Of a stretch of DNA of 64,000 nt, positions 1 through 64,000 are shown piece after piece (within the stretch, counting starts at the first letter, position 1; every line of letters begins with the position of its first letter). Origin of the DNA: Schistosoma haematobium (lineage: Eukaryota; Platyhelminthes; Trematoda; Strigeidida; Schistosomatidae); contig NC_067198.1 in NCBI RefSeq assembly GCF_000699445.3, positions 27,353,536 to 27,417,535 of the forward strand, in the 5' to 3' direction. Under the pieces are notes generated by a model that was not told the origin of the DNA, made no database searches, and worked only from the letters and a program-made list of their open reading frames with translations. The position numbers and the translations under genes are program-made.

Positions 1-155
1 ATGGAAAACCTGAAAGCATTGGATAACCGTTTCGTCCTAGTATGTGACTCCTCAACAGTGTACATCCACCATCGCGCTCGTGGGATTCGAACCTAAGATC
101 TGTCGATCTCGCGCGAAAACACGACCTCTGGACCATTGAGTTGGCATCCAAGTAT
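1..155 (-). mobile_element. Hammerhead SINE, family B, degraded, cut by window edge
   Basis: Read on the minus strand this has a tRNA-like head with a B-box (GGTTCGAATCC type, near 85-100), followed by a small hammerhead domain and the family B tail. The ribozyme core is damaged: the conserved CUGA starts with U instead of C, and stem I has two mispairs. The tail runs off the window start, so its real 3' end is not visible. It is an old, inactive copy; family membership is clear from similarity to the copies at 11.5, 34.1 and 56.3 kb. Confidence 0.8.
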
Positions 156-870
156 ATTAATTGTTATGTCTATTTAACCTGAATTAATTTCGAAAAAGTA
201 TATCAATGTATAGTCAAATTACTAAACATGTGTTTTTAATAAACACATCATATGTTCAATAAGAAACCAAGATTAATTTACCGCATATGTACTTTTTATG
301 TTCTTTTGTAATTTAACTATGTTTATAGTTAATAATAATTCATCATTTGTAGCATATTTATTTCATGTATTTGTTTAAGTAATATAAAGTTTAAATCTTT
401 CTAACAGACGTTGTTTCTATGTAGATTTGAATAGTTTTATATTGTTTATTACAAGATAGAAATAAAGTATAGTTTGTTTTAAATCGGTCAAAAATTTATT
501 CTAAGTTATATTATTACATCATATATATATAAAGTGATCTATATATAATAATGAAATCATTTAAACTTGATTACTTATGAGAGAGGAGATAGTGAACATT
601 ATTATTCATAACATTTTCCAATTTATGTGTCTGACATTCATATTATACATGAAACATTACATTAATTATTATTAAGTGGGCCAATGTTTTATAATTGAAT
701 TTTGTATTTAGTAAATACATGATCATTGTTTCCCGTTTAAATTAAAAGTTGTTCTTTTAAATATCGATTATTTATGCATGATTTACTTAGTTTTAAAAAG
801 AAAGAAATTAATAATGGTAGATAGGATATTAGAGTTAGTTTAGATGGTGGTTGGAGGTAGTCGACAGGAA

Positions 871-915
871 ACCCTGGACCTGGGTTTCATGCTAATTGGC
901 ACTCGTCAGCAAGGT
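871..915 (-). ncRNA. Hammerhead ribozyme (family A, proximal)
   Basis: Type I minimal hammerhead. The CUGACGA core lies at 903-909 and GAAA at 885-888 (minus strand). Stem I pairs 910-915 with 871-876 (6 bp, one wobble). Stem II is about 4 bp with a six-base loop; its inner closing pair is G-U here instead of G-C, which may weaken it. Stem III is only 2 bp with a four-base loop. Predicted cut is 3' of the base at 877. Confidence 0.85.
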
Positions 916-947
916 GTACCTGTAATCTTGAGGGAACTGGTGCTCCC

Positions 948-1014
948 TGGCGGATTTGATCCCGTGTCACCCAGCTTCACAGTCAGAGACGTTACCACTG
1001 AGCTATCCGAGCCA
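948..1014 (-). promoter_or_regulatory. tRNA-like head with internal Pol III promoter (family A)
   Basis: The minus strand reads as a degenerate tRNA. The A-box TAGCTCAGTGG fits TRGYNNARNNG, and the B-box GATCAAATC fits GWTCRANNC exactly. It is not a functional tRNA gene, since the arms do not fold cleanly, but it should act as the internal RNA polymerase III promoter of the SINE. The same head occurs at about 6455-6525 and 19990-20060. Confidence 0.8.
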
Positions 1015-1212
1015 CGACTGACCTCCTGTAGGACTGAGATGTAATTACAATTGATTAATCACTGGGTGGTGATCAATGTCATGCGTGTCTAGTACTTATT
1101 AGTGCAGACCGAATGATATCCACCATGTTGCAATGTGGCCACCAGCCTAGGTGGCTCGACACTGCATGCACTATTGTGAGAATAGATGGTGGTTGGAGGT
1201 AGTCGACAGGAA

Positions 1213-1257
1213 ACCTTGGACCCGGGTTTCGTGTTACTTGGCACTCGTCAGCAAGGT
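1213..1257 (-). ncRNA. Hammerhead ribozyme (family A, distal)
   Basis: Core CUGACGA and GAAAC are intact. Stem I pairs 1252-1257 with 1213-1218 perfectly: its 3' strand has A-U in place of the usual G-U wobble. Stem III is the self-complementary octamer ACCCGGGU. The outer pair of stem II is a C/A mismatch. Predicted cut is 3' of the base at 1219. Confidence 0.85.
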
Positions 1258-2534
1258 GTTAGTTAGTATAAACTAATAAATTAATTACCATAATGTTATT
1301 AGTAACTGAATATAGTTTCGTAATAATTATGACTGTTGTTAGTCTTTAGTCATATGCGTATTTAATTTATATACCACAGAAAAGAGGACTTATTTATTAT
1401 CGATCATAGGTGCTTGTCATTCTTTTTGTTTGTTTGTACTGTTAGTTTTAGATAATTAGTTTGTAACTAGTAAACATTTACCGTGAGTATACATTCATGA
1501 ACTGATTAAGTTTTACGAAAAATATTAAATTGTACTCCTTTGAATATTTTGTTACCTTGAATAATTCTCTTAATGATTTTGTGAATTTTTTATAATACAT
1601 TCTTATAAGTTTTGCATGAATATTAAGTTCACTAGTGAAGTCAATTACTTATATTTATAAATTATTTTTAATATGATTGAAGGTAGATATTGGGAAACTT
1701 TGAAACAAATTTACTGGTCATGATTTCTCAGTAAAACCATGGGAATTATCTTCAGTAATAAGTCACTAGTAAACACAAGAATATTATTAGTTTGGGCAGT
1801 TTCCAGGAGTTTGTTGAATTTTATAGCTTACATCATAAGCTAAATTAGGATGAAACAGCTATTCATTGATTTTCATTTGTGAATAACTGTCAAGCCACAG
1901 TTATTCTATAAAGTTAACTACAATTTTAAACGTCTCTCGAAAACGCCCTATAGGCACTTCTTATTCATGATTTTGATAAGAATGTTTATGTTACCCTATC
2001 TACTTAGTGTTGCTTATCAGAATCGCAACATATTCACTGATACTGTTGAACTGAACACCTTAGAAATCACAATTAAGCATATGATTATTGAGAAAGCAAT
2101 ATAAAGACGTTATTTACTTGTTCCAATTACATTTCATGTTGTTGTTAAGCCTATATGAACAAACGTTTATCGCGTTTCTAAGATGTTAATATCGCCTAGA
2201 TATTGAAAATATGAAGGTTTCTCGACCAAAAATATTTACACAGATTAACTTCAATAGAGCTTATCTATAAACGTAAGTAAATACATCTAATTTATTAACA
2301 ACATCTCTGATAACTAAAAACAGTTTTAACTCAACTCAGTGATTTATCATGCGATTGGTTCCCTTTATGAATTTAAATAGAGCAAGAACAAACATTGATG
2401 CAGAATAGTACGAATTCATATTGTTTCGAGGTTTCTCGTCAGCTGCTTACAAACCAAAATTGTGATAGAATTTTTACATGGAGATAGTGTGAAACAATTG
2501 ACGTAAATGAGTGTAGATAACGTGATTACAATAA

Positions 2535-2539
<5 letters not shown>

Positions 2540-2567
<28 letters not shown>
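2540..2567. repeat. (TA)n microsatellite
   Basis: Uninterrupted TA dinucleotide tract of about 14 units. Confidence 0.95.
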
Positions 2568-2569
<2 letters not shown>

Positions 2570-3603
2570 TAGGAACAGGTCAGAGGTCAAAAGAGGGGGT
2601 TAATCCAGGGTGGGTGGTGTAATAATTTAGTGAAGTTCATAAATTGTGTGATAATTGTAGAGATTAATGGAATTAAATAATGATAAGGTAGATTACGTAA
2701 TAATAGTTAAATAGGGTTTGGAAAGTTAAGATGATTTAAGAGGATCAGGTGGTGGAAATGTGTGAATAAAAATTATTTTAAGAATTAGGTAATAGGGGGG
2801 GAATATAAAATATCTTAGAATAAGTAAATGAATAAAATAACCAAAACACAAAGCAAACAGAAACAAAAAGATTACCAGGGTAGTGATAAGTTTATTAAAG
2901 TCTCTTTTTGGATGCATAAGTCCGGTTTCAGTTTCTTAATTGCAATGACTTCAGCAAAGCGGAGAGTGGTAGTAGTTCTTTGTCTATTGATAATTTTAAA
3001 CGCGCGCATAATATCAACGGTATGCCCGGTGTCAAGTAGATGCCGAGCTATTGCACTGTTAAAAGCTTTAGTCCCTCGCAGCGTGATTTATTGTGAATGA
3101 TAGACACATAGAAAAGAAATACCTTTTTATGTGAATCTTTTCCACCTAAGGTGCTTTTTTACAGTAATAATGTTATAATACTATTCTGTTATATTATTTC
3201 ATTTGTTTCTAAGTATAATATAATTTATTATTATCGTAGGTTTGAATTATATAATGGGATATTACTAATTCAACAATTAACTTTTAAGCTTTGTATTATT
3301 ATTTTTTTTGTATTAACATACTTTTACCATCTTATAATAGTTGATTTCAATAGATGAATCAGATATGGTCTATTAACTTTACTAAATAGCAAAGATTCAT
3401 CCAAAAATTACAAATCATCAGTTGTACATGACTAGTTACCTCAAATAAATTAGACAAACATCTTATCATAATGCCATAAAATAAATAATTTATTATTGAA
3501 AATGTCAAAAAAAATCCAGTTGACCTTAATTTATTCCTTTTTTTCTTCTTTTTTTTTACTATCATCAAATCTATCAATTGGTTATTAAAGGTCATGCATA
3601 GAT

Positions 3604-3660
3604 GAATAATAATAATAATAACAATAATAGTAGTAATGATAATAATAATAATAGTAATGA
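3604..3660. repeat. (AAT)n-like imperfect microsatellite
   Basis: Trinucleotide AAT tract broken by single-base variants (AAC, AGT, GAT). Confidence 0.9.
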
Positions 3661-5524
3661 TATTTTTTTTAGTTTTTTTTCTTCAAAATTATGATCTTAT
3701 CTAATTGGCCGAGTTGAAAGAAGATTAAATAAACGAGGTTCAATGTTCAAAAAAAAAAGTACAACTTAAGGAACAATAAAACTTCATTGAAACTATTAGT
3801 TTTCGGTTTTTATTATATAAATTTGCCGCATTTAATCTATTTCACCTGGCCTTATTATAAGCAAAATAATACATTATTGATAAATGAATGTAAAATATTT
3901 TATGAAAAATAGTCATTTATTTTTATGAAATGGAAAAACTGAATTATGAAATATGCTACAATCGACTGAAGCTTTATAGTATATCTTAGCCAGTTAATGT
4001 TATTTAAACATTTATTTACTTTAATATTAACATACATTATGGATTCACTTCAATTGTGTAACCAATAAAGTTAGTCTGTGATATGAATAAATTCTAAACT
4101 TTAAATATTTTTTCACCAATGTTGTCTATTACATATGCTTGTATATGGTTCGAACGTTCAATTGATTAAATTATTCATACTGGTCAGTGATATCTTAATT
4201 GCTGGATATCTTCAATCCTAGTAGTAATTAAAATTTAAAGATAGAACTGTGGATTACTAGTCTATGAGTGGGTAAATTAGCATTACAGTAATTGCTTGAT
4301 GATTCTAAACCTAAGATGTTGTATTTTATTGATTAGCTCATGAAGATCCTCCTCATAACTTTAACAAAACAAAGGAATATTGATTTGTAAAGTGAAGTAT
4401 TCGATTGTTTGCACAATATTTGAATGTAAGTGAATTAACAGTCAAGCGAATAGCAATTATTTGTTTGTGAAGTGTTTTATTGAATATGAAGAAGACACTG
4501 TACAGTAAACTCACTAAGTTAATCAAAATCCCATTTGCAATATTACTATAAGCTGACTAAAAGTAAATAAAAGTTGGGTTTTGTAGTAGTTGTTTGTCAA
4601 TAAACAATGAGGTGGCATTTAGTAAAGGTAATAGTTCACTATTGATACTTAAGTGTATATTTACTCAAAATAAAATTAGCATCTCTCATTTCGAATGACG
4701 AAAGAATAATTATTGACTTTTGACCTAAATAAAAGTATAAAAGATGGAAGTTAATAATCGCTTGTTAGATCATCTAATCATTTGCTAAATGTTCTGATTT
4801 TGGAATAAACTTTTCAACTCTGAACTTATTTTTAGCTACCTACTGGATCTTAGTAACCGAGTTATTTACTCAAGCGTTTTATAAAAGACGTAACTTCAAA
4901 CTGGCTACAGTGAGACTCAAACATGGAAACCCCAGTGTTTGTCATGTAGTATTATATAAATTATATAATCTCAGATAAACGCGATATAATTATGTGAGAA
5001 CCAATATGAAACAAATTTTAAATCCTCTACTTTGCCTTGTATAACATTTACATATGGGAATTAAAAATATCTATGGTTAAATGATGACAAAAAGAATAAT
5101 CAGAATTACGAAAATCTACATTTAAATTGTACAGAATTGAATAAGACAGCATATGGATACCTATTAGAAATTTGTAATTTTTTCTCAGTTACTTACTGGT
5201 GTGTTATGACCATTGATCAGATTTTACAAAGAATGTTTAACTTAAAAACTATCTACATTACTAATTAACTTTATCTACTTTTTAATAATGTTTTACAACT
5301 CAATTGTTAATTTGTGTAGTTTCTTTCATTTTCCTTAAGCTTAAATCTTAACGATTTTGTTCTTAATCTATATGAGTTTGAGATTGAAACTGTTTCACTA
5401 TTCTATTTTCTTACTTTTTATAATGGGATTTTCTTGTTTAACATTAGCCATTTGTACTAAATATGATTTGAATCAAGTGGATTCATTTATGCTTATTAAT
5501 TATCATCTAATTAGTATTTTCATA

Positions 5525-5660
5525 ATGGTAGAGAAGATTTATAGCTCAGGTGGAAAATTTTGGTGGAATTTTTTATTCTTTCAGCTGAATGAATTTGATC
5601 GTGGAGTTTTTATCGTTATTCTGAACGATATCATCAGCATAAACTTCAGGTAGAAGTTTT
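5525..5660 (-). mobile_element. Penelope-like element 3' tail fragment
   Basis: Matches, on the minus strand, the last 130 or so bases of the PLE copy at 15.8-15.93 kb (the region encoding the C-terminal Ala-Asp-Asp-Val-Val stretch and the final CTGAGCTA-type end). It is diverged, 5'-truncated and non-coding now. Confidence 0.75.
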
Positions 5661-5795
5661 ATGAACGAATAGGTTATGATTGAAAAATAAATCTATCCTA
5701 TACAAACAACTAAATATTTTCAGAAAGATAGTTTTATGAAGATTGTCCTGTAATCTAATAGCTGAATTGATGAATCAATTAAAACTAAATCATCA

Positions 5796-5830
5796 TGGAA
5801 AACCTGAAAGTACTGAATAACCGTTTATAT
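5796..5830 (-). mobile_element. Family B SINE tail scrap
   Basis: A short minus-strand match to the ribozyme 3' half and early tail of family B (catggaaaacctgaaag type, then ccgttt). Too short to say more. Confidence 0.6.
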
Positions 5831-5913
5831 GTTTTATGATTTATTTGTTAATTACATAGATTTTCAATATTTAGCGTATTATAAATAGTTGAGATCATGA
5901 GTCATTTAAAGCT

Positions 5914-6168
5914 TAGATGGTGGTTGGAGGTAGTCCCTCAAGATTACAGGTACACCTTGCTGACGAGTGCCAATTAGCACGAAACCCGGGTCCAGGGTTT
6001 CCTGTCGACTACCTCCAACCACCATCTAAATCTCAATACATAGTGATCGCAGTGTCGAGTCACCTAGACTGGTGACCACATTGCAACATGATCGATAGCA
6101 TTCGATCTGCACTAATAAGGACTAGACAAGCATGACATTGATCACCACCCAGTGATCAATCAATTGTG
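5914..6168 (+). mobile_element. Family A SINE, plus orientation, inverted 5' tail
   Basis: Begins with a 21-base inverted copy of its own internal tail (5915-5936 against 6007-6028), followed by an intact hammerhead and the full tail ending in caattgtg. The direct repeat tcatttaaagct flanks it at 5902-5913 and 6170-6181, a 12-bp target duplication. The tRNA head is missing, so this copy is 5'-truncated. Confidence 0.85.
5954..5998 (+). ncRNA. Hammerhead ribozyme, intact
   Basis: All core bases are canonical (CUGACGA 5960-5966, GAAA 5981-5984). Stem I is 6 bp (5954-5959 with 5993-5998, one wobble). Stem II is a perfect 4 bp closed by a six-base loop. Stem III is the palindrome ACCCGGGU (5984-5991). 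Cut expected after 5992. This is one of the best-preserved ribozymes in the window. Confidence 0.9.
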
Positions 6169-6205
6169 ATCATTTAAAGCTAGATCACCATGGAAAACCT
6201 GAAAG

Positions 6206-6578
6206 CACAATTGATTGATAACTGGGTCGTGATAAGTTTCACGTGTGTCAAGTCGTTATTTAGTGCAGATCGAATGCTATCGACCATGTTGCGCTGTGGT
6301 CACCAGTCTAGGTGACTCGACACTGCGAGCACTATGTATTGAGATTTAGATGGTGGTTGGAGGTAGTCAACAGGAAACCCTGGACCCGGGTTTCGTGCTA
6401 ATTGGCACTCGTCAGCAAGGTGTACCTGTAATCTTGAGGGAACTGGTGATCCCTGGCGGATTCGATCCCGTGTCACCCAGCCTCACAGTCAGAGACGTTA
6501 CCACTGAGCTATCCGAGCCACGACTGACCTCCTGTAGGACTGAGATGTAATCCTGTAGACTACTTCCAACCACCATCT
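6206..6578 (-). mobile_element. Family A SINE, minus orientation, full unit with inverted 5' tail
   Basis: On the minus strand it starts with an inverted tail copy (6551-6578), then the unit start, tRNA head (about 6455-6525), intact ribozyme and tail to caattgtg at 6206. Flanking 12-mers aaaacctgaaag (6194-6205) and aaaatctggaag (6579-6590) are a target duplication with two substitutions. With the neighbouring A copy it forms a large inverted repeat. Confidence 0.85.
6377..6421 (-). ncRNA. Hammerhead ribozyme, intact
   Basis: Same core, stem I, stem II and palindromic stem III as the copy at 5954-5998, base for base, but on the opposite strand. Cut expected 3' of the base at 6383. Confidence 0.9.
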
Positions 6579-6630
6579 AAAATCTGGAAGCACTGGATGG
6601 CCGTTTCGTCCTATTGTGCGCATTCATTTA

Positions 6631-7348
6631 TTTTTATAGTATGATAATAAAAAAAAACCCAAAAATAATCATTGAAAGATATTGAAATATCGGACATAAT
6701 CAAGTTTACTGAATAATATAAGGTAAATAAAATTACTTTGATGTTTAATGAGTGTAAATACAAAACTATGTTGATGATGATTAGTTCTTTTCAATAAATT
6801 TTCACAAACAATCGAATGACAAACTAAGCCCATGGAAAATATGTCTATATATAGATATATCATTTTGCATAAAACATTCGTATACAAATAATTATTGGCT
6901 ACATTTATTAAGTAAACATTTAAGATGAATAAATTATTAATCAAACTATTATAAATTAAACAAAACAAGTAACTGAAGAAACCCCATAGGGATTATATAA
7001 TGAAATAAGAAAGAACAGAAGAAAAAAAGAGTATAGAAAGCTATTAAGTAAACAACAGGGGTCATTTTGAATGATCAAATAAGTGATTATATGAACGATG
7101 TTTATTAAAATGTAATAATCATTAATGAATTAGTTTTTTTTTAAATGTCTCAGCTAAATCTTAGAATATAATAAAACAAACTATGCAGTTAAAAGACAAA
7201 TGGAGTTTAACTGTTGTTATTATGTCAATAATGTTTACCTGAACAAATGATGTAATTTAAAGTGTTAAAGGTTTATCCATTCATGAATAAGGGATAATTT
7301 AAATTACTAACAAAGACATTATTGAGTTTTATATGGTTATGTATTTAG
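6631..7348. other. AT-rich spacer
   Basis: No gene, RNA or repeat recognised. The 99-codon minus-strand open frame at 6669-6968 is Ile/Leu/Asn-rich AT translation without support. Confidence 0.5.
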
Positions 7349-7360
7349 TTAAATCAAAAT

Positions 7361-7655
7361 TACTTACTTTACTTACTCACGCCTGTTAATTCTAATGGAG
7401 CATAGGCCGCCAACCAGCATTCTCCAACCCACTTTATCCTGGGCCTTCTTTTCTAATTCTATCCAATTTTTGTTCATTCTTCTCATGTCTATCTCCATTT
7501 CCCGGCGTAATGTGTTCCTTGGTCTTCCTCCGCCTGAAGTCCCTCCGGGGGTTACTGCCGGTCCCAAGCCCGGATAGAGGAGGAGGGTTGGGCATGGGGT
7601 TAGCGTCCCCATCCTGTAGAAAACTAACTCGCTAAAAAAACGCTAGCCAGAAAAA
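7361..7655 (-). mobile_element. Internally deleted RTE-clade retrotransposon (SINE-like)
   Basis: The minus strand opens with GC-rich sequence unlike the ORF regions seen in the other RTE fragments. At about 7545 it jumps directly to the last 55 or so codons of the RTE ORF ([18 protein letters not shown]... region), then ends in an AGTAAGTAA-type tandem tail. A perfect 12-bp target duplication, ttaaatcaaaat, lies at 7349-7360 and 7656-7667, so this 295-bp form is a complete insertion. An internal deletion of an RTE element is the likely origin; that the GC-rich part is the true RTE 5' end is inference. Confidence 0.8.
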
Positions 7656-8334
7656 TTAAATCAAAATGGTTTAGTGTAATTCTAGTTTATATTTTTAATA
7701 CTGATGCAATATTAATAGAATTGTCAAGCCATTTTTTAAAATTTGAAACAATTAGTCCCTTTTATAAATTTCAATAGAACAATGAGAAGACGAAGTAAGT
7801 GACCATATTGTTCGAAATGTATGATGCAAATACATCACATTTTTCAGATCAACTCTGTCTTCTCATTATTCTATCGAGACATTTTTTAAATATTTCATCA
7901 TAATAATTTATATATTTTTTTAAGGACAATTTGATAGATTTACTTATTATATATTTGTAACCTATGTAATGGTCTACTTAAACAGCTTTATTCTTCGAAG
8001 GAAATTGAGTTCATTTATATATGTGCAGTATATTTTGCTGAATACGAAATCGATAATTCATGTATACTGGTGAACTATTTTCTGTCTCATTATGTAATGT
8101 CATTGTTTCGGAAAGTAGTTACGTAAAGCAAAGTATCTCGAAACATTTAACATTAACATATTATTGAACAGATATAGTCAAGTGCTAATTTCTTCTACCC
8201 ATTTTCTTATTATCCATTTAATCATAATATGTTTATTAGTGTTAAACAATCTCGTTTGGTTGGTAACAGATAACAACCATATAAGGTCTCTTGTTTAAAT
8301 ATGTTTTGTGAGGTTCAAACGAAATATAAGCTTC

Positions 8335-9350
8335 ACTTAGTTACGCCTGTTAACCCTTATGGACGAACATAGGTCGCTCACCAACATTCTCCATCCAACT
8401 CTGTCCTAGACAATCCTTTCTACCTGTCTCCAGTTCCTATTCATTCTTTTCATGTTTGCTTCCAATTCTCGAGGCCGCATGTCCTCTAGCCTTCTTTTTT
8501 CCCATTTCCCTTCAGAATTCCAAGTAAGCGCTTGCCTTATGATACATTTTGATGATTTTCTCAATGTGCGTCCTATCCGCTCCCAACATCTAATTTTCTA
8601 TCCAGATGGAAGCTAGTTTGACCTCCTCCACAGTAGGCCGTTACTGATGGTATCCGGCCGACGGATATTCACACTCTTACGTAGACGGTTGTTTAGAAAT
8701 ACTTGTACTGTTTTGATGATGGTTGTGGTAGTTTTCCGAGTTTCGACTCCGTAGAATAGGACTGTTTCGATGTACGCATTAAAGATTCTGACTTTGATGT
8801 TTGTTGACAGTTGTTTCGAGTTGTATACGTTCTTCAACTATAGAAATTCTGTCCTTACTCTGCCAATCCTCGTCTGTACGTCTGCATTAGGTCCTCTTTG
8901 TTTATCGATGATGCTAGTCAGATACGTGATTGTTTCAACATCTCACAGAGTTTCCATATCAAATGTGGTTGACTTAGTTGGTGTTCTTTGTGTTGTATTT
9001 AAGGATCTCGCTTGTGTATGTTGAGGCTGTTGCTACACTAGTTGTTTTGACCTGCATTTGTTCGTGTGCATAGGATAGAAGAGCTAGATGATCTGCGAAG
9101 TCCGAATCGTTTAGTTGCATGCAAGTTGTCTAATATATTCCGTGTTTTTCCTGAGATGTGAATGTCTTATTAATCCAGTCGACCACCAGACGAAAGAGAA
9201 AGGCAGGAAGTAAGCAACCTTGTCTGACTCCGGTTTTCACTTGGAAGGCGTCTGTCAGCTGTCTTCCACGCACCACTTTTTAATGTAGTCCGTCGTATGA
9301 ATTGCAGATGATGTTGAGGATTTGCTCAAGTATACCATAGTGTCTAAAAA
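8335..9350 (-). mobile_element. RTE-clade LINE, 5'-truncated, decayed
   Basis: Minus-strand similarity to the RTE copies at 9.5 and 50.6 kb runs from the 3' tail (8335) through the C-terminal domain to the reverse transcriptase palm. Readable pieces include a VYNSKQLSTNIKVRIFNAYIETVLFYGVET stretch (8613-8837), the part after the palm. Many frameshifts and stops make it the oldest of the RTE copies here. The 5' edge at about 9350 is approximate. Confidence 0.8.
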
Positions 9351-9468
9351 GTTTCCTATGATGTTATCATCAGTAACTGCTAACTTATCCTTTCTTTTTA
9401 ATAATAATAATAACACTAACACATGATGTAATCTTTATCAAAAAACGCTATTGATTCTGTTCAGTTAC

Positions 9469-10446
9469 TTACTTACGCCTATTACTCCTAATGGAGCATA
9501 GGCCGCCGACCAGCATTCTCCAACCCACTCTGTCCTGGGCCTTCTTTTCTAATTCCATCCAATTCTTATTCATTTTTCTCATGTCTATCTCCATTTCTCG
9601 GCGTAATGTGTTCTTTGGTCTTCCTCTCCTCCTCCTTTGGCCTTGAGGATTCCATGTGAGGGCTTGTCTTGTGACGCAGTTGGGTGCTTTCCTCAATGTG
9701 TGTCCTATCCACTTCCAGCGCTTCTTCCTGATTTCTTCCTCCACTGGGATCTGCTTTGTTCTCTCCCACAGTAGGTTGTTGCTAATAGTTTCCGGCCAAC
9801 AGATCCGAAGTACTTAGCGTAGACAACTGTTAATAAACACCTGTATTTTCTGGATGATGGCTTTCGTAGTTCTCCAGGTTTCTGCCCCATACAGTAGAAC
9901 TGTCTTGACATTTGTATTGAAAATCCTGACCTTGGTGTTGGTTGACAGTTGCTTTGAGCTCCAGATGTTCTTCAGTTGTAAATATGCTGCTCTTGCTTTG
10001 CCGATCCGCGCCTTCACATCTGCATCAGATCCACCCTGTTCATCAGTGATGCTGCCCAAATATGTAAAGGTTTTTACATCTTCCAAATCTCCTCCGTCAA
10101 CTATGATTGGATTGTTGCATTCTGTATTGTATCGGAGAATCCTGCTTTTCCCTTTGTGTATATTGAGATCTACTGCTGCTGAGACTGCTGCCACGCTGGT
10201 CGTCTTCGCCTGCATCTGTTGTTGCGTTTGCGATAGAAGGGCCAGATCATCTGAGAAGTCTAGATCGTCCAACTGCATCCTAGATGTCCATTGTATCCCG
10301 TGCTTTCCTTCAGATGTTGATGTCTTCAAAATCCATTCGATCACGATCAGGAGAGAGAGAGAAAGAGTGAGAGTAAGCAACCTTGCCTGACACCGGTCTT
10401 TACTTCGAACGAGTTTGTCAACTGTCCTCCATGCACAATTTTGCAT
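9469..10446 (-). pseudogene. RTE reverse transcriptase fragment, frameshifted
   Basis: Reads in at least two frames. 9814-10446 (210 codons) has the palm motif FSDD at residues 64-67 (normally FADD), preceded by a GA-rich patch that replaces the usual RQGCLLSPFLF block and suggests microsatellite expansion with a frameshift. It continues through SDADVKARIGKARAAYLQLKN and LLYGAETWR. 9469-9744 has the C-terminal [30 protein letters not shown] region and the end CSIRSNRRK. The upstream endonuclease and fingers are absent. No function expected. Confidence 0.85.
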
Positions 10447-10475
10447 TTTAATCCATCATAGGAATTCTGTATGAT

Positions 10476-10689
10476 CACAATTGATTGATCACTGGGTGGT
10501 GATCAATCTCATGCTTGTCTAGTCCCTATTAGTGCAGATCGAATGCTATCGATCATGTTGCAATGTGGCCACCAGTCTAGGTGACTCGACACTGCGGGCA
10601 CTATGTATTGAGATTTAGATGGTGGTTGGAGGTAGTCAACAGGAAACCCTGGACCCGGGTTTCCTGTTGACTACCTCCAACCACCATCT
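10476..10689 (-). mobile_element. Family A SINE inside RTE, fold-back form
   Basis: Bounded by a perfect 13-bp direct repeat (aattctgtatgat at 10463-10475 and 10690-10702). Removing the insert and one repeat restores the RTE sequence, confirmed by the homologous stretch at 9290-9345. On the minus strand the first 33 bases (10657-10689) are an inverted copy of the sequence at 10617-10650, giving a hairpin with a 7-base loop. The body starts in the 3' half of the ribozyme (from GAAAC), so the tRNA head and the catalytic 5' half are lost. Confidence 0.9.
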
Positions 10690-10720
10690 AATTCTGTATG
10701 ATATTGACTATCTGTTCAAT

Positions 10721-11450
10721 TAATGGTAACCTAAAAAATCAGTGTAGATATACGTTACACGTTGAATGCCAGATTATTCTAATACTTCAGTTTAACTTTT
10801 AAACACACTTTTTTTTCTTCCAAAAAAGTGTAATTATCGTAATCGTCATTGAAAAAACAAAACAAAGACAAAACAAAATAAAACAAATTAAATTGTTTAT
10901 TAAAATCAGACTAATCATGTAAGTAGGAAACATTTGACCAAAACTTATCTAAAAGACATCATTTCAATTTCATACATTTCAGTATGCTGAAAAATATCCA
11001 TTCGATAGTACATTTCTTATTTCAAATATATTGACATATGTGAATTCATAGATTACTTTGACCATTTCAACCATTTGTTTACAAGAAAATGAATGTGTTT
11101 GTGTGAATTTAGTAAGTTTTCAACAAATGATTTCTTAATTACATCTATTACATTTATAAAAGATAAAATAGTATTAAAATTTAATTTATGACCTTTTCAT
11201 AAGATTTCTAACTTTGTCTAGTTGATTCAATCATTAAATATGATTGCCATTTCTACAATTATAATTATATATGTATAGTTTAAATGAATTATTTATCTAT
11301 TCAATATAACTATCAATGAATTCAAATGTAATAGATGGGTTGTTTTATTCTTATTCAATGAAATTTTACATTCATTTGAATAGGAACTTTTATATTAGTC
11401 ATTTCTTATGAAAACGTTATCTACCAGGGTAGTTTATAGTATGATTTGAT
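10721..11450. other. AT-rich spacer
   Basis: No gene or repeat recognised; short A and T runs only. Confidence 0.5.
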
Positions 11451-11452
11451 GT

Positions 11453-11740
11453 GAGCTAATCCGTGTCGGGTAGAAACAGGTGTCTACCTCAGTACAATGG
11501 AAGATGGTCGCGAAATTCGAGGTTAGACATTAACACCATTGAATACCGACTCAGTGGTCTAGTTGGTTAAGCACCTGGCGCGAGACTGATAGGTCCTGGG
11601 TTCGAATCTAGCGGGGTGCGGAATCGTGGATGCGCACTGCTGAGGAGTCCCATACTAAGACGAAACGGCCGTCCAGTGCTTCCTTGTTTCCCATGGTGGT
11701 CTAGCTTCAATTGACTCATGATTTCAATCAAAAAATAATT
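11453..11740 (+). mobile_element. Family B SINE, near full length
   Basis: Order on the plus strand: leader (gctaatccgtgtcggg, about 11455), tRNA-like head (11544-11615, A-box TGGTCTAGTTG, B-box GGTTCGAATC), ribozyme, then the tail with catggtggtctagcttcaa and gactcatgatttcaatc. No clear target duplication found, so the edges are approximate. Confidence 0.85.
11634..11679 (+). ncRNA. Hammerhead ribozyme (family B)
   Basis: Core CUGAGGA (11640-11646) and GAAA (11662-11665) intact. Stem I is a perfect 6 bp (11634-11639 with 11674-11679). Stem II has 3 bp plus a terminal C/A mismatch. Stem III is the palindrome ACGGCCGU. Cut after C at 11673. Confidence 0.88.
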
Positions 11741-11969
11741 GTTGATAGTCTCCTATTTAAATGATTATTCTAATGACATATTACAATCTATTCTGTTATT
11801 AAATTATAGTATACAAAAAGCCTAATTACTTTTAACGACTGTCATTAGTTATAACTGCTAATATCACAAACATTTTTAAAATTTATATTGTTTAATTTTG
11901 AAACTAAGTATGATTAGCCATCATTTAGTAGTCCGTTTTATCTTAGCGTTAAAACATATGTATTTTCAT

Positions 11970-12260
11970 AAGCAAAGATGGATGTTGGCTAGCAATCGAA
12001 TCCAAAACGAGTGTTTCGTTCTATTTGAGACTCGTCAGTTGAATGTACCTGCATTGCTGTACCCGGATTGATCATCAACTCTAGGATGCAGGTACATACG
12101 GCTGACGGGTCTTAAATAGGGCAAAATGCGCGTCCTGGATTCCATTGCTAACCACCATCCATCTTTACTCATAATGTTTATAACTGAAGGCAATGTTGAA
12201 GCAGTTGGCATAGGATGTACATAAGCCAACAAGAGATTATTTAATTGCAGTCCTAATCAT
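11970..12260 (+). mobile_element. Family C (Sm-alpha type) SINE with inverted ribozyme half
   Basis: Two ribozyme-region copies face away from a short centre: one on the minus strand (about 12000-12050) and one on the plus strand (about 12085-12150), the latter followed by the tail (ccatccatcttta..., cagtcctaatcatta). The plus copy is dead (core A9 to G, GAAA to CAAAA). The minus copy keeps the core. The tRNA head is mostly lost. Confidence 0.75.
12000..12046 (-). ncRNA. Hammerhead ribozyme (family C, variant stem I)
   Basis: CUGACGA at 12032-12038 and GAAAC at 12013-12017 are intact. Stem I still pairs although its inner pair is A-U instead of the G-C seen at 21.7 kb, and the cleavage base is U instead of C. 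Stem II contains an internal C/A mismatch, so activity is uncertain. Confidence 0.65.
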
Positions 12261-12269
12261 TAATCAGAA

Positions 12270-14640
12270 GATAAAAGCAAACATAACCAAATGAAATTTT
12301 TATTTTTACCTTCTACTATCGGGATTCATATCAGATGAATTTCATCAATGAACTGTTAATGTTTGATTTTTGTCAAAATAAGTTTAGTTAAATATTATTC
12401 ATATTGTTATAAAATTTATATCAAATATTGATAATTTTCAAAGGCCTAGGTATCTTCATTTTAGTCCAATGAACAGTGGTTGAAAAATACTATCGAGGTG
12501 TAGCCAGACAGAGGGGAAATATCTTCCAACTGAATTATGATTTTTAATGACGTTTCCGCTGATATCTATCTATAGTGAAAATTATCTATTGAATCTGAAT
12601 TATTTGTAAACTAGCTGAGATAATTTAAATTAACAAAGTATTCTGTAAATCGTTTACTCACTTTCTTATACATAATACCACTTGCAATAGATTTGGAGTC
12701 TCCATCTTACTCTACCCTAGGCTCTCCCTTCTAATTGTTTCCAAGTACTAATTCTTCTTTTGGTATCTTTAAATTGTTTGGCGAATTTCGATTTAAGCAC
12801 TGCATGTACTTCAGTGTATGATATTTCTAATAGTTTTAGTCGGTACAGTACGGAAAAAAGTTTGCACCAAATGATTACTAAGCAAATAATTGATGTTGTT
12901 TAAACTACTTTTTTTAAAAAAAACTCATCCATCACTCAGTTCAAAATCATCACAAGGTCGGATCTGTAGTTCCATGTTAGATTGAAGAATAGCTGTAATT
13001 TGTCTTTAACATGTATATACTAATTTTTAAATTATTAAAATTAAATATGGATGAAAACATGTTAGTGTAGTGTAAATTTATACTTCATGTTTAACGTATG
13101 TTGTTTTTGCCACACACAGCGAGTAGAAAAATAGAATTAACAGGTAAATGGATTTATTTTCGGAAAATCTAAGTGTAAAACAATAAATTACAGATGTATT
13201 TGCTTCAGGGAGATATTCGCTTCATTTTTAACATCAAAGTCGAGAGGAGAAAAACCACGAATTTTATTATTGTTATTGATTTCCTTCCATTTTCTTAAGC
13301 TTGTTATGTATTCGAGTCATCTTCATTTTTCTGTAATTAAATTACATTTATTCACATGAATTGCGTCATATATAATCGTACAAAGCACTATTAGTAAGTT
13401 GGTGTTTTTGCTTTAGGAAGCATAATGTTCCTTTTTAGTTTAATAATGATTTTAGTCAATATTTTAAGGTGTACGTAGACTAAACCGAATGGCGATTAGA
13501 CGTAAACAATCTACAAATGTGTATCGTCAGTCAGACAAAATAATGGAGTACATGGCATTTATGTATATCGGTTAAATCACCATATTTCATACCAACACCT
13601 CGAGGCGGAACCACGAAAACTAGTGGAAAAGTAAACATAATAAATAAAATTTTGGTAAAAGACAGTATGTAAGAAATATACCCTCACGTTTTCATTACCC
13701 GTTGTGAATATCCCATTATTAGTTACTTTTTGATCCAGTCATATTCTAACACTACTATGAACATATGTACGAATTAATACAAGGCACTAGGTCTATCATC
13801 TTTCCGAGGGCATGTTTAACAACCATTATATATTATGATGATACCATCCTAAGTATTTTATTAAGCAGATAGATTTCTTATCTGTCCCACTGAAGGTTAT
13901 ATTCAGTAAAAGTTAGTTGGGAACGTGTTAGCTACGTGTCTGTTTATGATGTTTGGAGTCTCATGGTACGTCAGCAAACTAAAGCGCCTCAGACTCTATT
14001 GTTAGACTAAGGCTTATAACAGATCATTCTGTGGCCCAACAGTATGATTCCAATTTATGGTGTTTACCAAACATACATGCTGTCAACCCTCGTATAAAAC
14101 TATCAACTTCATTTTCATTAGGGAATAATGGAGCAAGTCAAACACGAAAATAAATTTTGGATACGTATATTTCATACACTCATTGATCCAGATAGACAAT
14201 CAGAGAAAAGAAGCGGAGAAGCAGACCGAAGAAGACAAGCATTCCAACTCGATTCGATCAGGTGCGACTCATTATTTATATCTAGACAAAAATAAGTTAA
14301 AGACTTCATGAATAGGGTTAGTGATATATGCACACACTCAAATAAAATCAGTCAAGGTTAATACGTGAATAATTGATAAGGTCAAAATGTGACTCAAGAA
14401 GAATAAATAATTTAGTCTATTCGGAAGCCAGAATAACCTATGTAGGCTAGACGCAGTACTAGATATTATAAATAATTTGCCTTGATATACTTGTATACAT
14501 TAAAAAAATAAAAGTCACAATTTATATCTAACAAAAGTAGTGCTTCCAGGTTTTCAATAGTAGTTTAGCTTAAATCGACTTATGAATTCAAATATTAAAA
14601 GTAGTATAATTATAAATTAACAATCGAATAACAAATGAAT
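12270..14640. other. AT-rich spacer, nothing recognised
   Basis: No convincing coding exon. Scattered non-AT patches (13480-13620, 13900-14050) show no codon pattern or match to other parts of the window. Confidence 0.45.
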
Positions 14641-14979
14641 AATCGAGAGAAAATAGAACGGCCATTTTGGTGGAGTTTCGTTCTCTGAGCTGGATGGTTT
14701 GGTCGTGGAGCTTTCATCGTTCTTCTGAACGACATCATCAGCACAAACTTCAGATAGAAGTGAAGTGTTTGAATTTCTCCATATGTGTCTCAAAGCTTGT
14801 TCTGTGCACCTCGACGTTGATTGGTTCTTATTGACCTTAAATTTGTCGTTGTTTACTTCTTTGTTTTGGTTGTGTTTCCCATTGTTTTGATTTTTGTTCT
14901 TATGTTTGTACATGATTTTTCTGATTGGTTGATAAATTGGATTGATTTCAATATGCTTGTTGATTGCTGATTGACCTGA

Positions 14980-15915
14980 GTGCCAGGTTGTTGCTATAGC
15001 AACAACCCCAGAGCTCACAAAATCAACTGCGTACACAATTTGTTCAAGAGGGCGAGGACACACTGCAGCACACTGGCAGCACGAAGAAATGAAGAGAAAT
15101 ACCTAAAGGATGTATTTCGGGAGAACGGCTACCCCATCAACTTCATCAAAAAATACCAACCGCACGCAGCATTAGAACTCAAGTCAAGCACAAAAATCAA
15201 CAAAAGGATCACTCTACCATATATACAAGGAATATCAGAAACCGCGACGAGACTGCTGAAAACCTTCGGAATAGGTGTGGCACACAAACCGACAAAATCA
15301 CTACAATCAATCTTATGCAAACCAAAAGATGAAATAACAAAGGAAAACAAATCAAACATCATTTACAAGATAAATTGTGCCAACTGCGAAAAACACTACA
15401 TCGGACAAAGTAGACGCCCCCTTCACCTTCGTCTACATGAACATCAACTAGCAATCAAACGGCATGATATCTCTTCACTTATATCAATACACGTGGACAA
15501 CTGCGGACACTCATTCGATTGGAAAAATGTGGAAATCTTAGACAGAGGAAACTCCAAAAACACCAGAGAATTTTTAGAAGCCTGGCACTCAGGTCAATCA
15601 GCAATCAACAAGCATATTGAAATCAATCCAATTTATCAACCAATCAGAAAAATCATGTACAAACATAAGAACAAAAATCAAAACAATGGGAAACACAACC
15701 AAAACAAAGAAGTAAACAACGACAAATTTAAGGTCAATAAGAACCAATCAACGTCGAGGTGCACAGAACAAGCTTTGAGACACATATGGAGAAATTCAAA
15801 CACTTCACTTCTATCTGAAGTTTGTGCTGATGATGTCGTTCAGAAGAACGATGAAAGCTCCACGACCAAACCATCCAGCTCAGAGAACGAAACTCCACCA
15901 AAATCATCCATCTGA
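14980..15915 (+). pseudogene. PLE polyprotein C-terminus with GIY-YIG endonuclease
   Basis: A 311-codon open frame whose true PLE part starts near residue 10 (NNPRAHKINCVHNLF, the end of the reverse transcriptase/thumb region). Next comes a Lys-rich linker, then a GIY-YIG domain from about residue 128: YKINC (129-133), HYIG (139-142) and RPLHLRLHEH (146-155) with the Arg expected at the active site. A basic, Asn/Lys-rich tail follows and ends PPKSSI. PLE GIY-YIG domains nick target DNA for priming. The reverse transcriptase core is missing, so the copy cannot move by itself, yet the reading frame is undamaged, which suggests a recent insertion. The initiator Met is accidental and lies in the inverted tail. 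Confidence 0.85.
14986..15007. repeat. 22-bp perfect palindrome at PLE inversion junction
   Basis: Self-complementary 11 + 11 bases (arm ggttgttgcta), lying exactly between the inverted tail and the forward PLE body. Confidence 0.9.
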
Positions 15916-15949
15916 GCTACAAATCTCCACCATAGAACGGCCATAAAAC

Positions 15950-16405
15950 CATTGAGAGTTATTCATTTCTGTCATATTTTTTTTCTAATGGAATATAATC
16001 GATTTGTTTAGGGTGATAAAAGGGTGAAGTATATTCAATAAATAATTTAACTGATGGGAATTAAACGATACTAATTATCATGTATATGGTTTACAATTGA
16101 TTAGCTAATAAATATAAAACTTATGAATTGTGATGTATTGAAGTGATTTCATATGAATGATTTCATTAAAGGTGTATTATTGTACTTTTTTTCAACAGTT
16201 TGTTGATGATCATCTATGGTGTGTTTCTCTCTCTCTCTCTGTGTGTGTGTGTGTACAATAATTTTTTCCTACATGATACCCAAAGAACAGAAATGTCAAA
16301 GATAAAGTTTGTTTTTTCCTATTAGAATGTATAATTACACATTAATCAGAAACGTTGTAGCAAATGGATAGGATTTATTTTGTTAATAGGCTTTTAAATA
16401 TAGTA
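15950..16405. other. AT-rich spacer with (CT)n(GT)n tract
   Basis: No gene seen. A CT tract followed by a GT tract lies at 16226-16254. Confidence 0.6.
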
Positions 16406-16409
16406 AAAT

Positions 16410-16540
16410 ATCTTGGATTCACTTGGTATTGTTTGACTTGTATCTTCCCATTGAGGTTTAAGACTGCGATTGATCAGTCTGTTATTGGCATATGTGCATA
16501 CTGTGCGTATTCCTCGATATTACCTTAATATTTCTTGGAA
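16410..16540 (-). mobile_element. Family C SINE tail fragment
   Basis: Minus-strand match to the distal tail shared with copies at 22.13-22.25 kb and 41.65-41.76 kb (ttcacttggtattgtttgac, then gatcagtctgttattggca). The ribozyme and head are absent. Confidence 0.75.
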
Positions 16541-18062
16541 AGAAAAAAGATGAAACGTAGTCATAAATAGAATAGTAAATACAGTTAGTTAGTATAAATA
16601 GTTTTCAATAATAAACATTAGAATCATGTTCAAAGTATCAGTTTTATAAACAATTTTTGTATATTATATTGGCTTAATTTCAGTGATATAGGCTACTTTC
16701 CATCTTTTGATTGAAAATATCTCAATCTTATAACTTGTTAAATTTGAATGATACATTTATAAAGAAAAGAGAATATCTTTGCAGGTAAATTGACTCCAAA
16801 TAATAACGTTTATTTATCAATATGAGCATTTCTATTTATAGTCAGCTATTTATTAGACGTATTTTTCGAGTTTAATGACTGGTTATTGAATAAATTGTAG
16901 CGACAGACATATCCACAATTGAATAAAACTTCAATTATGGGTTATATACAGTAATTTATGTGCTTATTTCGCAGTAGCCGTTTATTTAAGATTCTTCCTA
17001 GGTATTTAGTAAGTTAACTCTTGACAACGCCGATTTCATATTGTTCATTGATAGGATTAATAAATATGTCCTTACTAGGAAACAAAAACGGTGGATTTAT
17101 AATACATACTTCATATTTACCCTTGTCATTGCATATTATTAGCAGATCTTTATTTTGTATTAGTTGCTGAGTCATTTTAAAGACGGTTTCTACAATAGTA
17201 ATGGATTATCAAAAACACCAAAATGTAACTCAGCGGAGACTATATATGTACATAAGAAAACAAACAGGACAGTTATCCAACAAGATATTGTTTAGCAACA
17301 AACATGAAAAATTCGTACTAAAAACTTTCATAGACAAAAGCGATCATAAAAACAAATAAATGTATAAATCGATAGGCAATAGAAAGATGTACAGGATGTT
17401 TATCGAAAGTTATTACTTCCTAGGTGAAATATATAAAAAGTTGATTGTTGTGACTAATCAAACTTTCAGTGTTCAAGCACATGATACGTGGAAATATCTT
17501 TGATAGGATTATTTTTAACCAGTCAAGAAAAGCTCTTCACAAATTATTCTTCCCTAACAATTCTAAGTGCCTATAGATGAGTAATATCCACCATATTCAT
17601 TTAGATAGATAGCTGGACATTTAATGTTAAATATTCGCTTATGTGTCTAAACTATTTCATACGATTTTGATGTGATTGGAAATGATTAAAACAAAAACGT
17701 TACCATTATCGAATATTACATGAAACTTAGTTCATTAGGTTGAAAACATTTATTGTCCCTTAATCAATGAATAATTCATTTTGAGGTTAAAATTGTTTTT
17801 ACTTATAAAACGTACGATTTTTTTACAGATTTAAATTCTGTTATTGGGAAAAATATTCAAATTTACTAAGAAATGTATTAATGAACAGTACATCATTAGG
17901 CAAAACTTGATGGACGTCTGTAAAACCATGTTACCCATAAATAATCATAGAAGAATATAATTATCGCTAATCATGTTCATGTAACAAAACCACATTGACT
18001 AGTTTCATCTGATTATAAAAATGTTCTCATATAGACAAAATCGTATTACTGTACAGTCCGAG
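16541..18062. other. AT-rich spacer
   Basis: No gene, RNA or repeat recognised. Confidence 0.45.
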
Positions 18063-18073
18063 TAAATGATTTT

Positions 18074-18390
18074 CGATTGAGATCATGAACTGATTGATGT
18101 TAGACCACCATTGAAAACCTGGAAGCATTGGAAGGCCGTTTCGTCCTAAACCTACATTAACACCACTGTATGCCGGCTCAGTGGTCCAGTACGTTAAGCG
18201 TTCGCGTGCAAGACTGAAGGCCCTGAGTTCGCATCTCGCGGGGAGCGGGGTCGTGGATGCGCATTGCTGAGGAGTCCCATACTAGGACGAAACGGCCGTT
18301 CAGTGCTTCCATGTTTTCAATGGTGGTTTGGCACCAATCGGTTCATGATCTCAATCAAAAATCTGACAATCTCCGCAACCCCTAAACGGA
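18074..18390 (+). mobile_element. Family B SINE with inverted 5' tail
   Basis: Starts with an inverted copy of the tail and ribozyme 3' half (18074-18150), then the leader stub, tRNA head (18172-18240), ribozyme and tail running on to ctccgcaacccctaaacgg. The 11-bp direct repeat taaatgatttt flanks it at 18063-18073 and 18391-18401. Confidence 0.88.
18261..18306 (+). ncRNA. Hammerhead ribozyme (family B)
   Basis: Core intact (CUGAGGA 18267-18273, GAAA 18289-18292). Stem I is 6 bp with one wobble, stem II a perfect 4 bp, stem III palindromic. The cleavage base is U (18300) instead of C, an allowed but slower triplet. Confidence 0.85.
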
Positions 18391-18401
18391 TAAATGATTT
18401 T

Positions 18402-19898
18402 TATTAAGATGATGCAGATCTAAATTCCATTTTTTTTCAATGATTAATGATTGAACACATATTCGCTAAATAATATGCAGAGAATAATATTCCAAGTTGA
18501 ATTAAATAGATGTGTATTATCAAGATTAGAAGAAGAAATTTTCAAAGAAATACAGACTGTCCTTTTTCACTTGGCAAAATCTAGTACTCGATAGTACAGG
18601 ATCTGTTTCATTTACTTTCAAAGTAGTAGACTATACTGATTATGAGTTCAAGTAAAATGAATTTTTGAAAAATGTCCAAACAAATCTTGATATATGGAAT
18701 GCCGATAATCAGATTAGTTATGTTTTCAGAATGTATCTGAAAGGTTTAGTCTGAGCGATCTACATGCTTATTTAGGTTATAATTTACTTGAACACAACTT
18801 TCGGTTAACATATTTCTTTATTCATGGCCTCAATTACTCACAATGAAACATTTTTAGTATGAAAGCATGTTGCGTCATGACACTTTAAGTTTTATGTCAA
18901 AAAGACAGTAATGTTCTTTCAATTAATTAGTAAATATTAAGTTATACAGTTTATTGACGTTTTTGTTAATCTAATTGTGAGTTGTTATAGGTAATCCGCA
19001 TCAGTTTTTCATCTATTCTTCAGTTAACATTGTATTATAAAAGACAAGGTAATATGCTTTAAAATATATATATACTACATACTGAAAAGGTGGATGAATT
19101 CATTTATTATTAATTTCTGGTATTTTCAATACCACCATTAGATATTGTCTTTTATTTGAAATTGTTTTAAAAGCATCTCGGACATAAATTCATGTTTAAG
19201 GGAGTTGGTTTCAATATTGTCGCCATCCTTTTCTTTTTCAAATATGCAAATATCCCATTTAACTTTCATGTATTGAATTTATTTGAACTGAATAATTATA
19301 AAATGTTAACTGTATGTTGTTATGTGCAATTATGAAAGGGTTATCAATTGAAAAATACAAATTACAGGAAATCTCAAATAGAAATACTGTAGGTATCGGT
19401 AAGGATACATTTGTAGCAACAAAACACACAAAAATTATGCATGATTGAATATGGATGTCAAAAAAATATCTGTATAAAGTACTTTTGATTTGTTTCGGAA
19501 CCATTAGAAGAGCATTATAACTAGATATACTTTGAATTGTTTTTATATTATCTTAGGAATCATATCCATTAGTGAATAAATTTTCTGCTCTCTTTAATGA
19601 ATGATTAAACCAGTGTTTTGGCTATTCAAAATTACCATTCTTATAGTTTGTTTTCCTATCAGCCGAAGAAGGTGTGTTATAACAATCAAACCCTCTTCAG
19701 TACTTTAATATTTCATCATTATATGAGTTATATAGTTCAGCTCTTTATGATTCACTCTTTTACATTGTACCTCTGTGTTTTTAATTAGTTTATCCAAAGC
19801 TTGAAACTGTTGTCAGATTATTATTGTTATTATCATGAGTGTATATCAATAAATCCGAGAGAAATAAGATCAAATGTAAGAGAAATGAAATTACATTA
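18402..19898. other. AT-rich spacer
   Basis: No gene or repeat recognised; the minus open frame at 19259-19504 lacks support. Confidence 0.45.
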
Positions 19899-19901
19899 AT
19901 A

Positions 19902-20145
19902 TGGTAGTCAACAGGAAACCCTGAACCTAGGTTTCATGCTACTTGACACTCGTCAGAAAGTTGTACCTGTAATCTTGACGGAACTGATTCTCCTTGACGG
20001 ATTTAATCCCATGTCACCCAGCTTTACAATCAGAGACGTTACCACTGAGCTATCTGGGCCACTTGGTCGATAAGATTCGATCTGTACCAAGAAGGACCTA
20101 ACATACATGACATTGATCACCACATAGTGATCAATCAATTGTAAA
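19902..20145 (-). mobile_element. Family A SINE with long inverted tail before the tRNA head
   Basis: On the minus strand an inverted tail (about 20060-20145) is joined directly to the tRNA-like head (about 19990-20060), then the ribozyme (19918-19962); the 3' end is cut short at gactacc. It has the same inverted-tail design as the other A copies, but no target duplication was found. Confidence 0.8.
19918..19962 (-). ncRNA. Hammerhead ribozyme (family A, variant stem III)
   Basis: The core is intact but stem I has mispairs and the cleavage base is U. Stem III is ACCUAGGU, changed at two positions relative to ACCCGGGU yet still a perfect palindrome. Confidence 0.75.
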
Positions 20146-20540
20146 TAAAATTAAAATAAAATGATTTTTAGTACGGATTATTTACAGTGACAATTTGTAT
20201 AATTATTAGAGTATTAATTTGTTCTGTAGTACTATTATGCTGAATAAGTAACAATCTATGTTTCAAAAACATAAACTCTTATCAAGTAACAAACTTCTAT
20301 ATAGTTATTGTTATTAGAATGAATGAATCACGAGGTAAAACGTTTTTTATTATTATGTAACTAACATCATACATAACTCTAAATTTATGAATTATGTTCC
20401 ATTTATGTTTATACTGAATGACTCTTAGTATATATAGTTTGTATGCATCCTAATTTCTTGACAGTTAGGAAATGTTTATTGGAAATTGTTTAATGAATTT
20501 TTGTATTGTATTATAATAAATCAATTAACATCTACTTGAC

Positions 20541-20571
20541 TATATATATATATATAAAGAGAGAGAGAGAG
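20541..20571. repeat. (TA)n(GA)n compound microsatellite
   Basis: TA units followed directly by GA units. Confidence 0.9.
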
Positions 20572-21565
20572 TTTAATCAAGTGTTAGATGATCAATATTA
20601 GTATTTTATTAATTAATGATTATTCGATAAATTGCATAACTGCACATGTTAGGTAAAAAGCATAAACTGATGGTAAATAAGACAGATGTTCTAGTTGTCA
20701 ACCAGTGATGTTAACTAAAACAAAGGATAAGTTTGTTGAGTTTTTCTCTTCGATGTGCATCTAGGAATTCAGCTGCTCTTGCTTAGATGATTATATTAGG
20801 CGTACCCTGAAACAAAAAATAAGTGAAAATTTCTCAGCTTGTTTAGATAGGTCTAAAAGAGGACTAAATTAGCTCCATTTCGGCAAACATAGTTGACAGT
20901 GACCGTATGGTAGATAAATTGACGTCACTGTACTTATCTATGGGATTGCTTCATCGTCTGTAACTGGTGTTCGGTCTTGTCTTTTGTGAGTCTATAACCT
21001 TGGTTTGGGTACTTCAGAAAACCTTCCTGATAACCCTGTCTTATCCTTCATCGAATATGAATTCATGAATAATTTTTCTAATACTTTTCACATACTACAT
21101 TTGTTTGTCGTTTTTTCACTTCTAAGCCATGATTGCATTTCACTAAACTTCGTAAAAAAAGTATTTCATATATGATTACATGTTATCAATGTGAATTGAT
21201 TCAACTGATCCTTTGGTTTCTATCCTAATAATTTACTCTAGTTCAATACTGCCTCATAGTTCGTTCATTGCTGATTTTTATCTTAACTGAAAAAACAAGT
21301 TATTATTTCATTAATCTCATCGAATCATCATGAAAATACTTCTTTAGTGAAGAAGATTATATATTACGCAACTACAATATTCTAGCTGTTGAATTAGTAT
21401 ACTTCCCTCTTTCTACTATTGTTGATATTTTCTACTGAAAATGATATTCATAATTTCACAGTATGTAGAAGTATTTTAGTTATTAGAGTTTATCAATTAT
21501 ATTACAAGATATTTTTCATTAAACGTTTTTTGACTTCAATCTAGGGACATGAATATACTTTACAT
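20572..21565. other. AT-rich spacer
   Basis: No gene or repeat recognised. Confidence 0.45.
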
Positions 21566-21570
21566 ACAGA

Positions 21571-21935
21571 GATACATGGTGGCCAGCAGTGGTATCCAAG
21601 CCGAGCGTTTCATTATATTTGAGACTCATCAGCTGAGTACGCCTGCACCCCAGAGTTGATGTCTATTCGAGGATTATACGATGACGTTTAAAGTGAATGA
21701 TACTGGATTCGGGTTCTGGAGTGAACATCAACTCTGGGATACAGTCGTATCCAGCTGACGAGTCAAGAATAGGAGGAAACACATGTCCTGGATTTCACTG
21801 CTAGCCACCATTCATTACTGCTTATAACGCTTATGATTTCAGGTCACATTGAAGCAATCCACACATGATGTATATATGTCGATAAGAAACTAATCAATCG
21901 CAGTCCTAAACATCAATGATCAGATTCAGATAAAC
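21571..21935 (+). mobile_element. Family C SINE, two ribozyme regions in inverted orientation
   Basis: Left: a minus-strand ribozyme and tail start (21571-21650). Then a decayed tRNA head (B-box region near 21710), a plus-strand ribozyme and the long tail ending near gcagtcctaaacatcaatga. It has the same 5' inverted tail as the A and B copies. The left ribozyme is dead (stem III and cleavage triplet lost). Confidence 0.8.
21749..21793 (+). ncRNA. Hammerhead ribozyme (family C)
   Basis: CUGACGA (21755-21761) and GAAA (21776-21779) intact. Stem I pairs AUCCAG with CUGGAU perfectly. The inner pair of stem II is G/G rather than G-C, which should reduce activity. Cut after C at 21787. Confidence 0.8.
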
Positions 21936-22126
21936 AATACAAAAATGAAATAAAAATGTTTCATTCTGAAAAATCTTACAAATCAGTCATCTATCTGTAA
22001 CAGTGATTTATTAATGAATACCTTATTCAACAATTAAAATATTTTAATTATGTATTTTGTTTTTTCAAAATACTTTTATTGCTATAGTCTACGAGTTCTT
22101 TTTTTATTAAACATATTTAATTTCTT

Positions 22127-22450
22127 CACTTGGTAGTGTTTGGCTTGAATCTTCCCATTGAGGTTTAAGATTGCAACTGATCAGTCTGTTATTGGCATAT
22201 GTGCATACTATGCGTATGCCTCGATATTGTCTTAATTCACAAGCTTTTTGTAAGCAATGATGGATAGTGGCTAGCAGTGGAATTCGGAACGCGCGTTTCG
22301 TCCTATTTGGCACTCATCAGCGCGCATCCTGGATTCCACTGTTAGCCACTATCCATCTTTATATGTATTAATTGATATGAATATCAAACAACTTGACAAA
22401 GTGAAACACAAATCAAAGTAAAAATATCTCTTGATCATTGCTTACAAAAA
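22127..22450 (-). mobile_element. Family C SINE with 14-bp target duplication
   Basis: Flanked by a perfect 14-mer, atatttaatttctt, at 22113-22126 and 22451-22464. On the minus strand an inverted tail segment comes first. It is interrupted by about 80 bp of unrelated sequence (22356-22433) between two matching arms. The ribozyme core and the tail follow. The arms match 22251-22290. Confidence 0.85.
22280..22330 (-). ncRNA. Hammerhead ribozyme core, stem I broken
   Basis: CUGAUGA (22314-22320) and GAAAC are canonical and stem III is the palindrome ACGCGCGU, but the sequence 5' of the core comes from the inverted arm, so stem I cannot form and stem II has a G/G pair. Unlikely to cut. Confidence 0.7.
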
Positions 22451-22644
22451 ATATTTAATTTCTTGTTTTCATTTTTGGCATTGATTATAATTTCTGTATT
22501 ATGAAATAATGTTTATTCTATTGATATAGATTTGTGTTGAGAGCTACCTGTAAAAAATTCCATTCTACCTATTCTCTTTAAGATTGTGTACATTTCTTGA
22601 ATGATGCATAACTTCGATATTTCTTTTGAAATTTTCTATCACAA

Positions 22645-22725
22645 TAAGACAAAACGGCCATCCAGTACTTCCAGGTTTTTCATAGTGATCTAGCTTCAGT
22701 TGACTCATGATTTCAACTACTGAAA
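22645..22725 (+). mobile_element. Family B SINE, 3' fragment
   Basis: Plus-strand match from the ribozyme GAAAC equivalent (gacaaaacggccatccag) through the tail gactcatgatttcaac. The 5' half is missing. Confidence 0.8.
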
Positions 22726-25660
22726 TTTTCTTTATATCCTGAAAATCTAACCATTGTGTATCAATAAAAATTTCTATAGTGATATTATTACTTCAGATTT
22801 ATTGAGAGAATAACATCAATTGAAAGTTCTTTATAATGTCACCTTGGTATTATTTTTTTTACTTAACTAATCTATGTAATTAGTTATTTAGATGTAGGAA
22901 AAATGGTATATTCATTCATCGTAAAGACCATTTAACACTTGTCAGTTTATTATCTACTTAAGTTGTCATTTTGTTAAAATTGAATAAAATATAAAAAACT
23001 AGTAAAAAGAAAGTATTACTTTGTCAAATATAATCAAATAAAAATGTCATTTAAAAAATGAATGAGACGAAAATAGGATCTAGGCATTTTACATGATGAC
23101 ATTCAAACAAAAAGAAGAGAAATTGACAGATTCTGCTAATTCCTGGAATTCTATATGTTTAAGAAAAGAAGAAATTAATTTATCTCCGATTGTATTCCAT
23201 TTAACTGAACCGGCGAGAAAGAATCGTTTTCTTCATTGAGTAAAACTTTTCACATTCATTGAAATGTAGTACACAATGATTGTCTCTAAATGTGACGGTA
23301 AATGTTATTTGTTATGACTGAAGATAGTAAATTAATGAACTTATAAAACAGAGGGCTTAAGATGTACAGTTATTTAATATAAGTGGAAACTTAACAGTTA
23401 CTCTGTAAATATTTAATGAGTATAATTGTTGAAAGACATATATATTTTCACAAATCACTTCTTTTATTATTTTGTAAATCATTTGTAATTTAGGATCAGC
23501 TGTTTTTTTAATTCAGATTCAATTTAAAAGTTATAATAATATCTTGTCAATCTACATGCAGTTATTATGAGCTCAGGTGAATACTGACAATCAAATTGTC
23601 AGTAATAAACTGTTTTCTCTTTACACAGCGGGGGTTGATGAACTGACTACAAAACATTCCTAATGTTCAAATAAATAAACATAATTATCTTAAAGTACTT
23701 GAATTGTGTATTGTGTGTTAACTCCATCAAAAAAGGGAATGCAATCATATAACCTTTAATATGAACACATAATCAAAACTAAAATATTAAAAATAATCAA
23801 GATGATTATGTATTCTTAAATCTTGAATTAAACTGTCCGTTTTTCAATCAAATTGCATTCTTATTAACATCGTATTTACGTTATCTCAGTGATATGAGAT
23901 TTCAGCAAAGTATACTAATTCAAAAGGATCTGGTTAGTACCGGTTTCTTCTCCTCATTGAAGAACTGACTGAAGTGAGATATTTGACTAAAACAGATAGT
24001 CTGCATCTGTAATTTATAACAACTGGTAATGCAGTGAAAATCAGTGGCTTTCTGGATCATCAGTTTATGCTTACGCACAATACTGGAAAACGGTAGCACA
24101 TAAAACGTTCTTGACGCGTCGTTTATCGTCAATTTGTGTTTTAGAATTCAAATAGTCATAATACATTCATTTCACCGAAACAATAGATAAAAATTGAAGT
24201 AGACTAATATGAATCCATTATATTTCTTGAATTCTTTTTTGATGAATTATAATCTTATTTTTTATTGGAAATAACATAATATTATGTAATGAACACGAAT
24301 GAATGTTAGTAGTTTGAAGAATATAAATGAACATTGATAACTTTTAATGGAGTATTATACACTAAACTCAATGAAGTGGTTAAGATAGACATTATCTAAA
24401 ACCAAACATGTGATAATATGGATTAAATTATACTTGAAAAGGATTAGTACAAGTTTTAAGAGCTAAATGAATGGAAACTACACAATGAATGAAAAGTTAT
24501 TTTGAGTGAGAGCAAAATAACAGTTAACTCACTGAAAAACTCATGACATTGATATTAATGAAAACCGAAACAAAAAAAATATGTTACTTCATAATGGATT
24601 TGATATAGACTCATTTCACCAAAATTATATTCACTGGTCGAATATAACATTTTATTTTATAGAGGTATATATTAGTAAATCTTTTATAATATTAGTTATA
24701 ACAAAGCAGGAACAAGCACACTTTGTGGTCCTATTTTTTTGCTGAATGTTTCAAGTTCGCTTTTCTTTCTGTTCGATGACACATGTTTAGTCTGTGTTGT
24801 TACACTTGTTTCCGCCATGATAAAGTTTTTTTTTAAAAAAAGTCTATTTAAATTATGATACTGTCGTTTGTTTGTTTGTTTTTCATTCAAATCTGTTACT
24901 TTTATGTTTTCTTAGTTTACATGATATTAGATGAATTAAAAAATGTACTACAGGAATAATGAAAGCCAAATAAATTTGTTATCCATTCATTATTTCCAAG
25001 ACCATTTGTAATCTTCATGTCGGTGTGTTGTTGTTTCTTTTGTTTGTTTTTTTCCTCGCTCTAAATCAATTGTACTTGCAATATTGAATTCAGTAGACAG
25101 AGAAATTAATGAACAAAACAGATTTTGTAGATGAAACTATTTCATGTAACTTTTTCTTGACTTAGTTTACTGGTAAAAGGTCATCATCCCTGTGTAAAAC
25201 AAAACTGGATTTTGTCAAAAAAATTTTTTTTTTGCTTTAGTGATGTTTTTTTTAAAAAAAATATAAATGCAATTTGTTTATTGAAACCCAGATACTGATT
25301 TATGGATCAGTTTCATAGTTGATGAAAGTTTTAGTATTTACCTGAACGTTCAAATAAATATTATTTTCGTCTAATATAAAGATAATAAAGTTAAACAATT
25401 AGACAATAAAAGAATAAACGTTTTTTTAAAAACTTGGGATTAATCATAGATAAAACTTACTCAAAAACTAATGAAATGATACTTTTTCATAGGAGTGTTT
25501 CAGTAATAGTAGCAAGTGATCAAGTTTGATCACAAAATAACAAGATTTAGACAATGTAATTAGGTTTGTGACAATAGTCAGATGTTATTAGTAAACATTT
25601 AATCATTCTTTTTTTTGTAACATGAAGCATGATGTTGGATGAGACTCTAGTACTAACGAA
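22726..25660. other. AT-rich spacer
   Basis: Nearly 3 kb without a recognisable gene or repeat. Minus open frames at 23920-24132 and 24696-24890 show no domain or splice support. Confidence 0.45.
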
Positions 25661-25669
25661 CAGCACACA

Positions 25670-25925
25670 AGACTTGTAGTGAACAAGAACACCAGTGGGG
25701 ACAATCGGATGTATCAGAGCACAAAAGTACAGAGCATCTCACTAAAATTTGAGAACCATATAGTAATTAGTTAATTTGCAAAATATCAATAAGTTGTCTC
25801 AAACTTGACTGTTCCTTTTGCAAATATCAGTCGATTGTCTCAGATTTCCTTGTTCATGCATTTTCTTATCAATCGTGTTCCGTTTCCATTCTTTCCTTGT
25901 CGATCTTCTACTGAAATACAATAAA
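25670..25925 (+). repeat. LTR-like repeat, copy 1
   Basis: Similar to 53045-53314 (reverse strand) and, over its right half, to 48285-48475. Shared landmarks: tgtagtg at the start, aacacc..tggggacaatcg, atttgcaaaatat, gattgtctcagat, tccattct and cgatcttct. The TG start suggests a solo LTR, but a 3' CA end and target duplication are not seen in this copy. Confidence 0.55.
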
Positions 25926-26935
25926 AGTAGATTATCACGATAACGTGAGTCTGATATACAAAAATTTAACATAGTTATTACAAACTAATATTATACTAAA
26001 TATATGTTGACCAGGTTTATAACATGCTAACAGATGAAAGTTATCAATGTATTTACAAACATACATCAGAGAAGTATCTACATCACGAAAATATTCAACT
26101 TAAATTTGTTCTTATTTATTTGGATATCAATAAAGACTAAATAATAATGTAAAAAGCAACGTGTTTTACGCATAAGTTCAGAAGAAATGAACTCCATAGT
26201 ATGCATGTTAGATACTTAGAAATGAGAGACAGAACGAGGTGGAGGGCACAGTAACTTCAATGAAACTTTATCAATTCTCATAAGAACAGGGGTAAAGGAT
26301 ATCAGACCCATGACAATTGGATAATTATTAATAGGGTTGTGTTTTGAGGAGAAAAGTTTAATCATGGGTCGATATCAGCTGATAGATGACTATAAATTAA
26401 GTTTCACGAATATGATATATTCAGACCAATAAATTGGGACCGATCAGTTAGTGTTTCAAACTTTAGAAGGTTTTTCTTACAGCATGATATTTAATATCAG
26501 AGAATGGTTATTTTCTAATTACAAACAACAAATTACGTAAATCCTTTGACGGAACATTTAAATAATAGACACATGGAAAAAAGTAAATTATTCTTAAACG
26601 GGCCTTCTCAAAGTTTTAATTGGAGGCCATGACCAGTAGATTCTCTGAAGATATATTTAAAGGATAACTGTTATATTAAGCTTAAACTAAGAAAATACTA
26701 ATTGTTTATCGCGACTAACTCTTGAATAGCTTTTGGCCGGAAATATAAATTTCTCGACTAAATATATTGTGGCATGAACTGATAGATGAATAAGGTAATA
26801 AATTGTTATCATAATTAGCTATGGCTCTTGAATCAAGCACTGGTAAGTACATGGTTTTTTTACCATAAAGAGGGTTTATGGGTTTCATAAAGTTTCTATC
26901 ACAGGCAAAGGAAAGTGATCGCACGACACTATAAA
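25926..26935. other. AT-rich spacer
   Basis: Nothing recognised. 26210-26400 is somewhat less AT-rich but matches nothing else in the window. Confidence 0.4.
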
Positions 26936-26939
26936 CTGA

Positions 26940-27110
26940 TTAAAGTTAGACATCTACACCATGAGATGCTCACCGTGAGACTATAAGACCTCCTTTACAG
27001 TAAGGTTGTGGGTCTGTACTGTCAAAAATTCTCTCACTAGAACAACACAGCTGTTTAGTACCAGCTGGTTTTCAACTGTCACTAACTAGTATCAACTCGT
27101 GATGTAAACC
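26940..27110 (+). mobile_element. Very old family B SINE
   Basis: Weak but collinear match to family B: gttagacat..acacc leader, gtgagactataag head, ctagaacaacacagctgt in place of the ribozyme 3' half, then ggttttcaactgtcacta and a tail ending tcgtgatgt. All functional parts have decayed. Confidence 0.5.
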
Positions 27111-27240
27111 ACAAGATAATTACCATTCACACGCTATAATTTCATAAAAATGAATATACAATATTCATTCAGAAATCCTACTCTGTTCTGTTAGGATATT
27201 CGGAAAAATATACTAATAATTATCATGTTAAGTCTAATGG

Positions 27241-27548
27241 TGTCCTTGGACTTTAAATGGGCATTCCCTATTGGTCAATATTTGTTTCACTTGTTAAATA
27301 TTGTACAAATGTTGCTTTTCATTTTATGGTACGATTTGGTCTGCTTGATTGGTATATAAACAGAGTATGTTTGAAATATAATGATTCATATCCCAGAGGC
27401 TGAGACTTGCGTTCTGGATTCAACTGGCTGGGCTAGACAGCTAAGCAGGGCCAATCGGGACTTTAGGTCGTTCGTACGTGTTTTACGTGTCATTGATCCG
27501 ATCGATAAATACGCTGCTCGTTCTTATCTGCAGTCACAAGATACAACA
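27241..27548 (+). repeat. Candidate solo LTR
   Basis: A GC-richer block starting TGTCC and reaching a CA end at 27548 (308 bp), with a TATA-like box at 27353-27360 (tatataaa) about one third along, the usual LTR layout of U3 promoter then R/U5. The open frame at 27381-27638 crosses it but looks incidental. No matching second LTR or clear 4-6 bp duplication was found, so the 3' edge is uncertain. Confidence 0.4.
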
Positions 27549-27639
27549 GGATCTAAGATACTTGATACTGGTTTTGCATATAATTCTGTTTTAAGTTACC
27601 ACGCTGGATCTATTTCGTTAATCATATTTTGTTCCTGAT

Positions 27640-30600
27640 TATATTGTAAAGATCAAACTACAAACATCCAACAAAAATTACAGTTTAAAGTGTTTGACTA
27701 ATTAATACAAAAGACGTTGCACAACTTTACCAAAAAAATATTCAAATAAACCTACCAGAATAGTATTCTTTTAACAAGAATTATACTGAATTTGGAAATA
27801 TCTTATGAAAGCACTGATAATGAACTGAGGTAATTTTGAACTTAACTGTAATATACCACGTGAATCATTGATGAAAGAGCTTTTATGAAAGAAATGAAAG
27901 AAAAAAAACATACATACACACGTAATGATATTCTATTGATAAAGATAAGTTAATTAGTCTCAAAAAATATATAACAAGCATAAACATATAGCTCAACATT
28001 GGTAACAGTCTCATATAACATGAAAAACAAACGAATGATGTGCAATAAATTGGTAAATAACAATTATGAAACATTAAATAAGCTTGTCAATTATTCTATA
28101 TACATATTAATCTAATCAATTCATATGTGCTACACTTAAAATAAACCTAATTTCTAATCTGTAAGCTCGTTTCTATCGTTCTAATGTAATCTATACTTGG
28201 GTTATTATTTTTTATCAGAAAAAAAAGAGAATAAACAACTCACTTTTCAACTACATATCTATGCAAATGTATGATATTTTAAGAAATAACTTACATTATA
28301 AAGAAAAAATAATAATAAATAACCTAAACAAGTAACAACTGTATACATAGTGAATGTAATCTACATTATTAGAACTAGTTACATTACCAAAGTAGAAAAA
28401 AAATTTTTACTCCTTTTTACTACTACTACTACCACTAATTATTATTACTATTATTATTATTATGATAATGTAAATCATAAGGAAGAAAATTTTCATTGTT
28501 CATTTTAGGGAAATTTTTTTATCCTTGACTAATGATTATTAGTACAGAAAATTTTTTAAAATTAAAAAAAATTCTTTTTTGTTTCTATACGATTTAATGA
28601 AATTTTGCAGACATTTAAGGAATCACGTTTTTTTTCTTTAATACCCTTTTCATCAATTATTATTATTATCATTATTATTACCATTATTATGATTAATTTA
28701 CGAATACTTTTGTTGCTCCATATTTATTTTTTTTCATTTTGTCTACCGTAACCATAACAACTTACTCATGTTTCTTGTGTGCGATTGCGTCATAGTTTCA
28801 TTCTTGCTAAAGGGAATATTGAAAGTAATTATTTATATATAAGTAATATAATATGTAAGTAATATATATATATATACATATATATATATTACTTATGAAA
28901 TAAATAACTTTATGCATGTTAAACAAAATTACATTTCTTATACATTTTACTTATATATTCAAATCAATGTATGTGTGAAAGACTTAAATCCTATGAAGTT
29001 ATTTCTTAGAACATTATATGTTATTCTAGCTTTTTGTTTTAGAAAAAAAATGAATGTATCATAATGAAAGCTATAAGATAAAGAAAGACACAATAAACTT
29101 AGAATCTTTTAAGAGAGGATTTGAGAAAAACGTTTAGAGAGACTATATAATCTATGAACAAATCAATCAGATAGTTTATCTTGAATTTTGATGCGAAATT
29201 CATTTATTCATTTGATTAGATACTGTTTTGGCATTATAGTCAATATTAGGTCGTGATGAAAACATTAAATCTAATTCTTAACCCTAAGGTTCAACTGTAA
29301 AATCTAATTCCTTACACTATTATATAAATCACATTTGACCCTAGTAAGTAGGTGAATATTCCGAGGTCATTTTAGCGTTATTCAGCGGTTGTCCAAAAGT
29401 TATAATCTCACTAAATATTCTCTTAAATACGTTGAAAGACATATATTAGCTTTATCGACAAGAACATTTGATGCTTCTAAATTCAACTGATTCCTAACAA
29501 GTTCAGTGATTTGAATATACATCAAATATGAACATTCATGTTTCACTATGTTTAACAAACATTTTAAAAAAATTATCCTACCCTATCCGTAATTAGAGCC
29601 AGTATACATTCAAATAAATACCTATTCATTTATTTAATGGGCAAAATAAAAATACCTTAAATCACCCTATGAATATTTGACTAATTTGGATTGCAATATA
29701 ATTTACAAAATGCATCCATTCTTAGTTAATTTTATTACACAAAATAATTTTGTCCATCCCATATAATAATCTCTTCCCTATTGTCTATCACTTCTTAATA
29801 CTTTTACTGTCATAATGCTATCTAACTTAGGTAATTCACAGAATCAGTGTACGATTACTAGAACATACTTCTCATTTTGGTTCCCCATACTTCGAGTACT
29901 ATTTTATTTCTATTTTTGTAAGAATGTATTTACTTCATACTCTAGAATGTATTGAAAAGAAAATAATTTAGAATAATGAAATATTTTCAGGTAATGACCT
30001 TTACTAGTTGTGAAAGGAAATAAATAAATCAATATTAACGGGTGGACAATGAAGTTAACACTATGACAGGTCTTTGTACTTTTCCTAATGATAGGTTGCT
30101 AAATTCTTTTGTATCATTGATAAGAAATGTGAAGTACACGTAGTTTTCAGCTGGACTATGTACGTAAATGTATAGACAATGAAAAATAAAATGATAATGT
30201 TTGTAATTCTGGGGTCATATAACAGCGTGTGCTCTATATTACATCGTATACTGTGAGAAAATCATACTTTTGATGGGTAGAATTCTAACGGATATTTTCT
30301 TTTTTCATGTTTAAAAAATCATTACTAGTTCACTTACAATGGTAATAATAACAATTAGTTGGAAATTACTTAATATTTGTTATTTCATCTCATAATTATT
30401 ACCTATTGAATAAGTAATCTGACAACTGTATTATTACAAATGAGGGTAATAAAGAACGACTGATTACTAGGTTTGTAATTCTACAATTCTTGTATAATCA
30501 CAAAAAGCAGTTGGTGATAAAGCTACAAAGTACCAACTACAATTATTATGAAACCTAGGTTTAGTGCAGAAAATCAAGGTACAGACCAGTGTATTCGATC

Positions 30601-30650
30601 TAAAGGCAAATTTTTGTATTAATACGGACGATGTTACTTGGTTTCCTAAA
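27640..30650. other. AT-rich spacer with simple repeats
   Basis: ATT/ATG trinucleotide tracts near 28420-28465 and 28660-28690, and a TA-rich near-palindrome at 28856-28895. No gene seen. Confidence 0.5.
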
Positions 30651-30654
30651 TCGG

Positions 30655-30725
30655 AGTAACTAACGTTTGAATCCACAAGCCAGTGGTTGGAAGCGGAGTT
30701 CTTTAATTATTGAGCTACCACACAT
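30655..30725 (-). mobile_element. Possible tRNA-headed SINE remnant
   Basis: The minus strand contains TGGTAGCTCAATAA (A-box-like) and GGATTCAAACG (B-box-like) about 45 bases apart, as in a decayed tRNA. The following 200 bases have no match in the window. It could be chance. Confidence 0.3.
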
Positions 30726-32016
30726 AAATCCTGAATCCTAAGAACTGACATGCCAAAAGATCAATTACTTCTTTAGTTTCTTATTTGGAATATTATTTAG
30801 AATAAAATACATGTCAGTGGTCAAATATAATCTAGATGGGAAAACGTCTACATTTAAATATTCTTTACAACGATATATTGTATATACGTGTGAAGATAAA
30901 CTAAGAATGATAAATAGTAGAAAAATTGTGAAATGTACGTGATATTCATCACTGTTTTTATTCATCACAAGTGTTCGTTCAAAGCTAATCTACTTTATGA
31001 ATTCAAATCAGTCAGGTTAAAAAGAAGCGGCTAGCGGTAAAAGACTATTAATATAATAGGCTAAATCTAATAAACTTAAACAATGAAAGTGGAAGTGTAA
31101 AGAAGATGATAACATCAGTATTTTCAGGCCACCTTGCAATACAAGATCATAAATTTTTCGATTTACGGACAATCTTAATTGTAAATAAGTTTGGACATAC
31201 ATTGTTTGGATACACATTCTTGTACTTTTTGTTCTGATGACAATCACTCCAGTTACTTAACAAATGCAAAGCCTGATAGTTTCTAAAACTTCAATTCGGA
31301 CCCTCAACTTTCCTGTATGTGAGTGAATATTGTTGACAATTATAGTGATGTTCAACTAATATGGCTAGTATTTAATACTTTACGGTCTAAAAGACATATG
31401 ACAACTGTTTATTAAAACAAATGGATTTAAAGTAAATCATTTTAACTTTTCTATTAATGTTTGTAAATAAAATGCTGGATAGTGAATAAGTAGATTAAAA
31501 TTCTACAGTATATAAAATAACAATAAGAATAGGATCTGATGAAGCTACAATGCAATATATCAACATAAAGAAATAACTTTTATAGTTAAACTTAATTTTA
31601 CTGACCAACTAGAACAATATTTCTTTTATTTAAAGAAATAAGAAAATTACAAAACACTGACAATCATGTGATGTCTTAATTGTACTCAGATAAATGTTCT
31701 TTTGTTCTGTCGACTTTGTAAATGTTACCAAGTGGAATATATTATATTATGAATCAAGAATTTAAAGATGAATAAACCTATTTGAAGTAACTATTGATTT
31801 TCTATTTTAAATAATTGGATACAGATGAAAATCTTGACAGTATTTCCTTTGGATATGACGTAATAGTTGAAGATGCATGACAAGTTATTTACATCGTACA
31901 AATAACAATCAATTTTGTTATGCTTAATTGGACAGCGTTTTATTTATATGCTTAATCAGCAAACAGAACGTTTTTTCTTGTAAAGGAGAATAACTATGGG
32001 GAAATTCTTACTCCAA

Positions 32017-32062
<46 letters not shown>

Positions 32063-32940
32063 TCACTACTTAGTTTAACAACATTTTCAACAAGCAACTA
32101 AAGAAATTGTTTAAAATACCATTACAGAATATAGGAAATATCACGTTTCTTATCATATTTGTGTAATAAACCGTATAAATTATCGAGTAAAATATACCAT
32201 TAGCAACTAAACAGTAAGGTCAATGTGGTTTTATGACCTTGTTTTATATCATTATGATCAACTTTTAAAAATATTACTTCCAACCAATACATTTACCTTG
32301 GATTATTATTTGAAATAAATAAAAGTTAACATTTTAATTTACTTGGGAAGGTCATTTCTTCAATAACTACTGATGTTTCTCAACACATCCTGAAACACTA
32401 ATCACTACTAATTATACAAACGTATTCTTTATGTTCATAATATATGTCTTCTATCGCCTGTTGACGATTTTTTAGTATATTGCTTCTGCTATGCCAAAGG
32501 CTTGTTATTAAACCATTTATTGGGTTTATTTATTCACATTATACCGGCAATGATGAGTAACTTGGACGATATTGTCAAGTTTTTGATGGCTATAGTTTTG
32601 GATCGATGGCAGTTGTAGTACCATGATATTACCAAAAAATTTCATCTTGATCTACATATATGAATAGACCTTGTAGAGTACTTTTACTTTGAATTATGAC
32701 ACGGTTAACACTTTTCGGTAGGACATACTTACGGCGTCAGCTGAAATGATATCTCTTTAAAGCATATCAATCTCATTGCGAGCAGAGATATGTGAACAAT
32801 TTGTTTTGACAGAAGACATAAATTTCAAGACTATATTTTAGACTGTTTTATTGCATTGTTTTTATATTTGTACCCAATTAGAAAATATTATATGTGTGTA
32901 TATATAGCGTGTAGTATCAAATATTACAACATGGTGAACA
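30726..32940. other. AT-rich spacer with long TA tract
   Basis: A (TA)n tract occupies 32024-32059. Open frames at 30765-30968 and 31017-31247 have no support as genes. Confidence 0.5.
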
Positions 32941-32949
32941 GATTCATAT

Positions 32950-33305
32950 CCCATTGAAATCACGAACCGATCCAAGTTAGACAACCATTAAAAACCTAGA
33001 AGCACTAGACGTCAGTTTCACCTAAGCATGGAACTCCTCAGCAGTGCGCATCCATCACCCCGCAAGCCGGGACCCAATGGTATTAATTTTCAACCCCAAC
33101 CAATCTACAACATTGCGTGACCGTCTTCGGTTGTCTTTAGTGGGTCACCACCTCAAATCCGACACGGATTAGCTCCACTGGTCACAGCTTTTCACTAGAA
33201 TTTCAAAACTTTTCACTCGAAGCTAATCACTAGTTAGCCTATGGTAATTGCCAGCAAGGGGTTATAGATATTACTAAATTTCATTGAAATCGTAAACCGA
33301 TTACC
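32950..33305 (-). mobile_element. Family B SINE, decayed, head deleted
   Basis: Minus strand: leader region (caagg ggttatag.. 33240-33275; the agctaatcc-type block near 33160), most of the tRNA head missing, ribozyme remnant (33000-33050) and tail. The GAAAC motif is lost (gtttcacct). A direct copy of the tail end recurs at 33284-33305. Confidence 0.75.
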
Positions 33306-34003
33306 GATTCATTTTTATTCATGTTGCATTATGTCAACTGTATTTTCTGTCAGATGATTACATGAATATTATTATACTATTATTTTCAACCAAAACGTTA
33401 AAACTCGAACACTTTTTTTAATAAAAGCATTGAAAATTGGTTTTCAAGTACCATCTATATAACCTAGACTAAGAAATATAACACTTTACTGAAATCTTCC
33501 AGATGGCCTGTTTGAATATCTGGGCTACCTGTTCCTGTCTTATGGATATTTCAACAAGTTATCTGTTTTCATGTTTGTTTTAACACATCATTATGCCCAT
33601 TAGTTGCATGACCTATTTGTGACAAGTTTACGGTATTTCACTGCACAAGTTACAAAATGGCCCAATCAGAGATATCGTGGTTGCTGGCAATATACATCGA
33701 AATAAATGTATATTATTCAAATGTCGATTTCCGAACTACTAACAGTTAACTGGCGATCACCCAATATTTATCGTCAGGATCGATCAAGAAATAAGAAAAT
33801 GAAACTTATTGAAATACTCTGCGCTGAGACTTATATATTATACCAAAAACATAATATTGAATAAAGCCACTAGGTAATAATAATATTTTATTTTATATAA
33901 TAATACAATAATCATACTTATATATTGAAAACCTGTAGTAATAATAATAATAATCAATAAATTCATATAACTCAATTTATTTTTTAGTGAATATAAATTC
34001 AGT

Positions 34004-34303
34004 AGTTGAAATCATGAGTCAATTGAAGCTAGACCACAATGGAAAACCTGGGAGTTAGACATTAACACCGTTGGATGCCGGCCGGCTCAGTGGTCTAACA
34101 ATTAAGCGTTCGCGCGCAAGATTGATAGGTCCTGGATTCGGATCTCGCGAGGAGGCGTTATGGTGGATGCGTACTGCTGAAGAGTCTCATACTAGGACGA
34201 AACAGTTGTCCAGTACTTCCAAGTTTTCTATGGTGATCTAGCTTCAATTGACTCATGATTTCAACTATTGAAATTATTAAAATCTTCACAAAACTCCTTC
34301 TGA
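34004..34303 (+). mobile_element. Family B SINE with 15-bp target duplication
   Basis: Perfect 15-mer gaatataaattcagt at 33989-34003 and 34304-34318. An inverted tail of about 45 bases (34004-34050) is followed by the forward unit: leader stub, tRNA head (34077-34150), ribozyme and tail. It shows the insertion signature most clearly of the B copies. Confidence 0.92.
34171..34216 (+). ncRNA. Hammerhead ribozyme with compensatory change
   Basis: Core CUGAAGA (34177-34183) and GAAAC intact. Stem I is GUACUG/CAGUAC: the second pair is U-A where the other B copies have C-G, so both strands changed and pairing is kept. Stem II is 4 bp with a terminal wobble. The stem III loop has changed too. Cut after C at 34210. 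Confidence 0.88.
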
Positions 34304-34319
34304 GAATATAAATTCAGTG

Positions 34320-36570
34320 AAAATTTCCTGTGAGAATTATTTGAACAAATAAGAATTTTTAACAAATAATAAAAGATTGTTTTGTTTGTCAATACAAAAT
34401 AAAACGATGAATCAGCAAAAAGAGATTTTCTTTTTCTTTACTGAATTATGTTGTTTACAATGTATATTGTAAAATGATTAACATTTATTGGACATAAGTT
34501 ACAACTCATCAAAAATTCAATATGAATTGTTTATATGTTACTTATTTCTGTGGAATCTTCTTTTCTTTTATCTGGTATTCATTCCAATGTATTCATTGTG
34601 AAGAAAAAGAAAAGCCAACAGTACTGGTTTATTCATTCGTTAGTCAATCAAGAAAATGTAAGTTTAAATAATCATGAATATAATTTATTTGAAAGTGAAT
34701 AGGTTGATAGTGAATAAACAATAATTGAAGAGAAAAACGTTTCAAGTATGTTAGCGTACATCAACAAAGTATACAAATAAATAAACGTCAAAGAAACTAA
34801 ATCAAGGTCGATTTTTGTTCTTTGCTACGTTTTTTAAAAACATATTTCAACTTGGTGTATATTTAAAATAATTTAATCAACCGTAAGTATTTTAAATAAT
34901 CTAATGGGTAATCAATTGAGAACTTATCTAAGCTCGTTTACATTGACTAAGATTGAGAAAATGATGAATGGAAATTGTAACGAATTCTAGAAAAGTATGT
35001 ATGTTTTGTTGGCTAAGTTAAGCATATTCTCTACTGATGAATGATTTTAATGAATTTTTCAGGCTGATTTAGTAAATGATGATGAGGAAGAAATATTCTC
35101 AAGTATGGTCAAAAATCTTTGTTCAGTAATTTGCTTGAATAATTATTGGACAAAAGGCTTTGATTGAGACAAACCTAATAGATATAATTTGATATCTAAG
35201 CTAAATTGTAGAAAACACTTTCTATTATTCTGAATGTTTACATATTTGTTCAGTGTGTGATTACAGTTATTGCACAATCTCATATTCTCTGAAATGAACA
35301 GTCATTGTAGTGAAATATCAAGTTTAAAAAAAACCGAAAAATTGCAAAATATTTGACCATAGTGTTTGAGTTATACAATCTAGAGTAATGTCAAACGATA
35401 TCTTTAGATGAGGAGCGAGTGTCTTTTAATTATGTGAGAACTTGGTTCAGTTGTAATGATTTTTTTCTTTATGCTAATGTTCTCATATCGTTCACACTTT
35501 ACAGCAACCTTTTTGATAGTCATTCATCTTTTGGTAAACACTGAACTTTTACTAAAGCATATTTATCAAATAGTTCTGTTTTTCAGTTGAATAGTTGTTG
35601 AACATTATGGAAATCGTAAACATGTAAACTCGTTACTTCACCAGAAATACTATCACTTCACATAACTTCTTTAAAAATAGGTTAGATGAGAGATTTTGAA
35701 TCAGTACATTATGCCTTTCTAGAGTTTAACCATACCTGAGCAAATGTTATTCTATCCTTCATTAACAAATTCGACGGTGGTAACGTAATGGTACTAAAAG
35801 TGAAAGTGCAAGCATTTTAGGTACTAAGAGGTGATTATACTAATTCTTGCTAAGCAACCAGAGTTTAAGACTTCTACTATATATGATTTATGTATGATTC
35901 TGTGTACACTTGAAATCTAGTAGTATATGTCATAAATCACGTAGGTTTCCAAGTCCAGCTAACTGAAATATTATTTAACAATCAGAACAATAATATCATA
36001 GTAAATATTTAATGTATTTTTGAAAAGATCCTAAATTTATGTAATCGGTTTTCAAAGACAATGATTATTCACCTTTAATTTCAAATGGATTTTATGTTTT
36101 GATTATGAGAAACCATTTGGGTGAAATATTAAAACAAACTAAAATGTTTGTTTTTATTCCCAGAAAATGCATGAATTCATACATACAATGTTATGAAATC
36201 TTCAGGTAAATACAGAATGTCAACTAAAGTGCAATGATGTGGGGAATTTTTGATGCAAAACTTTGAACTTTAAGCTCAAAACTCTTTGCGTTTATCTTAA
36301 ACTGACATTTCGAAGTACTTAAGCTATAAACGTAATCTGTTGCTAAATGAGGTTGCATTAGTATTAACAAAATTACAAACTTTACGATGAATGTTCCAGA
36401 TGATAACTGAGTGATTGTTTGGTTTTATATAATTTGACTTGAACAGGAAATAAACTTACTATCTACAGTTTATTCTTCCTCTACATCAACTTAACTGATT
36501 TGTTTTAAGACTATTTAATTTTGTCATGTTTTATCTGCCTTCAACCAAATTGTTAATTTTACTGAATCAA
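34320..36570. other. AT-rich spacer
   Basis: No gene or repeat recognised over 2.2 kb. Confidence 0.45.
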
Positions 36571-36574
36571 TATA

Positions 36575-36800
36575 TGTTAGACCACCACTGAAAGCCTGAA
36601 AGTGGTAAACGGCCGTTTTGTTCTGGTATAGGTCTCCTCAATAGTGCGTGTTCATGATCCCGCACGTGGTGTAGAAATCGATGACCTCCGATTTCGCGCG
36701 AATGTTCAACCCCCAGACCACTGAGTCGGCATCAAACGGTGTTAATATCTATCTTCAAACAATCCACTATATCGCGCTACCATTTTCCATTATGTTCAGT
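36575..36800 (-). mobile_element. Family B SINE, decayed
   Basis: Minus strand: leader, tRNA-like head (about 36660-36735, gagtcggcatc end), ribozyme remnant with core changes (UUGAGGA, AAAAC) and tail. The ribozyme is dead. Confidence 0.78.
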
Positions 36801-36859
36801 GAGTAAATGCCTTCAGTGATTACAGGTTTTCAATTTAGTCTAACACTGATCAGTTCAGG

Positions 36860-38377
36860 ATTCCAAAGAAATTAAATAATCTTCACAACCATAAACTGAA
36901 AACCGTTAATTGTTCTGGAAATTAAAGATGCGTTATAAATGGTGAGATTTTGTCTGTGTAATTCAATTAGGCTACTCTTGAAGACTTACTAATGTTAATG
37001 ATTTTTCAGTCATTTTATCTGATCTTTCAAGTTCACAAATGATACAGTTTGTGTTTTGACCGGATTATTCTTACATTCAACATTATCTCATTTAACTTGT
37101 GTATGTAGCTTAATAATTATGGGTTAATAACTATAAAACCAAACCAATTTATTGTGGAAAATTATTGTCTCCTGAAGTACTTTTTAATACTATATATTGT
37201 TTTTTAAACTGTTTTCATAGTACTATTTTTCATTGATGTTCATGTAATTATAGAGTCCTTTGTGTATATTTGAAATGATTGTAAATAACTTCAATAAATT
37301 TAATCATTGGAAAGAAAAATTCCTTTATTGAATTGATTTGATATTTTACATTCTTGAGAAAACAAAACGACTGCTGATAAGATTATAAGTTAATTCACAT
37401 TACGTATACCTCAATGTGCTTACTGTACACCTCTTATGGTAGAAACATTTGTATTTCAATCATATATTGGATAATTTTATAGGTTCAAGAAAGCGTTATA
37501 TGTAAAATTATACATCAGAGTGCTATTTCACCTATTTGATACATTCATTATAAAGAGACTTGACATTTACTCCTAAAGTTTTGTACCGCATATATTTATA
37601 AATGAATCAAGTCCTTGATAAATCTTATTTCATTTCTAACTTCTGATTGTTTACAATAACAATTCCTAACATGATCTTCAAGCATGATAAGTTGAATTGA
37701 TATCTTTAAACTAATAATTGAAAAAAAATAGTACCAAACAATTATGTTAATAAAACAAAAAAATGTTCTTCAACGTCGCTTAAAATAAAAATAAGTATGT
37801 TTTTTTTTAATTTTTCCGATATAGTTTTAATGAATAATCTTTTTTGATTCATATAGTTAAATCGTGAATGATTGTGTTTATGAAATTACCTTCGTGATTT
37901 AGTGTTATTATTAGTGAATTTCATTTTCGCTACCAGGATATTCAGTACACTTAAAGACAGTTATACATAACATGCAATGTAAGCATAAAAAGGAATTCTG
38001 TTATTGTAAACCAAATGAAATGTCATAAGCTTTGATCATAATAACAATAATAATAAGAATGATTGATAATAATGATCATTTCAAATCATTTCTTAGCTTA
38101 ATAAGTAAACTTTGAATATTTTTTTTATATTGTTACCTTCCATTAAAACCGATGCATTAATGTTAATCATTATCAAAATAATAATTTAAATATATTAATG
38201 ACTGTAATATTTAATAAACTAATAGACCATAATTAAAATGATCATTTACATTCTTTTTGTCCAAGAAAACTTTAAACAATTTCTTTAATGAATGTTTATA
38301 TGAATTTCTAGTTCTTGGTGTTCATATTTCAAACTTGACTGTTTTTCTTTCTTTCTTCTTTTTCCTATCTTTTGCAA

Positions 38378-38457
<80 letters not shown>

Positions 38458-39590
38458 CTACACCATACTTTATACACGGTACAGTAGTATCTATGCAACC
38501 CTTTTGTTTGAAAAGTAAAAAAAATAACATTGCACCTTTTTGAAAATATTTCATTAATGAATAATTAAAATGGACTACCTGTAAAAATGTGAAAATTATC
38601 TACAACTACTGATAATAATATTAGTAATTTATTAGACATCATTTTGAAACTAAATGATGTTTATATGCTTATACACATTGCTTTAATATATATTTTACAT
38701 GTGTGTTGGTTTCTTCTTTATTGTTAAAATGAAACATTACCCAACGTTGTTTCTTTCTTTTTTTTGAGAAACAAAATCTAGTTGATCTAATTAGGAATTG
38801 AGGACATATAGTATCTACAGTAACGATAAAATCTTATTCATTTCAGACACATAATTTTGAATGAAATAAAACAAGAGAAAAAAAACAAGCAATATGATTT
38901 ACTAGATTTTTTTTGTTTTTTTTAAAATTAAAAATAAATACAAACTTGGTTAAATTGAAGTTTTAAGTGGGAAATAACAATTCCATTGGATACATTTTTT
39001 TGGTTACGTGTTAATACGTAGTTTGGTATAAATTTGTAAATTTTACCTAGTTTCTTCCTGAACAGTTGAAAAAAAATCTCATTAATAAACGGCACCTTTT
39101 ACACTCACATACATATACACGCACACACGCACGCACACATGCAGAGAGTTTTTTTCAGTTATTTTATGTTTCTCTAATCAAAAAACTATTTTCAACAGTC
39201 TAACATTTTGTTTTGTGTGTGTGTGTTTTCTTTCTTGCTCAGTTTCATCATCTAATGAATATTCTCTTGACTGGAAGTAATAAAATGTATAAAAGAATTG
39301 GATCTTGTCTGAATAAGCATTGGTGGTGGGTGATTAGTAGTGAAGATAAAGTGATACACCACTACTTAGACAAGAAAATTAGAGGGTTTTTTAATTAAAG
39401 ATTGAATTTCGTTTTATTTCTTTAGTATCATTTGGTTTAAAATATTCTTCTTACTGGTACATCGTCATTCTTATCACAAATATGAAGTGGTTCAAGGAAT
39501 ATGGAATGAAATAAAATAAATGTCGCATAAATCTTAGTTGATTCATAAAATATTTTCAGTTTTAAATTTTACAGTTTCTTTCAGAGAACT
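36860..39590. other. AT-rich spacer with simple repeats
   Basis: No gene seen. CA/CG-type tracts lie at 39105-39140 and GT at 39215-39230; the TA/GA tract is listed separately. Confidence 0.5.
38392..38452. repeat. (TA)n(GA)n compound microsatellite
   Basis: About 15 TA units followed without a gap by about 15 GA units, the longest compound tract in the window. Confidence 0.95.
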
Positions 39591-39599
39591 ATTTATCGG

Positions 39600-40390
39600 T
39601 CTTGACAATTTCTAGGGATTATCTATTTGGAAATCGGTTTACATCATGCTCAAGCACAACCCCTAGAAGCACCACAGAAGTGAGAGAACTTAAGTTCAGT
39701 TTTTTCATGATTTGTTGGAGTTTCTGGGAGATGCAGTGGTGTTATATGACTGAAGATGGGAATAAGAAACATTGTACTTTGACTAAAGGATTTGAACCTA
39801 GTATTTTTACAGCAAGACTGATAACCATAGAACTACAGAGGAAGAGGTATGAGGGCAGCTACCACTTCTCAGTTTCCACACCGTGGAAGGGTTCTTCTGG
39901 AGGTACCTGAAAAGGAAGTTGGATTAGGGGTAACCTTAGGGATCTGAGAGCGTGTTCGCAGTGCCCAAGGTACAACTGCTTGGGGTCAATAACATACGAC
40001 CTTTTTGTGAGTAATTTTCGTGTTAGCCCCGTACTTATTGGAACCTTACCGCCAAAGAAGGAAAACCGTAGGATAAGGCGAGATTTGTATTTTTAGAGTT
40101 GACGTTTTCTAACCACAACCCTCCTTGTGGGAAGGCAGCCCCACTGTTATGCTGGTTGTCTGGAAGAAACGCACTACTGCCGTCACACCTCTGTACAGTT
40201 AGCAGTAGGGCTTCGCCGGCGGACCTTGGGTTTGCTGCTTTTAATCTTACCGTTCTTTAACCGACCTGTGTGGAATGGTAGGACCTTGAGTAATAATTGT
40301 TCTAGCCAGTATAGTTTGATAATTTCATCACGATAGGCAAGCCCGACTTTCACATCAAGGTAACAACAACGGTCGGGAACCATCAAACTT
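39600..40390. repeat. GC-richer unknown repeat or element
   Basis: About 790 bp markedly richer in G and C than its surroundings. The minus strand has a tRNA-like patch (about 39785-39850) with GGTTCAAATCC as a clean B-box and TAGTTCTATGGTTATC as a weak A-box. The rest has short open frames in several phases (39602-39910 plus, 40183-40386 minus) with no domain I know. Composition and abrupt edges suggest inserted DNA; family unknown. Confidence 0.5.
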
Positions 40391-40689
40391 TCACTGATTT
40401 ATAAAAGATTGAAATGTAGTAAAGCGTTGTAATTACACGAAAACAAATAATCCCTTTATTCACTGGAATGCTGTTATGTTCTGCTTAAAGGCTCTCTCTA
40501 TCTCTTTACTCTAATCAACTAAATTTAATGTTCACTGTTTCAGTCACCGTGGTATTTGTTGTTAGACAATTCTTGATAAATACTTGATTTCGGCAAACTA
40601 TATTTTGTGGGCATGAGACAAATGGTTTTAATGCTAGTGGAAGATGGTTGTGCAGTATTGCTAATCGTCTGAAATAAGAACCATAAACC

Positions 40690-40860
40690 ACTCAGTATCA
40701 GCTCAGTTATCTGATGGTTAAACATTCACCATGAGGTATGAATATCCTAGTTCTGATTCTTTCTAAGTTTCTAGATGTGAAATGCTAAGGCATCTGATAC
40801 TTTTGTAAAATACTTGTTCAATGCTTTACGGTTTCCGGTGGTTGTTCAACCGAAGTCCGG
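40690..40860 (+). mobile_element. Very old family B SINE
   Basis: Collinear weak match: a tRNA-like head (agctcagttatctgatggtt, then agttctgattc), a lost ribozyme, and caatgctttacggtttccgg matching the tail start. Detected by order rather than identity. Confidence 0.45.
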
Positions 40861-41644
40861 CAGTAATGTGAACCTCGAAATATTATTTCCGTTTCAAGTA
40901 AATCTATTGTGTAATTCAGTTTTGTTGGTTTTTATAATACTTTATACTGGTACTTAAATATGCACCAGTTCGCTTGTTTTACAATTTCAAACTGTAATAT
41001 ATTATTATGCAACATAGGTTTGATCCTAAGCCATCGATATTTTATCATTCATATTGATTCATCTTGTGATTATCACAAGAACACAACTGTTGTTAGGGGT
41101 ATAAGTAAGTTGTTTTCAAAACGACAAGCATATAGGAATAAGGACTTTTGCTTATTTTGAAGTATAAAATTGTTTTCATTTGAAAATGTAGGCTTTTGCT
41201 TGCATACAAATAGGTTAAAGTACCCTCTTGTGGAAATCATTTGATATTAAGTATTTTATCAAGTAACCCAAAGCTGGTACTGAATACAACATTAATTTTC
41301 TATAGAAATAATTAGTTGTAAATACATGATTATATTCTTCGTTTGCAAAATGAACATTTTAATAATGGGTCCTGACTTTTAAGTATCTTTCAAATCTATC
41401 TAAAAAAATCTAATATTTCTGTACATAAAAAACTATCATATGATAATGCGTTTCTACCAAAATTGCATTAAATGAGATATATTTCAAGTAATGTCGAAGA
41501 TAACTCTTCGATATAGAAATATAGGATTCATGATTGTTGGTCACCAATAGTTTATACTATCTTAATGTTAAAATATCCGAAGAAAATATAAAAAACTACG
41601 TATTTGTGTTTAAAATGTTTTGGATGAATAACTATTTAAGGCAA

Positions 41645-41935
41645 ATTCACTTGGTGTTGTTTACTTGAATCTTCTCATAGATGTTTAGGACTGCAATTGA
41701 TCAGTCTCTTATTGGTATATGTGCATGCTGAGCGTATAGCATCGATATTGCCTTAAATCACAATCTCTATAAGCAAAGATGGATAGTGGCTGGTAGTGGA
41801 ATCAAGGATGCGCGTTTCGTCAGCTGAAAATACCTGTATCACAGAGTTGATGTTCACTCCAGGACTCAAACCTGGCACCGTTCGCTTCAAACTCCATTAC
41901 GTTATCCACTTATCTACTGAGTGCTCATAACAACT
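41645..41935 (-). mobile_element. Family C SINE with tRNA head, ribozyme deleted
   Basis: Minus strand: tRNA-like head (41870-41930, A-box TAGATAAGTGG, B-box GGTTTGAGTCC), then a ribozyme region with an internal deletion between GAAAC and CUGA (stem II lost, about 41815-41825), then the tail. It is the only C copy with a readable head. Confidence 0.8.
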
Positions 41936-41939
41936 TATT

Positions 41940-42790
41940 GTGGATAAAATAATCATTTTATTTGAAATATTTTATTAATTATCACCGGTTTGACTGATCA
42001 TAGTAAAAAAGTGATACATTTGTAATATCTCATTGAATAAAAATTGGAACTTCCAACGTTTTATTAATTCAAGTCACTTCATTAGAGAGTAATTTTAAAA
42101 AAAAAGAAATTAAATGAACACAAGTTCAAATAGTATAAGATAACAAGTAGGAAAGTTATTTCAACTCTATAACACACTTTCTAAGTGGTCAGTATTGTGT
42201 TCATAGTTTTATTTACGATGTCATTAAATATAAGAAGTACACAATATTCGAATATTCATCTAAAATGGGATAAAGCACGTGTCTTGACTATTATTACTCG
42301 AGATAATGAAATAAGGAATAAAAAAAAAAAAACAAATAAATTAACCAATCACCTTTCAAAGTATAAACGATATTAGAAAATAGCTAGTTTTGATTGGTTA
42401 AAATATTTTCTTCGGGAAGAATATTATATGAACTTTAATTCAACTGATGAATAAGTGATGCTGAATATTAAAACAAACAAAAAATCCAATTCGTTTGTGA
42501 AGAAGAAATTTTGGTTGAATTTAGAAAAAGAAAATGTATTTCAACAATTTGTGGTTATATGCAAACTAACCTTCTAGCTTTTACACATTTGAATGTGACT
42601 GAAAATTATGAAATATAGATTGAAATAACAATTGAACACAGTCATTATTGAACGATTTATTTAAATGGTGATTTTCAGTAAAAATACTCTTGGACTTTTT
42701 ATAAATATACATATAACAAACACAAACTCTTATCTGAAAATTTATATAGTATAGAAAAAAACATTGATATTTAGACGAAAACTTTACTTA
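41940..42790. other. AT-rich upstream region of the 42.8-kb exon
   Basis: No repeat. A TATA-like box (tttataaatata) lies at about 42698-42710 and AG dinucleotides at 42773 and 42789 could be trans-splice acceptors; neither is proven. Confidence 0.35.
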
Positions 42791-42793
42791 GTT

Positions 42794-43370
42794 ATGGAAG
42801 CGTCGCCTTCTTATTATCTTCTCTTCATTATCTTGTTTATAATTACTTTATATATTGAACAAACAAAGGAAGATATTAAGGTCCATACTGCTGTTCAAAT
42901 TAAACGTCCTTCAAATCGTCATTGGATTGAACGTGCTTCATCTGCTCGTCAAATTACAACACCATCTGTATTAACAACTACAATCACTTCTAATAGATTT
43001 ATTTATTCAGGAAATGTATCATCAATCAATATGAGTTCTGAAGTCATAAAGAATTCTGTTCGACGAAAAGAATTACAAGATCAACCACAACTACCAAATA
43101 TTTATTCTCAAACATATCTTGATTATCAAGGGAATCGAGAACGTCCAATCGATGAATATAATCAACCTAATATTTTATATCCACACGAAGGACTGAACGC
43201 ATTTCATAATTTACCTTCGTGGTACAGTTTACGATATAGACGATACCCACGAGAAGAGCCAAACCATCCTTATGATGATAACAATTTGCAATTACCATGG
43301 AATTATAAACCAAAATGTAGATCATGCGGTCGACCATTATTACAAGATTCATTTTGTATAGATGATTTTG
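42794..43370 (+). CDS. First coding exon of a secreted protein, family uncertain
   Basis: The chosen Met at 42794 opens a strongly hydrophobic stretch (YYLLFIILFIITLYI, residues 7-21) that fits a signal peptide; the in-frame Met ten codons earlier gives a worse one. The next 150 residues are polar, with many Ser, Arg, Asn and Pro and dibasic sites. The exon ends with a CRSCG...FCIDDF cysteine pattern and then GTAAGC at 43371, a good splice donor in phase 1, giving 192 codons plus one base. The CxxC...FCxxDF spacing resembles the start of netrin-like (NTR/C345C) domains, which is inference only. No later exon was found in the window, so a long intron follows. It is the only frame here with human-readable coding character outside retroelements. 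Confidence 0.6.
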
Positions 43371-44080
43371 GTAAGCTTTTACATTGTATAATAATTTGTT
43401 TTCTATGAAAGATATGTTGTGCATATTATTTATTAAAAACAATATAATGTTGAGCAATATAATTCTGTTTGTCTCATCGACGTAAAAATGTTAATTATTA
43501 TGCAACCGAAACTTTCCCAATTTATACTGTGTCAAAAACGTTTTTAGACTAGTCTATACTGCACTGTTTAATGTAAATTAGTACATTGAAACAAATATAA
43601 TGCAACAATTAACTTGCATTTGTTAAAAAATAAAGTTCTATTTATTATATGTTTAAAGGAATTTCGACTGATCAACAGCATTTCGCCCATCATTTAATTA
43701 AAATTTCTTTCTTCGTTTTCTTAACACCCTGTTAACTTCTTGTTATGTACTTAGTGAAACCGTAGCTGGTGTTATACATCGGTACCAGGCTGAACATTGC
43801 TCATTATTTTTTGAAATAACTTAGTGCTATGATGAGAGCGGAAACCAAGTATCACCTTTAGTTTCAGCACATACTAAACAGAAGCTTGGGTTCATTTCAT
43901 TGCTCATGAGTCTAATTACTGACTTAAGGTTTTCGATTCTTTACAAAACTGCTAGTTTCGAAGATAGAAACTGAATACGATTCGCTTACTTATGCTAAAA
44001 CACATAAGTTTCACAACCTACTTCATCGTTAAAATAAATGAAAATACTTGTTGTGATTTAGTTAGCAATAAACACTGAAC
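43371..44080. other. Probable intron sequence
   Basis: Follows the splice donor at 43371. No repeat recognised until the PLE scrap at 44085. Confidence 0.4.
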
Positions 44081-44084
44081 GACT

Positions 44085-44180
44085 TGGTGGAGTTTTGTTT
44101 ACTGAGCTGGATGGTTTAGTCGTGGAGCTTTCATCTTTCTTCTGAACGATATCATCAGCACAAACTCCAGTTAGAACAAT
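44085..44180 (-). mobile_element. PLE 3' tail fragment
   Basis: Minus-strand match to the PLE tail (gagctggatggtttagtcgt, gaacgatatcatcagcac). Both ends truncated. Confidence 0.75.
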
Positions 44181-45190
44181 GCTCTATAAATGAGCACTTG
44201 ATGTTTGTTTATTGAGTTGATCTCAGCTTAAATGATCAACTAACAGTGTACGTAAACCCCATTATAAATAGTTGTTCAATTGTTTATAAATATCTCTATT
44301 GGTTAAATAAACCATCAACACAGAGGTCTTATTGATTACTTAATAACATATCTGTGGAACCGTTAATAACTATGTGTTATATAGTGACTAGCTAACTTTC
44401 ACAACACCATGAAAATCAAATTATTCTCCCTTTTATTATATTAAGTTGGTCATTTGTTATCACTTTAGGCATTGTCATTTAGAGCAAGGTTACGCCATCA
44501 AGTACTTGTTTATCAACACTTAATCAGCCGCCTACATTTCGGTAGTTTACTAGTTGATTATTTCATCATAACACAACCAAATAAATGATCCTGATGAAAA
44601 CTGAAAATTATCTTCAATAAGCTTCAGGAAATCACTTTTGTTCAACTTAAAGAAATATAAGAGATGTAATTATGAATGCCTATTTGAATGCAATTATAAT
44701 ATTCACCGATATACTAAGAAAAAATATCGATAAAATAACAACAGTCTGAGAGACAGAAAATCAATAAATGATGATAATAATCACAATTGTATGTTAATTA
44801 CCGTTGGCTTAAAAAAACAACTAAAAAATCAATGTAACTGTTCAACATATTGTTCGTATCATATTAAGCATTTCAATTAACTATTATTAGTAGACTGAAG
44901 TAAGCAAAAAAAGATACACAGTCTAATAAAGCCTTTTCAATAAACATGATACGATATATGTTGACGTTGAAAAGCAATATTCCAGCGGGCACCGACTACT
45001 GTAATACTCAAAATTACTTTCTTTAATTGACAAAAAAAGGAATTCAAATAAAAAGATTTTTGAACAATTTTACCGTTCACGACGTTTTACACAGTATTCC
45101 ACAAGGTGAATCTCCATTATAATTGTATAAGGGGACATTTTTTGATGAACTGATATTTTATTGGCATACTTCGCTGACAGAATTTAGCTA
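44181..45190. other. AT-rich spacer
   Basis: Nothing recognised. Confidence 0.45.
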
Positions 45191-45194
45191 CATA

Positions 45195-45232
45195 ACAAGC
45201 GAAAACCTAGAAGCATTGGACAACCAAGTGCT
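45195..45232 (-). mobile_element. Family B SINE scrap
   Basis: Short minus-strand match (gaaaacctagaagcattgga). Confidence 0.55.
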
Positions 45233-48200
45233 AAATTTAAATTGATTTAAACGCTAGGCACTTGCCACAAGGTGTGAATTTTTTGAGCACGATCCTTGTC
45301 CAAGTACTGGGTGTGAATTAATTCACAACCATATTCTGTGGTAAGACCACCCTCCAGTGCTATCTGATATCCAATAGTTCTCTCTGTTCATAGCCAGTTC
45401 GTGATATTACCTATAATTTCAAAAATCTATACGAAAATATACAAATCGTGTTTTGTGAGAATACTTTCATCGAAGTAATACCACCGTATAGAGAATGCAT
45501 GTATCAGATGATTATTGACGTAATGTCAATATCTATTCTAGATGAAGCACTTGGAACACAATCACCTAAGGAATATTGTCTTAAAAATAGATCTCATTAC
45601 GCAATTGTTCCACATATATGAAATATCTCAAATTTTTAATTAATATAAATGAACTTATGCATGGCTTAAATGTTAGTGTTTTGTTTTTATATCTCAGTCA
45701 TTATAATTATCTTTTTTGTCTTAGTTACTATCAAATCTTAAATGGGAAAAATTAATTTTACTCAGATCTTTACGGTTATAGTAACATGTATTATTACAAC
45801 AAAATCGTTCACGTTACCAAGGACAGTGCATCATATTATCGTAAAAAATAGTTCTTTACATAGGTTCCTAGAGGTAAAAGCTTCACTCTGACAAAAGGGA
45901 CTACATTGATTTTATGAAAATGAGCATATTAGTTTTCGTTTCTCCTGTATACACTCATCATGGCCATGATATGGAACGTGGTTGCCACCAAAACGTGTCC
46001 TTGCTTCAAGAATACTTAAGAGAGTTGTAATTTTAAAACTTTCTAACAACCAGCTTTGTTGGAGATGCTTATTTTCGATTAAGAACAATAGTTTCAGTGA
46101 AATCATTTTAAAAGCTTGATAACCCAAATAAAGTACAGTCTGAAAACATATACGTCTGCACAGAAAACAAAGTAGAAATATACAGAACAATGTATGAGAT
46201 TCAGTTACCTTACCATAGTATGAATAATCTTTCGATGCCTAAAGTTTACATTACATTAGTGTTGAGTAACACAAGGACTGCTAATATTTGATAACACTAT
46301 CCACATATTCGGATTCAATTCTGAATGAATAAATTATTAACGACACAACTAGAATTACTTTCGCCAGTAAATCAACGTCAGGTATGACGCTGACCTCTTC
46401 CAGCTTTTTATTATAATAACGACTGAATCGTTGGAAGAATATCAGCTGGTAACATTTTAAATGGAATACTAATTAAATAAGTAGATGAATTACTTAAACG
46501 TTTTACCAGATCGTCAACAAAAAAGTTGGGCTATGATTAGAAGTGAAATCATAGGCTAAAAAATTTAATTATCTGTAGCATATAATCGGCTGGGGCAGAA
46601 TGCACTTACGCTAATAGTGACTGCTCAATAACTCAATTTCATCAACAACCAAGAAAACAAACACATAAAATCATCTGCATCATTATTGACAGTAATGAAA
46701 ACTAGTTCATCGAATGAAGATTTAACGTAATATTTGAGACTCAAAATTGTTGCTTCCATTTGAATGGAATGTTTGTCTCAATAGATCAGTTCATAGCGAA
46801 ATTTCCTGAAGGAGTGACATCAAGCAAAGATCTATAGAAAACCATTGAATGCTATACACATCAGTAGTTCACACTCAAAATTTAATCCAAAAACATTAGA
46901 TCACAAAACAAACATAAAATATTCAAAGAATTAAGCTGACATATTTGGGCAATTTCGTAAATTTCATTTGACATATTTCTATAATAGTCATTTACTTACC
47001 ACTAGACATGAGATGATTTTTAGAATTTTCAATTAGAAGTCATATAAAAATCTGGAAGTCAATTATTCTGTATTGGCAATAATTGATAAATGTGTTGTGC
47101 TAAATATTAGCAGCTAACATTGGAAAATGTAAATCACGCAAAAATGAATCAGCAACCGGAATGCGTCGTCTTATTTATGAGACATAAAGAATCTATTATT
47201 TAACGAATATGCTTTATCAAAAAGTACCAAAATAAGAAGACAGTCCTTTGAAGTTGTTTTAAAATTAATAGCTCATCATCTGATTTAATCTGGTCATGAA
47301 AGTTGATTTTAACTTATTAATTAGTGTTATCGTACTTATTTGTATCCGTGTAACAATTTCTAAGAAACAAAACAATTAAAATAGTCGATACTTTAATTCA
47401 TATCCCTAGATATTACCGTAAAATTTTAAATGTATAATTTATCCTTATTTTTAATTTTATATTGGTGTAACACAATATTCATACATGCATCGTTATTCAG
47501 TAGTGTATTTATATACAAGTGAAAATTAATCACTTCCATTAATTAGTAAATTGTACATGTAATTGTAATTTCTTTATTATGTAAAAAATGTTGAAACATA
47601 TTAAAAAGTTAACTTAAATTTAAAATGACAGTTTACGTGAACGACTGTTGTTGTCGTACAACATCGGTGTTTTGTTTTTAAGACAAACGTAACAAAGATG
47701 AAACATTTAGGTGAATTATTTAGCCAATTGACATACGAATATTTTCTTTGTAACATATAATTATTGATGTTTATTGATAATGATCTTACTAAACTCAAAT
47801 ATCTTTAGCTACTATGACTTAATTATAGTAATGTATAGTATAGAATTAAATAAAACTTCAAAACATCTTGTACTTTCTTGTTTAACCAACAAATGAAGTA
47901 TCTCTGAAAAGAAATCTCTTTACTTGATTAATTCTTCTCACCAAATAGATATTTCAGGTGTAAAGATGTGGTTCTTTACAGTTTGTTTATTAAACTACTC
48001 ATTGTAATGAACTGAAAATAGATTGAAATAAATAAATGATAATAATTTAAAAGGAATTTCAATTGAAATCCGTTAATGAAATTCATTTTTTGGAGTTAAG
48101 GTTCCCTACAGACTAACATTACTTAGTGAATAAGTAAACATTAAACTGTTGCTACTTAGAATAACCAATTTATATGAGATTAAATACGAAATTTGTGACA

Positions 48201-48280
48201 TACTAATTGTAATCAGGTGAGAGAAAACAATTTATTTTTTTATGCAAAATTATAGTGTGTGTTCATAAAATATTAAAAAC
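45233..48280. other. AT-rich spacer
   Basis: Three kilobases without a recognisable gene; the 92-codon minus open frame at 45912-46190 has no domain or splice evidence. Confidence 0.45.
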
Positions 48281-48284
48281 ATAC

Positions 48285-48475
48285 ACCATTTGCACATCTT
48301 CCATCAGTTATCTCATACAGCCTTCACCGTTCCTTTATTACCGTTATAGGTTTGATTACTTTCAGTGTTTCCTGTCTCTTTTCGTTTCGATCTTCTCACA
48401 GGCGTTCCACTTCCGATTAGTACTACATACTACTTATATCTGTCAACATAAGTAGCATACACCACAATACCTCTA
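48285..48475 (+). repeat. LTR-like repeat, copy 2 (right part)
   Basis: Matches the second half of the repeat at 53045-53314 on the opposite strand: atttgcacatc, cgttcc, ttcgatcttct, and tgtcaacataagtagc near the end. Confidence 0.6.
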
Positions 48476-48532
48476 AAATATTGAATTGAAGCTACATCCT
48501 AGACATAATCAGGAAGATCAATCAGTGTCACC

Positions 48533-48534
48533 AT

Positions 48535-48584
<50 letters not shown>

Positions 48585-48586
48585 AT
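48533..48586. repeat. Perfect TA palindrome
   Basis: attgat, an uninterrupted AT tract of about 46 bases, then atcaat: self-complementary over 54 bases. Confidence 0.95.
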
Positions 48587-48589
48587 AAA

Positions 48590-49960
48590 ATTTGAGTACT
48601 AACAAACTGTGTTTTTTTTTATTTTTACCGTGGAACAGAGACACGGTTGTAAAATGCTCGTTTGTTATAAACGATTTCCAGTTGATATCAATCTATTAAG
48701 GAGATTAACTTAAAAATGAACAATTTCTACAGCTTCACTATAATAGTATCTGATTTCGTTGCATTTTGATCTTGACTTTTCTGTTCATTGGATAGTCAAA
48801 CTTAATTAATGAAGAAAAAACGTCAACTGAGCAGTTATTTAAATTTTTTACCATACAAGATTTTCATTTTCTTTTTTATCAAAAAACTGAAACTAAAATA
48901 TTCTTAAGATGATATGTAACAAAGGAAACATGCATTCTGTACAAGTGAACTACTTGATAATGTTAGCAAAGAAAAGCATTTTCAACATTAGGTGGTCACT
49001 AAGCGGTCTCTAGTTTTTTTTGTCAATTTCTCACTGGTAATTGAGTTAAAATAAAGCTAGTCATTTCACTTCCTCTAGACTGACAGAATGATAGTCAAAT
49101 GTTAGGTGATTTAAGATAGTGAATAAGAAAATCCGGATATAGTATTTGTGCTATTTTGCACTTGTCAGCAAAGTATGTATGAAGTGTATATGATTGCAGA
49201 ATACGATTTCGGTTATTATAAATTAATTAGCATCATTTGAATTTTGAAAAAATGAATCTCCTGACAATAAGTAACAATTTGTATGGAATATCAATGTAAG
49301 CGTAGATACTAACAAACTTTTATTAATGTTAAGAGTAATAGTTCGAAAATAAATGCGTCAAACACTGATTTGGATTTCTTCGTAAAAGTGCACATAATCT
49401 ACCAGCTAAACTCTTGCTGTCCTGTCATGGGAATCCTTCAAATAACGGTTTGTTACTTAAAGTAATTTACTCGGAAATTTTATACAACTGCTTTGATACT
49501 ACGTATCTGTAAGTATGTCTTAGAGTAGCTAAAACTCATTAATTGACGTTAGATGGTCAGAATGAATAGTAATAGAATAGTAGAATTTGGTCCCCTTCTA
49601 TCGCCACTCATCAACGAAGAATATTTGCTGTCGTGCTGAGCCATAGGATATGTGTGTTAGTAAACATTCGATGTGCCCTTAACAAATAAATATGTGAAGA
49701 AATAAAGTACAAGTAGGTTCTTTAGCACCCTGATGCTTATACTCTTATGAGAACAATTACTGTTGGAATAGAGTTTAAGATTTTTAGCAAAGCGTTTTCA
49801 AAGATTAGCAACTTCTGTAAACATAAATTATCTGATTTAACTAGAAATGGTTTGGATTGTCTCATTGTTGATTTGATTAATCCAAGTTAGGATATTTGCA
49901 TCCTATGAAGATTACCTAATATAGCTATTAAATCACAAGATAATATAGAATAGATAAAAT
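48590..49960. other. AT-rich spacer
   Basis: No gene seen. 49140-49200 contains a faint hammerhead-like pattern, judged below. Confidence 0.4.
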
Positions 49961-49964
49961 GTAG

Positions 49965-50050
49965 ATACCAATGGAATCTAGATCGCGCATTTCATCCTAT
50001 TTGAGACTCATCAGCTGGTTGTCCCTTCATCGAATATTTGATGTTTACCA
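49965..50050 (-). mobile_element. Family C SINE ribozyme fragment
   Basis: Minus strand keeps CUGAUGAG and GAAA with a weak stem II (GUCU/AGGAU); stem I pairs poorly. The tRNA head and tail are missing. Confidence 0.7.
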
Positions 50051-50599
50051 CAATGTTAGCCGCATTTCGTCTATTCTAATACAAATTATTCGATATTTCA
50101 ACATATGGAAAAAAAGGATAATTCCATAACAGAAAACCAAATCAATATTAGTTTTGAAGGAAAATAACCTGAGAAAATAAAGAAGAAAAAACAAAGGCCA
50201 AATGTAAATTTAACAAAACTGTGCCATTAATTTCAGCAGATGTGGATATGATAATGAATTTTGTCACACATGAATATTAACCATAGAAATATCGAAAAGC
50301 GGTAATTGCTGATGAACTAATTCTTTCTAATATGAAACTCAACTGATATTCATTCATTAAGCAAATCATCTTCATATCGAAATGAAAGTTAAAAATTATC
50401 AGTTAAACAATAATTTTATGTCCATTACTAGTATTTCGAAGATTATCTTGATCTAGATGGTAAAAGTAATCATTTAACCATGTCAGAAATAAGACAATTA
50501 ATTTGGATAACATTGGACTCTTTTTTAAGTTGTATCAAAATTTATTTATTGTTACTAGTGTTGATAGATATATTCAAATATATTAGTCTAATTGAAATA

Positions 50600-51580
50600 C
50601 TTACTTACTTACTCCTGTTATTCCTCGTGAAAGAGCATAGGCCGTCCACCAGCATTCTTCATCCAACCCTGTCCTGGGCAATCCTTTCCAGCAATTTCCA
50701 GTTGTTATTCATCCTTCTCATATTTGATTCTATTTCCCGACGTAATGTATTCTTTGACCTTCCTCTTTTCCGCTTCCTTTCAGAGTTACAAGTAAGTGTT
50801 TGCTTCGTGATGCAGTTTATGATTTCCTCAGTTCATGTCCTACCCACTTCCAAAATCATTTTGCAACTTACTTCTCAGATGAAAGTTGGTTTGTGCTCTC
50901 CCACACAAGGCTATTGCTGATGGTATCCGGCCAATGGATGTTGAGTATCTTGCGTAGACAGCTATTTATAAATACTTGTACTTTCTTGATTGTGGTTGTT
51001 GTAGTTCTCCAAGTTTCAGCTCCATACAGTAGAATTGCCTTGACGTTCGTATTGAAGATTCTCACTTTGATATTGGTTGAAAGTTGTTTCGAGTTCCATA
51101 TGTTCTTCAACTGTAGGAATGCGTCCCTTACTTTGCCAATCCTCGCCTTTACGTCTGCATCTGAACCTCCTTGTTCATCGATGATGCTTCCCACGTATGT
51201 GAAAGATTCTAAATCTTCCGGAGTTTCATCATAAAGAGTGATTGGATCGGTGTTCTCTGCTTTGAATTTGAGGACCTTGGTTTTCCCCTTGTGTATGCTG
51301 AGGCCTACTGATGCAGAGACTGCTGCTACACTGGCTGTCTTTATCTGCACTTGTTTGTGTGTATGCGATAGGAGGGCTAGGTCATCTGCGAAGTCCAGAT
51401 CGTCTAATTGGTTCTGAGCTGTCCATTGTATTCCGTGTTTTCCTTCAGATGTCGAGGTCTTCATAATCCAGTCGACCACGAGAAGAAAGAGGAAGAGAGA
51501 GAGTAAACAGCCTTGTCTGACTCCGATCCTTACTTTGAATGCATCTGTCAGCTGTCCTCCATGCATCATTGACATAAGAC
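50600..51580 (-). mobile_element. RTE-clade LINE, 5'-truncated
   Basis: Minus-strand fragment ending in an (AAGT)n tail (50600-50615) and starting in the reverse transcriptase palm. Best preserved RTE copy in the window. Upstream endonuclease and fingers are absent. No target duplication was identified. Confidence 0.85.
50868..51575 (-). pseudogene. RTE reverse transcriptase palm to C-terminal region
   Basis: 235 open codons. Motif GVRQGCLL at residues 18-25 (followed by Ser-Leu where RTE proteins usually have Ser-Pro), LDFADD with the catalytic FADD at 62-65, SDADVKARIGKVRDAFLQLKN and LLYGAETWR further on. It then shifts frame before the C-terminal zinc-like and RRGRPKNT regions (continuing in 50600-50870). 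A truncated copy of about a quarter of the full protein. The Met start is incidental. Confidence 0.85.
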
Positions 51581-51659
51581 TTAATAATCTTTAGTTCAAT
51601 AGTTAAAATATCGAATCGTACATTATGATCATAATGATTTTGGCATATTAGAGATATCA

Positions 51660-53040
51660 TATATCTTACTTTAGAATATAAAATGATAAATTTTAAAATT
51701 CAATACTGAATTTAATGTACTACATTAAATATAAATAAATAATAGACAATAAGAAACAGATGTATAACTCATAACCAATAACATTTGTTTTATAAATTAA
51801 ATCATTTATAAATTGAACACAAATGGTCATTTCATTACGCTAAAATCTGACTCAATTCATGGAAGTATAATTTAAACTAAAATCTGTTAGACACAAATGT
51901 ACATTGATTTACATGATTTGTTTATCATAATTTTTTTAAAGTAAATTTTCATATTAAAAAAAGGTGTTATATCTGGTCGTCACCGATTGCTGTGTCGGAA
52001 AAAAAGCGCTGATTATTTATACTCGGAACGAGGGACCTCGGCAATTCCCACGATGCGAAAGTGAAGATTTATTAGCCCAAACACTATAACAACGACGAAT
52101 CGAATATAGTCTAAAATACACTGGTTCAAATATTGATTGTACACCCATTTTGATTAATAATTAGGATTAGATCACATACTCAGTTATAACAAATCACTTA
52201 CTGAGCATAGTTTATGTCAAGTGAATGCAAGAATATCGTATATTATACAGAAGAAATTATTATACTGGGAAAACAATCAAATACTACATTGAATGATCCT
52301 AATTTTGAATCAAAATGGATGTTATATTGAATAAAACTCATAATGAGTAATTCAATCGAAAATTGACTTTTCTTTCCATCATATCAAGTAATAATTAATC
52401 TACTGGGTATAACTTGGGTCCTAATAAAAGGGAGGTATTTAAGTTTAAGAATAATAATAATAAAATGGGGTTACTGATCAAGTCCAAAATAGTACAACTG
52501 TAAATCAGTGAGGTTTAAAAATGTTCATTAGACCATAACTTGGAATATTTGGTCAAATGGTCAGTTTACGAATAAGTAAAGATTTAATAATAATAATGAT
52601 AATAATAATAATAATAATAGTAATAATAATAATAATAATAATAGTCAATTAACAGTATCTAGTTGAAATGAAGTGAAAAAAATAATTACGATTTTATACG
52701 TAAAATTTCTATTCCTAAAAGACATATTAGGCTCTCCTGTTAAACGGGACTGAGCTGTAGTGTTTGGGTTGTCACGTGAAGGTCTGAATAGTGTCTGATT
52801 CTCCTGAAAACCAATGTAAAATTACCCTGGCCCACATGGGTATATTATATAACTAGAAGACATATACAATATTTATAAACTACTGAATGTTTCACAATAG
52901 ATTGAAAATTCTTCATTCAGTCCGGTATTTAAACATTTAAAAAAATTCAAAACTATGAATAAAGAACATATTACATATTCTTGGCATCTAATGATTTTTC
53001 AATTACTCACATACTTGAAAAATCTAATTCACTTTGTGTT
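51660..53040. other. AT-rich spacer with AAT tract
   Basis: An (AAT)n tract with few interruptions lies at 52587-52645; no gene seen. Confidence 0.5.
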
Positions 53041-53044
53041 ATAA

Positions 53045-53314
53045 TGTGATGTGCGCTACTTATGTTGACATATATAGTATATAACGCTAGTCAGGAATAG
53101 AATATGTGGCAGCAGAACGTTGAGAAGATCGAGGAAAAAAAGAATGGGAACAGAAATTAATTAATATAAAAATGCAGGAACATTAAAGTCTGAGACAATT
53201 AATAAACATTTTGCAAATGAAGAATTGTAGTATGATTTTTCTATTTTACCAAGTAACTCTAAACTTTTTGCTAAATATAATCGCTTGTCCTCACCCGTGT
53301 TCTTCTACACTACA
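53045..53314 (-). repeat. LTR-like repeat, copy 3
   Basis: On the minus strand runs from TGTAGTG to a CACATCACA end (270 bp), TG...CA as in LTRs, and aligns with 25670-25925 and 48285-48475. No flanking duplication was found. Confidence 0.55.
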
Positions 53315-54280
53315 GTAGTATAGATTAGAAAATCGTTAGCCTAACCTCATTAAAGAATGTTAGGTTAACAAGAAGCAATGATCTGTCTATAAAGAGATAC
53401 GACGATAATATTTTTTTTTCAAATGTTTGTAGTTTATCTTACATTTCATACATAACTAAATCAAATATTTTCTGCTAAATAATCCTCTAGAATTCAAAGT
53501 GGTTAAGATCCCGGTAATGATATCAACACTGGCTAACAATAAATATGAAGCTAATGAGTTTACAAGCAAGACGAGACAAATTTCTTCATAGTGTTAGTTA
53601 CTATACAAATATTGTGCACGTTATTTTATGGTAAAAAACAGTGAAAATTGGTTCTTAGTCGACAGGTGAATCATTTTTTTTAAATGTGATTAACAGATGT
53701 AACTAAAGCAAAGAGAAAATACAATTTAACAATAAAAAGTAATGATAATTATTAATTATTAAGCGTGAAAATGCAAGACAATAAACAAATATATAAATTA
53801 GCTCTGAATTATTAACAGATTAATTTTCAATGGACCATTGATGAATTTACACGAATTATAAACATATAATCTTGTGTTTCGTTTTTAACGTTTATTCTTT
53901 GATGAAACTATTCTATAAGAAATTAGAGAACGTTGACTAAAGCAGTATATATGTCTTATGAGTATCAGAAGTTATGAAGGTAAAGACTAGAAATGATCAT
54001 TTGGAATTAATTAATTTGAATTGTTTAAATTGTTATACATATATTTTGTCTTGTGAAGAAAGTAGCTTGGACACAAATCGGTTACATAAAAATGTACAGT
54101 CATCCAAATAAAACTTATTATTAAAACAAAAATATTCGAAATTCGATAGATTCATAAATTGGCCAACTGACTGAGAAAAAAGATGCCAGTTGCGCAAAAC
54201 TTATTATCTTTGATTCTTTCATGCTATCTGAATTCAACCACTGAAATGGGTTTAAATTTTTACTGACAGACAAGAAATTT
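53315..54280. other. AT-rich spacer
   Basis: Nothing recognised. Confidence 0.45.
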
Positions 54281-54284
54281 CGAC

Positions 54285-54825
54285 ATTCATCCCCCAAATG
54301 TTCCGGTACGGCCAAGGGTGGAGAGAGTCCGCTCTCCTTCTCGAAATGCTCTCACATGGCCACGCGTATATAGCCTGTGCAAGGGAAGTCTTATTCACTG
54401 CCTTCTCGCGGCATTACCGTTGTTTACGAAATCGAGAGGATGAAAAGCGAATATCCGGTGCTTTAATCGAGTTGGTGGAAATGAAGGATTTACCAAGGGG
54501 AGTTGGAAAACTATGAGTTCAAACCAATGGTGCACATAGGCTCCAGAATCCTGAGGGGACAAATGGCGTGTGGACTAGTTATTGGTCACCAGCTACCAAA
54601 GGACTGCATCTCCTGACGTTGCTTCACTGCCTTGTGGATCAGGCTTGTAGGTTGAAGGTTCTGATTGTGGCCCCCCTAAGAAAACAACCTGCTTCGGTTT
54701 GGGCACCCGGATAGTATCACAGTCTATACACAGATCAAGTGACTTGTGTGGCGCATTTGTATTCAGTGCTCCTTTGTACCAATATTTGTGTGTTTAAATA
54801 AGTAAAATAAATAAAACAAACTAAC
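54285..54825 (+). mobile_element. Long tRNA-Gly-type repeat (family D), 5'-truncated
   Basis: Aligns along its length with 58400-58935: ctctcacatggccacgc, gcactgtgcctt-like blocks, gtgcacat.ggctccag, gggcaccc.ga.agtatcac and an A-rich AAATAAATAAA end. The tRNA-like start is missing. Open frames in it are not conserved between copies. Confidence 0.8.
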
Positions 54826-55264
54826 CATAGATTGATTTAAATCACTTATGTCAACTTGACAGAATTATACTCATACTTTTCTAAGGATATGTTAACAAAA
54901 CGTCTTTGTTCGTAGTAACAAAATTTCGTATCTACATATATAAAGTCTTGAACAAGCCTTGTTTTGATAAACTAGCAAAGAAAACTAAAGACCGATAGTT
55001 AGACGATTCAACGTCTGGGAAATCTTAGATCAAAATTTCCAGGTAGTTAGCACTCCTGAGATAGATCTAGGTGACAAATGTCAGCTAGTATAGAATCGCG
55101 AGATAAAGCTTCTGGTGACTGCCTACAATCCTCTGATATGAAACAAGAGCCATAGTGACACTGAGTTATAGTATAGAGAGCTAATGCAAGATGTCTACTT
55201 ATTTTAATTTTTCACATACAGAATTGATAAGATAAATGTTCAAAAAAATTACATAGGTAGTAGA

Positions 55265-55550
55265 AGCCGTGACCAGTTAAGCTAATCCGTGTCGGGGAGA
55301 AACAGGTGTCCACCTCAGTACAATGAAGATGGTCGCGCAACTTCGTGGATTGGTTGAGGTTAGGCATTAACACCATTGGATGCCGGCTCAGTGGTCCAGT
55401 AGGTTATACTGAAGGCCCTGAGTTCGAATCCTGTGAGCGGGATCTCGGATACACTCTGCTGAGAAGTCCCGCAATAGGACGAAACAGCCATCCAGTGCTT
55501 TCAGGTTTTCAATGTTGGTCTAATATCAATCGACTCATGATCTCAATTAA
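55265..55550 (+). mobile_element. Family B SINE, dead ribozyme
   Basis: Leader (gctaatccgtgtcgggg), tRNA head with a short deletion after the A-box, ribozyme region and tail. The core reads CUGAGAA: the essential G8 is now A, and stem I has mispairs. It cannot cleave. Confidence 0.85.
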
Positions 55551-55559
55551 TTGCTTACT

Positions 55560-56180
55560 TTGAGTTTTGGCATAAGCATTTTATGTATGATACATCTATG
55601 TAAGATTTAGTAAATAGATGTTTTATATTGAACACTTTTTTTAACGATTACGTTTTTCAAAATGATAAAGGGAGCTATGTGTATGAGATTACGTAATTAA
55701 CCTTTCATTTGTGTTTATCAGATTCATTGACAAAATGATGAGATTTTCCCCCATAATATAGAAACTTTTAAGAAAGTATCCAAAGTTGTTATTTGATATT
55801 GAATGCTAGAAATGGTAGACTTATTTTACAATGCTATTAATTATTAAGTTCGATTCAGTGAAATGATGATTAAATTGCACCTTCAATGTAATAACAAATA
55901 AATCATGAACTTTAATAGATTATAAAAAGTGATAGTAAATGTTAAACATTTCTAAATTAAATCATATGTTACTATCTGTGATATATATATATAGAATATG
56001 TTAATAAGAAAATAAGATAATACATGATGTAATAGTTAGCTTAACTTTTTCTTTATGAAATATTGACTTACAACTATTTTTTGATCTTCTATTATAAAAC
56101 TGAATAGATGATCATTTATTTCATCAATATACATGACATTTATTTTATAATCATAATATGTATATATAACTGAATTATTT
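55560..56180. other. AT-rich spacer
   Basis: Nothing recognised. Confidence 0.45.
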
Positions 56181-56195
56181 AATTCAAACTATTAG

Positions 56196-56631
56196 TTTTT
56201 GATTGAGATCATGAACCGATTGATGTTAGACCACCACAATTGAAAACCTGGAAGCACTGGACGGCCGTTTCGTCCTATTGCGGGACTCCTCAGCAGTGCG
56301 CATCCACGAACCCGCTCGCGGGACTCGAACCCGGGGCCTTCGGTCTCGCGCGCGAACGCTTAACCAACTAGACCACTGAGCCGGCATCTAACGGTGATAG
56401 TTTCTAACATCAACCAATCCACGAAATTGCGCGACCAACTTCCGTTGTACTGAGGTAGATACCTGTCTCTACCCGATAAGGATTAGCTCCACTGGTCACG
56501 GCTTCTCACTAGAACTCCGAGAATTCCCTTCACGAAGCTAGTCATTAGTGAGCACATGTTGATTGCTAGTATAGGGGTTGTGGAGATTTCAATCAAAAAC
56601 TTAATAATCTCCACAACCCCTATACTAGTAA
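56196..56631 (-). mobile_element. Family B SINE, most complete copy
   Basis: Target duplication tcaaactattag (56184-56195) against tcaaactatcag (56632-56643), one mismatch. On the minus strand: inverted tail (56590-56631), full leader (about 56400-56590, including agctaatcc and the caatcaacatgtgctcacta block), tRNA head (56310-56390, A-box TGGTCTAGTTG, B-box GGTTCGAGTCC), intact ribozyme and tail. About 435 bp in all. It is the best reference copy of the family. Confidence 0.92.
56254..56299 (-). ncRNA. Hammerhead ribozyme, intact (family B)
   Basis: CUGAGGA and GAAA canonical. Stem I is a perfect 6 bp (56294-56299 with 56254-56259), stem II a perfect 4 bp, stem III the palindrome ACGGCCGU. 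Cut 3' of the base at 56260. Best B-family ribozyme here. Confidence 0.92.
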
Positions 56632-56649
56632 TCAAACTATCAGGTCTAT

Positions 56650-57645
56650 CACTATGTTTTTAGTATTGATTATAAGCGTAGAAATCAACGTCGAAAAAAA
56701 AGAAGCAAACCTCATTATCTTTTGTTTTTATTATGATTAACCTAAACTATTTTCTACTGACATCATAATTTCAATGTTATTTATATAAAACTTAAAAAAA
56801 AACAGTTAAGATTTTCTTCTTTTTCTAAAAAATATACACAGTTAAGAGCAAAAAAAAGAAAAAAATGGAAAAAAATGTATATAAGCGATAGAAACGAATG
56901 TTTACAACAGTGAATATTGAATTAACTTTAAATAATGGACACATTTTATTGTTTTTACTAATTAGAACAATTTATAATCAAATAACACATAAACATAATG
57001 CATATAAATGAATAAAAATTACAAATGAAAGAATAATAACAAAGAATTGTTAGTTCTGGTGATTATGTTGTGGTTCATGTTTTCTTATAGTTTAGTCAAT
57101 TACATTTGAAGTTCTAGATATAAATAATGATAATAATAGTAATAATAACTTTCATATAGCTGATAAGAAATCAGTTAGAACAATTAAATTTGTTCATTAA
57201 AAACTGATTTAATCATAATTAAAAGTAAAATAATCGTAAAATGTCGATTGCATAATAATTGGTTTTTAACTAAACATTGTAAATGAATCCTATAACTATT
57301 AAAGTATAAGATTTAATTGTTCTTCATTTTAGTATCCTGATATCTTATATCTGTGCGCTTCACAAATGATGTTTAATACTTTGGGAACTAATGACTTTCA
57401 TTATGAAATCTGAATCATATCATTTGTTCTTAGAAATGCAAATACATAAGGTACCAAAATATTTTCTATATTCATGAAGCATTTAAATTATTATTTGAGG
57501 TTTTGAGGTTTTTACTGGAAGAATTTGTTCTTCATTTTTTTAACGAATCATATTTTTTTAGATAAACGTTACTCGTTTATAAGTAACTAGAGACCTACGG
57601 ATTTTTACTATCCACTGAAGTTCTATAAATTTAACTCATTCTAAA
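56650..57645. other. AT-rich spacer
   Basis: Nothing recognised beyond A and T runs. Confidence 0.45.
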
Positions 57646-57658
57646 AGAAACTCAGTAA

Positions 57659-57936
57659 TGGTGAAGACTTGTAGCTCAGGTGGATGATTTTGATGGACTT
57701 TTGTTCTCTGAGTTGTATGGTTTGGTCGTGAAACCTTCATCGTTATTCTGAACGACATCATCAGCACAAACTTCAGATAGAAGTAAAGCGTTCGAATTTC
57801 TCCATATGTGTTTCACAGCTTGTCCTGTGCACCTCGATGTTGATTGGTTCTTGTTGACCTTAAATTTGTCATTGTTTACTTCTTTGTTTTGGTTGTGTCT
57901 CCCATTTCCATCCAGCTCAGAGAACAAAACTCCATT
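57659..57936 (-). mobile_element. PLE 3' fragment with inverted tail
   Basis: On the minus strand a short inverted tail (57908-57936) is joined to the forward 3' end of the PLE (57907 down to 57659). Flanked by agaaactcagtaa (57646-57658) and agaaactaagtaa (57937-57949), 12 of 13 identical. Encodes only the last 80 or so codons after the GIY-YIG domain. Confidence 0.88.
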
Positions 57937-57949
57937 AGAAACTAAGTAA

Positions 57950-58355
57950 ACATTACAGGAATTCGCTACAGGTTCCTTAGTCTAGCATGATTACTTTAAG
58001 CGAATGATATGAAATTGATTGATCTACATTATTTATCTGAACTCCATTCTCAATAGGATTTCAAAGAGTGACTAGGTGTTTTAATTAACTGCGTGGATCA
58101 TAACTTTCATGATAAATAAAAACACATTTTGGTTTATCAGGCTGTTGTAGTCTGTAATGAAAACTAACTTGAAACAAAACAAAATTTCACAACCTATTAA
58201 TTGTTTTGTAGTTACATATAGCAATTCCAGCTTTTCAATGATTCTTTAATTCAGATTAGTTCATAATCATAACAAAGTGTCATTTATTACTTTAGTAAGA
58301 TATTTAAGTATCTTTCGTTTGAAGCATAAACTATGAGAAAACTCAAAACATCAAC
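57950..58355. other. AT-rich spacer
   Basis: Nothing recognised. Confidence 0.45.
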
Positions 58356-58358
58356 ACA

Positions 58359-58935
58359 TGGGCGTCAGTGGTCCAGTGGTAGAATGCTCCCGGCCGACGT
58401 ATATCACTTTGCCCCCAAATGCCCACGTACGGCCGAGAGTGGGGAGATTGCGCTCTACCTCCCCAAATGCTCTCACATGGCCACGCATATATAGCCTCTG
58501 CCAGGGAAGTCCTACTCATTGCCTTCTCGTGGCGGGGGTGTTGTTTGCAAAATTGAGAGGACGAAAAGTGAATGTCCGTCGCTTTACCCGGGTTCATGGA
58601 CATGAAGAGTCCATCTAGGGGAGATGGAAAACCCTGGTTCCAAACTAGTGGTGCACATGGGCTCCAGTACCCTGAAGGAACAAAGGGCGTATAAACCAAT
58701 CGTTAGTCACCTGCCACCGTGAGACTGCATCTCCTTACGATGCTCCACTGCCTTGTGCATCAAACCTTTAGGTCGAAGGCTCCGGGTGTGGTCCTCTAAG
58801 AAAACCCACCGCTTCGATTAGGGCACCCAGACAGTATCACAGCCCTCACACAAATCAAATGAGATTTGTGTGGCGCATATGTATCTGGTGCTCCCTTGAA
58901 CCAATATCTACGTGTTAAAATAAATAAATCTCCAT
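58359..58935 (+). mobile_element. Long tRNA-Gly-type repeat (family D), near full length
   Basis: Starts with a stretch like the 5' half of a tRNA-Gly (GGCGTCAGTGGTCCAGTGG then TAGAATGCTC, 58360-58390: acceptor, D-arm and A-box), then about 540 bp of non-tRNA sequence and an AAATAAATAAAT tail. There is no B-box at tRNA spacing; a B-box-like GGTTCCAAAC sits 250 bases downstream. GC-richer than its surroundings. The role of the middle is unknown; reading frames differ between the two copies. Confidence 0.75.
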
Positions 58936-58939
58936 TTAA

Positions 58940-60950
58940 GAATTATTCATTTTCAAAATAATTTTCATTATTGACGAAAGAACTTTAGTTTCGAACGGTA
59001 TTCATAGACGAAACGTATAGTAAATCAAATCAAAAAATGTATTGTCATGATTATCTCATAAGTGTGCAATAAATTGTTATTTACAGAAATAATTTGTTTT
59101 AAAAATGGTGAAATCTAAAATACACTTCAAGGTCAGTTTTTTTTTGAAAATAGATCAAATAGAAAATATTGAAAATTATCTAAATGTTAAATCAATTAAA
59201 TAAATCCAGAAAAAAAAATAAACAAATTTGGTATCTAGTCGAACATTATTGACATTTTAATCCTTGAAAATTTTTATTCACAATGGTTTCTTTAAAAAAT
59301 AAATGAAGTACATCTATAATCACGACAAACGTATTTCATGAATTTTGTTCCAGTTGTTTACTAGCAATTTAATGTATAGACATATTATATATGTATGTAA
59401 AAAGATGTTTACATTCTTTCTAGAATTCTTATATTAGAATTCATATTGTATTACTTTCGTTTTTATTCGTCTTTTTTTTCTTTTGAATAATCGCCATTTC
59501 ATATTCTCACATAATGTATAACTTATTTATACCATATAGTAGAAAGTTATATGATAATTATCCTATAAATCATATAATTCGATTTAGAAAACAAATGATA
59601 ATGTCATTGCTAAATTGTATTCAAAGTCATCTATCTTTTAAATATAACATTTTTTTGAATAATTATATAAAATTTATTATAGAGCATTCAAAAAGCTTAA
59701 TGGTAGTATCCTATGAAAGATTACTTACATGCATATGTTACCCCTTATCAAAAGCATAGGCACTTGACTAAGATTCTTTAGTCAACTGTATCCTGGTCTC
59801 TTTTTCTTTTCAATCTAATCATATCAATAAATAAATATGAGAATTTTCAATATCATAATTATTTTATTGAATCATAAGAAAATATTCACATGAATTAATC
59901 AACACTGTTATCTACGTTCGAACCCATTTGTAACAGATTGTAGAGATTTATTTTATATTAATATAAGTTGATCATTATGTTCAAAAATTAGGTTTGATTT
60001 TGATTGATCAAGATTATGCTTTTTTGGAGTCAATAACAAATGATTTTGTGTTAGAGTTAATTTCATAAATTTATAACTAAACTATTATACTACTTAAATG
60101 AGTATAAATGGATCAACCTGATTTATGTTGTTGTTGTTTTGATTTGTTTTTTGATAAAAATTAATCCAATCTTGATTAGCAATTTTACACAGATTTAATT
60201 GATATTGAATAATTACTGTGATTTTCTATTGTAGTTTAGTAAATCTGTTGAGAGGAACAGTATTTACCTTTGTTTTAAGTAGTGAAATATGTTACATATT
60301 AAAAGGTACAATACATCTACCATGAACGCTGTTAACATACTATCATACAAATAGTTTATATACTATAAAATAAACAATTTCACGTAGTGATAATATATGG
60401 AAAAAAACTTAAACCTAAAGTAATGTATACCATCGAAATGTTCATAGTCATAAACATTATAATTGTAAAATCTCCCTTTCGATTAACCGGACTACATTTT
60501 CATAGATAATGCACGTGGTATCATATATGAAAAAGTTATTTTGATAAACCAACTAAGTATTTAGATTTACACTAGTACAATGTAATTTTAAATAACACAT
60601 ATATTTACCGATTGAGTATCAGTGATCTTCAGTAAATTCATTATAATTATGAAATCACATATTAACTTATCTGAACAGAGCATTTATCGAAATCGGTATA
60701 CTTCTCTATGAGTTTTGACATGATTAAAATCTTGTGTCATGACAGTGAATGACAAATGAATCTTATCCACAATCAAAGTTATAAACTATAGTTTAATATA
60801 TTTCTTGTTTGATTCATTATTTAATTCATGCATTATTGAATAAACAATACATCGACTAAACTGAAAGATAAGTAAATGATGCAAACTACTGTATCACAGT
60901 ATTTCTATATCTATCTTCATATCGAATTTTGTTCATCTTAAGCATCAACT
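58940..60950. other. AT-rich spacer
   Basis: Two kilobases with no recognisable gene or repeat. The open frame at 59514-59759 is AT-driven. Confidence 0.45.
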
Positions 60951-61014
60951 TATAAATAAATAAATAAATATATATATATATATATATCAGGTGGGTGTTG
61001 TAGATATTATAGTA

Positions 61015-61232
61015 ATTTCAATGGTGAAGATCATGAGTCCTGCTCAGTGGTCTAGTGGTTAAGTGCTCGCGCGCGAAACCAGTAAGTCCTGGGTTCGAAT
61101 CTCACAGGGGGTGAGGTCGTGGATGCGCACTGCTGAGGAGTCCCACAACAGGAAGAAACGGCCGTTCAGTGTTTTCAGGTTTTCCATGGTGGCCTAGCTT
61201 CAACTGACTCATGATCTTAACCATTGGAATAT
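61015..61232 (+). mobile_element. Family B SINE inserted in a TA microsatellite
   Basis: Inverted tail (61015-61041), tRNA head (61044-61110, B-box GGTTCGAATC), ribozyme and tail, with (TA)n on both sides (60965-60987 and 61232-61250). The target duplication is hidden in the TA tract. The inverted tail may begin earlier, at about 60990. Confidence 0.85.
61127..61172 (+). ncRNA. Hammerhead ribozyme, weakened
   Basis: Core CUGAGGA and GAAA intact. Stem I is 6 bp with a terminal wobble. The inner stem II pair is G/A, the cleavage base is U at 61166. Activity doubtful. Confidence 0.8.
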
Positions 61233-61259
61233 ATGTATATATATATATATTATAATTTA

Positions 61260-61800
61260 TATGGAATGCAATGAATCTAACTTTTTGTACACTAGTAGAA
61301 CAATTACCATTAATTATCGTACATTAATATATTCATATATTGTATGTATTTAGTTAAGCTTTATAGTCTAAAACTGGAGATTTTATAATTATACGTATAA
61401 TTACTTTTCTAATGATGTATAATTTGGATCTTCAACCAAATGTTTATGAAAGTATGTCAATATTGGAATGTGGTTAATCAATTAGAATTATTATCTTTTT
61501 TATAAATAAAAAAACAACGTTAAATAATTGATGTTTGACTTAACACAGTGTTAAATAAGAATGCATATTATATAATTCCTATAGTGAATATTCTTTAATG
61601 GGTATGTGTAATTAAATATTACTTTAATCTAGTTCTACTGTTGCTTGCTTATCGACTACTAATATTATCAATCTAAACAATATATTTCATTATTTTATCA
61701 TAAGTTTCAATTATCATGATGAAACTAAGAGATTTTTAGGATTGTTGTGTAATAATAATAGGATAATCAAAATAATTAAGGCCAAGGTAACGATAACGAT
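61260..61800. other. AT-rich spacer
   Basis: Nothing recognised. Confidence 0.45.
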
Positions 61801-61820
61801 AAGATGTACTTCTTTTGTAC

Positions 61821-62105
61821 TCATAGTTCTGGTTTAAGCTCCTGGACGGTAAGAGCTTCAGCTATTTTTACGAGTTGGATAAGAAGAAATCTGGGTATAT
61901 TTGAACGTATCATATAAACAACCTTAAAATCAAATTGTGGATCAGTAGAATGGTTACAGTCGATCAGGTGTTCAAGTATATAACTCCTAACTGCTTTGCT
62001 TTCACCCCTATAGAACCAAACTGGGATATGTTCCCGTATCCGAGTTGAAAGCAAGCGCTGGCTATGGCCTATGTACCTTGCTTTTGTACCTGCTCTTGTG
62101 GAGCA
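61821..62105 (-). pseudogene. Second PLE lineage: GIY-YIG domain fragment
   Basis: Minus-strand open frame with RYIGHSQRLLSTRIREH (YIG at residues 15-17, the Arg-rich helix and Arg-Glu-His following), then SYILEHLIDCNHSTDPQFDFKVV, and a C-terminal AEALTVQELKPEL. Domain order matches PLE GIY-YIG, but the sequence is clearly different from the PLE at 15.4 kb. The upstream Tyr-containing strand and reverse transcriptase are missing, so it is 5'-truncated. Confidence 0.78.
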
Positions 62106-62119
62106 GTGTTGATTCATTT

Positions 62120-63115
62120 ATCATCAATCACACAAACAATTTCACAAGAAATACCAGTTCATTATAGTTCTTTGTTCATATTTATCATGTAAGTCACGGA
62201 CGAACATAACAGAAATATATACAGTTCAAATATTGCAATACAACACACAAACCGCAATTCATGCCTCTGTGACAATTTCACTTGACGTTTGAGCTTTACA
62301 CATACTTAAATTTTACATGTTGATAATGCATTCAATTTGTATAGGTGACCTTACATAATTTGACGATTTAATCATCTCAAGTAATCTACATAAAGTTCAT
62401 GGCTAAGTAACATGTAATTAAATGAACTAAATCATTATCTGGCTAATAGTTTATTAAAAAGTATAAAAAATAATGTAAAATGTTTTCAAAATAATATTTT
62501 TGTGTGCAGCAACAAGTTAAATTCGAATAAAAATATCTAACTGATACTCATTACTTAGCTATATCTGCTACGTTGATGTGGCTCGTTCTCTATTAGTGTC
62601 ATAGTTAAGATGCTTACGAAAAGACTAATGTTTTGTCAATAAATGCTAATTTCTCAGCTGTAACACATAATAAACAAAACAATCATCATTTCAGAGTGTT
62701 CATTATTTAGCGGTTAATAACCGTTAAACAATGAAAAATGTATTTGTTTCTAGACTAGAATTCATTTTCACTGTGAACTCAGGTTCTTTGAAATCTACAG
62801 AATCAACAATAGCATTCAACCGTCCATTTGAAATAAATTGAGCTAATATTTTATCAGACTCAATGAATTTACAAAGTGAATGGATCAAAAGTCACTGTCC
62901 TCAGTCGATAAATACCGTATTCATGATATAACCAATTCAGTCGACCACCACTTTTCACCCACAATCACATAATTATTGCTGATTTCATACCAATAGTTTA
63001 TTTAAAAGTGACTAATTTAAAAACATTCAACATTAGAAATTAACATTAAGCAGAGGATAGTAAGATTTCAAAAAGCCAGCTAGTATACGCTTACATTAAA
63101 TTACTTGATTACTTC
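62120..63115. other. AT-rich spacer
   Basis: Nothing recognised. Confidence 0.45.
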
Positions 63116-63124
63116 ATTAAGATT

Positions 63125-63235
63125 ACAAACCTAACTAAGCTAGACAACCATTGAAAACTTAAAAGCACTGAATGACGGTTTCAATCTTATTATGGATCAC
63201 CTTGACAGTATGCACGAACGAACTCCCAATTAACT
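63125..63235 (-). mobile_element. Family B SINE, decayed
   Basis: Minus-strand match to the tail (agacaaccattgaaaac) and a ruined ribozyme (gacggtttcaatcttatta); the head is gone. Confidence 0.65.
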
Positions 63236-63239
63236 AGTA

Positions 63240-64000
63240 AACTCAGTATCTTCAACTTAGTGTGTGAAATTAGATTGGTTAGTGATTTCCTGAGAGAAAA
63301 AACTCAACAATCTCCAAAATATCATAATAATATTTAATTATTCCTTGAAAACCAAACTACTCTACTAGAACTTATTGTCATTTAAATAAATGAAATGGAA
63401 AAAGATCAATGAATAAAATATATCAGTTAAGTATTGTTTCTTATTTATCACACTTAACTACTGATAACAACTGTGAAATGTATATTTATTCTTATCAGTT
63501 ATGTTTCCCAAATTGTGAATATGATCATAGTTCTGTTTATTATTCATTAGTGAAAATAATTGATATAAACTATTCAATAAATGAATGTATGAAATAACTA
63601 AACTTTAAATTTTTTAGTGTAGGTTATTATGTTAAGCCCATATACCTTATTCTAGCTTTCAGACAGGCCAATCTACTCATTCTACTTGCGTCATATTTTG
63701 ACCTTGGTAAGTATTCGCTTATCAATCTTGACTGGTTTTATATGAGCGCATATGTGCGTATACATTTCTTATCTGATTCATCACATGTCTGTAACTTATT
63801 TTTGTGTGCCTATAAATATTGATTCACGCTTGACTAAAGAGAGTTGGCTTACCCGACTTCTCCACTGCGCGTCGTTTCGCTTCGCTCTATTCCATTTGCT
63901 TCATATAGAAAATATATGTATTCAAAAGTCCATTTTCGTTATTTAACTCATTTAATTCCGTTATTGACTAACGTGATTTAAGTCGATGATTATATGAGAA
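63240..64000. other. AT-rich end of window
   Basis: Open frames at 63409-63597 and 63752-63946 have no domain, splice or repeat support; a host exon cannot be excluded. Confidence 0.35.

What the first reader, a model, noticed from the sequence alone, without database searches (positions are those of the whole stretch)
5902..57949. PLEs and three ribozyme-SINE families share one insertion signature
At least eight insertions have an inverted copy of the element's own 3' tail at the 5' end; seven of these also have an 11-15 bp target duplication: family A (5914, 6206, 10476), B (18074, 34004, 56196), C (22127) and two PLEs (14666, 57659). The RTE insertion with a clear 12-bp duplication (7361) lacks the inverted tail. 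The simplest reading is that PLE machinery, with its GIY-YIG nuclease, moves the hammerhead SINEs in trans and tends to copy the tail twice in opposite directions.
Basis: partly seen in the sequence, partly recalled or inferred. Interest (0 to 1): 0.9.

Follow-up and report, generated by a model that had tools for sequence, protein, structure and literature searches.

The report
Ribozyme SINEs with Penelope-type insertion ends
In a blood-fluke genome, small ribozyme-bearing repeats insert with the same unusual double-ended pattern as Penelope retrotransposons, which suggests that Penelope enzymes, not ordinary LINE enzymes, copy them around.

Summary
In detail: all nine insertions named carry an inverted tail and a target duplication, six exact and three with one or two mismatches. 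One correction matters. The inverted copy is not of the true 3' end but of an inner site (T), 38-59 nt after the hammerhead cut; the other end runs on to a second site (E). Each insertion is two cDNAs head to head, one started at T, one at E.

In 264 kb (window plus 20 random regions), 28 of 92 copies of families A, B, C and two Penelope-like (PLE) families are double-ended; RTE and a hammerhead-free SINE give 0 of 23. Targeted copies agree: A 16 of 24, B 6 of 12, PLE 5 of 40 regions, RTE 0 of 8 informative.

A purified Anolis PLE starts reverse transcription at two adjacent internal sites and extends both target strands (PMC11167929), which predicts this pattern. PLE mobilisation of retrozymes was already proposed (PMC7229834); the insertion-signature evidence appears new. 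SINE and PLE 3' ends share no significant sequence, and action in trans was not shown.

The parts
5902..6181 (+). Family A insertion 5914-6169 between 12-bp duplications (5902-5913, 6170-6181); T' 5914-5935, E 6029-6169, hammerhead 5954-5998 (+)
6197..6592 (-). Family A insertion 6208-6581, imperfect duplication (9 of 11); E end at left, T end at right; hammerhead 6377-6421 (-)
7349..7667 (-). RTE-like fragment with exact 12-bp duplication and no inverted tail (control)
7730..7890 (.).
10464..10702 (-). Family A insertion 10476-10690, exact 12-bp duplication; E left (140 nt past T), 34-nt exact arm from the right end
11963..12293 (.). Family C head-to-head copy, T left, E right, hammerheads on both strands; duplication not secure
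14653..15944 (+). PLE insertion 14666-15931, exact 13-bp duplication; 322-nt exact inverted arm; E 29 nt; open frame 14980-15915 with GIY-YIG-like fold
18063..18401 (+). Family B insertion 18074-18390, exact 11-bp duplication; E 34 nt; hammerhead 18261-18306 (+)
21571..21943 (.). Family C head-to-head copy, T left, E right; duplication not secure
22115..22464 (-). Family C insertion 22127-22452, exact 12-bp duplication; E 118 nt at left, T end at right; hammerhead 22282-22327 (-)
33989..34318 (+). Family B insertion 34004-34303, exact 15-bp duplication; 30-nt exact arm; E 37 nt; hammerhead 34171-34216 (+)
36552..36917 (-). Older family B insertion 36565-36904, duplication 11 of 13, T end (a few nt short) left and E right
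56184..56642 (-). Family B insertion 56195-56631, duplication 10 of 11; T-started arm is the long one, E 31 nt at right; hammerhead 56254-56299 (-)
57646..57949 (-). PLE insertion 57659-57936, duplication 12 of 13; E end left, T end right

Best explanation
Families A, B and C are hammerhead SINEs of the SMalpha/retrozyme kind. Their RNA is inserted by Penelope-like enzymes acting in trans. The GIY-YIG nuclease cuts both target strands about 12-13 bp apart. Each 3' overhang then primes reverse transcription, one at inner site T just after the hammerhead and one at site E further 3'. The two cDNAs are joined head to head, and repair leaves the target duplication. Shown: the two-site, two-end structure, the duplications, and no such ends in the RTE copies examined. 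Inferred: that PLE protein does it in trans, dual priming as the cause, and the joining step.
For: De novo pattern: 7 exact against 0 in 100 simulations in the window. Double-ended 28 of 92 against 0 of 23, p 7e-4; random regions alone 17 of 61 against 0 of 16, p 0.011. Dispersed A copies chosen on body+E sequence: 16 of 24 double-ended, 15 of these T+E with a duplication, exact in 11. B: 6 of 12, all six T+E. PLE: 5 of 40 regions show the second arm, all five T+E with exact 9-13 bp duplications. Single-ended copies use T and E about equally (31 and 30, 3 untyped), so both are real start sites. Mixed ends in 23 of 27 typed double-ended copies (p 1.6e-4). GIY-YIG-like fold. Anolis PLE: two internal start sites, both strands cut and extended.
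Against: No significant shared sequence between the T/E regions of the SINEs and of either PLE. T-to-E spacing differs (A 139, C 118, B 30, PLE 28 in the window copy and 37 in L074), whereas the published tail is 30-40 bp. In the random regions 44 of 61 copies are single-ended. In the 264 kb sample only 14 of 26 double-ended clusters have a duplication scoring 9 or more (shuffled pairs 2.8%). Duplication length does not discriminate: RTE also gives 12 bp. Two T+T and two E+E pairs were typed by the script; one T+T (L026) looks genuine.
Confidence: 0.72

Rival explanations
1. A LINE enzyme (RTE) moves the SINEs and the inverted ends come from L1-style twin priming.
For: RTE copies are frequent and give 12-bp duplications too.
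Against: No double end in the 16 RTE copies with an intact 3' end in the 264 kb sample, in 4 further ones, or in 12 targeted ones, 8 of which had their 5' end in view. RTE ends in an AAGT repeat not seen at the A, B or C ends. Classical twin priming inverts upstream sequence without copying the same stretch twice (recalled).
Confidence: 0.06
2. Self-priming: the RNA or first cDNA folds back and is copied on itself, as suggested for rotifer PLE palindromes (PMC3846280, Discussion read).
For: Head-to-head palindromes are frequent; the hammerhead stem III is palindromic (read by eye).
Against: Fold-back copying should give the same outer end on both sides; instead 23 of 27 typed copies have one T and one E end.
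Confidence: 0.1
3. An unknown PLE-like or other reverse transcriptase, not the two PLE families seen here, moves the SINEs by the same mechanism.
For: No shared sequence between the SINE ends and the two PLEs sampled.
Against: PLEs with the same signature exist in this genome. No other candidate was looked for across the genome.
Confidence: 0.1
4. DNA-level origin: inverted-repeat DNA transposon, or later insertion or recombination at the element ends.
For: Inverted ends look like terminal inverted repeats.
Against: Exact arms vary from 12 to 322 nt, one end overshoots the arm by 29-141 nt, bodies are truncated at variable points, and one duplication flanks the whole composite.
Confidence: 0.02

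Closest known systems
Penelope-like elements with inverted pLTRs and optional tail (Adineta Pen families, PMC3846280; Anolis Poseidon, PMC11167929)
   Different: A, B and C are short, and no PLE sequence similarity was found at their T/E ends
Metazoan non-LTR retrozymes (PMC7229834) and schistosome SMalpha SINEs (named in PMC8490949; Ferbeyre 1998 not read)
   Same: Type I hammerhead, about 350-bp unit, tandem copies; PLE proposed as mobiliser
   Different: The passages seen give target duplications only as larger than 4 bp; 'inverted' does not occur in the main text of PMC7229834
L1 twin priming (recalled)
   Same: Both target ends prime on RNA
   Different: Here the same tail is copied twice and the two start sites are fixed by element sequence

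Membership tests
PLE with endonuclease (14666) | GIY-YIG endonuclease | tested here: met
   Foldseek top hit I-TevI catalytic domain, prob 0.95, TMt 0.66, but E-value only 0.31; relative P0009, 61% identical over 68%, is named GIY-YIG; Pfam gave no hit
PLE with endonuclease (14666) | Telomerase-like reverse transcriptase | tested here: inconclusive
   The copy is 5'-truncated; some relatives of its ORF carry RVT_1
PLE with endonuclease (14666) | Inverted arm, tail on one side, target duplication | tested here: met
PLE with endonuclease (14666) | Minimal hammerhead | tested here: inconclusive
   CTGATGA..GAAAGCTC read by eye; no Rfam hammerhead match
Metazoan retrozyme / SMalpha SINE (A, B, C) | Type I hammerhead | tested here: met
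   13 RF00163 matches in the window
Metazoan retrozyme / SMalpha SINE (A, B, C) | 150-450 bp unit in tandem copies | tested here: met
   Family A arrays and partial dimers; B partial tandems; C not tested
Metazoan retrozyme / SMalpha SINE (A, B, C) | Circular RNA | not testable with these tools
   No RNA data
tRNA-type SINE | tRNA-like promoter | tested here: inconclusive
   A/B-box-like stretches seen by eye; ARAGORN found no tRNA in the window
LINE(RTE)-dependent SINE | 3' end shared with the LINE | tested here: not met
   RTE ends in an AAGT repeat; the A, B and C ends displayed do not
Inverted-repeat DNA transposon (MITE) | Matching repeats at both outer ends | tested here: not met
   One end runs 29-141 nt past the arm

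The most novel reading that the evidence does not exclude
One PLE ribonucleoprotein holds a single ribozyme SINE RNA, perhaps circular, with one reverse transcriptase unit seated at T and the other at E, and each unit takes one end of the cut target. Hammerhead SINEs would then be SINEs moved by Penelope rather than LINE enzymes, with circRNA as template. Hints: mixed T+E ends, and family A cDNAs that pass one unit overshoot by only 35-113 nt in 18 of 19 cases, as expected if the enzyme goes once round a circle and then meets its own product.
Probability: 0.3. Interest if true: 0.87.

Novelty: new variant of a known kind. Interest (0 to 1): 0.72.

Why it matters
Who moves animal retrozymes is an open question, with PLEs a proposed candidate (PMC7229834, PMC7761336, PMC8969392; passages seen). 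A readable insertion scar turns that into a count anyone can make in any genome, and offers many natural copies from which to read how PLE integration works, including the tendency of the two ends to use different start sites.

Tried and rejected
Shared 3' sequence between SINEs and PLEs: negative in two tests, the second with the longer E end of PLE copy L074. Same-RNA test by comparing the two arms of 12 A copies: own partner best or tied in 7 of 12, inconclusive. The microhomology script did not score the E side and its numbers are not used; only its printed junctions are. RNA folding of single sequences: the window PLE T site lies in an AC-rich loop closed by an 8-bp stem; A, B and C do not show that fold. 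Pfam, PDB-sequence and Rfam searches did not recognise the PLE domain or its small hammerhead. Duplication length as a discriminator was dropped because RTE also gives 12 bp. A mixed-end count of 25 of 27 was my hand-made figure and is replaced by 23 of 27 as typed by script. A loose-threshold genome search for RTE 3' ends was asked eight times and never answered.
Full report
WHAT IS THERE. The window lies in a 400-Mb genome (G000:C4:27353536-27417535). The window holds 13 type I hammerheads at Rfam's cut-off, in three short-repeat families called A, B and C here. The 14666 copy has an ORF whose relatives include a protein named GIY-YIG and proteins with a reverse transcriptase domain. Its predicted fold matches the I-TevI catalytic domain best (probability 0.95, but E-value 0.31), from a modest model (pLDDT 61 overall, 10-residue blocks from about residue 90 to 150 at 89-93).

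THE OBSERVATION. Each named insertion was checked. Six of nine duplications are exact over 11-15 bp, two have one mismatch, and A6206 has two. The architecture was also searched without family knowledge. In the window, 7 places have an exact 11-bp duplication next to an exact 16-bp inverted arm, against none in 100 Markov sequences; one of the 7 is an internal artefact of family A. In the 20 random regions (200 kb, of which 6,449 bases read N), 2 exact and 5 within one mismatch were found, against none in 20 simulations. Of those 5, one (L014) has its duplication inside B sequence and two belong to one insertion (L018), so they stand for three insertions: L012 (PLEb), L018 (B) and L022 (B).

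THE CORRECTION. The inverted segment is not the last part of the element. In element orientation the order is body, hammerhead, site T, site E. T ends 38 (A), 59 (B), 43 (C) and 43 nt (PLE) after the hammerhead cut as read by eye. E ends 139, 30, 118 and 28 nt beyond T; in PLE copy L074 it is 37. One end of the insertion starts at T and the other at E. In the 15 A copies displayed, the E end reads CAATCAATTGTG in 13, ends at the same base in one more (L044), and is two bases shorter in L043, while the T end varies between unit positions 211 and 221.

GENOME SAMPLE. In the 20 random regions plus the window, copies with an intact 3' end were paired by one rule for all families. Double-ended: A 3 of 15, B 13 of 48, C 5 of 15, PLE 5 of 12, PLEb 2 of 2, together 28 of 92. 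RTE 0 of 16 and the hammerhead-free SINE S2 0 of 7 (p 7e-4). The random regions alone give 17 of 61 against 0 of 16 (p 0.011), the window alone 11 of 31 against 0 of 7 (p 0.07). Family A alone is not significant against the controls (p 0.054). Six further control ends in other loci gave 0. Of 12 targeted RTE copies (12 of 40 places listed), none has an inverted tail at the 12-mer level; in 8 the true 5' end is in view, and two have exact 12-bp duplications. With these the contrast is 28 of 92 against 0 of 37 (p 2e-5). The pairing rule splits or merges some nested copies: A5914 is missed by it, and one B pair with a 224-nt gap may be two insertions. In a related clustering of the same sample, 14 of 26 double-ended clusters have a duplication scoring 9 or more, against 6 of 84 single-ended, 1 of 20 RTE, 0 of 12 S2 and 2.8% of shuffled pairs; so nearly half of the double-ended clusters have no clear duplication, as expected for old copies or imprecise edges.

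TARGETED COPIES. The A set is 24 dispersed copies: 20 fetched and L002-L005. They were picked on body+E similarity, not on T'; at least four further dispersed copies listed were not fetched. Sixteen are double-ended. Fifteen have T at one end, E at the other and a duplication, exact in 11; L037 has an odd inner end (262) and no duplication. The eight single-ended ones all end at E. The 15 duplications score 10-15; pairs of flanks from different loci average 5.5, with 4.3% at 9 or more and the 99% point at 14. The duplications begin with A in 10 of 15 and end with T in 10 of 15 (each p 0.007). Of 12 B copies, six are double-ended T+E (one with its T end 9 nt short), one is complex and five single; duplications of the six score 8-12. 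For the PLE, 5 of 40 scored regions show an opposite arm; all five are T+E (one T end blurred by likeness to the duplication), and all five have exact duplications of 9-13 bp. The other 35 regions show one arm within whatever span the search scored. These sets were chosen with queries that include E, so they cannot exclude T+T copies.

TWO DIFFERENT ENDS. Among the 28 double-ended copies, 23 are T+E, 2 E+E, 2 T+T and 1 untyped (23 of 27, p 1.6e-4 against equal use). On reading, one E+E is T+E over the whole insertion (L018), one E+E has an inner left end (L022), one T+T is the wide-gap pair in L027, and one T+T (L026) looks genuine with an 11-of-13 duplication. Single-ended copies use T 31 and E 30 times, 3 untyped. 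So each site is usable alone, yet the two are mostly divided between the two ends.

HOW IT LIKELY WORKS. A purified Anolis PLE protein cuts both strands, extends both, and starts at two adjacent internal RNA sites; the stretch between them is the known genomic tail (PMC11167929, parts 1 and 2 of 4 read). There the start sites did not differ between strands, so the division seen here is an addition, not a prediction, of that work. Rotifer PLEs show inverted arms with a tail on one arm and 8-10 bp duplications (PMC3846280, passages and Discussion). The schistosome SINEs fit the same scheme. Fourteen of 16 T-started A strands run past the hammerhead cut, L038 by two nt only, so the template was mostly uncleaved there; in Anolis, ribozyme mutants did not affect insertion. 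That the PLE does this in trans is inference.

TEMPLATE. Nineteen A strands run beyond one 347-nt unit; 18 stop 35-113 nt later, before the next T site, and one runs on for 262 (from segments; L005, L039 and L042 were not counted). This suits a circular template with limited displacement, or an RNA whose 5' end is an upstream hammerhead cut. The set was selected for full-length matches, so this is a hint only.

WHAT IS KNOWN AND NEW. PLEs as movers of retrozymes were proposed from co-occurrence and shared hammerheads (PMC7229834, part 2 of 6 and passages; PMC7761336, passages; PMC8969392, passages). In nine literature searches of openly licensed papers, no listed title or opening of an abstract, and no passage read, reports double-ended T/E insertions for hammerhead SINEs; most subscription papers are not held. 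PMC8490949 (passages) names the SMalpha family and its hammerhead. PMC6431247 was seen in passages. The statement that family C has the SMalpha hammerhead is from recall.

Noticed in passing
L006-L008; G000:C8:171310-181249, C2:73474731-73478958, C1:57769265-57773835, C2:88081467-88084454: Family A also forms tandem arrays with a unit of about 344 bp.
   Followed up: no
window 7741-7879 and L012:8450-9371: A second PLE family with the same T+E signature; L012 appears to encode a GIY-YIG-like domain on its minus strand (read by eye only).
   Followed up: partly
window 54291-54806 and 58355-58935: A tRNA-like SINE without an Rfam hammerhead (S2), 10 more matches in the random regions; none double-ended.
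   Followed up: partly
L009: 4617, 6434, 8251: Three B-like matches repeat every 1,817 bp, a tandem repeat of unknown kind.
   Followed up: no
window 9814-10455 and 50868-51590 (minus): RTE-like ORFs carry DUF6451 after a reverse transcriptase match.
   Followed up: no
L002, L003, L029-L048: Duplications at family A insertions tend to start with A and end with T, as if both strands were cut after a T.
   Followed up: partly
window 19903-20142 and 60985-61230: Further A and B copies that look double-ended by eye but whose duplications are unclear or lie in a TA repeat.
   Followed up: partly
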